A DNA stretch of 52,195 nt, taken from contig NZ_JANYMP010000019.1 of NCBI RefSeq assembly GCF_025061645.1, forward strand, positions 1 through 52,195. The letters are read 5' to 3'. The position numbers were made by a program, and so were the translations under genes. Below the pieces are notes generated by a model. The model had not been told where the DNA came from and made no database searches. It worked only from the letters and a program-made list of their open reading frames with translations. Source of the DNA: Umezawaea endophytica. Lineage in GTDB: Bacteria; Actinomycetota; Actinomycetes; Mycobacteriales; Pseudonocardiaceae. Positions 1 through 52,195 of this stretch are shown piece by piece; the first letter of the stretch is position 1; each line of letters begins with the position of its first letter.

Positions 1-908
1 CGAATGGTCTTCAGCACGTCCTCGATGGCGTTGGTGATGATTTCCGGGCGTTCGGTCACGATGCCCTCGTGTGAGGTGTTCTCGGCGACCACGTGCTTGC
101 GGTTCGGTCCGGCCTGCGCGAAGTGGGCTTGGGCGTCGCGCCACAGTTTTGCCGCCTCCGGGGAGTCGACGAACGGGGTTTCCGACGCGACGATCGCGGT
201 TACCGGGACGTCGTTCGGCCAGGACAGCTTGTGGAACGTGCGGTGCACGGTGGCGTAGTCGACCATCACGGCCAGCAGTTGGCGGTTCTTCTTGGTCGAG
301 TCCTTGGCCAGCAGGTCGGCCTTCTGCTGCTCGATGACCGGTTCGAACGCGGTCAGCATGTCGTCGGTGAAGAAGTCCGGCACGTTGGCGTCGATGAGCA
401 CCGCGCCGGAGACCCAGCCGGGGTTCTTGGTGACGAAGTTGGTGGCGACCTCGCCCGCGATGGAGTGCGAGACCAGCACGACGTCCTTGGTGACCCCCAA
501 CTCCTTCAGGCCGGCTTCCAGGTCCGACACGGCGTTCTCCACCCGCCACGGGCCCGAGACCTCGTCGCTCTCGCCCTCGCCCGCCCGGTCGTAGGTGATG
601 ACCTTCGAGCCGGTGGCCTTCGCGAGCTTCGGCGCCAGGTCCTTCCAGTACGACGAGCTCAAGCCACCGCCCGCGTCCAGGACCAGGGCGGGGAGTTTGC
701 CGTCCACGACGTGGAAGACCAGGTCGTGCTCGGCGTTGGTGACCTTGCGCGTCTGGAACTCGACCGGCGCGGACGTGCTGGTCGGCGTGCTGGGGGACGG
801 GCTGCTCGCCGCGGTGGGGGTCGAGCACGCCGCCAGCGAGGCTGCCAGCAGTGCGGCGGCGGTGACGGTGATCGTGTTGCGGCGCAAAGAGATCAGGTGT
901 TTGACCAT
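1..908 (-). CDS. Alpha/beta hydrolase lipoprotein (3' end outside window)
   Basis: Reading from an ATG at 908 the frame stays open to the left edge, so the stop lies just outside; about 302 codons are visible and the C-terminal helix (ending near KTI) looks nearly complete. The N-terminus has a basic n-region, a hydrophobic stretch and the lipobox LAAC (Cys28), followed by a Ser/Thr/Pro-rich linker, so the protein should be anchored on the outer membrane face. The fold is an alpha/beta hydrolase: YDRAGEGES after strand 4, the nucleophile elbow VSHSIAG (Ser in place of the usual first Gly) and a late SHEG that supplies the catalytic His. The substrate cannot be read from the sequence. It is transcribed away from the next gene, with a shared intergenic region of 172 bp. 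Confidence 0.85.
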   Translation of the reverse strand, partial: MVKHLISLRRNTITVTAAALLAASLAACSTPTAASSPSPSTPTSTSAPVEFQTRKVTNAEHDLVFHVVDGKLPALVLDAGGGLSSSYWKDLAPKLAKATGSKVITYDRAGEGESDEVSGPWRVENAVSDLEAGLKELGVTKDVVLVSHSIAGEVATNFVTKNPGWVSGAVLIDANVPDFFTDDMLTAFEPVIEQQKADLLAKDSTKKNRQLLAVMVDYATVHRTFHKLSWPNDVPVTAIVASETPFVDSPEAAKLWRDAQAHFAQAGPNRKHVVAENTSHEGIVTERPEIITNAIEDVLKTI

Positions 909-1003
909 GCGAGAAACCTAGGAATTTCGCCTCCGCCGGACGATCCGGCCAACCGGCCGATCCCTCCTGGGGCTAGCCGCACCCACGGCGTCGGGCCAGC
1001 AGG

Positions 1004-1033
1004 TTGACAGCGCGTTCGTGATATGCGCATACT
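1004..1033 (+). promoter_or_regulatory. Promoter of the NTF2-like gene
   Basis: TTGACA (1004-1009), 18 bp spacer, CATACT (1028-1033). A perfect 10-bp palindrome TATGCGCATA (1022-1031) overlaps the -10 and could be an operator. A second AT-rich stretch with GTTA-N7-TAAC arms follows at 1038-1052. This is seen in sequence only; usage is inferred. Confidence 0.45.
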
Positions 1034-1080
1034 TTGGTTACACTATATAACAAACGCCAAAGCCTGAAACTGGAGTCATC

Positions 1081-1575
1081 GTGAAGACCAACTTCCTGCG
1101 CCGTGGCCTGACCGTCCTGCTCGCCAGCGCCGTCAGCGCCGTGCTGATGGCCGGAACGTCCACGGGCTCGCACCAGAGGCCGGACGTCGTGGCGCAGTGG
1201 GCGGCCGCGTGGAACGGCACGGATCCGCAAGCGCTGGCGAAGCTGTTCACCCACGACGCGGTCTACACCGACCTCGGGGTGAACAAGGTGTCGACGGGGC
1301 GGGACGGGGTCGCCGCCTGGAAGTACGGCACCGACCAGCTCATCGCGAACGCCCACGTGACGGTGAAGGGGTCGTTCCGCTCCGGCGACCGGATCGCGGC
1401 CGAGTCGACCTACTCCGGGCACATCAAGGGCGCGCCGACGCCCTTCGCGGTGCCGATGACGACGATCTTCGAGTTGCGCGGCACCCTGATCCGCGCCGAT
1501 CGGGACTACTACAGCCTGTCGACGCTGCTCGCGCAGTCCGGGCTGCCCGCCGACTGGACGCCGCCCACGGGCTGA
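1081..1575 (+). CDS. Secreted SnoaL/NTF2-like protein
   Basis: 164 residues from a GTG start preceded by GGAG about 8 nt upstream. Residues 1-30 form an export signal (RRGLTVLLASAVSAVLMAG). The remainder has the hallmarks of the nuclear transport factor 2/SnoaL fold: a helix with WAAAWNGTDPQALAKLF, then HDAVYTDLG, a central GRDGVAAW helix and alternating strands with RIAAESTYSGH. Such proteins are small cone-shaped barrels that bind or modify small molecules; no specific catalytic set is evident, so the ligand is unknown. It is a single-gene unit: its own promoter lies upstream and a strong hairpin directly follows the stop codon. Confidence 0.8.
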   Translation: MKTNFLRRGLTVLLASAVSAVLMAGTSTGSHQRPDVVAQWAAAWNGTDPQALAKLFTHDAVYTDLGVNKVSTGRDGVAAWKYGTDQLIANAHVTVKGSFRSGDRIAAESTYSGHIKGAPTPFAVPMTTIFELRGTLIRADRDYYSLSTLLAQSGLPADWTPPTG

Positions 1576-1581
1576 ACGGGT

Positions 1582-1614
1582 GAGGGGGGCCGTTGCAACC
1601 AAACGGCCCCCCTC
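1582..1614 (+). terminator. Rho-independent terminator after the NTF2-like gene
   Basis: A perfect 13-bp stem, GAGGGGGGCCGTT (1582-1594) pairing with AACGGCCCCCCTC (1602-1614), with a 7-nt loop. It starts 6 nt after the stop codon. A TTG codon inside the stem (1593) is in frame with the next gene but is unlikely to be its start. Confidence 0.85.
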
Positions 1615-1628
1615 GTCCGTCTACGCAG

Positions 1629-2138
1629 GTGACGGGAAGACGGTGGGTGCTGAGCGGGGTGGTGGCGGTCATGTGCGCGGGGGTGGTCGCGGGGTGCGGG
1701 GCGTCCGGGACGGGCGTCACGTCCACGGGTGCGACGTCCGCGAGCGGCACGTCCGCGAGCGGCACGCCGACGGGTGGGGCGTCGTCGGTCGAGGTGAGTG
1801 CCGGGCGGTCCGCCCCGGTCCAGCCGACCACGACCGCGTCACGGCAGGCGGACGCGGTGCCGCCCGCGCTCTCGCCTCGCGCCAAGGAGTTGATCGACCA
1901 GGCCAAGCAGGCGCGGCAGGAGTCGGTGGTGCTCACGATCTCCACCGCCGCGGGGCGGGCCGAGTCGACGGCGCAGGCGTTGCGGGACCTCGGCGCGACG
2001 GTCGAGTCCGTCGACGCGACCGTGGGCTACGTCCGCGCGAGCGTGCCGGTCGCCGTGGCCGCGCAGGCCGCGACGCTGGACGGGGTGTCCCGCGCGGACG
2101 TCGAGGAGGAGATCGGCTTCCCGGATCCGACTCCCTGA
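1629..2138 (+). CDS. Lipoprotein with free-standing I9-type protease propeptide
   Basis: 169 residues from GTG 1629. This start gives a proper lipoprotein signal (RR, hydrophobic core, VVAGC with Cys23); the longer TTG reading at 1593 begins inside a terminator stem. No clear Shine-Dalgarno is visible. After a Ser/Thr/Gly linker, residues ~85-165 align without gaps to the propeptide region of the convergent S8 protease (2245-5487): about 26 identities over 83 positions by eye, including the shared pieces LGA.VE..D..V.Y and the closing V..DV. No protease domain follows. Propeptides of this type fold and inhibit their cognate subtilase, so a membrane-anchored inhibitor or folding partner is the simplest inference. 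An unrelated lipoprotein function cannot be excluded. Confidence 0.75.
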   Translation: MTGRRWVLSGVVAVMCAGVVAGCGASGTGVTSTGATSASGTSASGTPTGGASSVEVSAGRSAPVQPTTTASRQADAVPPALSPRAKELIDQAKQARQESVVLTISTAAGRAESTAQALRDLGATVESVDATVGYVRASVPVAVAAQAATLDGVSRADVEEEIGFPDPTP

Positions 2139-2147
2139 CGGGCGCGG

Positions 2148-2225
2148 CGGCCCCGTGCCCAGAAGCGCGGGGCCGTCGCTGAATACGAATCGGCCCCGCG
2201 TCCCTCCAGGAGGGGCGCGGGGCCG
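2148..2225. terminator. Two stacked hairpins between convergent genes
   Basis: CGGCCCCG (2148-2155) pairs with CGGGGCCG (2168-2175), and CGGCCCCGCG (2191-2200) pairs with CGCGGGGCCG (2216-2225) with further CCCTCC/GGAGGG pairing inside. The arms share sequence, so alternative pairing is possible. They lie between the stops at 2138 and 2245 and can serve both strands. Confidence 0.75.
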
Positions 2226-2244
2226 TTCCGTAGATCGGTTCTGA

Positions 2245-5200
2245 CTAGACGACCTGCTGCACGACCACCGTGCCGCGGCCGACCGTGGCGCCTTCGGCGG
2301 TCACGACCTGCAACTCACCGCGCAGGATGCGCCCCTCGCCCGGCTGGGCGCTCGCGGTGACCGTGCCGTTGACCGTCCACGTCGTGCCGGCTGCCCGGTC
2401 GGCGTGGGGGTCGGACACGGACACGTTGCCGAGGGCGGACGACGCGTAGAAGTCGATGTAGTCGTACTCGGTCGTGCCCGCGGGCACCGAGTAGCCGTCC
2501 ACGACGACCCGCCACAGACCGGCGGCGGGGTTCGGCGTGATGACCGACTCCTCGGAGTCGCCGTCGGCCGACGTCCTCGACACCACGCAGGTGCCCGTGG
2601 AGCAGTTGTAGAGCGTCAGGTCGAGGTCGGCGGAGATGTCGCTCGTCTTGCCGATCGTCGCGCTGATCGCGCTGGCACCAGCGGGAACCGTGATGTCGTA
2701 GGTCTGCACCGCCAGGTTGGCGATGGTCGGCCTGTCGATCTTGGCGCTGGTGAGCTGACCGCCCGCGAGCCCGCCCTTGAACGCGGACAGCGAGTTGGTC
2801 ACCTGGTAGGTCCGCGCGACCGGCTGGCCGAGCGGGGCGGACGCGATGGTGTCCGGGTTCGGGCTGACGGTGGTGCCGAGCACCGACGCGGTCACCTTGT
2901 ACGGGGCCTTGTCGGCGTCGGACGTGCGACGGGCCTCGACCACGATCTCCCAGACGCCCGGCAGCGGGTTGCTGACCGTGCGGCTCAGGGGCGTGCCCGG
3001 CGAGCAGCCCGCGCCCGCGTCGGGGTTGTAGCAGGACGTGGAGCTGGTGAGGTCGAGCGGGATGCCCGTCGGGTCGACGCGCAGGAAGCGCACCTGACCC
3101 TTGCCGGGGTCGCCACCGGCGACCATGTCGACCTTGAGCGCGCTGGCGCCCTGGGGGACGCGCACGAAGACGCTCGTCACCTGGTTGCGGGCGATCTCAC
3201 CGGACTGGGTCACCGCGTACTTGTTGGCCGCGGTGAACTCCTGGGCGGCGAAGACGGTGTTCAGCGTCTTCAGGTCGACGCCCGGCGTGGACGGGTTGTC
3301 CAGGCTCAGGACGGCGGACTGGACGCCGACCTTCTTCGGCTTGACCTTCACGACGAACGACACCGGGGTGTTCAGCGGCAGCGTGACGCTGTTCGGCGAG
3401 TCGAACGACTTGGTGTCGCCGTCCCAGTCGACGCGGTACTTGACCGGCTTCGCCGAGCCCGTGGTGCGGGTGAGGGTGTACGTGCGGGTGTAGTCCTTGC
3501 CGATCGTCACGCCCTCGCGGTCGTGGATGCCGACGCCCCGGTTCGCGGTGGGCTTGAGCTGCGCGGACAGCGCGGTGTGCACCTCGACGGACGAGGTCAC
3601 GACGTCCTGCGCGCCGTTGCGGCTCAGGATCGAGTAGGCCGACTTGACGTCGAACTGGCCCGCGCCCTGCTCGTACGCGCCGAGGTCCTTGTTGAAGTCG
3701 GCGCCGGACTTGATGGCGTTGCGCAGCTTCGCGACGTTGGGCCGCTCACCGTTGTGGGTCGCCTTGTACGCGCTCACGAGCAGCGCGGCGGCACCGGTCG
3801 CCTGCGGGGCGGCCATCGACGTGCCGTTGAACATGGCGTAGCCGGCGGGCAACTCGTAGGTGCCCGCGACGGGGCCGGGGACCTGCCAGCGCGGCACGGA
3901 GGAGATGGCCGAGCCGGGCGCGGTGATGTCCGGCTTGAAGCCGCCGTCCTCACGCGGGCCGCGCGAGGAGAAGCCGTGCAGGCTGTCGGACTGCTTGGTG
4001 ACCGAGCCGTAGTTGGACAGCCAGGTCTGCTTGGTGATCGACGAGCCGACGCTGATCGCGTCCGTGGCCACCGAGGGGTCGCCGACGGTGTTCGCACCGG
4101 CGCCGCTGTTGCCCGCGGAGATGAAGATCTGCACGTTGTACTCGGCGATCGTGCGGTTGTAGAGCTCCGCGCGGGCGTTGTTGCCGTCGTTGAGGGCGGG
4201 CAGGCCGCCGATGGAGATGTTCACGACGTCGGCGCCGTTGCGCGCGGCGTACAGGACGCCGTCGAGCAGGCCGCTGCTGGTGCAGGACGACGAGGTGAGG
4301 CAGACCTTGACGGCCATCAGCTTGGCGCCGGGGGCCGCGCCGGTCATCTTGCCGCCGAACAGGCCGTTGGCCGCGGTGATGCCCGCGACGTGCGTGCCGT
4401 GCGCGGCGCCCGCGATGCCGAGGTTGACGAAGGCGGTGCCGCCGTTGTCGTAGATCGACCTGTCGGTCTGGACGACGAAGCCGACGCGCTCGACGATCGG
4501 CGTGGCCGCGTTGTCGGTGCCGAAGAAGCCGACGTCCTTCTTGTACTTGTAGTCGATCATCGCGGCCTGGTCGGTGAAGTCACCGTCCTGGTCCAGGTCG
4601 ACCCGGACCTCCTTGGTGGCGACGTCCTGGAGCACCGCGAACGTGTCCAGCCGGTCACCGTCGCGGTTGATGTCGCCGCCGGTCTCCGACGTCGACGAAC
4701 CGAGGTCCTTGGTGATCTCGCGGAACAGGCCGAGCGAGTACGGGCCGCCGGTCGCGGGCGCGGTGTAGTTCACGCCGCCCGAAGTGAAGGCGCCGGTGTA
4801 GCGCTCCTTGCCCATCGCGACCCACGTGCCGTCGTTCTCGGTCGGCGCGTTGGCGTTGTACCAGTCGACGATCTTGCGCTCACCGGTCGTCGTGGTCGTG
4901 AGCGCCGGGTGGTCGAGGTCGACGCCGGAGTCCAGGATCGCGATCGTGGTGCCGCGGCCGTCCCACTTGGGGTGCGACTTGGTGAAGTCGGCGGCGCCCG
5001 TGTCGCCGATCGGCATGTACGGGTTTTCCTTGGGGGTCTTCGCGTCCGGCGCCTTCTGCGGCAGCGGGTTCGAGGCGCCCTCGGGCCTCGGGTTGTCGAC
5101 GGCGACGAGGCCGTCGACGTCCACCGCGTCCACCGACTTCAGCTTGGCGGCCTTCTCGGCCTGCTCGCGCGGCAGCGTCACCTTGAGGTAGTCGACCTCG

Positions 5201-5487
5201 CGGTCGGCCTTCTCGACGACGGCGCCGAGCGCCTGGAGCTCCGTGGTGGCGGCGTCGATCTTGCCCGCCTCAGCGGCGACGAGGAGCGTGACGTCGGACT
5301 TGCCCGCCTGCTCCGCTTCGACGAGGAGGGCGCGGTCCTGCTTGTCGAGCTGCTTGTCCGCCTGGGCGGGCGGCAGCGGCTGCGCGAGTGCGGGGGTGGC
5401 GGCGAAGCCGAACCCAGTCGAACCCAGCACGGCGGCCAACAGGGCCGCACTGGTGCGGTGTCTCCACCGAAGTCCTGACCTGATCAC
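2245..5487 (-). CDS. Secreted S8 (subtilisin-like) serine protease with propeptide
   Basis: 1080 residues from GTG 5487, chosen because GAAGGG lies 10 nt upstream and the reading gives a clean signal peptide (RSGLRWRHR, hydrophobic core, ALA). A longer in-frame start at 5541 would put 18 unlikely residues before it. Residues ~50-130 are an I9-like propeptide. The catalytic triad is visible: Asp186 (AILDSGVD), His363 (HGTHVAG) and Ser557 (GTSMAAP). The Asp-His gap of about 177 residues holds an Asp-rich insert (DLDQDGDFTDQ) that may bind calcium. The C-terminal ~450 residues look like repeated beta-sandwich/PPC-type modules, each with a Cys pair and the sequence PAAGLWRVVV or LPGVWEIVV. It should be an extracellular endopeptidase. 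It faces the propeptide-only lipoprotein. Confidence 0.9.
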   Translation of the reverse strand: MIRSGLRWRHRTSAALLAAVLGSTGFGFAATPALAQPLPPAQADKQLDKQDRALLVEAEQAGKSDVTLLVAAEAGKIDAATTELQALGAVVEKADREVDYLKVTLPREQAEKAAKLKSVDAVDVDGLVAVDNPRPEGASNPLPQKAPDAKTPKENPYMPIGDTGAADFTKSHPKWDGRGTTIAILDSGVDLDHPALTTTTTGERKIVDWYNANAPTENDGTWVAMGKERYTGAFTSGGVNYTAPATGGPYSLGLFREITKDLGSSTSETGGDINRDGDRLDTFAVLQDVATKEVRVDLDQDGDFTDQAAMIDYKYKKDVGFFGTDNAATPIVERVGFVVQTDRSIYDNGGTAFVNLGIAGAAHGTHVAGITAANGLFGGKMTGAAPGAKLMAVKVCLTSSSCTSSGLLDGVLYAARNGADVVNISIGGLPALNDGNNARAELYNRTIAEYNVQIFISAGNSGAGANTVGDPSVATDAISVGSSITKQTWLSNYGSVTKQSDSLHGFSSRGPREDGGFKPDITAPGSAISSVPRWQVPGPVAGTYELPAGYAMFNGTSMAAPQATGAAALLVSAYKATHNGERPNVAKLRNAIKSGADFNKDLGAYEQGAGQFDVKSAYSILSRNGAQDVVTSSVEVHTALSAQLKPTANRGVGIHDREGVTIGKDYTRTYTLTRTTGSAKPVKYRVDWDGDTKSFDSPNSVTLPLNTPVSFVVKVKPKKVGVQSAVLSLDNPSTPGVDLKTLNTVFAAQEFTAANKYAVTQSGEIARNQVTSVFVRVPQGASALKVDMVAGGDPGKGQVRFLRVDPTGIPLDLTSSTSCYNPDAGAGCSPGTPLSRTVSNPLPGVWEIVVEARRTSDADKAPYKVTASVLGTTVSPNPDTIASAPLGQPVARTYQVTNSLSAFKGGLAGGQLTSAKIDRPTIANLAVQTYDITVPAGASAISATIGKTSDISADLDLTLYNCSTGTCVVSRTSADGDSEESVITPNPAAGLWRVVVDGYSVPAGTTEYDYIDFYASSALGNVSVSDPHADRAAGTTWTVNGTVTASAQPGEGRILRGELQVVTAEGATVGRGTVVVQQVV

Positions 5488-6039
5488 GACGCGAAAACCC
5501 TTCGTGGGGGGAGAATGCTGGAAGCACATCTCTCCGCGCACGAACCGGCAATAGGACGATCAGCCTATTAATGAAGTCCACATTGGACTGAACAGTCTCT
5601 TGCCAACAGCCCTTTTCCAGGCTAGAGATCGGTTTTCCGATAACGGTTGGCACACCTGAGCGCCAGTCAAGAGCTGATCGAAGGGAATGTCAACCCATGT
5701 CAACGGTGAATACGACGTCCTTCGGTGAGAGCGGTAACGAATTGACGTGACAACCGATGCCGCCTATTCAGGGGTGGCACCGGGGGTGACGTCGAGCACC
5801 AAGGGGAACACCCGTGTGGTACCACCCGTTCTACAGGAGGTCGGCACCAGGGTGCTGCGCCCGGCGCCGGTTCACGGCGGACGCCCCCTCGCCCGCGTGG
5901 ACCACCCCCGAGGCGCTCGTGGCGCGCCCCTACCCGCCGACCGCCGTCGGCCGGACGGAAACCCCCCTTCCGCACCGGCCGACGGTCTCCCAGCCCCGCC
6001 GAGCGGGTGGTGTGCCGAAGTCCCGCTCCCTGGACGTCC
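5488..6039. other. Intergenic region upstream of the S8 protease
   Basis: About 550 bases without a convincing gene. It holds a 15-bp inverted repeat (5575-5589), a minus-strand -10-like TAGCCT near 5624 and several minus-strand TTGACA/TTGACT hexamers (5664-5703) that could belong to the protease promoter. Long open frames here have no family resemblance and atypical codon positions, so I treat them as chance. Confidence 0.5.
5575..5589. promoter_or_regulatory. Inverted repeat upstream of the protease
   Basis: AGTCCA-CAT-TGGACT, a perfect 6-bp inverted repeat with a 3-bp centre, about 90 bp before the protease start. It could be an operator for the protease; no regulator gene is adjacent. 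Confidence 0.3.
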
Positions 6040-6068
6040 TTGACGCCACCGCGCGACCACCGCAGTCT
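6040..6068 (+). promoter_or_regulatory. Leaderless promoter of leader peptide 1
   Basis: TTGACG (6040-6045), 17 bp, CAGTCT (6063-6068), then 7 nt to the GTG at 6076. The spacing places the transcription start at or next to the GTG, so the transcript would be leaderless. The distance from -35 to start (36 bp) matches the two other leader cassettes in the window. Confidence 0.55.
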
Positions 6069-6075
6069 CGGAGGG

Positions 6076-6150
6076 GTGAACCGAGCCCAGCTCCTGACCC
6101 GACGCCGCCACGTGGACTTCGCGCGCACGTGTTCCTGCCGCTGTCCGTAG
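6076..6150 (+). CDS. 24-aa cysteine-rich leader peptide (sulfur-type attenuator)
   Basis: A GTG-initiated 24-codon frame ending TCSCRCP-stop, with the core LLTRRRHVDFAR. The same length and core (L-[LV]-T-R-x-H-[VI]-D-[FY]-x-R, then a C-P near the end) recur at 10989-11063 and 43581-43655, each ahead of a sulfur-linked gene. Short leaders of this style are known before sulfur genes in Streptomyces and cysteine-responsive leader frames are described in mycobacteria. The three Cys codons (TGT, TGC, TGT) near the stop suit ribosome stalling when cysteinyl-tRNA is scarce. The flavin reductase gene begins 44 nt downstream. The mechanism is inferred. Confidence 0.75.
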   Translation: MNRAQLLTRRRHVDFARTCSCRCP

Positions 6151-6194
6151 CCCAGGGACCACGCCGACTTCCCGTTGCCCAGCAAGGAGCCCTC

Positions 6195-6734
6195 ATGTCC
6201 GCACTCATCGGCACGCTGGTGGGCAACCCCCGCCCGGCCTCCAGGACCCTCAACGCCGCGCTGGCCCTGCGCGCGGCCCTGCGCCAGGTCCTCCCCTCCG
6301 CCGAGGACGGCGCCGTCGTCGACGCCGCGGAGCTGGCGCAGGACGTCTTCACCCCCGGCTCCACGAGCGTCAAGGACGCGCTGGCCTCGCTGGAGCGGTC
6401 GACCGTCCTCGTGGTCGCCTCGCCGACCTACAAGGCCACCTACACCGGCCTGCTGAAGGCCGTGCTGGACCAGGCTCCCGGCGGCTGGCTCAAGGGCAGG
6501 ATCGCCATCCCGCTCCAGGTGGCCGCGTCGGACAAGCACGCGCTGGCCGCCGAGCTGCACCTGCGCCCGGTCCTGGTCGAGCTGGGCGCCCACGTCCCCG
6601 GCCCGGCGGTCTTCCTCAACGAGGCGGTGCTGGCCGACCACGACGCCCTCATCGCCACCCTCGCGCAGCACCTGGTGGACACCGGAACGGCAGCCGTCGT
6701 GCGGGCGGCACTAGCGGCAGGGGCGTCTGGATGA
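6195..6734 (+). CDS. NADPH-dependent FMN reductase (SsuE/MsuE-like)
   Basis: 179 residues from ATG 6195, with AGGAG 6 nt upstream; a longer in-frame reading from 5814 crosses the leader peptide and is rejected. The protein has the flavodoxin-like pattern of this family: GNPRPASRTL near the N-terminus (phosphate loop for FMN), ELAQDVF, and SPTYKATYTGLLKAVLDQ (the isoalloxazine-contacting loop). SsuE-type enzymes use NAD(P)H to make reduced FMN for two-component monooxygenases such as the LLM enzyme at 11193. The stop overlaps the next start (ATGA), so it is translationally coupled to a second flavin reductase. The Cys-rich leader upstream implies control by sulfur status. Confidence 0.88.
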   Translation: MSALIGTLVGNPRPASRTLNAALALRAALRQVLPSAEDGAVVDAAELAQDVFTPGSTSVKDALASLERSTVLVVASPTYKATYTGLLKAVLDQAPGGWLKGRIAIPLQVAASDKHALAAELHLRPVLVELGAHVPGPAVFLNEAVLADHDALIATLAQHLVDTGTAAVVRAALAAGASG

Positions 6735-7231
6735 GCGTCGTACCCCGGCAGTCGAAGAGGGACCTCGCGGACGAGCTCAAGGGCGCCCTGCGCGACCACC
6801 CGCAGGCGGTCACCATCGTCACCGCCCAGGGCCCGGAGGGGCCGGTGGGCGTCACCGTCAGCTCCTTCACCTCGGCCAGCATGAACCCGCCGCTGATCGT
6901 CGTGTGGATCGGCGACGGCGCCTCGGCGTGGCCGGTGCTGCGCACGGCGCCGCTGTTCGCCGTGCACCTGCTGCACGCGGGCCAGAGCGACCTGTCGGAC
7001 CTGTTCGCCAGGACGGGCTCGGACCGCTTCGGCGACCAGACCAACTGGGAGTCCGACGTCGACGGGGTGCCGCACCTGCTGGACGCCCCGCTGCGGCTCC
7101 GCTGCCGCACGGCGAGGCGCATCGCCGTCGGCGACCACGTCGCGCTGGTCGGCGAGCCCTTGGAGGTCCAGCACACGGGCGGCACCCCGCCCCTGGTGAG
7201 GTTCCAGGGGCGTTATACGTCTGTGGATTAA
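6731..7231 (+). CDS. Flavin reductase family protein (DIM6/NTAB type)
   Basis: 166 residues, starting at the ATGA overlap with the previous gene. The sequence fits the split-barrel FMN-binding reductases that partner flavin monooxygenases: HPQAVTIVTAQGPEGPVGVTVSSFTS, NPPLIVVWI, FAVHLLHAGQSDLSDLF and a late GDHVALVGEPLEV. It probably delivers reduced FMN or FAD. Having two unrelated flavin reductases in one operon is redundant; one may serve the LLM monooxygenase and the other the FAD/NAD(P) enzyme encoded opposite. The gene ends 1 nt before the convergent gene, with no hairpin between them. Confidence 0.87.
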   Translation: MSVVPRQSKRDLADELKGALRDHPQAVTIVTAQGPEGPVGVTVSSFTSASMNPPLIVVWIGDGASAWPVLRTAPLFAVHLLHAGQSDLSDLFARTGSDRFGDQTNWESDVDGVPHLLDAPLRLRCRTARRIAVGDHVALVGEPLEVQHTGGTPPLVRFQGRYTSVD

Positions 7232-7232
7232 G

Positions 7233-9143
7233 TCAGGCCACGCTTTCGGCGTTGCCCGAGCCCTCGGCGGCCAGCAGGCGCAGGAGGGCTCGGGCAACGC
7301 CGTCGTTCTGCCGGAAGCCCGGCGCGTTCGTGCCCGGTCGGGCGAACGCGGCGAACGCGCGGCCGGTCGTGAACGGGCCAAGGGCGAACCGGCGGGGGTG
7401 CGCGGTGCCGTTGCGCTCGATCAGCCGGTTGTCCTCCGGTGAGACGCGCACCAGGCCCGTCGACCGGCCGTCGGACAGCTTCTCCTCCACGACGTCGCCC
7501 GCGCCGCGCAACGCCCGCAGCACCGGGTCGGCCGTGCGCCCCAGGCTGTGGGCGGGCAGGCGGGCCTCGACCAGCCCGGTGGCGCGCACGACGTCCGGCG
7601 AGCTGGCGCTGCCCGCCACGAACGCGCCGTCCTCGGCCCGCACCCACACGTCCGCCCCGAGGAAGTTCACGATCCCGGCCCGCGACAGCGCGAGCAGCTC
7701 CTCCAGGCGGTCCGGCGGCGGTCCGCTGGCGAGGAAGCTGAAGAACCCGCCCCACCACCCGTCGGCGTGCGCCAGCCGCGACGCCGGGGACAGCTTCGGC
7801 GAGTTCAGCACGCGCGGCAACTGCCCGTAGACCGACAGCAGCGCCATGAACGCCCCCAGGTCCGCGCTGAACGCCGGATCGGACCGCCGGGCGACGTCCG
7901 CCTCGACGTAGGCGCGCAGGTGCTCCTGGAACTCCTCACCGGTCGCGAACACCAACCCCGCCAACGGCCGGTCCAGCCGCTCGAAGTCGATCCGGTCCTC
8001 CACCAGCGGCACCGACGACTCGACCAGCGCCGCCATCCCGGTGCTGTACCAGGGCAAGCCGGCGAACTCGGCGGCGAACTCGTTCCACGGCAGGGCAACC
8101 CGCTCCGGGTGCCCGGTGAACAGCTCGTGGAAGTACCCCCAGGCGATCTCCTTGGCCAGCAGCGGCCACACGTCGGCCTGGAAGTCGAACTCGACGGGCG
8201 AGGCCAGCAGCTCGTCGACCACCTGCCCGTCGAAGAACCTGGGCAGCGGCAGGGGATCGCCTTGCAGCCGGTAGCCCGTCTTCGAGTGGTACGGCACGCC
8301 GCGCCGCGACCCGACGTGGATCCGCGGTTCACGGCCGGAGGGCACGTACCGCAGGCCGTCGGCGGACTCCTCGAACCGGCCGCCACGCCCCTGCGTGAGC
8401 AGCACCATCAGGTCGATGAACGCCAACCCGAACCCGCGCAGCACCACGTCGGCCCCCTCCCGGACCGAGGAGAGGTCGCTGTCGGCCGAGTAGTCCGGTG
8501 GCAGGTACGCCAGCCCGTTCGCGGAGGCGTAGTCGACCAGTTCCCGTTCCTCTGCCCCGATCTCGGCGTCCAGGTGCCCCAGCGTCAACACCACCGCGTC
8601 CGCCACCAGCGGCGTCGACCGGTCGGCGAGCCACACCCTCTGCCGCCCCTGCGGCGACCCGGTGATCCGCCGCACCGACGTGCGGTGCTGGTGCACGGTG
8701 ATCCCCGGCGGCAGCGCCTCGACCGCGTCCCGGAAGAACCACGCGAGGTACGCGCTCTGCAACCGCCTGCTGGGGAACGTCGTCGGCTCCAACCGGTCCA
8801 GCTCGGCCAGCACGTCGGCGGGGAGGTCCACACCGGACAGTCCGCCGGACGTCACCAGCCCGGCCCACTCGGCGAGCGACGGCCCCGGCCGCACCGGACC
8901 GTCGCACACGACGCTCGCGTCGGTGAACATCGTCACGTCCACCGCCATCGAGTTCATCCGCAGCAGCTCGGACTGCTCGTACCGCCAGACGCGCCCGGCG
9001 CCCGGCGGGTGCGGGTCGACGACGTGGACGTCCAGCGCCGCACCGGGGAACAGCTCCGGCGCGTTCACGGCGAGGCGCTCGACCAGCCCGGCCGCTCGCG
9101 GCCCGCCACCGACCAGCACGAGCACCACCGGCGGTGCGCTCAC
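7233..9143 (-). CDS. FAD/NAD(P)-binding oxidoreductase
   Basis: 636 residues from a GTG that overlaps the stop of the ABC ATPase gene (GTGA). The N-terminus is a Rossmann dinucleotide-binding motif ([14 protein letters not shown]), followed by [20 protein letters not shown], which is typical of the FAD-NAD(P)-binding family related to HcaD/ornithine-monooxygenase-like flavoproteins. A second nucleotide region lies around [11 protein letters not shown]. These large proteins often accompany uptake or oxidative catabolism of unusual substrates, but the reaction of this family is not established. Co-transcription with an amino-acid ABC importer suggests it acts on the imported compound. It is the last gene of the minus-strand operon. 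Confidence 0.8.
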
Positions 9144-9907
9144 AGCACCCTGGCCAGGAACTCGCGGGTGCGGGCGTGCCGGGGAGCGGACAGCAGCTCC
9201 GCGGGCGGCCCGGACTCGACCACCCGCCCCTCGTCCAGGAACACCACGGTGTCCGCGACCTGGCGGGCGAACGCCATCTCGTGGGTGACCACGACCATCG
9301 TCATCCCCGCTTCCGCCAGGTCGGCGATGACGGCCAGCACCTCGCCGACCAGTTCCGGGTCCAGCGCGCTGGTCGGCTCGTCGAACAGCATCAGCTTCGG
9401 TTCCATCGCCAACGCCCGCGCGATGGCGATCCGCTGCTGCTGACCGCCGGAGAGCTGCCGAGGGTAGGACTCCTCGCGGCCCGCGAGCCCGACGCGGGCG
9501 ATCAGCTCCTTGCCCAGCGCCACGGCGGCGGCGCGGGACAGGCCGCGCACGCCGATCGGCGCCTCGACCACGTTCTCCAGCACGGTCAGGTGCGGGAACA
9601 GGTTGAAGTTCTGGAACACCATGCCGATCGAGGCCCGCTGCTTGGTGATCAGCCGGTCCTTCAGCTCGTGCAACCGGCCCTTGTGACGGCGGTAGCCGAT
9701 CAGCTCGCCGTCGACCTCGACCTCACCGGCGTTGATCTTCTCCAGGTGGTTCACGCACCGCAGCAGCGTGCTCTTGCCGGACCCGGAGGGCCCGATCACG
9801 CAGGTGACCTCGCCCTGCCGCACCTCGAGGTCGACCCCGCGCAGCACCGGCGTCGTCCCGTAGCTCTTGTGCAGGTCGCTGATCCGCACGACCGTCGCGG
9901 CGCTCAT
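9140..9907 (-). CDS. Polar amino acid ABC transporter ATP-binding protein
   Basis: 255 residues from ATG 9907, which overlaps the permease stop (ATGA); a longer in-frame start at 9934 is possible but uncoupled. The ATPase motifs are complete: Walker [10 protein letters not shown], signature LSGGQQQR, Walker [13 protein letters not shown] and the switch His in VVVTHEM. It belongs to the GlnQ/HisP/TcyC group that drives import of polar amino acids. It pairs with the permease at 9904-10821 and with the binding protein at 12838-13785 on the opposite strand. Confidence 0.93.
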
Positions 9908-10821
9908 CGCAGCCGTCCCTTCAACCTCTGCCACGGCGTGGGCGGCAGGGCTCGTGCCGCGCCCCGCGCGTAGTACCGCTCGACGTAGTACTGGGCCACG
10001 CTCAGCACGCTCGTGACGACGACGTACCAGACGGTCGCGACGAGCAGCAGCGGGATGATCAGGTAGTTCCGGTTGTAGATGAGCTGGACGGAGAACAGCA
10101 GGTCCTGCACGGCCAGCACGCTCACGATCGACGTCCCCTTGAGGGTGCCGATCAGCGCGTTACCCGCGGCCGGGATGATCGAGCGCATCGCCTGCGGCAG
10201 CACGATCCGCCGCAGGATCCGGCCGCGGCCCATGCCCAGCGCCAGCGCTGCCTCGACCTGCCCCTGCTCCACCGAGATCACGCCGCCGCGGACGATCTCG
10301 GCGGCGTACGCGGCCTCGTGCAGCGTCAGGCCGATGATCACGGCGGCGAGCGGGCCGATCAGGTTGGTGGAGCTGATGCTCACGAAGTCCGGTCCGAACG
10401 GGATCCCGAAGGACAGCGTCGGGTACAGCGCGCCGATGTTGAACCAGAACAGGAGCTGCACCAGCATCGGCACGGACCGGAAGATCCAGACGTAGCCCCA
10501 GGCGACCCCGACGAGCACGGGGTTCCCGGACAGCCGCAGGACGGCGAGGACGGTGCCCAGCGCGAACCCGAGCACCAGCGTGAGGACGGTCAGCCACAGC
10601 GTGAGGCCAAGACCGCGGAGCACCACCTCAGCGGTGAAGTACTCGGCGACCACACTCCACTGGAAGGCCTCGTTGGTGATCACCGACCGCACGGCGGCGG
10701 CGAGCATCACCAGTACGACGACGGCGGAGATCCAGCGGCCGGGTCGGCGCAGCGGCACCACACCGGCGGCGGGGGTGGTTCGGGCGGTCGGAGGCGGCAC
10801 GAGATCGGTGGAAACGCTCAC
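9904..10821 (-). CDS. Polar amino acid ABC transporter permease
   Basis: 305 residues from GTG 10821, with GGAG 8 nt upstream; an upstream in-frame start (10947) would add 42 residues reaching into the divergent promoter. After a Pro/Arg-rich cytoplasmic N-terminus there is one extra transmembrane helix ([15 protein letters not shown]), then the His/Glu/Gln/Arg-type permease core beginning [20 protein letters not shown] and containing the coupling-helix signature [22 protein letters not shown]. It probably forms a homodimer in the membrane. The substrate is unknown; the sulfur-type leaders nearby favour cystine or an S-substituted cysteine (inference). Confidence 0.92.
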
Positions 10822-10953
10822 AGAAGGTCTCCGAAGACGAGGGACAGCACGGAAAACGGGTGCCGCGTCCCTCAACGCCGCATCCGATGGTAAACGCCCG
10901 CTGCGAGCAGAAGTCAAGGCTGTCCGAGGGTTGGACACCCATCCCACGTCTCG

Positions 10954-10982
10954 TTGACGTACGCCCGGAGCGCTGGTGCACT
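10954..10982 (+). promoter_or_regulatory. Leaderless promoter of leader peptide 2
   Basis: TTGACG (10954-10959), 17 bp, TGCACT (10977-10982), then 6 nt to GTG 10989. The -35 hexamer is identical to that of leader 1 and its distance to the start (35 bp) is nearly the same. The divergent importer operon starts at 10821, so the region is shared. Confidence 0.55.
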
Positions 10983-10988
10983 GGGGTC

Positions 10989-11063
10989 GTGGAAAGCCTG
11001 CGACTGGTCACCCGAGACCACATCGACTTCGGTCGAGTGTGGTCCGCTTCCTGTCCGCGCTGA
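10989..11063 (+). CDS. 24-aa leader peptide ahead of the LLM monooxygenase operon
   Basis: A GTG-initiated 24-codon frame with the core LVTRDHIDFGR and the ending SASCPR-stop. It matches leader 1 (6076) and leader 3 (43581) in length, in the L-x-TR-x-H-[VI]-D-aromatic-x-R core and in a Cys-Pro pair close to the stop. A GC-rich hairpin (11140-11162) lies between it and the structural gene, in a plausible place for an attenuator. It has only one Cys codon, so stalling may depend on the peptide as much as on cysteinyl-tRNA. Function is by analogy. Confidence 0.72.
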   Translation: MESLRLVTRDHIDFGRVWSASCPR

Positions 11064-11139
11064 GACCCACCGCCGAGCGCGTCTCCCTCAACGCCCGAAC
11101 TCGGCCAGTTCCCCCTTCACCCCACTACTGGGTTCCCGC

Positions 11140-11162
11140 ACGCCCGCGTCCGCCGCGGGCGT
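11140..11162 (+). promoter_or_regulatory. Candidate attenuator hairpin between leader 2 and the LLM gene
   Basis: ACGCCCGCG (11140-11148) pairs perfectly with CGCGGGCGT (11154-11162) around a 5-nt loop, ending 30 nt before the start codon. A CCCA-CTAC-TGGG stem lies just upstream and could compete. There is no T-run, so a Rho-dependent or structure-only mechanism is equally possible. Confidence 0.4.
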
Positions 11163-11192
11163 CTTCTCCGCACCACCACTGGGGAGTACGAC

Positions 11193-12347
11193 GTGCCTGT
11201 GGAATTTCTGGGTATCGGTGGCACCAACGACGGCTCGGAGACGAGCCCGCGCACCGGCGCCTCCTTCGACAAGGACTACACGCTCCGACTGGCCCGCGCC
11301 CACGAGGACAACGGCTGGGACCGCGTGCTGTTCGCCTACGGCTCCGGCTCGCCGGAGCCCGCCCAGGTCGCGGCCTTCGTGGCCACGAAGCTGGACAAGC
11401 TCCAGATCCTGTTGGCGCACCGCCCGAACGTCTCCTACCCGACGTTCGCCGCGAAGACGTTCGCCACGCTGGACCAGATCAGCGACGGCAGGCTGACCGT
11501 GCACTTCATCACCGGTGGCACGGACCACGAGCAGCAGCGCGAAGGCGACTTCCTGACTAAGGACGAGCGCTACGACCGGACGCGCGAGTACATCGGCATC
11601 GTCAAGAAGGCGTGGACCTCGCGCGAGCCGTTCGACCACGAGGGCACCCACTACCGGTTCGCCGACTTCGTCAGCGACACCTTCCCCTTGCAGCAGCCCA
11701 GGATCGGCGTCTCCTTCGGCGGGTCCTCCCCCGCCGCGTACCGCGCGGGCGGCGCCGAAGCGGACATCTACGCGCTGTGGGGCGAACCGCTGGCGCAGAC
11801 GGCGGAGCAGATCGAGTCCGTCAAGCAGGCGGCACGGGACGCGGGCCGCACGGACGTGCCCCGCATCCAGGTCGCGTTCCGCCCGATCCTCGGCGCCACC
11901 GAGGAACTGGCGTGGGAGAAGGCCTACCGGACCGTCGACGCGATCAAGGAGCGCACCAGGGGCGGCACGGCCGCGCTGACCCGGCGGCACTCGTTGAAGA
12001 ACCCGGAGAACACCGGGTCGCAGCGGCTGCTGGCGCTGGCGGAGCAGGGCGAGCGCTTCGACCGCGCGCTGTGGACGCCGACGGCGGCGGCGACCGGTGG
12101 CGCGGGCAACTCCAACGCGCTGGTCGGCACGCCGGAGACGGTGGCGCAGGCACTGCTGGACTACTACGACCTCGGCGTGGACATCCTGTCCGCCCGCGGC
12201 TACCACATCTTGAACGACGCCATCGACTTCGGCCGGTACGTGATCCCGATCGTCCGCGAGGAGGTCGCCAAGCGCGACGCGGCGCGCGCGGAGGCGGAGG
12301 CGAAGGCGCAGGAACCGGTGCGCGAATCCATCTCGGTCGACGGATGA
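11193..12347 (+). CDS. LLM-class FMN-dependent monooxygenase (SsuD-like)
   Basis: 384 residues from GTG 11193 with GGGGAG upstream. The protein is a bacterial-luciferase-like TIM barrel close to alkanesulfonate monooxygenases: FLGIGGTNDG, the flexible FDKDYTLRLARAHED region, VLFAYGSGSPEPAQVAAF, LLAHRPNVSYPTFAAKTFATLDQISDGRLTVHFITGG split over strands 3-4, and GVSFGGSSPAAYRAGG. Such enzymes use reduced FMN and oxygen to cleave carbon-sulfur or similar bonds and release sulfite or a thiol. Reduced FMN can come from the two reductases at 6195-7231. It is first in an operon with a GNAT and a binding protein and follows leader 2, so sulfur-limited expression is likely. Confidence 0.88.
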   Translation: MPVEFLGIGGTNDGSETSPRTGASFDKDYTLRLARAHEDNGWDRVLFAYGSGSPEPAQVAAFVATKLDKLQILLAHRPNVSYPTFAAKTFATLDQISDGRLTVHFITGGTDHEQQREGDFLTKDERYDRTREYIGIVKKAWTSREPFDHEGTHYRFADFVSDTFPLQQPRIGVSFGGSSPAAYRAGGAEADIYALWGEPLAQTAEQIESVKQAARDAGRTDVPRIQVAFRPILGATEELAWEKAYRTVDAIKERTRGGTAALTRRHSLKNPENTGSQRLLALAEQGERFDRALWTPTAAATGGAGNSNALVGTPETVAQALLDYYDLGVDILSARGYHILNDAIDFGRYVIPIVREEVAKRDAARAEAEAKAQEPVRESISVDG

Positions 12348-12838
12348 CGGTCAACCAGTTGGAGGTCCGCCGGGTCGACCCGGCGGACCCGCTCACCGGC
12401 CCGATGATGGCGGAGCTGACGCACGAGTACGTGACCCGCTACGGCGAGGACGCGCGGCAGGAGATGGCGCGCTACCCGACGGAGGTGTTCCGGCCGCCGG
12501 ACGGAACCCTGTTGCTGCTGCTGGAGGACGGCGTGCCGATCGCGGGCGGGGCGTTCAAGCGCTACGACGGGCGCACGGCGGAGCTGAAGCGGATCTGGAC
12601 CGGTTCGGCGCACCGCCGTCGCGGGCTCGGCCGCCGGGTCGTCGCCGAACTGGAGCGCGAGGCCGTCGCGCTCGGCTACCGGCGGCTCTACCTGACGACC
12701 GGGCCGCGGCAGCCGGAGGCGAAGGCCCTCTACCTCGTGCTCGGGTACACGCCGCTGTTCGACGTCTCGGCCGATCCGCTGACCATCGGTCCGCTGCCCT
12801 TCGAGAAGTCCCTGCCGTTCGAGAACACGACAAGCTGA
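12344..12838 (+). CDS. GNAT-family N-acetyltransferase
   Basis: 164 residues, ATGA-coupled to the LLM gene and sharing TGATG with the next start. The acetyl-CoA-binding loop is clear (RRRGLGRRVVAELE, motif A), preceded by AELKRIWTGSAH and followed by ALGYRRLYLTTGPRQPEAKALYLVLGY. Its place between an LLM monooxygenase and an amino-acid binding protein parallels the Bacillus subtilis yxe and ytm operons, where a GNAT acetylates S-substituted cysteines before oxidative cleavage. By that analogy it may acetylate the amino group of the imported compound; the acceptor is not shown by sequence. Confidence 0.87.
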   Translation: MTVNQLEVRRVDPADPLTGPMMAELTHEYVTRYGEDARQEMARYPTEVFRPPDGTLLLLLEDGVPIAGGAFKRYDGRTAELKRIWTGSAHRRRGLGRRVVAELEREAVALGYRRLYLTTGPRQPEAKALYLVLGYTPLFDVSADPLTIGPLPFEKSLPFENTTS

Positions 12839-13785
12839 TGGGAAGAACGACAGTGCGCGCCAGACGGAGCAAGCTCTACTCACTGCTGATGCTGTCCTTC
12901 GCCATCTCGTTCGCCACCGCCGGGTGCGGTTCGGCGGGCGCCGGGAGCGGTCCGTCGGGGTCGGCCGCGCCGACGGTCGACGTGCTGGGCTCGGTGGTCA
13001 AGGACGACGCCCTCGCCGCGCTGCTGCCGGAGGCGAGCAGGCAGGCCGGGGTGGTCAAGTTCGCCTCGTCGGTCGGCAGCACGCCGCCGTCGTCCTTCTA
13101 CGCCGAGGACAACAAGACCGTCCAGGGCGTCGACATCGAGATCGCCGCCGCGGTCGGCCAGGTGCTCGGGCTGCGGATCGACCGCGAGGTCGCCAGCTTC
13201 GAGGCGATCCTGCCCGCGCTGAGCAGCGGCAAGTACGAGGTGGGCACCGGCAACTTCGGGGTGACCGAGGCGCGGAAGAAGACCATCGACTTCGTCACCT
13301 ACATCAACGACGGCCAGGGCTTCGCGGTCCGCAAGGGCGACGACCGGGTCAAGGAGGTGAAGAAGCTCGACCAGCTCTGCGGGCTCAAGATCGGCACCGG
13401 GGCGGGGACCACGTTCGAGGCGACCCTGGAGCGGGAGAAGCACGTGTGCCCGGACGCCGGGAAGCCGGAGTACCAGGTGCTCAGCTTCTCCGACACCGCC
13501 GGGATCTACCTCGGGCTCCAGCAGCAGCACATCGACGTGATCATGAGCACCATCAACGGGCTGCGGCACGCCGCTTCCGAACAGCCGAACCTGGTGTTCC
13601 TGAACGAATTCAAACGACTCGACGTCGGATTCGCCTTCAAGAAGGGTTCACCGCTCACGCCCGCGTTCCAGGGAGCCGTCAACAAGCTCATCAAGGACGG
13701 CACCTACCAGCGGATCCTGGAGAAGTGGGGTACTCGGGATTCCGCCATCCCGGAGTCCCAGATCAGTCCGCCCGAGCACACCTGA
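12838..13785 (+). CDS. ABC transporter substrate-binding lipoprotein (SBP family 3)
   Basis: 315 residues from ATG 12838, one base into the GNAT stop; GTG 12853 is an alternative. The signal ends in the lipobox TAGC (Cys30). The body has the family-3 pattern: VQGVDIEIAAAVGQVLGL, SFEAILPALSSGKYEVG, ARKKTIDFVTYI, a second-lobe LCGLKIGTGAGTTFEATLE and the C-terminal LIKDGTYQRILEKWG. It should capture a small polar amino-acid-like ligand for the permease and ATPase encoded on the other strand (9140-10821). Splitting the binding protein from its transporter over divergent operons is unusual but fits one shared regulatory region. A terminator follows at once. Confidence 0.92.
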   Translation: MGRTTVRARRSKLYSLLMLSFAISFATAGCGSAGAGSGPSGSAAPTVDVLGSVVKDDALAALLPEASRQAGVVKFASSVGSTPPSSFYAEDNKTVQGVDIEIAAAVGQVLGLRIDREVASFEAILPALSSGKYEVGTGNFGVTEARKKTIDFVTYINDGQGFAVRKGDDRVKEVKKLDQLCGLKIGTGAGTTFEATLEREKHVCPDAGKPEYQVLSFSDTAGIYLGLQQQHIDVIMSTINGLRHAASEQPNLVFLNEFKRLDVGFAFKKGSPLTPAFQGAVNKLIKDGTYQRILEKWGTRDSAIPESQISPPEHT

Positions 13786-13797
13786 CCCGTTCGGCCC

Positions 13798-13833
13798 AGA
13801 ACCGGGTCTTCCCCGCTGGGGAGGCCCGGTTCT
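13798..13833 (+). terminator. Terminator after the LLM-GNAT-SBP operon
   Basis: AGAACCGGG (13798-13806) pairs with CCCGGTTCT (13825-13833), and CTTCCCC pairs with GGGGAGG inside with one wobble, giving a long stem with a 3-nt loop, 12 nt after the stop. Confidence 0.85.
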
Positions 13834-14142
13834 ACTTGGTTAGCGCACTACCCTCCGGTAGGGAGGCTCCTCTTCCGCCTGACGCGCATCCGGACGAAAT
13901 TCGGGTGCTCGGGTTGGGCTGAGGACGTGTCATCAGTAAGCTCACCCGCAGCCAACGGACCATGACGGAGTGTGCCGTGGATGACGCGGATGGGCTACCC
14001 GCCTCTCCGCTGGTCCCGACCCCGAACGAGTGAAATTGGAGCGTCTGTGCACAGCGCCCCGCGGAGCGGTAGCCACGATGTGCGCATTCGCCGATCACCG
14101 AAATCGTCGGGCACCCGTTCCGCGAATGGTCACCGGGTCTGA
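13834..14142. other. Intergenic region before the GGDEF-EAL gene
   Basis: About 310 bases. A short CCCTCC-GGTA-GGGAGG hairpin sits near 13851-13866. No coding frame with family resemblance and no strong promoter consensus is visible; the GGDEF-EAL promoter presumably lies here. Confidence 0.4.
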
Positions 14143-16287
14143 ATGGCGATGGTCGACCAGTCGGGGAGGAATCCCGAGCCACGAACAACGCTCGACGAGT
14201 TCCCGCTCGTCCGCGAGGACTTCGCGCACCGCTGGACGGCGCTGATCAGCGGCACCGTGATGTCGAACGTCTCGCGCGCGGAACTCGAGCAGACCCTGGC
14301 CGAGTTGACCACGCTGGTCGTCCGGGCGGTGAACACCGATCCGCCCGTCGCCGAACTGGGCCGCCGGATCGGCAGGCTGATGGTCGAGCACGACTTCATC
14401 TCGTCGGAAACCCTGGAGCGGTCGATCGCGTTCCTCGGCGACTCGCTGATCCCCCACTTCCGGCTGCCACCCGAGTGGACCGGCAGGCTCGTGCGGGTGC
14501 TGGGCTGCCTGGCCGCCGGGTACAGCGACGGGCTGCGCGACCGCACCCTCGACCAGCAGGAGCTGAGCAAGACCGCCGCCGTCATCGCGACCCGCAGGGC
14601 CGAGGAGGCCCGCCACGACAGCGAGACGAAGTTCCGGGCGGTGTTCAACTCCTCGGCCATCGGCATCGCCGTGATCGGCATGGGCGATCAACTGCTCGAC
14701 TTCAACGAGGCGTTCCTCAGCCTGCTGAAGTACGAGGCGGATGCCCTGCGCCCCATCGCGCCCAGTTCGCTGCTGCACCCGGAGGAGCGGGAGGCGATGA
14801 CCCTCGTCATGCGGCAGATCGTGGCCGGGGACCTGGAGCACTTCCGCGGCGAGGCGCGGCTGCTGCGCGACGACGGAGAGATCGTCGAGACGCTCCTCGC
14901 GCTGTCGCTGGTGCGCACGCCCGCCGGTGAGCCCGCGTACTTCGTGTCGATGATCGAGAACATGAACGAGGTGCGGGCGCTCCAGTCGCAGCTCGTGCGG
15001 CAGAGCCTGCACGACGTGCAGACCGGTCTGGCGAACCGCGCGCAGTACCTGGGCTGGCTGGAGGCCGCCTCCGGCACGCACGGCCCGAACGAACTGGTGC
15101 TGGTGCACTTCGACATCGACGGGTTCCGGGTCGTCAACGACGCGTTCGGCCACGACGTCGGCAACCGGATCCTGACGGGCTTCGCGAACCACCTGCGCGC
15201 GGTGTTCGACGGGGTCGGCCAGATCGCCCGGATCGGCCCGGACGAGTTCGGCGTGCTGGTCAAGGACCCCAAGGACACCCCGTCGGTGATCGCGCTGGTC
15301 GAGGAGGCGCTCGACCTGCTCACCGAGCCGGTCTACATCGACGAGCACGGCATCGGCGTGACGGCCAGCGTCGGCGTCGTCGCCCGCCAGTCCCGCGGCG
15401 TGGACGCGTTGGAGATGCTGCGGTGCGCGGACATCACGGTCGGCTGGGCGAAGGCCGACGGCAAGGCGCAGTGGGCGCTCTACGACCGGGAGCGCGACCT
15501 GCGCGACCGCGAGATGTGCGTGCTGGCGGCGTCCATCCCCGGCGGTCTGGAACTGGGCGAGTTCCACGTCGACTACCAACCGGTCTACTCGTTGGCGGAC
15601 CGGTCGCTGGTCGCCGTCGAGGCGAAGCTCCGCTGGCACCACCCGGACCGCGGCGTGCTGGACCCCGAGCAGTTCCTGCCGCTGACCTCCAGCACCGGCA
15701 TGGTGCTGCGGCTGAGCCGCTGGGCCGTGGAACGGGCCTGCGAGGACGCGGGCCGCTGGTTCGCCGAGTTCGGTGGCGCGACGCCCGTGCTGAGCATGGA
15801 CCTGACCGCCAGGCACTGCCAGGAACCGGAACTCGTCGCCGAGATCTGCAAGCTGCTCCAGCGCACCGGCCTACCCGCCGAGCAGCTCCAGTTCGAGCTG
15901 CACGCGTCACTGCCCGCGATCATCACCGACGACCAGGCCGACGAGCTGGACATCCTCGCGAGCCGCGGCGTCCGGTTGGTCCTGGACCACCTGGCGGGCG
16001 GCAACGTCGCCGCCGAACGCGTCCGCCAGATCCCGTTGCACGCGCTGAAGTTCGCGGCCCGCGTCGTGCACGGGCTGGCCGACGACGCGGACGTGATCGA
16101 CAAGAGCGTGACGATGGCGCTGGTGAAGTGGTCCGGCGTCCTGGAGCTGCCGCTGATGGCCGACGGCGTGCGCTCGGAGACCGAGGCGGCCAGGCTGGTC
16201 GAACTCGGCATCACCAGCGCCCAGGGCCCGCTCTTCGGCCCACCGATGTCGGCGGCCGAGATCCGGGCTCTGCTCAGCGAGCGCTGA
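14143..16287 (+). CDS. PAS-GGDEF-EAL protein with degenerate catalytic motifs
   Basis: 714 residues; ATG 14149 is an alternative start. Order: an N-terminal helical region (~25-150) common in actinobacterial GGDEF-EAL proteins, a PAS domain (~165-280, KFRAVFNSSAIGIAVI), GGDEF (~290-450) and EAL (~460-710). The GGDEF signature reads GPDEF (365-369). The EAL motif reads EAK (493-495); the usual NLS asparagine is Asp (LSMDLTARH), the DDFGTG metal loop is DHLAGG, and AEGVE is ADGVR. The losses at metal and catalytic positions suggest that the EAL domain does not hydrolyse c-di-GMP and may act as a sensor or effector. The 3' end overlaps the convergent DUF397 gene by 14 bp. Confidence 0.9.
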   Translation: MAMVDQSGRNPEPRTTLDEFPLVREDFAHRWTALISGTVMSNVSRAELEQTLAELTTLVVRAVNTDPPVAELGRRIGRLMVEHDFISSETLERSIAFLGDSLIPHFRLPPEWTGRLVRVLGCLAAGYSDGLRDRTLDQQELSKTAAVIATRRAEEARHDSETKFRAVFNSSAIGIAVIGMGDQLLDFNEAFLSLLKYEADALRPIAPSSLLHPEEREAMTLVMRQIVAGDLEHFRGEARLLRDDGEIVETLLALSLVRTPAGEPAYFVSMIENMNEVRALQSQLVRQSLHDVQTGLANRAQYLGWLEAASGTHGPNELVLVHFDIDGFRVVNDAFGHDVGNRILTGFANHLRAVFDGVGQIARIGPDEFGVLVKDPKDTPSVIALVEEALDLLTEPVYIDEHGIGVTASVGVVARQSRGVDALEMLRCADITVGWAKADGKAQWALYDRERDLRDREMCVLAASIPGGLELGEFHVDYQPVYSLADRSLVAVEAKLRWHHPDRGVLDPEQFLPLTSSTGMVLRLSRWAVERACEDAGRWFAEFGGATPVLSMDLTARHCQEPELVAEICKLLQRTGLPAEQLQFELHASLPAIITDDQADELDILASRGVRLVLDHLAGGNVAAERVRQIPLHALKFAARVVHGLADDADVIDKSVTMALVKWSGVLELPLMADGVRSETEAARLVELGITSAQGPLFGPPMSAAEIRALLSER

Positions 16288-16444
16288 GGAACGCGGCCCA
16301 GGCCGAGGCCGGGAAGGCCAGCGACGGGCCGGTCGGGTTCTTCGAGTCACGCACGGCCACAGGACCGGCCTCGGGGAACCGCACGGCGACACAGGTGCCG
16401 TTCTCAGCGCTGTAACTGCTGGTGCGCCAGTTGGTGCTGCTCAT
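16274..16444 (-). CDS. DUF397 small protein
   Basis: 56 residues, ATG 16444. The sequence shows the DUF397 pattern: NWRTSSYS at the start, then GTCVAVRF, VAVRDSKNP and SLAFPASAWAAFL at the end. DUF397 proteins are typically encoded next to an XRE regulator with a DUF5753 domain in Streptomyces and relatives, as in the WhiJ-type loci that influence development; some pairs behave like antitoxin-toxin systems. Here the XRE gene ends 9 nt upstream on the same strand, so the two form an operon. Confidence 0.9.
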   Translation of the reverse strand: MSSTNWRTSSYSAENGTCVAVRFPEAGPVAVRDSKNPTGPSLAFPASAWAAFLSAR

Positions 16445-16453
16445 CGCGAACTC

Positions 16454-17293
16454 CTACCTGATCAATGATTCGATCAGAGTCGCGCTCTCACCGGGCGACA
16501 GCGCTACTCGTGCCAGACTCTGTGTGCTCAGGGTATACGTGCGCACCCTGGCTGAGTCGTCGACGAAGACCGCCGCATCCTGCAATTCGATGTAAGCGAT
16601 GGACCGCGCATCGGCGAAGTCCAGGAGAACGAACTGGCCGTTGGGAGCAGCGTGTGGGCCCGCTTCCGGCCGGACAACCTGGATGGTGACGTTCGGCTGG
16701 TCAGCCAACTGGAGCAGGTGTCGGTACTGGGCATTGAGCAAATCCTGGTTGCCGATCCTCAGCCGAAGGGCCTGCTCGTTGAAGATGGCGTGGCATTCGA
16801 GTGGTTCTTCCTTGCTGAGCAAGCGTGCGCGCTGCATGCGGAACTCGACCAGCCGCTCAGCTCGATCAGGACGGACGCGGCTCGCAGCCTGCGTCAGCTC
16901 GCGGGCGTAGTCCTCGATCTGCACCAAGCCGGGCAGAACGATGGGCTCGAACACGAACTCATGACGCGCCAACGACTCCAGGCCGACGATGGTGCGCAGC
17001 CAGTCGGACATCACATCGGTCCAGTCGCCCAGCCAGGAAGCCTCGTCGGCCCTCCCGGAGAGCAGCACGATGCGGTCGACGTGCTCCCGGTCGACTCCGC
17101 AGGCCTTGAGGATCTTGCGGATGTCGGCCGGGTACTGCATCGAGCGACCGGTCTCCAAGTGCCCGAGCTTCGCTCGGCTGATGCCGGTGGTCTCGGCCAA
17201 CTCCGACAGGGAAACCTTGGCCTCGTTGCGGAATCGGGCGAGTTCAACGCCGATCAACCACTGGAGCGCGGACGGCGCGGACACCTCGAACAT
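16454..17293 (-). CDS. XRE-family regulator with DUF5753 domain (WhiJ-like)
   Basis: 279 residues. Residues ~12-66 are a helix-turn-helix (LARFRNEAKVSLSELAETTG, then ISRAKLGHLETGR). The rest is the DUF5753 effector region: DWLRTIVGLESLARHEFVFEP, LPGLVQIEDYAREL, RMQRARLL, IFNEQALRLRIG and a C-terminal YTLSTQSLARVALSPGES. It should be a DNA-binding regulator partnered by the DUF397 protein downstream. The gene faces the 77-aa gene at 17403 across a 109-bp region with three TGTTC repeats, a likely autoregulatory site. Actinomycetes hold many paralogues, so the target is not predictable. Confidence 0.92.
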   Translation of the reverse strand: MFEVSAPSALQWLIGVELARFRNEAKVSLSELAETTGISRAKLGHLETGRSMQYPADIRKILKACGVDREHVDRIVLLSGRADEASWLGDWTDVMSDWLRTIVGLESLARHEFVFEPIVLPGLVQIEDYARELTQAASRVRPDRAERLVEFRMQRARLLSKEEPLECHAIFNEQALRLRIGNQDLLNAQYRHLLQLADQPNVTIQVVRPEAGPHAAPNGQFVLLDFADARSIAYIELQDAAVFVDDSARVRTYTLSTQSLARVALSPGESATLIESLIR

Positions 17294-17325
17294 GACCTCA
17301 TCCTACCGAGCAACCCCCGAAGACG

Positions 17326-17376
17326 TGTTCACTCATACGAGGGATGTTCAACCGTAGACGTCTCCACCTACTGTTC
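17326..17376. promoter_or_regulatory. TGTTC repeats in the divergent XRE promoter
   Basis: TGTTC occurs at 17326, 17345 and 17372, the first two followed by A and separated by 19 bp. AGACGT copies flank them (17321 and 17356). This is a candidate binding site for the adjacent XRE regulator; significance is not tested. Confidence 0.35.
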
Positions 17377-17402
17377 GGGTAGTCAACCACCCAGGAGAGC
17401 CC

Positions 17403-17636
17403 ATGTTCGTCAGCGATACCACCGTGCACATGAACGCCTACATGCACGTGCCGCCTCGGGCGCAGGTGGGGTACGCGCTGACCGAGGACGACCAGGTGGA
17501 GATCAGCGTGGGCGAGCGCAGTCGGGTGCTCGACCTGTTCGACGGTGTGACGCTGGTGTTCGAGGAGCACAGCCTGGAGCAGGTCGTCGAGATCATGACG
17601 GAGGCCCTGGCGGAGCTGCGAGCGCAGCGCGGCTGA
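17403..17636 (+). CDS. Small hypothetical protein beside the XRE gene
   Basis: 77 residues, ATG with AGGAG 6 nt upstream. It has no signal peptide or membrane segment. It looks like a compact alpha/beta protein: strands at AQVGYALTEDDQVEISVG and SRVLDLFDGVTLVFEE, then an amphipathic helix EQVVEIMTEALAELRAQ. I do not recognise a family. Divergence from the XRE-DUF397 operon suggests that it is the regulator's local target. Confidence 0.7.
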   Translation: MFVSDTTVHMNAYMHVPPRAQVGYALTEDDQVEISVGERSRVLDLFDGVTLVFEEHSLEQVVEIMTEALAELRAQRG

Positions 17637-17700
17637 TTCTCTTGGGAAGTCCTGGGTGTTCGCTCAGGTTCCTCACAACTCGCGGCGCGACAGTGGAGCC

Positions 17701-18544
<844 letters not shown>

Positions 18545-18564
<20 letters not shown>

Positions 18565-19300
18565 GTCCTTTGAGGACGGACACGCGCACGTGTTCGACGA
18601 AGGGCCGGTGGGGTTCCAGGGACCGGCGGATCCGCTCCTCCAGGAGCGGCCGCCGGTCCTTCGTCGGCAGCCGGTCCAGCGGCAGCGCCGAGTAGACGCC
18701 GCCGACCACGTGCTCCAGGTCCAGGTCGTCGGTGTACTCGAACACGAACGTCGACACGTCGTAGCCCGCGGCGACCAGCGCGGCCCGGTAGCGGCGCTGG
18801 TCCGCGTCCGCCGTCCCGCAGGTGGCCCCGGCCGTCGTGCCCAGCCAGTCTTCGAGCACCTCGCGCAACGCGCGGGACCACGCGGTGTCCTGGAGCCACA
18901 ACGGGGTTCCGTTGGTCACCACCGCGATGCCGCCGCCGGGCCGGAGGTCCAGCGCCCGGAACAGCCGCTCGTGGTCCATCCAGTGCAGCGCCTGCCCGAC
19001 GGTGACGGCGCCGAGCCCCCGGTGCGCGGGCAGATCGGCATCGGACCCCACCTGCCAGGTGATGTTCGGGCGGCGGGGTCCTCTGGCCAGCATGTCCGGC
19101 GACGGGTCGACCGCGAGGACGTGCCCGACCCGTTCGGCCATCGGCACGGCCAGTTGGCCCGTGCCGCAACCCAGGTCCAGCACGGTGTCCTCGCCGGTGA
19201 GCCCGAACGAGGACACCAGGTCGTCGAACACCTCGGCCGGGTACCCGCGCCGGTACGACGCGTAGAAGTCGGCCACCTCGCCCGCGAATCCCAGGTCCAT
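18545..19300 (-). CDS. Class I SAM-dependent methyltransferase
   Basis: 251 residues from ATG 19300; the frame is open further upstream but that part is low-complexity. The AdoMet site is clear: VLDLGCGTGQLAVPMA (motif I), VLAVDPSPDML (motif II) and GAVTVGQALHWM (post-motif). FYASYRRGYP near the start is typical of UbiE/Methyltransf_11-type enzymes. The C-terminal half (DLEHVVGGVYSALPLDRLP) is the variable substrate part. The acceptor is unknown. It may be co-transcribed with the DHFR-like gene 50 nt upstream. Confidence 0.88.
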
Positions 19301-19350
19301 GCCGCCCACCTTGCCGCGTGCCCCTCCGGCGGTGACAGGGTCTTCCGCTC

Positions 19351-19953
19351 TCAGCGGATCACGCGGTAGCGCAGGTGCGTGACACCGTCGGACTCCACGA
19401 CCCTGGTCTGCTCCAGCGCGATCGGACCGGGCCCGAAGTGGTCCAGCAGCCGCACCCCGCCGCCGAGCAGCAGCGGGACGAGGCTCACCTGGATCTCGTC
19501 CAGCTTCCCGGCCCGCAGCAGTTGCTGGGCCGGGGCAGCCCCGCACACCGACACGATCCGGTCCCCGGCGGCCTCCTGCGCCAGTTCCAGCGCCCGGTCG
19601 ACGCCCTCGGTCACGAACACGACCCGCGGACTCCACTCCCCCTCAGTGGGCGGGTTGTGGGTGAGCACGAAGATCGGCACGTCGATCGGGTGCCCGTCCG
19701 CCCACCCGCCCGCGATGTCGAACGTCCGCCGCCCGCTGATGATCGCGCCGCCACCGGTCATCCACTCGTCCACCACGGGTTTGCTGGCCGACGGCGGCCG
19801 CAACCGCCGCTCGACCCGGTTCTCCTCGGGCCCCGCGCTCATCCAGGTGAACAGACCCTCCCCACCGCGACCGAGCGGGAACTCGGCCCCGTCGTCCGGC
19901 CCGGCGATGAACCCGTCCAGCGAGATGCTGAGGTCGACGATGACACTGCCCAT
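19351..19953 (-). CDS. Dihydrofolate reductase/RibD C-terminal family protein
   Basis: 200 residues, ATG 19953 preceded by GGAG. It follows the RibD-C/DHFR fold: VIVDLSISLDGFIAGPDD at the start, GGGAIISGRRTFDIAGGW with the NADPH-binding GR, then PIFVLTHNPP, VSVCGAAPAQQLLRAGKLDEI and VPLLLGGGVRLLDHF. Members reduce NADPH-dependent substrates but most are uncharacterised; it is not a housekeeping folA by these motifs. It is followed by the methyltransferase on the same strand. Confidence 0.9.
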   Translation of the reverse strand: MGSVIVDLSISLDGFIAGPDDGAEFPLGRGGEGLFTWMSAGPEENRVERRLRPPSASKPVVDEWMTGGGAIISGRRTFDIAGGWADGHPIDVPIFVLTHNPPTEGEWSPRVVFVTEGVDRALELAQEAAGDRIVSVCGAAPAQQLLRAGKLDEIQVSLVPLLLGGGVRLLDHFGPGPIALEQTRVVESDGVTHLRYRVIR

Positions 19954-20010
19954 GACTCCTCCACGTGCTCCGGCTGTCGGAGGTGAGACCGGTGGAGCAC
20001 CGGGAACTCA

Positions 20011-20042
20011 TCGCGCGGGAGGTAGGAGCACCTCCCGCGCGA
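20011..20042 (-). terminator. 13-bp perfect hairpin downstream of tmsB
   Basis: TCGCGCGGGAGGT (20011-20023) pairs with ACCTCCCGCGCGA (20030-20042) around a 6-nt loop, 27 nt past the tmsB stop. No T-run. Confidence 0.75.
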
Positions 20043-20068
20043 CGAGCGTCGGGCCCAGTCAGACCCGG

Positions 20069-21301
20069 TCAGGCCCAGTCGGGCCGGAGGGGCATCTTCG
20101 CGTCGGTGCGGTCGAGCTTCACGCCGAGCACCTGGTGGAGTTGGATGTTGTTGCGGTCGAAGCCCAGTCGGCTCGCGGCGAGGTACAGGCGCCACACGCG
20201 GGCCCTGGCCTCGCCGACCTCCTCGACCGCCTCCTCCCAGTGGTCGTCGAGGTTGCGGCCCCACGCGGCCAGGGTCAGCGCGTAGTGCTCGCGGATGTTC
20301 TCCTCGTGCCGCACCTCGAAGCCGGTGTCGGTCATCAGCGACACGATGTGGCCGGGTCCGACCAGTTCGCCGTCCGGGAACACGTACCGGTCGATGAAGC
20401 CGCCGGTGCGGGCCCGCTGGAGGTTGTTGGGGCGGGTGATGCAGTGGTTCAGCATCCGGCCGCCGGGCTTCAGCTTCCCGTACAGGGACCGGAAGTACGC
20501 GGGCAGCTTGGCCTTGCCGATGTGCTCGGTGAGGCCGATGGAGCTGATGGCGTCGAACCCCTCCTCGCGCACGTCGCGGTAGTCGAGGAAGCGGACCTCC
20601 GCCAGTTCCGACAGCCCGGCCTCGACGATGGCCTTCTGCGCCCACTCGGCCTGGTTGCGGGACAGCGTCACGCCGACCGCGCGCACGCCGTAGTGCTTGG
20701 CGGCGTGCATGACCATGCCGCCCCAGCCGCAGCCGACGTCCAGGAGCCGCATGCCCTCCTTGAGCCCGAGCTTCTTCGCGACCAGGTCGTGCTTGGCGAA
20801 CTGGGCTTCCTCCAGCGTCGCGTCAGCGGACGGGTAGACCGCGCAGGTGTAGGCCATGGACGGGCCGAGCACCCACTCGTAGAACTTGTTGCCCACGTCG
20901 TAGTGGTGTGCGATGGCCTCGCGGTCGCGGGCCTTCGAGTGGCGCACCCCGTGCAGCCGCCGTTCCTGGGCGGGCACCTCGATCCTGTTGTTCACCCGCA
21001 CCTTGCCGAGCAGGGCGAGCAGGTTGAGCCGCTGCGACCACGGCACTTCGCTCAGGCTCAGTTCCGACAGGTGCGCCAAGGCACCGTGGACGTCGCCGAT
21101 GATCTCCAGGTTGCCCGTCACGTACGCGCGGGCCAACCCCAGTTCCCCTGGCGCGGAAGCCAGGTAGGACAAAGCCATGGGCGTGCGCACCTCGATGCGC
21201 GTGCCCGCCCCCTCCGGACCGGCGTGACTGCCGTCGTAAGCGCTGAACTCGACGGCCTGGTCACTGCCGACCACTTGCTGGAACACCTCCGCCAACCGCA
21301 T
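20069..21301 (-). CDS. tmsB: Cyclopropane-synthase-like methyltransferase (10-methyl fatty acid type)
   Basis: 410 residues from ATG 21301, with AAAGGAG upstream; a GTG at 21334 would overlap the previous gene. It belongs to the CFA synthase family: IAHHYDVGNKFYEWVLGPSMAYTCA, the AdoMet motif LLDVGCGWGGMVMHAA, GVTLSRNQAEWA, EHIGKAKLPAYF and CITRPNN. Located directly behind an FAD-linked oxidoreductase it matches the tmsB/tmsA (bfaB/bfaA) pair of mycobacteria and other actinomycetes, in which the methyltransferase adds a methylene to oleoyl chains of phospholipids and the flavoprotein reduces it to 10-methylstearate. The assignment rests on pairing and family. Confidence 0.85.
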   Translation of the reverse strand: MRLAEVFQQVVGSDQAVEFSAYDGSHAGPEGAGTRIEVRTPMALSYLASAPGELGLARAYVTGNLEIIGDVHGALAHLSELSLSEVPWSQRLNLLALLGKVRVNNRIEVPAQERRLHGVRHSKARDREAIAHHYDVGNKFYEWVLGPSMAYTCAVYPSADATLEEAQFAKHDLVAKKLGLKEGMRLLDVGCGWGGMVMHAAKHYGVRAVGVTLSRNQAEWAQKAIVEAGLSELAEVRFLDYRDVREEGFDAISSIGLTEHIGKAKLPAYFRSLYGKLKPGGRMLNHCITRPNNLQRARTGGFIDRYVFPDGELVGPGHIVSLMTDTGFEVRHEENIREHYALTLAAWGRNLDDHWEEAVEEVGEARARVWRLYLAASRLGFDRNNIQLHQVLGVKLDRTDAKMPLRPDWA

Positions 21302-21317
21302 GGGCCCCGGCTCCTTT

Positions 21318-22679
21318 CTACCTTCGGAGAACACACTTGGCGTACAGGCCGGGGAGTCGACTCCCCCTGTCGTACCGCCCCTTCAAGGCCAGGTAGGCCT
21401 CGCCGTTGTAGTGCCGCCAGAAGTCCGCTTCCTCGTAGTAGGAGTCGGAGTACAGCGACTTGTGCCCACCCAGCTCGGACACCTTCTCCTCGATCAACCT
21501 GTTGCGGCTGCCCATTTCTTCCCTCGGGCGCAGCGCGACCGTCGACCAGAACCCCACGTTCACGTACAGCGTGTCCGCGTCCATCGGGTAGAGGGGCCAC
21601 CCGGTGCGGTCGCGCAGGCGGACCGGGCACAACCACACCGGGCTGATGCCGATCTCGCGCTCGAAGAAGTCCAGGAACTCCGGCAGCTTGTCGACCGGGA
21701 TCTCCACGTCCTGGATCACCGGCTCCTGGACCGCTTTCGAGAGCCGGTCGCTGATCCCGTGCCGCCGGTCGAACGCGACGATCTTGCGGTAGACGTCGGA
21801 CCGCAGGTACCGCTTGGGCCACAGCCTGCGGACGACGGGGTGCTGCGCGCCGAACGCGCGGGAGCACCAGAACCAGTCCGTGTCCCAGCGCCAGATGTAG
21901 TCGCGGATCGTCAGGTGGTCCGTGCGGTGCGACTGGATCGACCGGTAGAAGATCCCATTCCCGGTGTAGTCCGACGTGCCGGGCGCGGTCTCGGTGAAGT
22001 TCGCCAGCGTCAGGTACATCTCGGTGCCGGTGAACACCGTGCCGTCGATGAAGTCGACCGGCTCGCCCTGGTACTCGCCGTCGGCGCAGACCCCGGCGAT
22101 GACCTCGGCGCACTCGCGCGCGTCGCCGAACGGGACGTGCCGCAGCCGCACGTACGGCTTGACCGGCTCCAGCTCGATCTCCAGCCGCAGCGCGTAGCCG
22201 AGCGTGCCGTAGGAGTTCGGGAAACCGCGGAACAACGGGTCTTGCGGGCGCACGACGACGACCTCGCCGTCGCCGGTGAGGACTTCCAGCTCCTTCACCG
22301 ACTCGTGCGGGAGCCCGTTGCGGAAGGAGCTGGACTCGATGCCGAGCCCGGCGACGGCGCCGCCGAGCGTGATCGTCTTGAGCTGCGGGACGACCAGCGG
22401 CATGAGGCCGTGCGGGAGGGTCGCGTCGACCAGGTCCTCGTACGTCGTCATGCCCTGCACCTGTGCGGTGCGGGCCACTGGGTCGACCGACAGGACCCGG
22501 TTGAAGCGGGCCACGTCGAGCCCGCCCGCCTGGTCTTGGCGGAAGCGGAAGAGGTTGGAGGTGGGCTTGGCGAGGCGCACGGGACTGCCCGCGGGGATCG
22601 CGGCGTACTGCTCGCGCAGTGCCGCTACGGCCTCGGAGTGGGCTCCTGGCGGAGCCGCCTGCGCAGGGTGGCTGCTCAC
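21318..22679 (-). CDS. tmsA: FAD-binding oxidoreductase (10-methylene reductase type)
   Basis: 453 residues from GTG 22679. TAACGT ends 7 nt before the GTG, so the message is probably leaderless. The N-terminal half is a PCMH/VAO-type FAD domain: VRLAKPTSNLFRFR, VQGMTTYEDLVDATLPHGLM, LKTITLGGAVAGLGIESSSFRNGLPH and GFPNSYGTLGYALRLEI. The C-terminal half has YIWRWDTDWFWCS and FWRHYNGEAYLALKGRYD, conserved in actinobacterial homologues. The next gene starts 16 nt downstream and is a CFA-type methyltransferase, the standard partner for making 10-methyl branched fatty acids. The enzyme would act on membrane lipid acyl chains. Confidence 0.85.
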   Translation of the reverse strand: MSSHPAQAAPPGAHSEAVAALREQYAAIPAGSPVRLAKPTSNLFRFRQDQAGGLDVARFNRVLSVDPVARTAQVQGMTTYEDLVDATLPHGLMPLVVPQLKTITLGGAVAGLGIESSSFRNGLPHESVKELEVLTGDGEVVVVRPQDPLFRGFPNSYGTLGYALRLEIELEPVKPYVRLRHVPFGDARECAEVIAGVCADGEYQGEPVDFIDGTVFTGTEMYLTLANFTETAPGTSDYTGNGIFYRSIQSHRTDHLTIRDYIWRWDTDWFWCSRAFGAQHPVVRRLWPKRYLRSDVYRKIVAFDRRHGISDRLSKAVQEPVIQDVEIPVDKLPEFLDFFEREIGISPVWLCPVRLRDRTGWPLYPMDADTLYVNVGFWSTVALRPREEMGSRNRLIEEKVSELGGHKSLYSDSYYEEADFWRHYNGEAYLALKGRYDRGSRLPGLYAKCVLRR

Positions 22680-22826
22680 AGGTCCGACGTTAGGCCGATC
22701 ATTCGATCTCGGCATCCCCAAATCACCCGACTGATACGCGGTGGTCCCACACTGTGGTCGAACGAAACCTCCGAGCAACGAACAACCGGACATTACCGAC
22801 GAGTAGAACCGGTCTAGGCTGACGAC
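22680..22826. promoter_or_regulatory. Divergent leaderless promoters of tmsA and aidB-like gene
   Basis: TAACGT on the minus strand lies 7 nt before the tmsA GTG, and TAGGCT (22815-22820) lies 6 nt before the aidB ATG. A near palindrome CCACA-C-TGTGG (22747-22757) and two GTGGTC copies (22741, 22754) lie between them and could be an operator for either gene. Confidence 0.45.
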
Positions 22827-24431
22827 ATGACCCACGCCACACACGAGGTCACCAACCAGGTGCCGCCGCTGTCCGGTCACGACGTCGCCGCGGACCCCGC
22901 GCTGCTCGACGCGCTGCACCGCGGCGGGGCGGGGTGGGCCGAGGCCGAGGTGCACGAACTGGGCAGGCTCGCGGGCCTCCCGGAGACCCACGACCTCGCG
23001 CGGCAGGCGAACGAGAACCCGCCGGTGCTGCGGACGCACGACCGGTACGGGCACCGCGTCGACGAGGTCGAGTTCCACCCGGCGTGGCACCGGCTGATGG
23101 AGACCGCCGTGGGCCACGGGCTGCACGCGGCGCCGTGGCGCGACGAGCGGCCGGGCGCGCACCTGGCGCGGGCGGCCAAGATGTTCGTCTGGAACCAGGC
23201 CGAGGCAGGTCACGGCTGCCCGATCTCGATGACCTACTCCGCCGTCCCGGCGCTGCGGACCACCCCGGAGTTGGCGGAGCGGTTCGAGCCGCTGCTCGCC
23301 TCGACGGAGTACGACTTCGGCCTGCGCGCCCCCGAGGGCAAGCGCGGGCTCATCGCGGGCATGTCGATGACCGAGAAGCAGGGCGGCTCGGACGTCCGCG
23401 CCAACACGACGACGGCCTTGCCCGCGGGCGACGGCACGTACGTCCTCACCGGGCACAAGTGGTTCACCTCGGCGCCGATGTCCGACCTGTTCCTCACGCT
23501 GGCGCAGGCGCCCGGCGGGCTGTCGTGCTTCCTGCTGCCCAGGGTCCTGCCCGACGGCACGCGCAACGCGATGTTCCTCCAGCGCCTCAAGGACAAGCTC
23601 GGCAACAAGTCGAACGCGTCCGCCGAGCTGGAGTACGACGGCGCGGTCGGCTGGCTCGTCGGCGAGGAGGGCCGAGGGGTGCGGACCATCATCGAGATGG
23701 TCAACATGACCCGGCTGGACTGCGTGGTCGGCACGGCGTCCGGGATGCGCTTCGGCCTGTCCCAGGCGACCCACCACGCGGCGCACCGCAAGGCGTTCGG
23801 CAGCTACCTGGTCGACCAGCCGCTGATGCGCAACGTGCTGGCGGACCTGGCCGTCGAGTCCGAGGCGGCGACCACGGTCGCGATGCACCTCGCGGGCACG
23901 ACGGGCGCGTTCCGCAGGCTGGCGCTGGCCGTGACGAAGTACTGGGTGTGCAAGCGCGGGCCCGCGCACGCGGCCGAGGCCCTGGAGTGCCTGGGCGGCA
24001 ACGGTTACATCGAGGACTCGGGGATGCCGAGGCTGTTCCGCGAGTCGCCGCTGATGTCGGTCTGGGAGGGTTCCGGCAACGTCGCCGCGCTGGACGTGCT
24101 GCGCGCGATGGGCCGGGACCCCGAGTCCGTGCAGGCGTTCTTCGCCGAGCTGGACACCGCGCGCGGCGCCGACCGGAGGCTGGACGCGGCGATCGACGAG
24201 CTGCGCGCCGACCTGTCGGACACCGCGGACCTCGAACTGCGCGCCCGGCGGCTCGTCGAGCGGATGGCGTTGGCGTTCCAGGGTTCCCTGCTCGTCCGGT
24301 TCGGCCACCCGGCCGTCGCGGACGCGTTCTGCGCGTCCCGGCTGGCGGGCGACTGGGGCCTCGCGTTCGGCACGCTCCCCCGCGGCGTGGACACCGGCGC
24401 GATCGTCGAACGCGGGCTGCCGAAGCCTTGA
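22827..24431 (+). CDS. AidB-like acyl-CoA dehydrogenase
   Basis: 534 residues from ATG 22827, probably leaderless. Length and motifs fit the AidB branch: EVTNQVPPLSGHDV at the N-terminus, HDRYGHRVDEVEFHPAWHRLM, GCPISMTYSAVPAL, MSMTEKQGGSDVRANTT, GHKWFTSAPMSD, and RLKDKLGNKSNASAELEYDGA. The C-terminal region ECLGGNGYIEDSGMPRLFRESP holds FAD contacts. In E. coli AidB is a flavoprotein of the alkylation response that binds DNA; its enzymatic substrate is unsettled. An alkylation role here is by homology only. The stop overlaps the following frame. Confidence 0.9.
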   Translation: MTHATHEVTNQVPPLSGHDVAADPALLDALHRGGAGWAEAEVHELGRLAGLPETHDLARQANENPPVLRTHDRYGHRVDEVEFHPAWHRLMETAVGHGLHAAPWRDERPGAHLARAAKMFVWNQAEAGHGCPISMTYSAVPALRTTPELAERFEPLLASTEYDFGLRAPEGKRGLIAGMSMTEKQGGSDVRANTTTALPAGDGTYVLTGHKWFTSAPMSDLFLTLAQAPGGLSCFLLPRVLPDGTRNAMFLQRLKDKLGNKSNASAELEYDGAVGWLVGEEGRGVRTIIEMVNMTRLDCVVGTASGMRFGLSQATHHAAHRKAFGSYLVDQPLMRNVLADLAVESEAATTVAMHLAGTTGAFRRLALAVTKYWVCKRGPAHAAEALECLGGNGYIEDSGMPRLFRESPLMSVWEGSGNVAALDVLRAMGRDPESVQAFFAELDTARGADRRLDAAIDELRADLSDTADLELRARRLVERMALAFQGSLLVRFGHPAVADAFCASRLAGDWGLAFGTLPRGVDTGAIVERGLPKP

Positions 24432-24433
24432 CC

Positions 24434-25099
24434 GTGGAGAGCGGTCGACTGCTGGACGTGCTGGCGGACGAGGTCCGCCGCCTCCGCGTGCTCGCGGGCG
24501 GCGACCTCGCCGCGCCCGTGCCCACGTGCCCCGGCTGGACGGTCGGCGACCTGGTGGAGCACGTCGCGCGGGGCTTCCGGACCGTGGTGGGCAAGGAGTC
24601 CGACCCGCAGGACGTCGGTCCGCCCGTGGCGCTGGACCAGGCCTACGCGGCGCTGGCTGCGGCGTTCGCCGAGCAGCCGGACCGGTTCTGGATCCGGCGG
24701 ATGGCGCAGGAGGCGGCGATCCACCGGTTCGACGCCGAACTGGCGCTGGGTGCCCCGCTGACGCCGTTCCCGGAGGACTTCGCGGCCGATGCCATCGGCG
24801 AGATGCTGGACGTGTTCCTGAGGCGCGAGACGCACACCTGGCCGCAGGACTACGCGCCCGACCTGACCGAGTGGGGCACGCACTGGCTGCGGGTCGCGGA
24901 CTGGCGGGTGGACGTGCACCCGCTTGGCGTGGAGGTGGCGCCGATCGACTCGGTCGACGCGGACGCCTCGGTGCTCGGCCGGCCGGGCGCGGTGCTGCTG
25001 TGGCTGTACAACCGCGGCGAGGACGTCGTGGTCAGCGGCGACCCGGAGCGGATCGCACAGGTGCGGCGGCTGCTGGCCACCGCGATGAATGCCACATGA
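24434..25099 (+). CDS. Maleylpyruvate isomerase/DinB-fold family protein (TIGR03083-like)
   Basis: 221 residues from GTG 24434, 2 nt after the aidB stop; TTG 24428 would overlap it. The N-terminus has VPTCPGWTVGDLVEHVARG, the signature of the mycothiol-dependent maleylpyruvate isomerase N-terminal (DinB-like) family, and later RMAQEAAIHRFDAELALG supplies further potential metal-binding His residues. The C-terminal part (GAVLLWLYNRGEDVVVSGD) is the usual second domain. Most members are uncharacterised and probably use mycothiol. It is likely co-transcribed with the aidB-like gene. Confidence 0.85.
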   Translation: MESGRLLDVLADEVRRLRVLAGGDLAAPVPTCPGWTVGDLVEHVARGFRTVVGKESDPQDVGPPVALDQAYAALAAAFAEQPDRFWIRRMAQEAAIHRFDAELALGAPLTPFPEDFAADAIGEMLDVFLRRETHTWPQDYAPDLTEWGTHWLRVADWRVDVHPLGVEVAPIDSVDADASVLGRPGAVLLWLYNRGEDVVVSGDPERIAQVRRLLATAMNAT

Positions 25100-25108
25100 C
25101 AAAGGCAT

Positions 25109-25127
25109 ACAGGTAAGGCTAACCTTA
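25109..25127 (+). promoter_or_regulatory. IdeR/DtxR-type iron box
   Basis: Nineteen bases with the core GGCTAACCT, matching the mycobacterial/corynebacterial iron-box consensus at about 15 of 19 positions; GTAAGG/CCTTAC form a perfect inverted repeat. It ends 5 nt before the heme oxygenase ATG, in a position to block transcription when iron is plentiful. Confidence 0.85.
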
Positions 25128-25132
25128 CTTAC

Positions 25133-25786
25133 ATGCCTGAGCCTCGGTTCTCGACGATGCTCGCCGCAGGCACCGCGGCGGAGCACGAGGGCGCGCAGTC
25201 CGCGCCGTTCGTGCAAGCACTGCTGTCCGGACGCCTGAACCTGACCGGGTACGCCGCGCTGGTGGCGCAGCACTACTTCATCTACCGCGAACTGGAGCGG
25301 ACCGCGCAGCTCATGAGCGCCGACGCCGTGGCGCGCGAGTTCGTGTTCGGCGAACTCGTCCGACTGCCGTCACTGGAAGCCGACCTGGAACACCTGCTCG
25401 GGCAGGCGTGGCGCGCCGAGATCACGCCGGTGCCCGCGACCAGCGAGTACTGCCTGCGGATCGCCGAGGTCGGCGCGCGGTCGTCGACGGGTTTCGTGGC
25501 GCACCACTACACGCGGTACATGGGCGACCTGTCCGGCGGCCGCGCCGTGCGAGCCGCCGTCCGCCGCCACCACGACCTGCCGGAGGACGCGGGCACGCGG
25601 TTCTACGAGTTCGACGCGATCGAGAAGCCCAAGCTGTTCAAGGACGTGTACCGCGAACGCCTGGACGCGGCGCCCTGGGACGACGTCGAACGGCAGCGCG
25701 TGATCGACGAGTCCGTGCGGGCGTACCGCCACAACCACCGCGTGTTCGCCGACCTGAGCACGGACATCGAGCGGTTTGTGGCTTAA
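25133..25786 (+). CDS. Heme oxygenase (biliverdin-producing)
   Basis: 217 residues, ATG 25133. It has the proximal-ligand region GTAAEHEGAQSAPF (His18), the aromatic YFIYRELE stretch and the distal-helix motif HYTRYMGDLSGGRA with the conserved Gly kink. It should open heme to biliverdin, carbon monoxide and ferrous iron using oxygen and an external reductant. The iron box immediately upstream means derepression under iron limitation, so the role is iron recovery from heme. No heme uptake genes are adjacent. A terminator follows the stop. Confidence 0.95.
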   Translation: MPEPRFSTMLAAGTAAEHEGAQSAPFVQALLSGRLNLTGYAALVAQHYFIYRELERTAQLMSADAVAREFVFGELVRLPSLEADLEHLLGQAWRAEITPVPATSEYCLRIAEVGARSSTGFVAHHYTRYMGDLSGGRAVRAAVRRHHDLPEDAGTRFYEFDAIEKPKLFKDVYRERLDAAPWDDVERQRVIDESVRAYRHNHRVFADLSTDIERFVA

Positions 25787-25801
25787 GACCACCCTGAATG
25801 G

Positions 25802-25831
25802 GCGGGGTTCCAGAGTTCCACGGAACCCCGC
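25802..25831 (+). terminator. Terminator of the heme oxygenase gene
   Basis: GCGGGGTTCC (25802-25811) pairs with GGAACCCCGC (25822-25831), 10-nt loop, followed within 9 nt by a T-run (TATTTTT). Confidence 0.92.
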
Positions 25832-25900
25832 TCGCTGTATTTTTGGTCGCTGCTCCGCAGACTCCGGCTCGGCCGCCTGAAGTCGGCAGTTCGTGCCCCG

Positions 25901-25949
25901 ATTTTTTCGAGCAGGGCAGAGACTTCGTCCCCGCCCTGCTCGAAAAAAT
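25901..25949. terminator. Bidirectional terminator with 17-bp perfect stem
   Basis: ATTTTTTCGAGCAGGGC (25901-25917) pairs perfectly with GCCCTGCTCGAAAAAAT (25933-25949). The T-run on one strand and the A-run on the other make it an intrinsic terminator in both directions, 41 nt past the acyl-CoA dehydrogenase stop. Confidence 0.93.
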
Positions 25950-25990
25950 GGTGACCCGACCTACCGACGCGGCCTCGCGTGGGAGTCGCC

Positions 25991-27142
25991 TTACAAACCC
26001 AGTTCCCTGGCGATCAGGATCCTCTGGACCTCGCTGGTGCCCTCGCCGATCTCCAGGATCTTGGCGTCGCGGTAGAAGCGCCCCACCGGGTACTCGTTCA
26101 TGAACCCGTAGCCGCCGAAGATCTGCGTGGCCTCGCGGGCGTTGTCCATCGCGGCCTCGGACGAGACCAGTTTGGCGATGGCGGCTTCCTTCTTGAACGG
26201 TTCGCCGCGCAGCATCTTCGCCGCCGCCGCGTAGTACGCCAGGCGCGCGTTGTAGGTGCGCACCTCCATGTCGGCGATCTTGAACTTGATCGCCTGGTAC
26301 TCGCCGATCTTGTGGCCGAACGCCTCGCGCTCGCCCACGTACTTCAGGCACTCGTCGACGCAGCCCTGCGCCAGGCCGACGCCGAGCGCGGCGATGGCGA
26401 TGCGGCCCTCGTCGAGGGTCTGGAGGAACTGGGCGTAGCCGCGACCGCGGGTGCCGAGGAGGTTCGCCTCGGGCACGCGGCAGTCGGAGAACGACAGCTC
26501 ACGGGTGTCGGAGGCGTTCCAGCCGACCTTGGAGTACTTCTTCGACACGGTGAAGCCCGGCGTGCCGGAGGGCACGATGATCGCCGAGATCTCCTTGCGG
26601 CCGTCGGGCTTCGTGCCGGTCACGGCCGCCACGGTCACCAGGCCGGTGATGTCGGTGCCGGAGTTGGTGATGAACGCCTTGGTGCCGTTGAGGACCCAGT
26701 GGCCGTCCTCCAGCTTCGCCGTGGTGCGCAACGCGCCCGCGTCGCTGCCACCACCGGGCTCGGTGAGGCCGAACGCGCCGAGCACCTCGCCGGAGCACAT
26801 CTTCTCCAGCCACTGCGCGCGCTGCTCGTCCGTGCCGAACCGGAACAGCGGCATGGCGCCGAGCGAAACCCCGGCCTCCAGGGTGATCGCGACCGACGAG
26901 TCGACGCGGGCCAGTTCCTCCAGCGCCAGGCAGAGGGCGAAGTAGTCGCCGCCCATGCCGCCGTGCTCCTCGGGGAAGGGCAGGCCGAACAGGCCCATGC
27001 GGCCCATCTTGGCGACGATCTCGTACGGGAACTCGTTGCGCTCGTAGAGTTCGCCGATGACCGGGGCGACCTCGTCGCGCGCGAACTCCTCGACGGTCTT
27101 GCGCAGCGCTTCGTATTCCTCATCGAGGCGGAAGTCCAACAT
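25991..27142 (-). CDS. Acyl-CoA dehydrogenase
   Basis: 383 residues, ATG 27142 with GGAG upstream. Family motifs are complete: FGLTEPGGGSDAGALRTTA (FAD/substrate), NGTKAFITNSG, KKYSKVGWNASDTRELSF, and YGFMNEYPVGRFYRDAKI, with the catalytic Glu region ending EIGEGTSEVQRILIAREL. It oxidises the alpha-beta bond of a short or branched acyl-CoA and passes electrons to ETF. It is the third gene of an operon with acyl-CoA carboxylase subunits (3-nt gap), the usual context of branched-chain amino acid or isoprenoid-acid breakdown; no hydroxymethylglutaryl-CoA lyase or enoyl hydratase is present here. Confidence 0.93.
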   Translation of the reverse strand: MLDFRLDEEYEALRKTVEEFARDEVAPVIGELYERNEFPYEIVAKMGRMGLFGLPFPEEHGGMGGDYFALCLALEELARVDSSVAITLEAGVSLGAMPLFRFGTDEQRAQWLEKMCSGEVLGAFGLTEPGGGSDAGALRTTAKLEDGHWVLNGTKAFITNSGTDITGLVTVAAVTGTKPDGRKEISAIIVPSGTPGFTVSKKYSKVGWNASDTRELSFSDCRVPEANLLGTRGRGYAQFLQTLDEGRIAIAALGVGLAQGCVDECLKYVGEREAFGHKIGEYQAIKFKIADMEVRTYNARLAYYAAAAKMLRGEPFKKEAAIAKLVSSEAAMDNAREATQIFGGYGFMNEYPVGRFYRDAKILEIGEGTSEVQRILIARELGL

Positions 27143-27145
27143 CGG

Positions 27146-29083
27146 TCACTCCTGGTGGGGGACTACGACGGCTAGGGTCTGGTCCAGCGCGACCTGTTGG
27201 CCCGCCTGGACGTTCACTTCGGCGAGCACGCCGTCGACCGGTGCGACGACGGTGTGCTCCATCTTCATGGCCTCGACGACGAACAGCGCCTGACCGGCGA
27301 CGACCTCGTCCCCGGCCGCGGCCCGGACGACCAGCACGGTGCCCGGCATGGGACTGGTGACCGGCCCGGCCGCTCCCCCGCCGTGCTTCCCGGCGGATTC
27401 GAGGGGTTCGGTCTCCGTCAACGCCCACGAGCGGCCCTCGGACCCGAGCCACAGCACCCGACCGTCGCGCGCCATCGCGTACCGCCGCGTGCCGACGACC
27501 AGGTCGCCGTCGCGGACCACGGCCGTGGCGCGCACCGGTTCTCCTTCTCCCACGGCCACTTCCGCCCCGCGAACCCGGACCTCGGTGGTCTCCCGCCCGG
27601 CGACGTCGACCCGCAGGGTCGTCCACGCGTGCTCGCCGACGCGCCAGCCGCCGACCTGGTCCCACGGGTCCGCGCCGCGGCCGCTCAAGACCAACTGCCG
27701 CTCCAGGGCCGCCGCCGCGAGCACCTCGTCCGGCACCTCGTGCGTCACCAGCTCGTCCAGCTTGCGCTCGACCAGCCCGGTGTCCAGCCGACCGGCCCGA
27801 ACGTCCACATCGGACAGCAGGGCGCGCAGGAACGGGATGTTCGTGGTGACGCCGAGCAGCACGGTCCGCCCGAGCGCGGCGTCCAGCTTGCGCAGCGCCT
27901 CCTCGCGGGTGCGGCCGTGGGCGATCACCTTGGCCAACATGGGGTCGTAGTCGCTGCCGACCCGCAACCCCACCTGGAGCGCGGAGTCCACTCGCACCTC
28001 GGTCGGCTCGTGCAGCGCGAGCACCTCGCCGCCGGTCGGCAGGAAGCCGCGCGCCGGGTCCTCGGCGTAGATGCGCGCCTCGACCGCGTGCCCGGTGAGC
28101 GGGACGTCGGTGAAGTCCAGCGGTTCACCGGACGCCACGCGGAGCTGCCACTCCACCAGGTCGACGCCGGTCACCAGCTCGGTCACCGGGTGCTCGACCT
28201 GGAGGCGGGTGTTCATCTCCATGAAGAAGTAGTCGCCGGACGTGCCGTCGACGATGAACTCGACCGTGCCCGCGCCCAGGTAGCCGACGGACTTCGCGGC
28301 GTCCACGGCCGCCTGCCCCATCGCCGCGCGCGTTTCCGGGTCGAGCAGCGGCGACGGCGCCTCCTCGATGATCTTCTGGTGCCGCCGCTGGAGGCTGCAC
28401 TCGCGTTCGCCCAGGTGCACGGCGCCGCCGTGCGCGTCGGCCAGCACCTGGATCTCGATGTGCCGCGGGTTGGTGACGAACCGCTCGATCAGCAGCGTGT
28501 CGTCGCCGAACGACCCGCGCGCCTCCCGTCGCGCCGACTCGATCGCGTCGCGCAGCGCCGACTCCTCGTGCACCAGCCGCATGCCCTTGCCGCCGCCACC
28601 GGCGGAAGGCTTGAGCAGCACCGGGAACCCGATCTCACGAGCGGCGTCCACCAGCGCGTCGTCGCTCATGCCCGGCTCGGTGCGCCCCGGCACCACCGGC
28701 ACGCCCGCCGCCCGCACGGTCAGCTTCGCGCGGATCTTGTCGCCCATCGCCTCGATGGCGTCCGGACTCGGCCCGATGAAGACCAGCCCCGCCTTCTCGC
28801 ACGCGCGGGCGAACTCCGCGTTCTCCGCCAGGAAGCCGTAACCGGGGTGCACGGCCTGCGCGCCCGTGGACAGCGCGGCCTCCACGATCCTCTCGATCGA
28901 GAGGTAGCTCTCCCGCGCCGAAGCGGGCCCGATCCGCACCGCCACGTCGGCCTCGCGCACGTGCCGCGCGTCGGCGTCCGCGTCGCTGTACACCGCGACC
29001 GACCTGATCCCCATACCCCGCAGGGCTTTAACGACCCGCACCGCGATCTCGCCGCGGTTGGCCACCAGAACGCTGTCGAACAT
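27146..29083 (-). CDS. Acyl-CoA carboxylase alpha subunit (biotin carboxylase + BCCP)
   Basis: 645 residues from ATG 29083, 5 nt after the beta-subunit stop. Residues 1-450 are the biotin carboxylase ([29 protein letters not shown] glycine loop, [45 protein letters not shown]). The last ~75 residues are a biotin carrier with the AMKM motif, biotinylated at Lys607. The middle section is the BT linker domain that holds the beta subunit. With the beta subunit it carboxylates an acyl-CoA (methylcrotonyl-, geranyl-, propionyl- or acetyl-CoA); specificity cannot be read. Confidence 0.94.
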
Positions 29084-29088
29084 GCCGC

Positions 29089-30693
29089 TCACATCCGGAA
29101 GATGCCGTAGGAGACCGGGTCCAGCGGCGCGTTCGCCGCCGTCGACAGCGCGAGCCCGAGCACCTGGCGGGTGTCCGCGGGGTCGATCACGCCGTCGTCC
29201 CACAGCCGGGCCGTGGAGTAGTACGGGTTGCCCTGGTCCTCGTACTGCTGGCGGATCGGTGCTTTGAAGGCTTCTTCGTCCTCCGCCGACCACTCGTCGC
29301 CGAGCTGGTCGCGCCGCACCGTCGCCAGCACCGACGCCGCCTGCTCACCGCCCATCACGGAGATCCGCGCGTTCGGCCACATCCACAGGTAGCGCGGCGA
29401 GTAGGCCCGCCCGCACATCGAGTAGTTGCCCGCGCCGAACGAACCGCCGATGACGACGGTGAACTTCGGCACCCGCGCGCACGCCACGGCGGTCACCATC
29501 TTCGCGCCGTGCTTGGCGATCCCGCCCGCCTCGTACTCGCGGCCGACCATGAACCCGGAGATGTTCTGCAAGAACACCAGCGGCACCGACCGCTGGTCGC
29601 ACAGCTCGATGAAGTGCGCGCCCTTGACCGCCGACTCGCCGAACAGGATCCCGTTGTTCGCCACGATGCCCACGGGGTGCCCGTGGATCCGCGCGAACCC
29701 CGTGACCAGCGTCGTGCCGTACTCCTTCTTGAACTCCTGGAACCGGCTGCCGTCCACGATCCGCGCGATCACCTCGCGCACGTCGTACGGCGTCCGGCTG
29801 TCCGTCGGCACGACCCCGTAGAGCTGCGCCGGGTCGACTGCGGGCTCCTCGCTCGGCTCGACCGCCCACGGCCGTTCGGCGCGCGGCCCCAGCGTGCTGA
29901 TGATCGACCGCACCATCCGCAGCGCGTGCGGATCGTCGTCGGCCAGGTGGTCCGTCACCCCGGACGTGCGCGAGTGCAGATCACCGCCGCCCAGCTCCTC
30001 GGCCGTCACCACCTCACCGGTAGCGGCCTTCACCAGCGGCGGACCACCGAGGAAGATCGTCCCCTGGTTCCGCACGATCACGGCTTCGTCGCTCATCGCG
30101 GGCACGTACGCGCCGCCCGCGGTGCACGACCCGAGCACCGCGGCGATCTGCGGGATGCCGCGGCTCGACATGGTCGCCTGGTTGAAGAAGATCCGCCCGA
30201 AGTGGTCCCGGTCCGGGAACACCTCGTCCTGCCGCGGCAGGAACGCCCCACCCGAGTCGACCAGGTAGATGCAGGGCAGGTTGTTGTGCAGCGCCACTTC
30301 CTGCGCACGCAGGTGCTTCTTCACCGTCACCGGGTAGTACGTGCCGCCCTTGACGGTCGCGTCGTTCGCGACGATCACGCACTCACGCCCGGACACCCGC
30401 CCGACCCCGGTGATGATGCCCGCGGCGGGCGCCTCGTCGCCGTACATCCCGTCCGCCGCCAGCGGCGACAGCTCCAGGAACGGCGACCCCGGATCGACCA
30501 GCGCGTCCACCCGATCACGCGGCAGCAGCTTCCCGCGCGCCACGTGCCGCTCCCGCGCCTTCTCCGACCCGCCCCGCCCGGCCTTCGCGAGCTTCGCCCG
30601 CAGTTCGTCGACGAGGGTCGCGTGCTCCTTCGCGTAGCGCTGGAACGCCTCACCGGACGGATCGGCGGCGGTACGCAGGACCGGGGCGTCCAT
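29089..30693 (-). CDS. Acyl-CoA carboxylase beta subunit (carboxyltransferase)
   Basis: 534 residues from ATG 30693, with GAGGAG upstream; GTG-type starts further up would lie within the operator repeats. The crotonase-like halves are evident: [66 protein letters not shown], then [21 protein letters not shown] and [27 protein letters not shown] (split over the acyl-CoA site). The closest character is to methylcrotonyl-CoA carboxylase beta. It is the first gene of the accD-accA-acyl-CoA dehydrogenase operon, and its promoter has two 16-bp motifs also found before the TetR gene. Confidence 0.93.
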
Positions 30694-30711
30694 GGGCTCC
30701 TCGCGACGGTA

Positions 30712-30752
30712 GTTAGCAGCCGTTAACAACACCGATGTTAGCGCCTGTTAAC
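30712..30752. promoter_or_regulatory. Two 16-bp operator copies upstream of the carboxylase operon
   Basis: GTTAGCAGCCGTTAAC (30712-30727) and GTTAGCGCCTGTTAAC (30737-30752), offset by 25 bp, share GTTAGC-N4-GTTAAC. A third copy with one half-site change lies before the TetR gene (31782-31799, minus strand). The first copy starts 19 bp before the start codon, consistent with repression. Confidence 0.7.
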
Positions 30753-30835
30753 CACCCCGTCCACCGGACCCACGAGCCCCCTGCGGACCCCAGCGGTCCG
30801 GCCGCCCACGACCAGGCGACCGAACCGCCGCGCCC

Positions 30836-31630
30836 TCAGCCCGCAGCCGCCGTCAACGCGGGCAGGTAACCGAGCCTCTGACCGTCCCGGTTCGGGTGGT
30901 ACGACTCGTCGACCGGGAAGCTGAGGCTGTTCAGCCACCAGTCCCCGGAACAGATCTCGTGCCCGGTGAACGCCGTCCGCACGTCCTTGTACGTGAACGA
31001 CTTCGCCCCGGCCCGCCCCGAGATCACGGTCGACAGCACATCGGACGCCGAGTTGATCGCGGCCCGCTTCGTGTCGCTCAACCCCACGTTGCACGACCCC
31101 GGCACCTTGTACATGCGCGGATACCCGAGCACCACCACCTTCGCCGACGGCGCCCGCCCGCGGATCTGCGCGTAGACGTTGTCGAGCAGCCCCGGCAACG
31201 TGTTCTGCGCGTACGACTTGGCCGTGTTCGTCCGGTTCACGCAATCCTGGTCGGACCCGAACGTGCAGGTCGTGATGACATCGGTGAACCCGGCGTCGTT
31301 CCCACCAATTGAGATGGACACCAACGTCGTGGACGCGGCCAACGACCCGACCTGGCCGGAAAGAACATCACCCGTCCGAGCACCAGAACAAGCCACGAAG
31401 GTGAACGAGCTGACCGAATGCGCCGCAGCCCACAACGCCGGGTACGAATAGTTGCTGCGCTTGCAGGAACCACTGGAAGAAATATAGGAACCGGTACCCA
31501 GACCAGACGAGTACGAGTCACCGAGAGCAACGTAGTTGACCGCCGCCGGAGCAGCAGCCGCAGGTAGAACCATGGACAGGAAAGCAGCAGCGGCCATGCC
31601 CGCCACCGCCAGCAAACGCACAGGGCGCAT
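30836..31630 (-). CDS. Secreted SGNH/GDSL esterase-lipase
   Basis: 264 residues, ATG 31630 with GGGGAGA upstream. A signal peptide ends near PAAAAPA. The SGNH blocks are present: YVALGDSYSSG (nucleophile Ser), GARTGDVL (Gly block), ISIGGNDAGF (Asn block) and DESYHPNRDGQ (Asp and His). Six cysteines (including SGSCKRS, FVACSG, TTCTFGSDQDC, GSCNVG, HEICSG) should make the three disulfides known from Streptomyces secreted lipases of this type. It is an extracellular ester hydrolase. The gene lies between the TetR gene and the carboxylase operon it may control, which is an unusual interruption. Confidence 0.93.
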   Translation of the reverse strand: MRPVRLLAVAGMAAAAFLSMVLPAAAAPAAVNYVALGDSYSSGLGTGSYISSSGSCKRSNYSYPALWAAAHSVSSFTFVACSGARTGDVLSGQVGSLAASTTLVSISIGGNDAGFTDVITTCTFGSDQDCVNRTNTAKSYAQNTLPGLLDNVYAQIRGRAPSAKVVVLGYPRMYKVPGSCNVGLSDTKRAAINSASDVLSTVISGRAGAKSFTYKDVRTAFTGHEICSGDWWLNSLSFPVDESYHPNRDGQRLGYLPALTAAAG

Positions 31631-31682
31631 CGAGGTCTCCCCAGGAGAAGCAGCACAGGTGTGATGCCGAACACACGATTGT

Positions 31683-31694
31683 TACCACCTGGTA
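31683..31694. promoter_or_regulatory. Palindrome before the SGNH esterase gene
   Basis: TACCA-CC-TGGTA, 12-bp perfect palindrome 53 bp upstream of the esterase ATG, next to an AT-rich stretch (31699-31712) that may carry the -10 region. Confidence 0.3.
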
Positions 31695-31781
31695 CCTCTA
31701 TATAAAAAGATCAAGTCAAGAGTTAACGAACCACAAATTGATCTAGAAAACCCCAACCGGAGACCACCACCACACCACCGA

Positions 31782-31799
31782 GGTTTACGTTCGCTAACC
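31782..31799 (-). promoter_or_regulatory. TetR-type operator before the TetR gene
   Basis: On the minus strand this reads GTTAGC-GAAC-GTAAAC within GG...CC flanks; 11 of the 12 half-site positions match both copies upstream of the carboxylase operon. It lies just before the -10-like TAGGAT (31809-31814) of the TetR gene, as expected for autoregulation. Confidence 0.65.
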
Positions 31800-31821
31800 C
31801 AGAGGTCTTAGGATGGACCCC

Positions 31822-32427
31822 GTGCCGGACACCGACCCAGCCAAACCAACCCGCCGCGAACAGATCCTGACCGCGGCAGCAGAACTCTTCGCCCGCCACG
31901 GCTTCCACGGCGTGGGCATCGACGACATCGGCGCGGCGGTAGGCATCTCCGGCCCAGCCCTGTACCGCCACTTCCGCAGCAAAGACGCCATGCTGGGCGA
32001 AATGCTCACCTCCATCAGCGAACGCCTGCTGGACGGCGGCCAACGAAGAGTAGAAGCCTCAACCACCCCAGACGACGCACTCCGCGCCCTGGTCGGCTGG
32101 CACGTCGACTTCGCCCTGGACGACCCAGCACTGATCACAGTCCAGATCAGAAACCTGGCAAACCTGACAGACCCAGACAGACGCCGAGTACGCGCACTAC
32201 AACGCCGGTACGTAGAGGTCTGGGTGGACACCATCCAACGCACAGTGGAAAACGCAGACGAACCAACAGCCAGAGCCGCAGCCCACGCGGTATTCGGCCT
32301 GATCAACTCCACCCCCCACAGCGCCCACCTGGACCGCGCCCAGATGGCAGCACTACTGAGCCGAATGGCCCTGGCCTCCCTGACCACAGCGGGAGCCCTG
32401 GAAGAGACACCCACCGCCGCCCGCTAG
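31822..32427 (+). CDS. TetR/AcrR-family regulator
   Basis: 201 residues from GTG 31822, which lies 7 nt after TAGGAT and is probably leaderless; ATG 31813 (204 aa) lies inside that -10 element. The N-terminal HTH is typical: REQILTAAAELFARHGFHGV, IDDIGAAVGISGPALYRHFRSKDAML. The C-terminal domain (ALRALVGWHVDFALDDPALI, RRYVEVWVDTIQRTV, AHAVFGLINSTPHSA) resembles the TetR regulators that accompany acyl-CoA carboxylase/dehydrogenase operons in actinomycetes, whose effectors are acyl-CoAs. A shared 16-bp motif supports control of the operon at 25991-30693. Confidence 0.9.
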   Translation: MPDTDPAKPTRREQILTAAAELFARHGFHGVGIDDIGAAVGISGPALYRHFRSKDAMLGEMLTSISERLLDGGQRRVEASTTPDDALRALVGWHVDFALDDPALITVQIRNLANLTDPDRRRVRALQRRYVEVWVDTIQRTVENADEPTARAAAHAVFGLINSTPHSAHLDRAQMAALLSRMALASLTTAGALEETPTAAR

Positions 32428-32503
32428 CAGTAGGTAGTAGCCCGCAGGGCGCTAGGCACGAAAGCCCGGCAGCCCAACAAACGCGAGGCGCCGCCCTAAA
32501 AGC

Positions 32504-32620
32504 GTGGCCGATTTTACTTGGGGTTTTGCCCCTTAAAATTGATGATCGGGTAGGTCTTCAGCCTGCCCTTTTGGCCCGATCAAAGGGGCAAAAGAGGGGT
32601 CCCCAAGTCAAATCGGCCAC
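32504..32620. repeat. 117-bp imperfect palindromic element
   Basis: Nested inverted arms: GTGGCCGATTTTACTTGGGG (32504-32523) with its complement at 32601-32620 (19 of 20), TTTTGCCCCTT (32524-32534) with 32583-32593 (11 of 11) and GATCGGG (32544-32550) with 32575-32581 (7 of 7), leaving a 24-nt loop. It could fold as a long hairpin on either strand. It has no transposase or target duplication. It resembles mobile palindromic repeats (MITE- or REP-like) or a strong bidirectional terminator. Confidence 0.75.
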
Positions 32621-32624
32621 ACCA

Positions 32625-32714
32625 CGCTGGAAGCCGCACCAACCCACCCACCACCGCTGGAAGCCGCAGCCACCCACCCGACCCCGCTGGAAGCCGCAGC
32701 CGCCGACCCGCACC
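32625..32714. repeat. Three tandem 30-bp repeats
   Basis: Each copy begins CGCTGGAAGCCGCA and starts exactly 30 bp apart (32625, 32655, 32685); copies differ in the C/A-rich second half. In one forward frame they read RWKPxxPTxx three times (frame 32526-32741), but that frame begins in the palindrome and has no convincing start. The rest of 32428-32858 is C/A-rich with no gene I can support. Confidence 0.75.
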
Positions 32715-32858
32715 ACAAACCCGCCCCCCATTTCGCCCTAAACCGAACCACCGCCCCAACCCGCCCCCACCAACAAGCCCTCAAACCCACCCCCTCCCAC
32801 CAGCCCTTAAACCCCCGACTGGCCATCAAGCGTTGTCATTCCGTAACCTAACTTTCCA

Positions 32859-35036
32859 ATGGGCGAAGCACCGGCAAACAACGACACCGGAGGATGGCCG
32901 GGCATCCGGCTCCTCTCCCGCTTACCCGCGTGGTTCCGCTTCGTGGTGGTGACCCTCGTCGTGTTCGTCTGCGGCGTGATCGCCTCCCGCCCCGCGGGCG
33001 CGACGGACGACCGGCCGCTGAGCCAGGACGTGGCGGCGGCTTCCAGAGCCGTGTCCTCCATGACCAACCCCTCCCGGCGCAACCCCCTCGACGACTTCCC
33101 CAGCGACTTCGGCCAGGTCCAGGGCCGGAACCCGATCACCGTCACCACCCGCGACGGCGCGCAGCGCGCCATCCACCCGAGCGGCGAGTGCTCCGGCCCG
33201 GCGGGGGAGACCGAGTGGGACTTCAGCCTCGCCTGCAAGGCGCACGACCTGGGCTACGACCTCCTCCGCTACGCCGAGAGCAAGGGCCAGCCGCTCGGTC
33301 CGGCGGCCCGCAAGTCGATCGACGTCCAGCTCTCCGAGGACATGCACGCCCAGTGCCGGGCGAACCCGCGCGGCGCCGAGACCCAGTGCCACGCCGTCGC
33401 CCAGCTCTACGCGGGCGGTCTGAGCTTCAACTCGTGGCGCCAGCGCTGGGGCCCTCCGGGGCACGAGCCGGTCCTCGCCTGGGGCTTCGGCAGCGCCGTG
33501 GTGGTCTTCCTGCTGCTCGCCCGCCTCCCCGGCCGCAAGCGCGGGCCGACCAACCCGCACGCCCCGGAGTTCAGCCCGAAGCCCGCCGCGCAGGACCGCT
33601 ACGCCACGTTCCTGCGCCTGGCCAGCCTCGGTCTGGTCGTGCTGGGCCAGTCCGTCCTCACCGTCATGCACTGGGCGGGCGTGAGCGCGAACTGGCTGTG
33701 GCTGCTGACGTGGGTCCTCCAGGCCGTCCCGATCTTCTTCTTCGCGGGCGGTCACGCGAACCTGCTGGCCTGGCAGGAGATCAAAGCTCACCACGGCGGC
33801 TACGGCAGGTACCTGTCGAGCCGGATCGCGTGGCTGCTGCGCCCGGTGCTGGCGTTCGTCCTCGCCTGGCTGGTGCTCCCGCTCCCCCTGGAGCTGCTGG
33901 ACGTCCCCAAGGTCCGCGTGGAGGCGTTCGGCAGGCTCATCGCGTACCCGCTGTGGTTCCTCGGCGTCTACCTCGTGGCGGTGGCCGTGACGCCGCTGAT
34001 GGCGTGGCTGCACCGCCAACTCCGCCTTGGCACGCCGCTGATGCTCACCGTCGCCATGGTCACGGTCGACGGCGTCCGGGTCGTCTTCGACTGGCGCACC
34101 GGCGGCTACCTCAACCTGCTCCTCGGCGCGCTCTTCCTCCAGCAGCTCGGCTTCTTCTACGCCGACGGCACGCTCCGCCGGGTGTCCCGCAAGGTCCTCG
34201 GCGTGCTGGCGTCGCTCACCGTGCCCGCGCTGCTCGGCCTGATCACCTACGGCGGCTACCCGCGCACGATGATGGCGATGCCGGGCGAGGTCGGCTCGAA
34301 CCTCAGTCCGCCCACCGTCTGCCTGCTGGTGCTGGGTCTCGGCCAGATCTGCCTGGTCACCGTCCTGCGCGACCGCGCGACGGTGTGGCTGGCGGGCAGG
34401 CACCAGTGGAACGTCGTCATGTTCGCCCGCACCGCCCCGATGACCGTCTACCTCGGCTACCTGACGATCCTCGCGGCCGTGGTGGGCGTACTGGGGCTGC
34501 TGGACGCGCCGGACGCCGCCGCGTTCACCGTCGCGGACTGGCTCGCCCGGCCGCGGTGGCTGGCGGTGCTGGTGCTGCTCCTGCTGCCCGTCCTGCTCGT
34601 GTTCCACCGCTTCGAGCGGCACGCGTCGCTGTTCCCCGTCTTCCACTGGACGTCAGCGGAGTCCCACCGCTCCCGGCTGGCCGCCACGCTGGGGGTCGCG
34701 TTCGGCGCGTTCGGCGTGCTCGGTTTCGTCGCCACCGGGTTCGCGGGCACCAGCGCCACGCTGATCGTCCTCCAGGTCGACCCCTTGCAGAACCTCATCC
34801 ACCTCCTGCTGGGCTGGTACCTGCTGCACGCGGCCCGCGCGGGCACGTGCCACGGCCGGACGTCGTGGCTCCTGGCCGCCACCGCCTGCGTCCCCCCGCT
34901 GCTCGTCCTGGAGCCGAACACCATCGGCGTGGTCCTGCACGTCAGCACGATCTGCCTCGCGCTGCTGGCGGCGGTCGCGAAGCAGCACCCAAGTCACCAG
35001 GCCGAACACCGGCAGCCAGAGAAGGCGCTGGCCTAG
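32859..35036 (+). CDS. Phospholipase A2-acyltransferase-like-DUF4383 fusion protein
   Basis: 725 residues, ATG 32859. A first hydrophobic segment (FRFVVVTLVVFVCGVIA) leads to an extracytoplasmic prokaryotic-type phospholipase A2 domain (~60-195): CKAHDLGYDLL with the catalytic pair His129-Asp130, RKSIDVQLSEDMHAQC and TQCHAVAQLY, with four Cys as in the Streptomyces enzyme. Residues ~205-590 are a multi-helix membrane domain related to the acyltransferase encoded opposite (shared TWVLQ..., PLWFLGVYL, YGGYP...SNL.PP). Residues ~600-690 resemble DUF4383 (GFAGTSATLIVLQVDPLQNLIHLLLGWYLL, split). It should cut sn-2 acyl chains at the membrane face and may pass them on; that transfer is inference. 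The 3' end overlaps the opposite gene. Confidence 0.85.
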   Translation: MGEAPANNDTGGWPGIRLLSRLPAWFRFVVVTLVVFVCGVIASRPAGATDDRPLSQDVAAASRAVSSMTNPSRRNPLDDFPSDFGQVQGRNPITVTTRDGAQRAIHPSGECSGPAGETEWDFSLACKAHDLGYDLLRYAESKGQPLGPAARKSIDVQLSEDMHAQCRANPRGAETQCHAVAQLYAGGLSFNSWRQRWGPPGHEPVLAWGFGSAVVVFLLLARLPGRKRGPTNPHAPEFSPKPAAQDRYATFLRLASLGLVVLGQSVLTVMHWAGVSANWLWLLTWVLQAVPIFFFAGGHANLLAWQEIKAHHGGYGRYLSSRIAWLLRPVLAFVLAWLVLPLPLELLDVPKVRVEAFGRLIAYPLWFLGVYLVAVAVTPLMAWLHRQLRLGTPLMLTVAMVTVDGVRVVFDWRTGGYLNLLLGALFLQQLGFFYADGTLRRVSRKVLGVLASLTVPALLGLITYGGYPRTMMAMPGEVGSNLSPPTVCLLVLGLGQICLVTVLRDRATVWLAGRHQWNVVMFARTAPMTVYLGYLTILAAVVGVLGLLDAPDAAAFTVADWLARPRWLAVLVLLLLPVLLVFHRFERHASLFPVFHWTSAESHRSRLAATLGVAFGAFGVLGFVATGFAGTSATLIVLQVDPLQNLIHLLLGWYLLHAARAGTCHGRTSWLLAATACVPPLLVLEPNTIGVVLHVSTICLALLAAVAKQHPSHQAEHRQPEKALA

Positions 35037-35930
35037 CCACCCGAGCCCGTCGGGGGTGGTGAGCAGCCCCGGCAGCGGACCGAAGGCGGACCCGACCAGC
35101 GTCACGACCAGCAGCGCGCTCTGGTGCACCAGGAAGATCGACAGCGCCCGCCCGTTCACCCACGCGACGAGGCGGGGCAGGAACGCGGGCCGCACCACGA
35201 GCACCACACCGATCTGCGCGAACGCCAACGCCAGTGCCGCCGCGGACGGCGGGGCGAGGTTCGACCGCTGCCCCGGCGTCCCGACGGCGCTGGCCGGGTA
35301 GCCGCCGTACCGCACCAGCGACCAGAACCCGACCACCCCGACGAGCACCAGCACCACGCCCCACGAGCGCCGCAGGCCAACGCGGGCGACCACCACCCCG
35401 ACCTGCCAGGCGGCCCCCCACACGGCGACGACGTTCACCGCCGGGACGTCGAGCAGCACGACCAGCAGCACCGGCAGGGCCACGGCCGCCACGCCCAGCG
35501 AGCGGTCCAGCAGCCGGAACACCGGCATCAGCGCGGACAGCAGCAGGTAGACCCCGAGGAACCACAGCGGCGTCGTGACCAAGTGCACCACGGACAGGAG
35601 CGTGACCTGCGGCAGCCCGCGGAACCACAGCCCGCCCAGCACCACGACCCAGAACCCGAGCAGCAGCAGGACGGGCACCACGACGCGCCGCACCCGGCCG
35701 AGCAGCGGCGCACCGGACCGGGCCGCGGCGAACCCGCCGACGAAGAAGAACAGCCCCAACGTCTGGAGCACCCACGTCACCGGCACGAGCCCCGGCATGA
35801 GCCGCAACGGGCTGTCCACGCCCACGCCGCCGACACCGGCCACCGTCGCGGTCACCAGCCAGTGCCCGACGACCACCCCGACCACGGCGACGGCCCGCAC
35901 CGTGTCGACGACCGGATCACGACCGCTCAT
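34653..35930 (-). CDS. Acyltransferase-3-like membrane protein with antisense 3' extension
   Basis: 425 residues from ATG 35930. Residues 1-320 are about ten membrane helices of the acyltransferase-3 type, starting DTVRAVAVVGVVVGHW with the family Arg and His, then LQTLGLFFFVGGFAA and PLWFLGVYLLLSALMP. The recognisable domain ends at LLRDRR (near 34971). The last ~105 residues are polar, low-complexity and encoded exactly opposite the fusion gene, giving a 384-bp convergent overlap; another frame stops near 34949, so a lost stop, a frameshift or a real tail are all possible. It overlaps the 48-aa gene upstream by 14 bp. Likely role: acylation of a lipid or extracellular polymer. Confidence 0.82.
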   Translation of the reverse strand: MSGRDPVVDTVRAVAVVGVVVGHWLVTATVAGVGGVGVDSPLRLMPGLVPVTWVLQTLGLFFFVGGFAAARSGAPLLGRVRRVVVPVLLLLGFWVVVLGGLWFRGLPQVTLLSVVHLVTTPLWFLGVYLLLSALMPVFRLLDRSLGVAAVALPVLLVVLLDVPAVNVVAVWGAAWQVGVVVARVGLRRSWGVVLVLVGVVGFWSLVRYGGYPASAVGTPGQRSNLAPPSAAALALAFAQIGVVLVVRPAFLPRLVAWVNGRALSIFLVHQSALLVVTLVGSAFGPLPGLLTTPDGLGWLGQRLLWLPVFGLVTWVLLRDRRQQREADRADVQDHADGVRLQDEQRGDAGGGGQEPRRPAVARARAGRVQQVPAQQEVDEVLQGVDLEDDQRGAGAREPGGDETEHAERAERDPQRGGQPGAVGLR

Positions 35931-36063
35931 CGTCCACCTCCGGACCACGGGCCGCCCGAACGCCCGCCGCGCCGCCCGCCCCGCACGCCGCCAGCCAGTA
36001 CGCGGCCAGCACCACGCCGGTCAGCACGTCCGCGAGCAGCTCACGCCACCACCGGCGCCTCAT
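35917..36063 (-). CDS. 48-aa small protein between hydrolase and acyltransferase
   Basis: ATG 36063 overlaps the hydrolase stop (ATGA) and the gene ends 14 bp inside the acyltransferase start. The peptide begins RRRWWRELLADVLTGVVLAA, has a single possible membrane helix (LLADVLTGVVLAAYWLAACG) and ends in a charged tail. No family is recognised. The tight coupling on both sides argues for real translation. Confidence 0.6.
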   Translation of the reverse strand: MRRRWWRELLADVLTGVVLAAYWLAACGAGGAAGVRAARGPEVDDERS

Positions 36064-36806
36064 CGCGCGTCCCCCACCACTACCCGCACGATCTCGGCCA
36101 GCGCGACCCCGCCCACCCGGTAGTACTCGTCGTGGCTCCCGTCGCCCGCCGGGAAGGCCCGTGCCCCGAACTCCGGCGCGACCGGATCTGCCCCGTGGCC
36201 CAGGTCCCCCACCCGCACCTTCGGCACCCACCCCGTCCAGTCGCCGGACGATCGCGCGGCCCACACCCGAGCCCCCGTGCGGAGTTCCGCGACCGACGAC
36301 GCCCGAACGCCCGGACTCCCGGTGAGCACGACGTCCCCCACCCCGCTCAGGTCGGCCGACGCGCACACCACCGTCCCGTAGCTGTGACACAGCACGGAAA
36401 CGTGCGCGGCGGGCAACTCCCGCAGGAAGGAGGCCAGTTCCACGGCCCCGGCGCGCGCCAGCCCGCCGGTGGCGGCGTCGATCCCCAGCCCCTCGGGCGT
36501 GTCGTACCCGAGCCACGCGACCACGGCCACGTCGTCACGGCCCGCGGCGGAGTGGACGGCGCGGGCCATCGCCAGCAGCGACCCGAACCGCCTAACGTCC
36601 ACATCGGACCCCGGCACCACCACGGCGATGTGCCGCGCGCGCTGGAGGTCCCCCAGCGCCACCACGAGACGGCCCCGACCAGCGGGCTCGAACCGCGGCA
36701 CCCGCACGTCGGCGGGGAACTCGGGTCGGGTCTGCGCGACGGCGCCCGCGGACACCGGCGACACCACGATCAGCAGCGCGGCCACGAAGGCGATCACCTT
36801 GGACAT
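36060..36806 (-). CDS. Secreted alpha/beta hydrolase (DUF1023-like)
   Basis: 248 residues, ATG 36806. A signal peptide (KVIAFVAALLIVVSPVSAGA) precedes the domain. The DUF1023 pattern is visible: HIAVVVPGSDVDVRRF, VAVVAWLGYDTPEGLGID, the nucleophile elbow VSVLCHSYGTVV (Ser), DVVLTGSPGV and GSHDEYYRVG with the probable catalytic His. Such proteins are actinobacterial extracellular hydrolases with unknown substrates. It heads the operon that leads through the 48-aa gene to the acyltransferase, so it may supply or remove the acyl group; that is inference. Confidence 0.88.
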   Translation of the reverse strand: MSKVIAFVAALLIVVSPVSAGAVAQTRPEFPADVRVPRFEPAGRGRLVVALGDLQRARHIAVVVPGSDVDVRRFGSLLAMARAVHSAAGRDDVAVVAWLGYDTPEGLGIDAATGGLARAGAVELASFLRELPAAHVSVLCHSYGTVVCASADLSGVGDVVLTGSPGVRASSVAELRTGARVWAARSSGDWTGWVPKVRVGDLGHGADPVAPEFGARAFPAGDGSHDEYYRVGGVALAEIVRVVVGDAR

Positions 36807-36857
36807 GACCGAAAACTACGAAGACCACCCCCGCGGGATCGTCACCCCGCGGAGCCA

Positions 36858-37511
36858 CTACCCCGGTACGACGAGCCCGCTCTCGTAGGCCGCGATCACG
36901 GCCTGGGCCCGGTCGCGCAGCCCCAGCTTCATCAGCACCCGGCCGACGTGGGTCTTCACCGTCTGCTCCGCGACGAACAGGTGCCCGGCGATCTCCCCGT
37001 TCGACAGCCCCTGCGCGATCAGCCGCAGCACCTCCGTCTCCCGCTCGGTCAACGAGGTCAGCTCGCGGGGCCGAACCCCGTGCGCGGGCTGGGACTTCAC
37101 GAAGTCCTCGATCAGCCGCTTGGTGATGGACGGCGCCAGCAGCGCCTCCCCGCGCGCCACCACCCGCACGGCGTCGAGCAGTTCCCGCGCGGGCGCGTGC
37201 TTCAGCAGGAACCCGCTGGCCCCGGCCCGCAGCGCCTCGTACACGTAGTCGTCCAGGTCGAACGTGGTCAGCACCAGCACCTTCACCGGGTGCGGCTCGG
37301 CGGCGAGCAGCCGCGTGGCCTCCAGCCCGTTCATCTCCGGCATCCGGACGTCCATCAGCACGACGTCCGGCAGCAGCCGCCGCACCGCGGCCACCGCGGC
37401 GATCCCGTCGCCCGCCGAGCCGACCACCTCGATGTCGGCCTGCGCGTCGAGCAGCGCGGAGAACCCCTCGCGCACCATCTCCTGGTCGTCGACCACGAGC
37501 ACCCTGATCAC
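36858..37511 (-). CDS. NarL/LuxR-family response regulator
   Basis: 217 residues from GTG 37511, GTGA-coupled to the kinase stop. The receiver (1-120) has the acidic pair Asp8-Asp9, the phospho-acceptor Asp54 (VVLMDVRMPEMNG), a switch Thr (VLTTFD) and Lys in FLLKHAP. The C-terminal LuxR HTH is LTERETEVLRLIAQGLSNGE followed by EQTVKTHVGRVLMKLGLRDR. It forms a two-component system with the upstream kinase. No target site is apparent, but the hydrolase-acyltransferase operon lies directly downstream. Confidence 0.95.
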   Translation of the reverse strand: MIRVLVVDDQEMVREGFSALLDAQADIEVVGSAGDGIAAVAAVRRLLPDVVLMDVRMPEMNGLEATRLLAAEPHPVKVLVLTTFDLDDYVYEALRAGASGFLLKHAPARELLDAVRVVARGEALLAPSITKRLIEDFVKSQPAHGVRPRELTSLTERETEVLRLIAQGLSNGEIAGHLFVAEQTVKTHVGRVLMKLGLRDRAQAVIAAYESGLVVPG

Positions 37512-38650
37512 TTGTCCCCCAACGGAATCAGCGCCCGGACCTCGAATCCGCCGTCGGCGGTGCCCGACGCGGTGAGCGACCCGCCGTGCACCGCGACGCG
37601 TTCCCGCATGCCGGTCAGCCCGTGCCCGCCGCCGCCACCCAGTGACGCGCCGCCCCGAGTATTGCGCACCACCACCTCCAGCGAGCCGTCCACCGCCCGC
37701 AGCACCACGGACACCGCGCCGCCGGGCTCGTGCCTGGCGGCGTTGGTCAGCGCCTCCTGGACGATCCGGTACGCGGTCAGCCCGACGGACTGCGACACGT
37801 CCAGCGGGGGCAGGTCGACGAAGGCGGACGCGCGGGCTGCCAGGTCGGGGATCTGCTCGATCCCCGGCTGCGGTGCCCGGTCGGCCTCCTGCCCCGCGCT
37901 GCGCAGCACCCCGAGCAGGCGCTGCATGTCCGTGATCGCCTCGCGGGCCGCCTCGCCGAGTTCGGCGAACTCGCGCACCCCGGCCTCCGGCAGGTCGGCG
38001 ATGCGGTAGGGGGCGGTCTCGCAGCGCACGACGACCATCGACATGTGGTGCGCCACGACGTCGTGCATCTCGCGCGCGATGCGCGCGCGTTCCACGAGCG
38101 CGCCCTTCTCCGCCCGTTCCCGCTCGATCTCCACCTCGGCCCGGCCGCGCGCGCCGAAGGCGTACCCGCCCAGCAGGACGAGCCCCAGCACGATCGCGGA
38201 CTCCGGGTAGTAGCTGACGCCCTTCAGCGCCCCCGCGAAGCCGAGCAGGCCCAGCGTGAGGAGGCCCGCCGTGCGCACGACCGAGCGCGAGTAGAGCAGG
38301 GCGACCGCGAGGACGGTGGGCAGGTAGAAGCACCACTGCCAGCCGCTCATCACCGGTTCGGCCGAGCCGTGCACCAGGACGTCGACGAACAGCCCGACCG
38401 TCGCGAGCCTCCACCCGGTCAGCGGGGAACGGACCAGCAGCCCGTAGGAGCCCGTGACGACCGCGAAGTACAGCGGCCAGACGCCGTCCGGTTCGTGGAG
38501 GTCCACGTACTCCACGCTCGCGATGATGGCGACCACGACGGAGTAGATCATGATCACAGCGACGCCGAACCGCCGGAAGCGGACCGGGAGCACGCCGAGA
38601 GCGGGTGTGTGGTCCCTCAGGGCCACTACCTGGAGCAAGGAACGCATCAC
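37508..38650 (-). CDS. Sensor histidine kinase (HisKA_3, NarL partner)
   Basis: 380 residues from GTG 38650; TAGCAT lies 6 nt upstream, so it may be leaderless, and ATG 38647 is equivalent. Four or five membrane helices (~25-165) form an input domain without a large extracellular loop. The dimerisation box is RIAREMHDVVAHHMS with the phospho-accepting His, and the ATPase part has QEALTNAARHEPGG and GHGLTGMRERV. The ligand is unknown; intramembrane-sensing kinases of this shape often answer envelope stress. Confidence 0.94.
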   Translation of the reverse strand: MMRSLLQVVALRDHTPALGVLPVRFRRFGVAVIMIYSVVVAIIASVEYVDLHEPDGVWPLYFAVVTGSYGLLVRSPLTGWRLATVGLFVDVLVHGSAEPVMSGWQWCFYLPTVLAVALLYSRSVVRTAGLLTLGLLGFAGALKGVSYYPESAIVLGLVLLGGYAFGARGRAEVEIERERAEKGALVERARIAREMHDVVAHHMSMVVVRCETAPYRIADLPEAGVREFAELGEAAREAITDMQRLLGVLRSAGQEADRAPQPGIEQIPDLAARASAFVDLPPLDVSQSVGLTAYRIVQEALTNAARHEPGGAVSVVLRAVDGSLEVVVRNTRGGASLGGGGGHGLTGMRERVAVHGGSLTASGTADGGFEVRALIPLGDK

Positions 38651-38824
38651 CAGCCGATGCTAGGTCGGTGGGCGGCGCCGGTCGTGCCGCCTCGGGGTGA
38701 CATACCCCGGTATCACCCCGTACGGAGGGCCGCAAGGCATTGCGGCACCCGATCACCAAGCGGTAGGCAGTGGGGACAGAGGACGGGCGAACCACGCCGC
38801 CGTCCCGTGTTGAAAGATGGTGCG

Positions 38825-39325
38825 ATGACCTCGCAGCACGATCCGGATCGCTGGTCCCGGCTGACCGCCGTGGCGGGCGAGGCCTTGGCCGCGGCCAAGG
38901 TCGGGGAGGACGCTGTCGCGGTCGACCTCGTGACCGGCTACCTCAGCGGTTCACCGGAGGGCAACGAGGAGATCAGGGAACTCGTGCTGCTGCTGTTCTC
39001 CGAGTGCAGCGGCATGGTCGCGGCGCTCGGTTCGGGCGGGGCGACGCCGGTGAAGATGCAGGTCTTCGACGAGGACGGCCAGGAGGTCCCGATCGACGAC
39101 GCGGACCCGCCGGTGCGGACCGCGATCCGTACTCTGCTCGCCGAGGTGCACGGCGACGAGGAAGCGGCGGCCGAGCAGATCGAGATCGCCCTCACGAACG
39201 GCGCTCCGCAGGAGCTGGCGACCGTCGTGCTCCAGGCGCTGAGGTGGACGGTGAAGCTGGCCGCGGAGTGCCAGACCCGCGACCTTGAAGTGCCTGACTG
39301 GATCACCACGTCGCTGGAGGAGTGA
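38825..39325 (+). CDS. Hypothetical acidic protein
   Basis: 166 residues from ATG 38825. The composition is acidic and mostly helical, without signal peptide, membrane segment or cysteine motif (only SECSG and AECQTR). Recognisable stretches are RLTAVAGEALAAAKVGEDAV, EIRELVLLLFSECSGMVAAL and LATVVLQALRWTVKLAAECQ. I do not recognise a family. It is divergent from the two-component operon and followed by the chitinase promoter, so it is probably a single-gene unit. Confidence 0.75.
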   Translation: MTSQHDPDRWSRLTAVAGEALAAAKVGEDAVAVDLVTGYLSGSPEGNEEIRELVLLLFSECSGMVAALGSGGATPVKMQVFDEDGQEVPIDDADPPVRTAIRTLLAEVHGDEEAAAEQIEIALTNGAPQELATVVLQALRWTVKLAAECQTRDLEVPDWITTSLEE

Positions 39326-39464
39326 CCGCTTCCCGCGGAATTGGGAAACCGAAAACCATTTCCGTTCCCTAATTGTCCGAAGCGCGAGCGACAGAGTATT
39401 TCCGATTCGCCCGAAACCGTTCCGGTCGTGCTCGCGCAAATGCGCTCACGGCCGGTTCACACCC

Positions 39465-39493
39465 TTGACACGGGCTCTGGTCCAGACCATTGT
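39465..39493 (+). promoter_or_regulatory. Chitinase promoter with DasR-type operator
   Basis: TTGACA (39465-39470) and a weak -10 CATTGT (39488-39493) at 17-bp spacing. Between them TCTGGTCCAGACCATT (39476-39491) contains the palindrome TGGTC-CA-GACCA and matches the Streptomyces DasR-responsive element consensus at 12 of 16 positions. The remaining upstream DNA (39326-39464) shows nothing else. Confidence 0.75.
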
Positions 39494-39571
39494 CAGTCCC
39501 TGACCAGCCCCGACCCTCCTGAGGTCGGACGTGGTCGCCCTGCACCCGCCACCTCCACTTCAGGGGCAACA

Positions 39572-41131
39572 ATGAAACTCCGACTCGGCGCGCTGCTCTG
39601 CCTCAGCGCGTTGGCCCTCACTTCCGTGACGTCCCCGACCGCTTCGGCGGCCGACGGCGTCACCGCGACCTTCACCAAGACCGGTGACTGGGGAACGGGC
39701 TTCGAAGCCCGGTTCACCGTCGCCAACAACGGCGCGAGCGCCCTCTCCTCCTGGCGCATCGAGTTCGACATGCCCTCCGGCAGCGCGATCACCAGCCACT
39801 GGGACGCCGACCTGACCCGCTCCGGCGACCACTACGTGGCCGTCAACAAGGGCTGGAACGGCGCGGTACCCGTCGGCGGCCAGGTGGGCTTCGGCGTCCT
39901 GGGCACCGGCTCCGGCTCACCCGTCAACTGCAAGGTCAACGGCGGTTCCTGCACCGGCGGCGGTGGCGGCGACACGACCCCGCCCAGCACCCCCACGGGC
40001 CTCGCGTCCACCGGCGCCACCGCGAACTCCGTGTCCCTGACCTGGAACGCGTCCAGCGACAACGTCGGCGTCACCGGCTACGACGTCTACCGCGACGGCT
40101 CGGTCGCCACGACCTCCACCGGCACGTCGGCCACGGTCGGCGGCCTGTCCGGGAGCACCGCCTACACGTTCACCGTCAAGGCGCGCGACGCCGCGGGCAA
40201 CACGTCCGGCGCCAGCAACCAGGTGTCCGTCACCACCAAGCCCGGTGGCGGCGACCCCGGTTCCGGCACCGCCGCCCCGTACCTCTACCTGGGCTGGGGC
40301 AACCCGCCGAGCCCGGCGGCGGTCATGCGGGAGACCGGCGTCAAGTGGTTCACCATGGCGTTCATCCTGTCCTCCGGCGGCTGCAACCCGGCGTGGGACG
40401 GCAGCCGACCGCTGTCCGGCAGCGCCGACGCGGCGGCCATCGCCGAGATCCGCGCCAACGGCGGTGACATCGTCCCGTCGTTCGGCGGCTGGAGCGGCAA
40501 CAAGCTCGGCCCGAACTGCTTGACGCCCGAGGCCCTCGCGGGCGCCTACCAGCAGGTCATCAGCGCCTACGGCCTGAAGGCGATCGACATCGACATCGAG
40601 AACTCCGACGAGTTCGAGAACGAGACCGTGCAGGACCGCATCCTGACCGCGTTGAAGATCGTCAAGCAGAACAACCCCGGCATCAAGACGATCGTCACGT
40701 TCGGCACCACGACGTCCGGCCCGAACTACTACGGCGGGCGGCTCATCGAGCGGGCGGCGGCGCTGAACGCGAACATCGACGTGTTCACGATCATGCCGTT
40801 CGACTTCGGCAGCTCGAACATCCAGAACGACACGATCGCCGCGGCCACCGGGCTGAAGAACAAGCTGAAGACGGCGTTCGGCTGGTCCGACTCGGTGGCG
40901 TTCGCCCACGTCGGCATCTCCGGCATGAACGGGCTGTCCGACCAGCAGGAGCTGACGTCGGTGGAAGCGTGGACCGCGATCCGCGACTGGTCGAAGTCCA
41001 ACGGCCTCGGGCGGCTCGCGTTCTGGTCGGTGAACCGCGACCGCGGCTGCCCCGGCGGCGGCGTCAACGCGTCGTGCAGCGGCATCTCCCAGTCCGACTG
41101 GGAGTTCTCCCGCATCACGGCCGGTTTCTAG
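39572..41131 (+). CDS. Secreted GH18 chitinase with CBM2 and fibronectin III domains
   Basis: 519 residues, ATG 39572. A signal peptide ends at ASA (26). Residues ~28-128 are a family-2 carbohydrate-binding module (WGTGFEARFTVANNGASALS, HWDADLTRSGDHY, closing Cys pair). A Gly linker and one FN3 domain (~140-222, DTTPPSTPTGLASTGATANS) follow. Residues ~232-519 are the GH18 barrel, with the catalytic DIDIE ending in Glu343 and FTIMPFDFG on strand 6. It hydrolyses extracellular chitin. The DasR-type site in the promoter predicts induction by N-acetylglucosamine metabolism. A terminator follows. Confidence 0.95.
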   Translation: MKLRLGALLCLSALALTSVTSPTASAADGVTATFTKTGDWGTGFEARFTVANNGASALSSWRIEFDMPSGSAITSHWDADLTRSGDHYVAVNKGWNGAVPVGGQVGFGVLGTGSGSPVNCKVNGGSCTGGGGGDTTPPSTPTGLASTGATANSVSLTWNASSDNVGVTGYDVYRDGSVATTSTGTSATVGGLSGSTAYTFTVKARDAAGNTSGASNQVSVTTKPGGGDPGSGTAAPYLYLGWGNPPSPAAVMRETGVKWFTMAFILSSGGCNPAWDGSRPLSGSADAAAIAEIRANGGDIVPSFGGWSGNKLGPNCLTPEALAGAYQQVISAYGLKAIDIDIENSDEFENETVQDRILTALKIVKQNNPGIKTIVTFGTTTSGPNYYGGRLIERAAALNANIDVFTIMPFDFGSSNIQNDTIAAATGLKNKLKTAFGWSDSVAFAHVGISGMNGLSDQQELTSVEAWTAIRDWSKSNGLGRLAFWSVNRDRGCPGGGVNASCSGISQSDWEFSRITAGF

Positions 41132-41139
41132 ACCTCTGC

Positions 41140-41181
41140 GACACGGGTGCCCCCGGCTACGCGCCGGAAGGCACCCGTGTC
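41140..41181. terminator. Bidirectional terminator overlapping the metX end
   Basis: GACACGGGTGCC (41140-41151) pairs with GGCACCCGTGTC (41170-41181), 12 of 12, with an 18-nt loop. The second arm lies within the last codons of metX, so one hairpin serves both convergent genes. Confidence 0.85.
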
Positions 41182-42233
41182 GGCAGTAGTTCCCTCACGA
41201 GCGCTCCGACCTGGTCGGACTCGATGAGGAACGCGTCGTGGCCGTAGTCCGACGTGACGACGCGCAGGTCGTCGGCGGTGGTGATGCCCGCGGCGAGTTC
41301 CGCCTGCTGCGCCAGCGGGAACAGCCGGTCGGTGTCGACGCCCGCGACGATCGTGCGGGCGGTGACGCGGCGCAGCGCGGCCCGCACCCCACCCCGGTCG
41401 CGGCCCACGTCGTGGCTGTTCATCGACTCGGTGAGGACGACGTAGCTGTCCGGGTCGAAGCGGCGGACCAGCTTGTCGGCGTGGTGGTCCAGGTAGGACT
41501 CGACGGCGAACCTGCCGTCCCCCTGGGGATCCCGCCCGAAGCGGGCCGCCAGCTCGGCCTCGGTGCGGTAGCTGATGTGCGCGATCCGGCGGGCGATCCC
41601 CAAGCCCAGCACGGGATCGGCGCGGACGGCGTGGACCTGGGTGGACGCCAGCGCGATCTGCTCGGCCGACGAGGCGGCGGGCGTCGCCAGCAGCAGCAAC
41701 GACCTCAGCCGGTCCGGGTGGCCTACGGCCCACTCGACCGCCCGCATCCCGCCCATCGAGCCGCCGAGCACGGCGGCCCACGCGTCGACGCCGAGCGCGT
41801 CGGCCAGCGCCACCTCGGCCGTGACCTGGTCCCGCGCGGTGACCAGCGGGAACCGGCTGCCCCACGGCTTCCCGTCCGGAGCGGCCGACAGCGGGCCGGT
41901 GGTGCCCTGGCAGCCGCCCAGCACGTTCGGGACGACGATGAACCAGTGCGCCGGGTCCAGCGGCCTCCCCGGCCCGACCAGCGCGTCCCACCAGCCCGGT
42001 GTGGGGTGGCCGGGTTCGACCACGCCCGCGACGTGGCTGTCACCCGTGAGCGCGTGCTCGACCAGGACCGCGTTGGAGCGGTCCGCGTTGAGCGTCCCCC
42101 AGGTCTCGTAGGCGATCTTCACGGCAGGCAGCCCGGCGAGCGGCCCGTCGTGGGAGTACCAGAGCCGACGCCCAGCGGGGTCCCCCTCGCGCCACCCGCC
42201 GGCGGCACGAGGGGTCTCTCCACCGGTGGTCAC
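41157..42233 (-). CDS. metX: Homoserine O-acetyltransferase
   Basis: 358 residues from GTG 42233, which overlaps the metY stop (GTGA). It has the alpha/beta-hydrolase acyltransferase signature: KIAYETWGTLNADRSNAVLV, HALTGDSHVAG, VPNVLGGCQGTTGP, nucleophile GGSMGGMRAVEW, Asp in GVDTDRLFPL and His in SDYGHDAFLIE. It makes O-acetylhomoserine from homoserine and acetyl-CoA, the substrate of the MetY enzyme encoded just upstream. The pair gives direct sulfhydrylation to homocysteine. Control is expected from the leader peptide at 43581-43655. Confidence 0.96.
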   Translation of the reverse strand: MTTGGETPRAAGGWREGDPAGRRLWYSHDGPLAGLPAVKIAYETWGTLNADRSNAVLVEHALTGDSHVAGVVEPGHPTPGWWDALVGPGRPLDPAHWFIVVPNVLGGCQGTTGPLSAAPDGKPWGSRFPLVTARDQVTAEVALADALGVDAWAAVLGGSMGGMRAVEWAVGHPDRLRSLLLLATPAASSAEQIALASTQVHAVRADPVLGLGIARRIAHISYRTEAELAARFGRDPQGDGRFAVESYLDHHADKLVRRFDPDSYVVLTESMNSHDVGRDRGGVRAALRRVTARTIVAGVDTDRLFPLAQQAELAAGITTADDLRVVTSDYGHDAFLIESDQVGALVRELLPTRVPSGA

Positions 42234-43531
42234 AGAGCGGACTTCGCCGCGCGGAACCCCGCCTCCAGGTCGGCCTTCAGGTCCTCCACGCCCTCGATCC
42301 CGACCGACAGCCGCACGAGACCAGGCGTGACACCCGTGGTGACCTGCTCCTCCGGGTTCAACTGGCTGTGCGTGGTGCTGGCCGGGTGCACGATCAGGCT
42401 GCGGACGTCGCCGATGTTCGCGAGCTGGCTGAACAGCTCCGTGCCGTCCACGAACGCCCGACCCGCGTCCACCCCGCCGCGCAGCTCGAACGACACGATC
42501 GCGCCCGCCCCCTTGGGCAGGTACTTCTTCGCGGTCTCGTGGAACGGGCTGGACGGCAGACCCGCGTAGTGCACCTTCTCCACCTCGTCGCGCTGCTCCA
42601 GCCACTCCGCGAGCGCTTGCGCGTTCGCCACGTGCTTGTCGATGCGCAGCGAGAGCGTCTCGATGCCCTGGATGATGAGGAAGCTGCTCAGCGGAGCGAT
42701 GGCGGCACCCGTGTCGCGCAGCAACTGCACGCGCAGCTTCGCCGCGAACGCGCCGTGCCCCAGCGCGGGCCAGTACTGGAGGCCGTTGTAGCTCGGGTCC
42801 GGCTCGTTGAAGTCCGGGAACCGCTCCGTGCCGAAGTCGAACGTGCCGCCGTCGACGACCACACCCGCGATCGTCGTGCCGTGGCCGCCCAGGTACTTGG
42901 TCGCCGAGTGCACGACGATGTCCGCACCGTGCTCGATCGGCCGCACCAGGTACGGCGTCGGCACCGTGTTGTCCACTACCAGCGGCACACCCACCTCGTG
43001 CGAGACACCGGCCACCGCGGCGATGTCCAGCACGTGCGCGCGGGGGTTCGCCAGCGTCTCGGCGAAGAACAGCTTCGTGTTCGGCCGGGCCGCCGCGCGC
43101 CACGCCTCCAGGTCGTCGGGGTCGTCCACGAACGTGACCTCGATGCCGAGCTTCGGCAGGGTGTAGTGGAACAGGTTGTACGTGCCGCCGTAGAGCGAGG
43201 CGCTGGACACGAAGTGGTCGCCCGACCGGGCGAGGTTCAGGATGGTCGCCGTGACGGCCGCCGAGCCGGACGCGAACGCCACGGCGGCGATCCCGCCCTC
43301 CAGCGCCGCCACCCGCTGCTCCAGCACGTCCTGCGTCGGGTTGTTGATGCGCGTGTAGATGTTGCCCGCTTCGGACAGGTTGAACAGCGCGGCACCGTGG
43401 GCGGTGTCGCGGAAGACGTACGACGTCGTCTGGTAGATCGGCGTGGCACGGGCGCCCGTGGCCGGGTCCGGCGTGGCTCCGGCGTGGACCTGCTTGGTCT
43501 CGAACGACCAGGCGGAGGCGTCTGCGGACAT
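42230..43531 (-). CDS. metY: O-acetylhomoserine sulfhydrylase
   Basis: 433 residues from ATG 43531, with AGGAG upstream; a GTG at 43552 is less likely. It is a Cys/Met-metabolism PLP enzyme: KQVHAGATPDPATGARATPIYQTTSY (split over the start), YTRINNPTQDVLEQRVAALEGG, SASLYGGTYNLF, and the PLP-Lys region VVHSATKYLGGHGTTIAG. It joins sulfide to O-acetylhomoserine to give homocysteine and can also accept methanethiol. It is first in the metY-metX operon, 49 nt behind the 24-aa leader peptide. Confidence 0.96.
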   Translation of the reverse strand: MSADASAWSFETKQVHAGATPDPATGARATPIYQTTSYVFRDTAHGAALFNLSEAGNIYTRINNPTQDVLEQRVAALEGGIAAVAFASGSAAVTATILNLARSGDHFVSSASLYGGTYNLFHYTLPKLGIEVTFVDDPDDLEAWRAAARPNTKLFFAETLANPRAHVLDIAAVAGVSHEVGVPLVVDNTVPTPYLVRPIEHGADIVVHSATKYLGGHGTTIAGVVVDGGTFDFGTERFPDFNEPDPSYNGLQYWPALGHGAFAAKLRVQLLRDTGAAIAPLSSFLIIQGIETLSLRIDKHVANAQALAEWLEQRDEVEKVHYAGLPSSPFHETAKKYLPKGAGAIVSFELRGGVDAGRAFVDGTELFSQLANIGDVRSLIVHPASTTHSQLNPEEQVTTGVTPGLVRLSVGIEGVEDLKADLEAGFRAAKSAL

Positions 43532-43580
43532 GGCTGTCTCCTGGGTTGTCACTCTGAGGCTGGGCGGGCTTCGGGGTGGA

Positions 43581-43655
43581 TCAAGCGCGGCCGGGACAGG
43601 CCATGCTGGTGACGCGCACGTAGTCGACGTGCCGCCTGGTCACGAGCAGACTCAT
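43581..43655 (-). CDS. 24-aa leader peptide of the metY-metX operon
   Basis: ATG 43655, 24 codons, with the core LLVTRRHVDYVR and the ending SMACPGRA-stop. Same length and layout as the leaders at 6076 and 10989, with Cys-Pro close to the stop. Its promoter places the ATG at the transcription start. It lies 49 nt before metY, so translation of the leader could control entry into or read-through toward metY when cysteine is limiting. No clear terminator hairpin lies in the short gap. Confidence 0.75.
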   Translation of the reverse strand: MSLLVTRRHVDYVRVTSMACPGRA

Positions 43656-43662
43656 GACAGCG

Positions 43663-43690
43663 ACGTTAGCTCCGTGGACCAATCGCGCAA
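43663..43690 (-). promoter_or_regulatory. Leaderless promoter of leader peptide 3
   Basis: On the minus strand: TTGCGC (43690-43685), 16 bp, TAACGT (43668-43663), 7 nt, ATG 43655. The -35 to start distance is 35 bp, as for leader 2. Confidence 0.55.
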
Positions 43691-43728
43691 CAGGGCGTCC
43701 ACGAGGTGGGACGCCTATCTTCAACCCC

Positions 43729-44760
43729 ATGCGCACCGCACTGATCGGGTACGGCCTGGGCGGCTCGGCCTTCCACGCCCCGTTCCTGAACACCACACCC
43801 GGCCTGGACTTCAGCGCCGTCGTCACCGGAAACCCAGAGCGCGCAACCGAGGTGCGCTCACGTTATCCGTCGGTCGAAGTACTGTCCTCAGTGGACGACG
43901 TGTGGAACGGCGGCTTCGACCTGGTCGTCGTCACGACCCCGAACCGCTTCCACCACGAACACGCCAGGACGGCGTTGGAGCACGGCCTGCACGTGGTCGT
44001 GGACAAGCCGTTCTCCGGCACCTCCGCGGAAGCCCGCGCGTTGACCGAACTGGCGGAGTCCAACGGTCTGACGCTGGTCCCGTTCCACAACAGACGGTGG
44101 GACGGCGACTTCCTCACCGTGCGACGGCTGGTGGCCGACGGCGACCTCGGCGAGGTGCACCGGTTCGAATCGCGCTTCGAGCGCTGGCGCCCGGAACCCA
44201 AGGCCTCCTGGAAGGAATCGGGCGACCCGGCGGACCTGGGCAGCATCGTCTTCGACCTGGGCACCCACCTGATCGACCAGGCCATCGCGCTCTTCGGCCG
44301 ACCCGAGTCCGTGTACGCGGAGATCCGCGCCCTGCGAGCAGGCGTCCGGGCGGACGACGACGCGTTCCTCGCGCTGACGCACGGGAACGGCGTCGTGTCC
44401 CACCTGTGGGCGGGCGCGCTGACGGCCGACCTCGGCCCGAGGTTCCGCGTGCTGGGCGACAAGGCCGCGTACGTGAAGTTCGGGATGGACCCGCAGGAGG
44501 AACTGCTGAAGTCGGGCGCGACGCCCGGCGAGGGCTGGGGCGTCGACGCCCCGGAGAACTGGGGGTCGCTCCGGGCGGGTCCCGAGGAGACCCGCGTGCC
44601 GACCGAGAACGGGAACTACCCGGCCTTCTACGCGGGAGTCGTCGCGGCGATCAGCGGCGGCACCGCACCGGTACCGCCAGTGGACGCCGTCAGCGGACTG
44701 GAGGTCATCGAGGCCGCCATGCGGTCGGCCGCCACCAAGCAGGTCGTCACGCTGGACTGA
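43729..44760 (+). CDS. Gfo/Idh/MocA-family oxidoreductase
   Basis: 343 residues from ATG 43729; TATCTT ends 7 nt upstream, suggesting a leaderless message. Residues 1-120 are a Rossmann domain (ALIGYGLGGSAFHAPFLNTT, VVTTPNRFHHEHARTALEHG) with the family signature VVVDKPF containing the catalytic Lys. The C-terminal alpha/beta domain has GSIVFDLGTHLIDQAIALFG with the conserved Asp-His region. It reduces or oxidises a sugar or sugar-like substrate with NAD(P); it could equally act on an inositol or an unrelated polyol. It is divergent from the leader-metY-metX operon. Confidence 0.92.
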   Translation: MRTALIGYGLGGSAFHAPFLNTTPGLDFSAVVTGNPERATEVRSRYPSVEVLSSVDDVWNGGFDLVVVTTPNRFHHEHARTALEHGLHVVVDKPFSGTSAEARALTELAESNGLTLVPFHNRRWDGDFLTVRRLVADGDLGEVHRFESRFERWRPEPKASWKESGDPADLGSIVFDLGTHLIDQAIALFGRPESVYAEIRALRAGVRADDDAFLALTHGNGVVSHLWAGALTADLGPRFRVLGDKAAYVKFGMDPQEELLKSGATPGEGWGVDAPENWGSLRAGPEETRVPTENGNYPAFYAGVVAAISGGTAPVPPVDAVSGLEVIEAAMRSAATKQVVTLD

Positions 44761-44790
44761 CGGTGCCGGGCGCCGCACGGCCGATACCTC

Positions 44791-44820
44791 TTGCCCAAGA
44801 AACCTCTCTCAACCTAAGAT
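44791..44820 (+). promoter_or_regulatory. Promoter of the FAD monooxygenase gene
   Basis: TTGCCC (44791-44796), 18 bp, TAAGAT (44815-44820), then 7 nt to ATG 44828: a leaderless configuration. Confidence 0.5.
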
Positions 44821-44827
44821 GTTCACC

Positions 44828-46354
44828 ATGAAAGACACTCATGTGCAGGTCCTGGTGGTCGGAGCAGGCCTCGGCGGCCTGTCGGCCACCCTCTTCCTGG
44901 CCCAGCAGGGCATCGACGTCCTCACCGTCTCCAAGCACGCGGGCACCGCCTTACACCCCAAGGCCACCGGCCAGACCCCCAGGACCATGGAACTCCTGCG
45001 CCGGGCGGGCGTGGAGGACGAGGTCATGGCGGGCAGCGGCGGCCCGATCACCATCAAGATCGCCGAAAGCCTCCAGGGCGAGGTCTTCCGCACCATCGCC
45101 ACCGACGAAGACGCCCCGGACTTCGGCGCCCTGTCCCCCGCCCCCTTCGGCATGGCCTCCCAGGACCACGTGGAACCGGTGCTGCTCGACCGTTCCCGCG
45201 ACCTCGGCGCGGAAGTCCGGTTCCACACCGAACTCGTCTCGTTCACCCAGGACGGGGACGGCGTCGAAGCGCGCCTCCTGGACGTCCCCACCGGACGCCT
45301 CACCACTGTGAGGGCCGACTACCTCGTCGCGGCCGACGGCCACAGGGGCAAGATCCGGGAATCCCTCGGCATCGAGCGGCACGGCCACGGTCCGCTCGCC
45401 GGCCACATCGGCATCATCTTCGAGGCCGACCTCTCCCTCCACACCGCTCCCGGCCGCACCACGCTGTTCTACCTCCGCAACCAGGCCTTCACCGGCGCCT
45501 TCGTCTCCCTCACCACCGACCGCCGCCACGTCCTCACCATCGAGCACGACAGCCGCGAGTCCCTGGCCGACTACGACGAGGACCGCTGCACGGCACTGAT
45601 CCGGACGGCCACCGACGTCCCCGACCTGACCCCGAAGATCCTCGACGTCACCCGCTGGGAGATGGCGGCGTGGATGGCCGACCGCTTCTCGTCGGGACGC
45701 GTCTTCCTCGTCGGCGACGCCGCGAAGGTGACCCCGCCGACCGGCGGCCTCGGCGGCAACACGGCGGTCCAGGACGGCTACGACATCGCCTGGAAACTGG
45801 CCGCGGTGCTCAAGGGCGAGGCCGGAACGGGCCTCCTCGCCAGCTACGAGGCCGAACGGCGCCCGTACGCCCAAGCGGTCGTCGACAGCTCGTACCGCAA
45901 CTACGTCGAACGGTTCGCCCCCCACCTGATGGACGACGACGTCCCGGCCCCGATCGACTACCTGGAACTGGGTTTCGGCTTCCCCTGCCGCTCCTCGGCC
46001 GTGCTGCCGGAGGACGACGACGCGGCAATGGAGGACCCGTTCACCTCCACCGGCCGCCCCGGCTACCGGGCCCCGCACGTCACCGTGCGGCACAACGGTT
46101 CCGAAACGTCCACAGTGGACCTGTTCGGCCGGGGCTGGGTCCTCGTCACCCTCGACCCGGCCTGGAACGACTGCGGGGTGGACGTTCCCGTCCTCACCGA
46201 CCCGTCCGGCCGGCTGGGGACGCGCTACGGCATCGGCGACCGCGGCGCCAGCCTCGTCCGCCCCGACGGCGTCGTGGCCTGGCGCAGCCCGGACCTCGTC
46301 CTCGATCCGGGGGCTACGGTTCGGCGGGTACTCGACTCCGTGCTCGACCGCTGA
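44828..46354 (+). CDS. FAD-dependent aromatic-type monooxygenase
   Basis: 508 residues from ATG 44828; ATG 44819 lies in the likely -10 and would add 3 residues. Class A flavin monooxygenase motifs are complete: VLVVGAGLGGLSATLFLAQQG (ADP binding), DYLVAADGHRGKIRESLG (the DG motif) and RVFLVGDAAKVTPPTGGLGG (second FAD site). The C-terminal thioredoxin-like domain (WVLVTLDPAWNDCG) is like those of anthracycline and tetracycline hydroxylases such as RdmE. No biosynthetic cluster surrounds it, so it more probably modifies a xenobiotic or phenolic compound. Its end overlaps the convergent MFS gene by 41 bp. Confidence 0.9.
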   Translation: MKDTHVQVLVVGAGLGGLSATLFLAQQGIDVLTVSKHAGTALHPKATGQTPRTMELLRRAGVEDEVMAGSGGPITIKIAESLQGEVFRTIATDEDAPDFGALSPAPFGMASQDHVEPVLLDRSRDLGAEVRFHTELVSFTQDGDGVEARLLDVPTGRLTTVRADYLVAADGHRGKIRESLGIERHGHGPLAGHIGIIFEADLSLHTAPGRTTLFYLRNQAFTGAFVSLTTDRRHVLTIEHDSRESLADYDEDRCTALIRTATDVPDLTPKILDVTRWEMAAWMADRFSSGRVFLVGDAAKVTPPTGGLGGNTAVQDGYDIAWKLAAVLKGEAGTGLLASYEAERRPYAQAVVDSSYRNYVERFAPHLMDDDVPAPIDYLELGFGFPCRSSAVLPEDDDAAMEDPFTSTGRPGYRAPHVTVRHNGSETSTVDLFGRGWVLVTLDPAWNDCGVDVPVLTDPSGRLGTRYGIGDRGASLVRPDGVVAWRSPDLVLDPGATVRRVLDSVLDR

Positions 46355-47609
46355 TCGTCTCCCCGATCGCCAGGACGCACGCGGCGCTCACCAGCGCGCC
46401 GCCGACCAGGTACAGCGACACCGGCCAGCTCTCCTGCCCGGCCGTCAACCCCAGCAGCGCGGCGGCGACCAGCGGGGACAGCCCTCCCCCGAGCACCGCC
46501 CCCAACTGGTAGCTCAACGACACCCCGCTGTAGCGGATCTTCGGGCCGAACAGCTCGGCGTAGTAGGCGGGCATCGGCCCGAAGATCGCCGCGGACCCGG
46601 CGAACCCGATCACCATCGCCACCAGCACCAACCCCGGCGACCGCGTGTCCACCAGCCAGAACAGCGGGAACGCGAACACCCCGAGGAACACGGCCCCGCC
46701 CAGCATCACCGGCAGCCGCCCCACCCGGTCCGACAGCCGGGCGAACAGCAGGATCGTGACGGCCTGCGCGAACGCCCCCACCAGCGTGGCGTTCAAGATC
46801 ACCGACCGCGACATCCCGAGCTGCCGCGTGGCGTAGGACGCGGTGAACGTGGCCAGCACGAAGATGAACATGTTGAACCCGAAGTTCACCCCGGCCCCCA
46901 GCAGCACCGTCCGCCAGTGGTTCCTCAGCACCACCGCCACCGGCAGCTTCACCGTGCCCTCCTCGGCGCGGGCCCGCTCGAACACCGGGCTCTCCTGCAC
47001 CGACAGCCGCACGTACAACCCGACCCCGACCAGCAGCAGGCTGAACAGGAACGGGATCCGCCACCCCCACACCAGGAAGTCCGGTCCGGACGCCGCCACG
47101 GCCAGCGACATCGCCCCGCTCGCCAGCAGCAGCCCCAGCGGCGACCCGAGGAACGTCCAGCTCCCGTACCACCCGGACCGGCCCGGCGGCGCGTGCTCGA
47201 CCGTCATCAGCGTCGCCCCGCCCTGCTCGCCGCCCAGGAAGAACCCCTGCACCACCCGGAGCAGGATCAGCAGCACCGGCGCCAGGATGCCGATCGACGA
47301 GTACGTGGGCAGCAGCCCGATGAGCGCCGTGCACACCCCCGTCACGGTCAGCGTCAGCACCAGCATCGTCCGCCGACCGATCCGGTCGCCGAAGTGCCCG
47401 ATCACCACCCCGCCGAGCGGCCGCGCCAGGAATCCCGCCCCGAACGTGGCCAGCGAGAGCAGCGTGCCGATCCGCGGGTCGAACGACGGGAAGAACAGCT
47501 TGTCGAACACCAGCGCGGACGCCGTGCCGTAGAGCAGGAAGTCGTAGAGCTCCACCGCGTTGCCCGCGCTGGAAGCCAGTGCCACCCGACGCACCCCGGA
47601 AGTCGCCAT
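46314..47609 (-). CDS. MFS transporter, metabolite:H+ symporter (MHS) type
   Basis: 431 residues from ATG 47609 (GTG 47612 possible). Twelve helices are predicted by eye. The MHS signature is present: ASSAGNAVELYDFLLYGTAS at helix 1, FGAGFLARPLGGVVIGHFGDRIGRR across loop 2-3, LLRVVQGFFLGGEQGGA and the loop 8-9 LFARLSDRVGRLPVM. Relatives import organic acids or osmolytes such as shikimate, proline/betaine or alpha-ketoglutarate. The substrate here is unknown. It overlaps the end of the FAD monooxygenase gene but is transcribed toward it. Confidence 0.93.
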   Translation of the reverse strand: MATSGVRRVALASSAGNAVELYDFLLYGTASALVFDKLFFPSFDPRIGTLLSLATFGAGFLARPLGGVVIGHFGDRIGRRTMLVLTLTVTGVCTALIGLLPTYSSIGILAPVLLILLRVVQGFFLGGEQGGATLMTVEHAPPGRSGWYGSWTFLGSPLGLLLASGAMSLAVAASGPDFLVWGWRIPFLFSLLLVGVGLYVRLSVQESPVFERARAEEGTVKLPVAVVLRNHWRTVLLGAGVNFGFNMFIFVLATFTASYATRQLGMSRSVILNATLVGAFAQAVTILLFARLSDRVGRLPVMLGGAVFLGVFAFPLFWLVDTRSPGLVLVAMVIGFAGSAAIFGPMPAYYAELFGPKIRYSGVSLSYQLGAVLGGGLSPLVAAALLGLTAGQESWPVSLYLVGGALVSAACVLAIGETISGRARSRVPAEP

Positions 47610-47764
47610 CACCCCAGGGTGCCGAGTCGATCATGTTCTGCACACCGCCCGTGGGACGAACGCGGAACTGGTCCGGAGTGGTCAACGGTCACCGAAACCA
47701 CCCGATCCGGTGTTACCGCCCGGTTGGGTCGTGGTGCAGGCGCCCGCCGCGCCACTGTGGTCGC

Positions 47765-48157
47765 ATGGCACCACTCCCCCTCCTCGCGGCCTTCGCCGCG
47801 GTGATCCCCTTCCTGCCGGTCGCCGACATCGCTCCCCCGGCCGGATCGGAACTCGTCCCCTCGTCCACGATCGTGCTGACCACCTCGACCGCCGACGCGG
47901 GCGTGCGGTCGGCGACCCTGCACTGCGAGCCGCCCGGCGGGTCCCACCCGAACGCGCGGGCGGCGTGCGACGACCTGCTGTGGTCGGACGGCGACGTGCA
48001 GGCGGTCCAGGACGCGGACTCGCTGTGCACCTTCGACTACCGGCCGGTGCACGTCACCGCCGCGGGGAGCTGGCGCGGTCAGGAGCGGAACTTCGACCAC
48101 GTCTACCCGAACGCGTGCGCCATGCGCGTCGACACCGGGGCGGTCTTCCAGTTCTGA
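47765..48157 (+). CDS. Secreted subtilisin inhibitor (SSI family)
   Basis: 130 residues, ATG 47765, short signal peptide. The mature part follows the Streptomyces subtilisin inhibitor pattern: LHCEPPGGSHPNARAACDDL, the reactive-site loop SLCTFDYRPVHV, GSWRGQ, NACAM and a terminal TGAVFQF. The four cysteines (54, 68, 88, 118) match the two SSI disulfides. By alignment with SSI (P1 Met in CPMVYDP) the P1 residue is Phe90, predicting inhibition of subtilisin/chymotrypsin-like proteases rather than trypsin. It could restrain extracellular subtilases such as the one at 2245. Confidence 0.9.
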   Translation: MAPLPLLAAFAAVIPFLPVADIAPPAGSELVPSSTIVLTTSTADAGVRSATLHCEPPGGSHPNARAACDDLLWSDGDVQAVQDADSLCTFDYRPVHVTAAGSWRGQERNFDHVYPNACAMRVDTGAVFQF

Positions 48158-48225
48158 CCGGTTCCAGGCGGTCTCAGGTCGTGCCGGCTAGGGTCGGGGC
48201 GACCTGAGTTCCGTTGGGGGGAACA

Positions 48226-50157
48226 GTGGAGGACTTCCTGCTCTACGCCGTCGGCGTGCCCGTGACGTTCCTGGCCCTGGTGCTGGGGATGGCGCTCGCG
48301 GCCCGGCGCATCCTCGGCATGCGGGTCGGGCTCGTCCGGACGACGATCGCGACGCTGCTGGCGATGTCGTCCACCGGCAGCCTGTTCAGCTCGCTGGCGG
48401 ACGACCAGGGCGCGAGCTCGGCGCTCGCGACCGTCCTGTTCGGCGTGACGCTGCTGCTCCTGATCGGCATGCTGGCGCTGGCCGAGGTGGTCGTGCCGAC
48501 CGGGTCGATCCCGCCGCCGGTGGACTGGTTCCGGGCGGTGCGCGGGCGGATCGCCCGGACGCGGCGGTACTCGCGGATCACGGCCATCGCGGTGCGGCAC
48601 GGGCTCGGGCCGTACCTGCGCGGGCGGGAGCGGACGGACACCGCACTGGCGCGGTCGGTGCGGCTCGCGCTGGAGGACGGCGGCGTGACGTTCGTGAAGC
48701 TCGGGCAGGTCCTGTCGACGCGGCCGGACCTGCTGCCGCCCGACTTCATCGACGAGCTGACCCTGTTGCAGGACAACGTGCCCGCCGCACCGTGGGACCA
48801 GGTGCGGGCGGTGCTGGTCGAGGAACTGGGGCAGGCGCCGGAAGCCGTGTTCGCGGAGTTCGACGAGCGGCCGATGGCGGCGGCGTCGATCGCCCAGGTG
48901 CACCTCGCGCTGTTGAAGACCGGCGAGGAGGTCGTGGTGAAGGTGCAGCGGCCGGGGGTGCGGAAGGTCGCCGAAGGCGACCTGGACATCGTGGCGCGGC
49001 TGGCGAGGACGTTGCAGGAGCGCACCCGGTGGGGTCGGGCGATGGGCGTGCTCGACCTGGCGACCGGGTTTTCCGTCGCGCTGCGCGAAGAACTGGACTT
49101 CCGGGTCGAGGCGCGGAACCTGGCGACGGTCGCCGCCGCGTCCGTCGGGCAGGACGTCGGCCTGCCCGCGGTGCACGAGGACCTCTGCACCGCGAGGGTC
49201 CTGGTGATGCAGCGGCTGTCCGGGGTGCCGATGCGCGCCGCCGGACCGGTGCTGGACGAGCGGGGCGCCGACCGCGGGGCGCTCGCCACGACGCTGCTGT
49301 CGTACCTGCTGCGCCAGGTGATGCTGGACGGGGTGTTCCACGCCGACCCCCATCCGGGCAACATCATGCTGCTGGCCGACGGCCGTCTCGGACTGCTGGA
49401 CTTCGGCTCGGTCGGCCGGATCGACGCCCAGCTCCGGTCGGCGCTGCGGCGGCTGCTGCTGGCCATCGACCGCGGCGACCCGGCCGGGCTGTGCGACGCG
49501 CTGCTGGAACTCGTGACCAGACCGGACGAGATAGACGCCCAGCAGTTGGAGCGAGCGCTCGGCCAGTTCATGGCCCGCCACCTGAGCGCCGGGATGCGGC
49601 CGGACGTCGAGATGTTCGGCGACCTGTTCCGGCTCGTCTACCGGTACGACCTGAGCATCCCGCCGGAGGTCGCGGCGGTGTTCCGCGCGCTCGCGACGCT
49701 GGAGGGCACGCTCGGCACCATCGCCCCCGGCTTCAACATCGTGGTCGAGTCGCGCGCCTTCGCCGCCGCGCAGATCGACGAGCACCTCACGCCGGAGTCG
49801 ATGCGGCGCGCGGTCGTCGAGGAACTGCACTCCGTGCTGCCGATGCTGCGCCGCCTGCCGCGGCGGGTGGACCGCATCACCAGCGCGTTGGAGCAGGGGC
49901 GGCTCGGCGTGAACGTCCGGCTGTTCGCCGACGACCGCGACCGCCGGTTCGTGACGGGCCTGCTACACCAGGTGATGCTCACCGGGCTGGGCGCGACCGC
50001 CGGGGTCATGGCCGTGCTGCTGCTCGGCGGCACCGGCGGCCCGCAGGTGGTGCCGGGCATCGAGCTGCACCACCTGTTCGGGTACAACCTGCTGGTCGTC
50101 AGCGTCCTGCTGGGGTTGCGGGTGGTGGTGACGATCTTCCGCCCACGTGGCGCATGA
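48226..50157 (+). CDS. AarF/UbiB/ABC1-family protein kinase-like ATPase
   Basis: 643 residues from GTG 48226, with GGGGGGAA just upstream; a TTG at 48214 is part of that region. Two N-terminal helices and two C-terminal helices flank the ABC1 core: FVKLGQVLSTRPDLLPP (KxGQ), the Ala-rich MAAASIAQVHLA, VVKVQRPGV, then HADPHPGNIMLL and LLDFGSVG (catalytic and metal loops). UbiB-type proteins support isoprenoid quinone or lipid homeostasis. This is a stand-alone actinobacterial form with extra membrane anchors. Confidence 0.93.
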   Translation: MEDFLLYAVGVPVTFLALVLGMALAARRILGMRVGLVRTTIATLLAMSSTGSLFSSLADDQGASSALATVLFGVTLLLLIGMLALAEVVVPTGSIPPPVDWFRAVRGRIARTRRYSRITAIAVRHGLGPYLRGRERTDTALARSVRLALEDGGVTFVKLGQVLSTRPDLLPPDFIDELTLLQDNVPAAPWDQVRAVLVEELGQAPEAVFAEFDERPMAAASIAQVHLALLKTGEEVVVKVQRPGVRKVAEGDLDIVARLARTLQERTRWGRAMGVLDLATGFSVALREELDFRVEARNLATVAAASVGQDVGLPAVHEDLCTARVLVMQRLSGVPMRAAGPVLDERGADRGALATTLLSYLLRQVMLDGVFHADPHPGNIMLLADGRLGLLDFGSVGRIDAQLRSALRRLLLAIDRGDPAGLCDALLELVTRPDEIDAQQLERALGQFMARHLSAGMRPDVEMFGDLFRLVYRYDLSIPPEVAAVFRALATLEGTLGTIAPGFNIVVESRAFAAAQIDEHLTPESMRRAVVEELHSVLPMLRRLPRRVDRITSALEQGRLGVNVRLFADDRDRRFVTGLLHQVMLTGLGATAGVMAVLLLGGTGGPQVVPGIELHHLFGYNLLVVSVLLGLRVVVTIFRPRGA

Positions 50158-50224
50158 CGCAGTTCGCCGTCCGCCCCGGAGCCGTAGGCTGCGAAGGGGC
50201 TTGTCCATTCGAAAGGGCGAAGAC

Positions 50225-50713
50225 TTGAGCATCTACGACATCCCGGTCAACACGATCTCCGGCGAGCCGACCACGTTGGAGTCACTGCGCGGGAAGGCCG
50301 TCCTCGTCGTGAACGTGGCGTCCAAGTGCGGCGCGACCCCGCAGTACACGGCGCTGGAGCAGCTCCAGAAGCAGTACGGCGACCAGGGTTTCTCGGTGGT
50401 CGGCTTCCCGTGCAACCAGTTCATGGGCCAGGAGCCGGGCACCTCGGAGGAGATCGCGACGTTCTGCTCCACGACGTACGGCGTGACGTTCCCGCTGTTC
50501 GAGAAGATCGAGGTGAACGGCGAGAACCGGCACCCCGTCTACGCCGAGCTGACGAAGACCGCCGACGCCGACGGCAACGCGGGCGACATCGGCTGGAACT
50601 TCGAGAAGTTCCTGGTCAGCCCGGAGGGTGAGGTCGTGGCGCGGTTCCGCACGCCGACGCAGCCCGACGACGAGCGGGTCGTCAAGGCCATCGAGGCCGT
50701 CCTGCCCGCGTGA
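50225..50713 (+). CDS. Glutathione peroxidase family protein (Cys type)
   Basis: 162 residues from TTG 50225, with GAAAGGG about 9 nt upstream; no better in-frame start lies nearby and the family N-terminus (SIYDIPVNTISGE) begins right there. Peroxidatic Cys35 is in NVASKCGATPQY, resolving Cys63 in GFPCNQFMGQEPG, and the catalytic Trp in GWNFEKFLV. The second Cys predicts a thioredoxin-dependent peroxidase, in line with actinomycetes lacking glutathione. It reduces hydroperoxides in the cytoplasm. A terminator follows the stop. Confidence 0.94.
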   Translation: MSIYDIPVNTISGEPTTLESLRGKAVLVVNVASKCGATPQYTALEQLQKQYGDQGFSVVGFPCNQFMGQEPGTSEEIATFCSTTYGVTFPLFEKIEVNGENRHPVYAELTKTADADGNAGDIGWNFEKFLVSPEGEVVARFRTPTQPDDERVVKAIEAVLPA

Positions 50714-50721
50714 CGCGCTGA

Positions 50722-50746
50722 GGGGAGCCCCTGCGCGGGGCTCCCC
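50722..50746. terminator. Bidirectional terminator between peroxidase and galE
   Basis: GGGGAGCCCC (50722-50731) pairs with GGGGCTCCCC (50737-50746), 5-nt loop; outer GTGAC/GTCAC (50710, 50747) extend it after an internal loop. The galE stop lies at its right edge. Confidence 0.88.
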
Positions 50747-50747
50747 G

Positions 50748-51701
50748 TCACGTGCGGGAGCGGTGGAACGCCCAGGCGTCCGCGATGATGTCCCTCAACT
50801 CCGGCTTCGCCTGCCGCCAGCCCAGTTCGGTGCGGGCCTTCTCGGCGGACGCGACGCTCGCGACCGGGTCGCCCTCGCGGCGGGGCGCGACGCGCGTCGG
50901 AACGGGGTGGCCGGTCACCTCGCGCACCGCGTCGACGACCTCGCGGATCGAGAAACCCCGGCCGTTGCCCAGGTTGTAGACCTTGTGCTTGCCGGGCTCG
51001 GCCGCCTCCAGCGCGAGCACGTGCGCCGAAGCCAGGTCCTCGATGTGGATGTAGTCGCGCACGGACGTGCCGTCCGGCGTCGGGTAGTCGTCGCCGAACA
51101 GCAGGAACTCGGCCCGCTTGCCCGCCGCCACGTCCAGCACCATCGGGATCAGGTGCGTCTCCGGCGTGTGCCGCTCGCCGAGGTGCCCGCTGGCGCCCGC
51201 CGCGTTGAAGTACCGCAGGCTCACCGCGCCGAGACCGTGGGCCTGGCACTCCCACGGCAGCATGGTGTCCACAATGGACTTGCTCGCCGCGTAGGGGTTC
51301 TGCGGGTCGATCGGCGAGTCCTCGGCCAACGGCTCCAGGCCCGCGTCGGCGTACATCGAGCCGGTGGAGGAGAAGATCAGCCGCTTGACGTCGTTGGCGC
51401 GCATGGAGTCCAGCAGCGTCATGGTGCCGCGCACGTTCACGTCGAAGTACAGGTCGGGCTTGCGCACCGACTCGCCGACGGAGATCTTGGCCGCGAAGTG
51501 CAGCACCGCGTCGAACGTCGAGTCGACCACCTGCGCCGCCGCACTGAGCGGCAGCTCGTGCAGCACGGCCCCCTCGGGCACGTTGTCCACGAACCCGGTC
51601 GACAGGTCGTCCAGCACCTCGACCTCGTGCCCGGCCGCCACCAGCGCCACGACCGTGGCGCTGCCGATGTACCCGGCGCCGCCCGTGACCAGCAGCTTCA
51701 T
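50748..51701 (-). CDS. galE: UDP-glucose 4-epimerase
   Basis: 317 residues, ATG 51701, preceded by GGGAG. Extended SDR features: NAD site VTGGAGYIGSATVVALV, VLDDLSTG, HFAAKISVGESV, SSTGSMYAD with the catalytic Ser, YAASK with Tyr and Lys, and RYFNAAGASG. GTSVRDYIHIEDLA and the closing ELGWRQAKP are typical of GalE. It interconverts UDP-glucose and UDP-galactose for cell-wall arabinogalactan and exopolysaccharide. It is monocistronic and divergent from the mutarotase gene. Confidence 0.93.
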   Translation of the reverse strand: MKLLVTGGAGYIGSATVVALVAAGHEVEVLDDLSTGFVDNVPEGAVLHELPLSAAAQVVDSTFDAVLHFAAKISVGESVRKPDLYFDVNVRGTMTLLDSMRANDVKRLIFSSTGSMYADAGLEPLAEDSPIDPQNPYAASKSIVDTMLPWECQAHGLGAVSLRYFNAAGASGHLGERHTPETHLIPMVLDVAAGKRAEFLLFGDDYPTPDGTSVRDYIHIEDLASAHVLALEAAEPGKHKVYNLGNGRGFSIREVVDAVREVTGHPVPTRVAPRREGDPVASVASAEKARTELGWRQAKPELRDIIADAWAFHRSRT

Positions 51702-51820
51702 CCATCACTCCCAGGTTGGTGGTCCCCGACTCGGACCCGACCCTACGCGGGAGCACGGGGAGCGCCGACACATCGGACGTCTGTAGTCTCGCGGCGACGC
51801 CCACGGACAGAGGAGCAGCG

Positions 51821-52159
51821 ATGTCGGCTTCCACCCCTCAACGGCACATCCGAGTCGTCGGACTGCTCCCCGAGAAGCGCGCGGAGTACCTGCGCCTGCA
51901 CGAGGTCGTGTGGCCCGACGTCGAGGCCAGGCTCACCGCGAGCGGCATCACGAACTACTCGATCTTCCTGCTCGGCGACCGGCTGATCTCGTACTACGAG
52001 TACGTCGGCGACGACTACGAGGCGGACATGGCCCTCATCGCCGCCGACCCGACCACCCAGGAGTGGTGGACCCTCACCGACCCGTGCCAGGTGCCCGTGC
52101 CAGAAGCCGAGGAGGGGCAGTTGTGGGCGGACGCCACCGAGGTGTGGCACATGGGCTGA
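51821..52159 (+). CDS. L-rhamnose mutarotase family protein
   Basis: 112 residues, ATG 51821, with AGAGGAG upstream and a TAGTCT -10-like element at 51784. The RhaM pattern is clear: the N-terminal VVGLLPEKRAEYLRLHEVVWPDV with the conserved His, SIFLLGDRLISYYEYVGDDYEADMA and DPTTQEWWTLTDPCQVPVP ending in WHMG. It interconverts alpha and beta anomers of L-rhamnose or a related sugar such as fucose. No rhamnose catabolic genes are seen in the remaining 36 bases. Confidence 0.92.
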   Translation: MSASTPQRHIRVVGLLPEKRAEYLRLHEVVWPDVEARLTASGITNYSIFLLGDRLISYYEYVGDDYEADMALIAADPTTQEWWTLTDPCQVPVPEAEEGQLWADATEVWHMG

Positions 52160-52175
52160 CCCGGCCCGCGCGTGG

Positions 52176-52195
52176 CCCCCCCCCCCCCGCCCCCC
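52176..52195. other. C-rich homopolymer tract at the window edge
   Basis: Thirteen consecutive C, one G, then six C at the extreme right end. This is unlike any other intergenic sequence here and may mark a contig end or a poorly resolved homopolymer rather than a biological element. Confidence 0.6.

What the first reader, a model, noticed from the sequence alone, without database searches (positions are those of the whole stretch)
6040..43690. Three dispersed, near-identical 24-codon leader-peptide cassettes define a sulfur regulon
Leaders at 6076-6150, 10989-11063 and 43581-43655 are each exactly 24 codons, share L-[LV]-TR-x-H-[VI]-D-[FY]-x-R and a Cys-Pro near the stop, and have the -35 hexamer 35-36 bp before a start codon placed 6-7 nt after the -10. 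They precede flavin reductases, an LLM monooxygenase operon and metY-metX. The conserved mid-peptide core, beyond the Cys codons, suggests that the nascent peptide itself is sensed. Cysteine-responsive leader frames are known in mycobacteria; this core with three co-varying loci in one window is worth defining as a family.
Basis: partly seen in the sequence, partly recalled or inferred. Interest (0 to 1): 0.82.

Follow-up and report, generated by a model that had tools for sequence, protein, structure and literature searches.

The report
Probable cysteine-sensing leader peptides
Three tiny probable leader peptides sit in front of sulfur-related genes and belong to a widespread set of likely cysteine sensors in actinobacteria that is already partly known; a fixed peptide core, a rare cysteine codon and a cysteine-less relative suggest that the half-made peptide itself may help the ribosome sense cysteine.

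Summary
The three leaders are real and beyond chance, but not a new family confined to this window. The genome has ten; relatives occur in 40 of 40 genomes drawn from the family and 52 of 60 from the class. NCBIfam already models such peptides (Ms4527A, cis_reg_atten), though the three window leaders fall below every curated cut-off. Cysteine-responsive leader ORFs are published for mycobacteria.

Supported: sulfur-linked genes behind 94 of 155 leaders (by cluster representative); leaderless-type starts; amino acids L-x-x-R-x-H-[VI]-D-x-x-R-x-x-S-x-x-C conserved while synonymous sites vary. "Near-identical", "24 codons" and "Cys-Pro" are not defining.

New details: one Cys in 114 of 157 leaders, at a fixed distance from the core. 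Its codon is usually the rare UGU (97 of 100 outside two gene classes; 45 of 45 metY leaders). The spacer after the stop is C-rich and G-poor. In three genomes of the genus one leader has UGA in place of the Cys codon, with only synonymous differences.

Best model: pausing at UGU, helped by the nascent core, blocks Rho-dependent termination. Pausing, Rho and cysteine response are inferred. Shine-Dalgarno sequestration found no general support in folding tests.

The parts
6040..6068 (+). probable promoter of leader 1: -35 TTGACG 6040-6045, -10-like CAGTCT 6063-6068
   Evidence: read by eye; aligned upstream profile of 151 leaders shows the same geometry; consensus scan negative
6076..6150 (+). 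leader peptide 1, GTG start, VNRAQLLTRRRHVDFARTCSCRCP*, Cys codon at +11 TGT
6151..6194 (+). spacer between leader 1 and gene, candidate Rho-loading stretch; Shine-Dalgarno AAGGAG near its end
   Evidence: composition tested over loci, not for this one alone
6195..6734 (+). NADPH-dependent FMN reductase, SsuE-like (below TIGR03567 cut-off)
   Evidence: Pfam PF03358 1.4e-20
6731..7231 (+). flavin reductase domain protein
   Evidence: Pfam PF01613 7.7e-34
10954..10982 (+). probable promoter of leader 2: -35 TTGACG 10954-10959, weak -10-like TGCACT 10977-10982
   Evidence: read by eye; TTGAC at the same place in congeners L079, L080; consensus scan negative
10989..11063 (+). leader peptide 2, GTG start, VESLRLVTRDHIDFGRVWSASCPR*, Cys codon TGT
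11064..11192 (+). spacer before the LLM gene, C-rich by eye, candidate Rho-loading stretch
   Evidence: composition tested over loci
11193..12347 (+). luciferase-like monooxygenase resembling alkanesulfonate monooxygenases (below their NCBIfam cut-offs)
   Evidence: Pfam PF00296 5.6e-62; NF001939, TIGR03565
12838..13785 (+). family-3 extracellular solute-binding protein, probable end of the same operon
   Evidence: Pfam PF00497 3.3e-26
43663..43690 (-). probable promoter of leader 3: -35 TTGCGC 43690-43685, -10-like TAACGT 43668-43663
   Evidence: read by eye; consensus scan negative
43581..43655 (-). leader peptide 3, ATG start, MSLLVTRRHVDYVRVTSMACPGRA*, Cys codon TGT
   Evidence: core leaders upstream of metY in 45 of 80 loci
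43532..43580 (-). spacer before metY, C-rich by eye, with AGGAG
   Evidence: composition tested over loci
42230..43531 (-). metY, O-acetylhomoserine/O-acetylserine sulfhydrylase
   Evidence: NF005872 812.6 bits, over cut-off 703; PF01053
41157..42233 (-). metX-like gene, homoserine O-acetyltransferase by position and alpha/beta-hydrolase fold
   Evidence: PF00561 5.3e-16; the name metX is inference

Best explanation
Each cassette is a leaderless leader-peptide attenuator that tunes sulfur-acquisition genes to cysteine supply. RNA polymerase starts at or next to the leader's start codon and a ribosome follows at once. When cysteinyl-tRNA is scarce the ribosome pauses at a single, probably slowly read UGU codon placed exactly 11 residues after the conserved His; the nascent core (L..R.H[VI]D..R) then lies in the upper exit tunnel and probably strengthens the pause. 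The paused ribosome keeps Rho off the C-rich, G-poor spacer that begins at the stop codon, so transcription runs into the operon. With ample cysteine the peptide is finished and released, Rho loads and transcription ends early. Shown by computation: selection on the peptide sequence, fixed geometry with usually one Cys, UGU preference, C-rich spacer, leaderless-type starts, mostly sulfur-linked genes. Inferred: pausing, cysteine response, tunnel action, Rho.
For: Core and spacing: 157 leaders (of 174 loci examined) have Arg(-2) and Asp(+2) in 157, Arg(+5) in 154, His in 150, Cys(+11) in 154. Peptide-level selection: 58 synonymous against 11 non-synonymous differences between congeners, pN/pS 0.069. 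One Cys in 114 of 157 leaders. Cys(+11) codon TGT in 111 of 154 against 15% in genes, 26 of 340 (8%) under another gene call and 9 of 78 (12%) when the next base is C; other Cys codons in the leaders TGC 39, TGT 6. Leaderless-type starts: SD-like sequence in 11 of 151, C at -1 in 72%, -35/-10 register. Spacer (C-G)/(C+G) 0.25 (152 loci), 0.32 in its first 30 nt (133 loci), against 0.02 upstream of the leader, 0.06 in 89 control 5' regions (p 4e-13) and -0.02 in 35 metY loci without a leader. No intrinsic-terminator-like site near the three leaders. Sulfur-linked genes downstream of 94 of 155 by cluster representative. Reversed-model control 4 matches, real model 205, in the same 40 genomes.
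Against: No expression, ribosome-profiling or termination data. C-richness fits Rho but does not prove it; the control 5' regions may not be transcribed, and next to the RBS (-60 to -20) the difference is smaller (p 4e-4). NIR/SIR-reductase leaders (35 UGC, 11 UGU) and TauE leaders (5 UGC, 3 UGU) break the UGU rule. Ser(+8) and Cys codon bias could also mark an RNA element that I did not find. A ribosome at the Cys codon would cover only the very start of the C-rich stretch. 56 of 151 leaders have neither an SD-like sequence nor a -10-like match. Core conservation differs between sets: in the C42 set of congeners 2 synonymous and 4 non-synonymous differences, in the metY pair 4 and 3. Some downstream genes have no evident sulfur role (ROK regulator, acyl-CoA-dehydrogenase-like). 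One leader of the genus has no Cys, so not every copy can be a Cys-codon sensor. Most leaders were collected with a model built from the core, which inflates core conservation.
Confidence: 0.55

Rival explanations
1. Translational attenuator: as in the mycobacterial poly-Cys leaders, the leader mRNA base-pairs with the Shine-Dalgarno of the next gene, and a ribosome paused at the Cys codon breaks that pairing and opens the gene to translation.
For: Published for M. smegmatis (Canestrari 2020; the SD detail is recalled; cited as attenuation or translation attenuation in passages of PMC9031893, and PMC13236596). Leader-to-own-RBS duplex slightly stronger than to other loci's RBS at the Cys window (t -2.2, 116 loci). 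In six cysteine-dioxygenase leaders a modelled pause at Cys raises SD accessibility by 0.18.
Against: Over 137 loci a modelled pause at Cys raises SD accessibility by 0.023 (t 1.8), no more than at many other codons. Native codons around Cys give no more structure than synonymous random ones (mean z -0.17 to 0.74 in the ten largest gene clusters).
Confidence: 0.25
2. Plain codon-demand sensing: only the Cys codon matters; the core is conserved for another reason, for example efficient leaderless initiation or ribosome speed before the sensor.
For: UGU preference shows that the codon itself is selected; Cys-rich variants with a weaker core exist (L255, L280, L283).
Against: The distance from the start codon (as chosen by my script) to Leu(-5) ranges from 1 to 11 codons while Cys is at +11 in 154 of 157; synonymous codons at core positions vary nearly as in genes; the Cys-less leader keeps the core with 9 synonymous and 0 non-synonymous differences summed over three pairs.
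Confidence: 0.25
3. The peptides act in trans as small proteins after release, for example by binding a regulator or metal through His, Asp and Cys.
For: Purifying selection on the peptide.
Against: Ten separate copies in this genome, each in front of its own gene; ends outside the core vary; codon choice at Cys and the spacer composition point to action in cis.
Confidence: 0.05
4. DNA- or RNA-level element: the core is a binding site or an RNA fold and the reading frame is incidental.
For: Nucleotide bias at the Cys and Ser(+8) codons.
Against: Third positions of core codons vary while amino acids do not; no selected local fold; no Rfam match at gathering threshold in the window or in 40 of the 80 metY loci.
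Confidence: 0.03

Closest known systems
Poly-Cys leaderless short ORFs of mycobacteria (Canestrari et al. 2020, Mol Microbiol; Shell et al. 2015, PMC4633059, passages)
   Same: Leaderless short ORF in front of cysteine/sulfur genes; attenuation that depends on cysteine there
   Different: Usually one Cys at a fixed distance from a core, not a run of Cys codons; SD sequestration not found in general here. The Canestrari paper is not held: known from recall and from citing passages
NCBIfam NF042936 leader_Ms4527A, NF042934 cis_reg_atten, NF042933 leader_Ms5788A
   Same: 63, 63 and 25 of 72 diverse leaders match at E<=0.01 (72 picked from the 147); 4 of the 10 leaders of this genome pass the NF042934 cut-off
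   Different: The three window leaders are below all curated cut-offs
Candidate cys leader peptides without terminators in Mycobacterium, P. acnes and B. longum (PMC1262725, 2005)
   Same: Cys codons near the stop, no intrinsic terminator; the authors suggested Rho-dependent termination as in tna and called the prediction rather weak (passages)
   Different: There runs of Cys codons and non-conserved poly-Y motifs; here a measured C-over-G excess in 152 leader loci
TnaC / tna operon of E. coli
   Same: Leader peptide of 24-36 residues with conserved residues at fixed places before the arrest site; a stalled ribosome keeps Rho from acting (passages of PMC3902921). Asp16 to Pro24 is 8 residues, as Asp(+2) to the P-site residue would be here (inference)
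   Different: TnaC answers to free tryptophan and stalls when it is plentiful; no sequence relation tested or claimed
B. subtilis SinR serine sensor (PMC3862929, abstract)
   Same: Synonymous codon choice sets sensitivity to amino-acid starvation; ribosome density there is lower at AGC/AGU than at UCN; Ser(+8) here is AGC/AGT in 119 of 141
   Different: Codons inside an ordinary gene, not a leader peptide; the analogy is inference

Membership tests
Poly-Cys leaderless attenuators of mycobacteria | short ORF translated from a leaderless transcript | tested here: inconclusive
   SD-like in 11 of 151, C at -1 in 72%, -10-like without SD in 84, neither in 56; no TSS mapping
Poly-Cys leaderless attenuators of mycobacteria | run of cysteine codons | tested here: not met
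   114 of 157 leaders have one Cys; window leaders have 3 (not adjacent), 1 and 1
Poly-Cys leaderless attenuators of mycobacteria | lies in front of cysteine/sulfur genes | tested here: met
   FMN reductase, alkanesulfonate-type monooxygenase, metY; NIR/SIR reductase, SsuC-like, TauE, cysteine dioxygenase elsewhere
Poly-Cys leaderless attenuators of mycobacteria | pause at Cys frees a sequestered Shine-Dalgarno | tested here: not met
   no general effect in 137 modelled loci; a fold model, not an experiment
Poly-Cys leaderless attenuators of mycobacteria | downstream expression responds to cysteine | not testable with these tools
   needs culture
NCBIfam NF042934 cis_reg_atten | score at or above 27 bits | tested here: not met
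   window leaders 19.4, no hit, 21.6 bits; four other leaders of the genome pass
NCBIfam NF042936 leader_Ms4527A | score at or above 45 bits | tested here: not met
   24.7, 23.7, 23.8 bits, E about 1e-5: related, not members by the curated rule
Rho-dependent leader attenuator (tna-like) | C-rich, G-poor stretch after the leader | tested here: met
   skew 0.25 in 152 loci against 0.06 in 89 controls
Rho-dependent leader attenuator (tna-like) | Rho-dependent premature 3' ends relieved by a stalled ribosome | not testable with these tools
   needs 3'-end mapping with and without bicyclomycin
Ribosome arrest peptides | residues conserved at a fixed distance from the arrest codon | tested here: met
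   Cys at +11 from the core in 154 of 157; collected mostly with a core-based model
Ribosome arrest peptides | stalling in vitro that depends on those residues | not testable with these tools
   needs toeprinting

The most novel reading that the evidence does not exclude
The class-wide core is a new arrest peptide: the nascent chain turns one UGU codon 11 residues downstream into a cysteine sensor, so no run of Cys codons is needed. In one genus the sensor codon has become UGA in front of an SDF-family symporter gene, and the peptide, still under selection, would act at termination instead, as TnaC does, answering to a different signal.
Probability: 0.35. Interest if true: 0.78.

Novelty: new member of a known kind. 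Interest (0 to 1): 0.52.

Why it matters
How actinobacterial cysteine leaders without terminators work was left open by the 2005 survey. The set described here gives direct tests: swap UGU for UGC, swap core residues, compare the natural UGA leader with its natural Cys-bearing relatives, map Rho-dependent ends. If the core is an arrest peptide it would be a widespread one in this class of bacteria and would explain how a single codon can serve as a sensor.

Tried and rejected
RNA hairpin around the Cys codon: looked convincing by eye in single loci, but native codons are no more structured than synonymous random ones (ten largest clusters). Anti-Shine-Dalgarno pairing: striking by eye in single loci (NIR/SIR reductase, metY), weak over 116 non-redundant loci. 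SD release by a paused ribosome: no general effect. Riboswitch in metY loci without a leader: none at gathering threshold (20 of the 35). Intrinsic terminators near the three leaders: none. UGU preference as a next-base effect: rejected, genes show 9 of 78 TGT before C. Read-through of UGA in the Cys-less leader: the sequence after UGA is not conserved by eye in the three genomes. First broad DNA pattern was too loose (284 places, reversed control 98).

Counts and drops: of 174 loci (L049-L222) 157 were kept; 17 dropped, being 12 chance matches in the window's own genome (L059-L070, E 0.46-9.6) and 5 loci (L169, L196, L198, L208, L215) where my script did not find the leader at the expected place. 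Of the places listed only a part was fetched, the better-scoring ones first. Gene starts were assigned by script for 155 of 157 and some are wrong (for example L051, whose gene was read by eye and its congeners); SD tests used 137 and 148 of them, the duplex test 116 non-redundant ones. Gene classes rest on one scanned representative per cluster; not all of the 32 clusters were scanned. The NIR/SIR-reductase class has ferredoxin-nitrite reductase as its best NCBIfam match, below cut-off; I take it as sulfite reductase because the leaders and the mycobacterial precedent (recalled) point there. The metY set shares at least one contig with the 157 (L238 and L143).
Full report
What is in the window. 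The three leader ORFs exist as described, with 24 sense codons each; the third is on the minus strand. The core pattern occurs 3 times in the window against 0.04 expected in 100 dinucleotide shuffles, and a full-core short ORF 3 times against none in 200 simulated windows; both patterns were drawn up after seeing the leaders. They lie in front of an SsuE-like FMN reductase with a flavin reductase, a luciferase-like monooxygenase close to alkanesulfonate monooxygenases with a solute-binding protein, and metY with a metX-like gene. Promoter geometry by eye: -35 starts 36, 35 and 35 nt before the start codon; the consensus scanner sees none of these promoters.

Correction of the description. The first leader has one residue more between TR and H than the stated motif. 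In an alignment of nine leaders of this genome L, R, H, D and R are invariant (L-x-x-R-x-H-[VI]-D-x-x-R), and eight of the nine have Cys 11 residues after His. Length and Cys-Pro vary.

The genome. A model of the nine leaders finds those nine with E below 1e-7 and a tenth at E 0.013 in front of a DUF4395 gene. Genes behind the six others outside the window: an NIR/SIR-family reductase (taken as sulfite reductase), an SsuC-like permease, an ABC permease closest to cystine permeases, a second SsuE-like FMN reductase, a ROK regulator and an SDF-family symporter (some by cluster representative or by eye). Three of ten leaders in 52 kb of 11 Mb is a cluster; all three are present in the same neighbourhood in one congener, G001, at 4.461, 4.466 and 4.497 Mb.

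The wider set. Matches occur in 3 of 3 genomes of the genus (E<=0.001), 40 of 40 drawn from the family, with 205 matches at E<=0.01 (my sum of the column), and 52 of 60 drawn from the class; each draw includes the window's own genome. The same model reversed gives 4 matches in 4 of the same 40 genomes, all in open frames of 269 codons or more. A search from metY itself, without use of the core, kept the best 80 of 570 loci, named, largely Pseudonocardiaceae and Streptomyces; 45 carry a core leader within 500 nt upstream with scores of 19.4-43.7, the other 35 score 12.2 or less. One of the 35 (L255, Saccharopolyspora) has a degenerate, Cys-rich relative.

What is conserved. In 157 leaders Arg(-2) and Asp(+2) are invariant, Arg(+5) 154, His(0) 150, Leu(-5) 146, Ser(+8) 141, Cys(+11) 154; the other three have a stop codon at +11. 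Because these were found with a core model the numbers are upper bounds. Codon entropy at core positions is near that of genes (for example Arg(-2) 1.80 against 2.00 bits, Val(+1) 1.31 against 1.48), though with some bias (chi-square 11-29 at Leu(-5), Arg(-2), Val(+1), Asp(+2) and Arg(+5)). Between congeners the 17 core codons differ by 58 synonymous and 11 non-synonymous changes summed over pairs, pN/pS 0.069; sets differ, and two of eight go the other way or are near even (C42 2 and 4, metY 4 and 3). So amino acids are selected, not only the Cys codon.

The Cys codon. It is TGT in 111 of 154 leaders, against 15% of Cys codons in the genes behind, 26 of 340 under a second gene call and 9 of 78 when C follows. 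Other Cys codons in the same leaders are TGC 39, TGT 6. By gene class: 97 of 100 outside two classes, 11 of 46 in NIR/SIR-reductase leaders, 3 of 8 in TauE leaders, and 45 of 45 in the metY set. Ser(+8) is AGC/AGT in 119 of 141, 29% in genes. I read this as tuning of the pause; in B. subtilis AGC/AGU serine codons are less sensitive to serine starvation than UCN (PMC3862929, abstract). That bacteria read both Cys codons with one tRNA is recalled, not tested.

The Cys-less leader. In the three genomes of the genus the leader of the symporter gene ends ...KSTG-UGA; three relatives in the family have Cys UGU at that place in front of genes of the same cluster (L116, L130, L144). The three peptides are identical, with 9 synonymous differences summed over the three pairs. 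The sequence after UGA is not conserved by eye, which argues against read-through.

After the leader. The spacer is C-rich and G-poor: skew 0.25 over the whole spacer (152 loci) and 0.32 in its first 30 nt (133 loci), against 0.03 in the leader ORF, 0.02 upstream, 0.06 in 89 control 5' regions and -0.02 in 35 metY loci without a leader; 0.28, positive in 36 of 36, in metY loci with a leader and a gap over 50 nt. Close to the RBS the difference is smaller. This is the composition expected of a Rho-loading site. The 2005 survey of Actinobacteria proposed Rho for mycobacterial cys leaders and called it rather weak (PMC1262725, passages). Tests for the alternative, Shine-Dalgarno release, were negative in general, with six cysteine dioxygenase leaders as a possible exception.

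Known or new. NCBIfam holds Ms4527A, cis_reg_atten and Ms5788A; 63, 63 and 25 of 72 diverse leaders match at E<=0.01, four of this genome's ten pass the cis_reg_atten cut-off, none of the three in the window does. Pfam gives no match to the 72 at E<=0.01, Rfam none to the window at gathering threshold. The mycobacterial poly-Cys paper could not be read; I rely on recall and on citing passages. The titles and abstract starts listed by my ten paper searches show nothing on the UGU preference, the fixed core-to-Cys distance or the UGA variant; subscription papers are mostly absent from that library, so this is no proof of novelty.

Verdict. Real, sulfur-linked, most likely cysteine-responsive leader attenuators; a new member of a known kind, with regularities that make the nascent-peptide and Rho readings testable.

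Noticed in passing
L057 (own genome C44:54348-54407), L083, L084: Leader with the core but UGA where the Cys codon should be, in front of an SDF-family symporter gene; identical peptide in three genomes of the genus.
   Followed up: yes
L058 (own genome C15:230146-230208): Tenth leader, MYVLLTKRLAVDLCRVHSSLCRTMR*, with Ala for His, in front of a DUF4395 gene; passes the cis_reg_atten cut-off.
   Followed up: partly
G026:C7:97829/98021, G035:C1:4018904/4019053, G061:C251:3242/3432, G086:C11:87825/88023: Pairs of leader matches on opposite strands some 90-135 nt apart, pointing away from each other: divergent operons each with its own leader.
   Followed up: no
L238 / L143 (6431-base contig): Record titled Candidatus Melainabacteria carries a metY and leader like those of actinobacteria; contig length equals that of G013:C931, so the title is probably wrong.
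   Followed up: no
window 7233-10947, minus strand: FAD/NAD(P)-binding-protein-like ORF, ABC ATPase-like and permease-like ORFs lie between leaders 1 and 2, divergent from leader 2; by eye a possible importer with no core leader found in front of it.
   Followed up: no
L147, L171, L174, L182, L185, L186: Leaders of a gene cluster whose representative is a cysteine dioxygenase: a breakdown enzyme, so the sign of control may differ; of the eight largest clusters the one where a modelled pause at Cys opens the Shine-Dalgarno most.
   Followed up: partly
L255, L280, L283: metY leaders with several Cys codons and a weakened core (Ala or Val for His), as if Cys runs and core could replace each other.
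   Followed up: no
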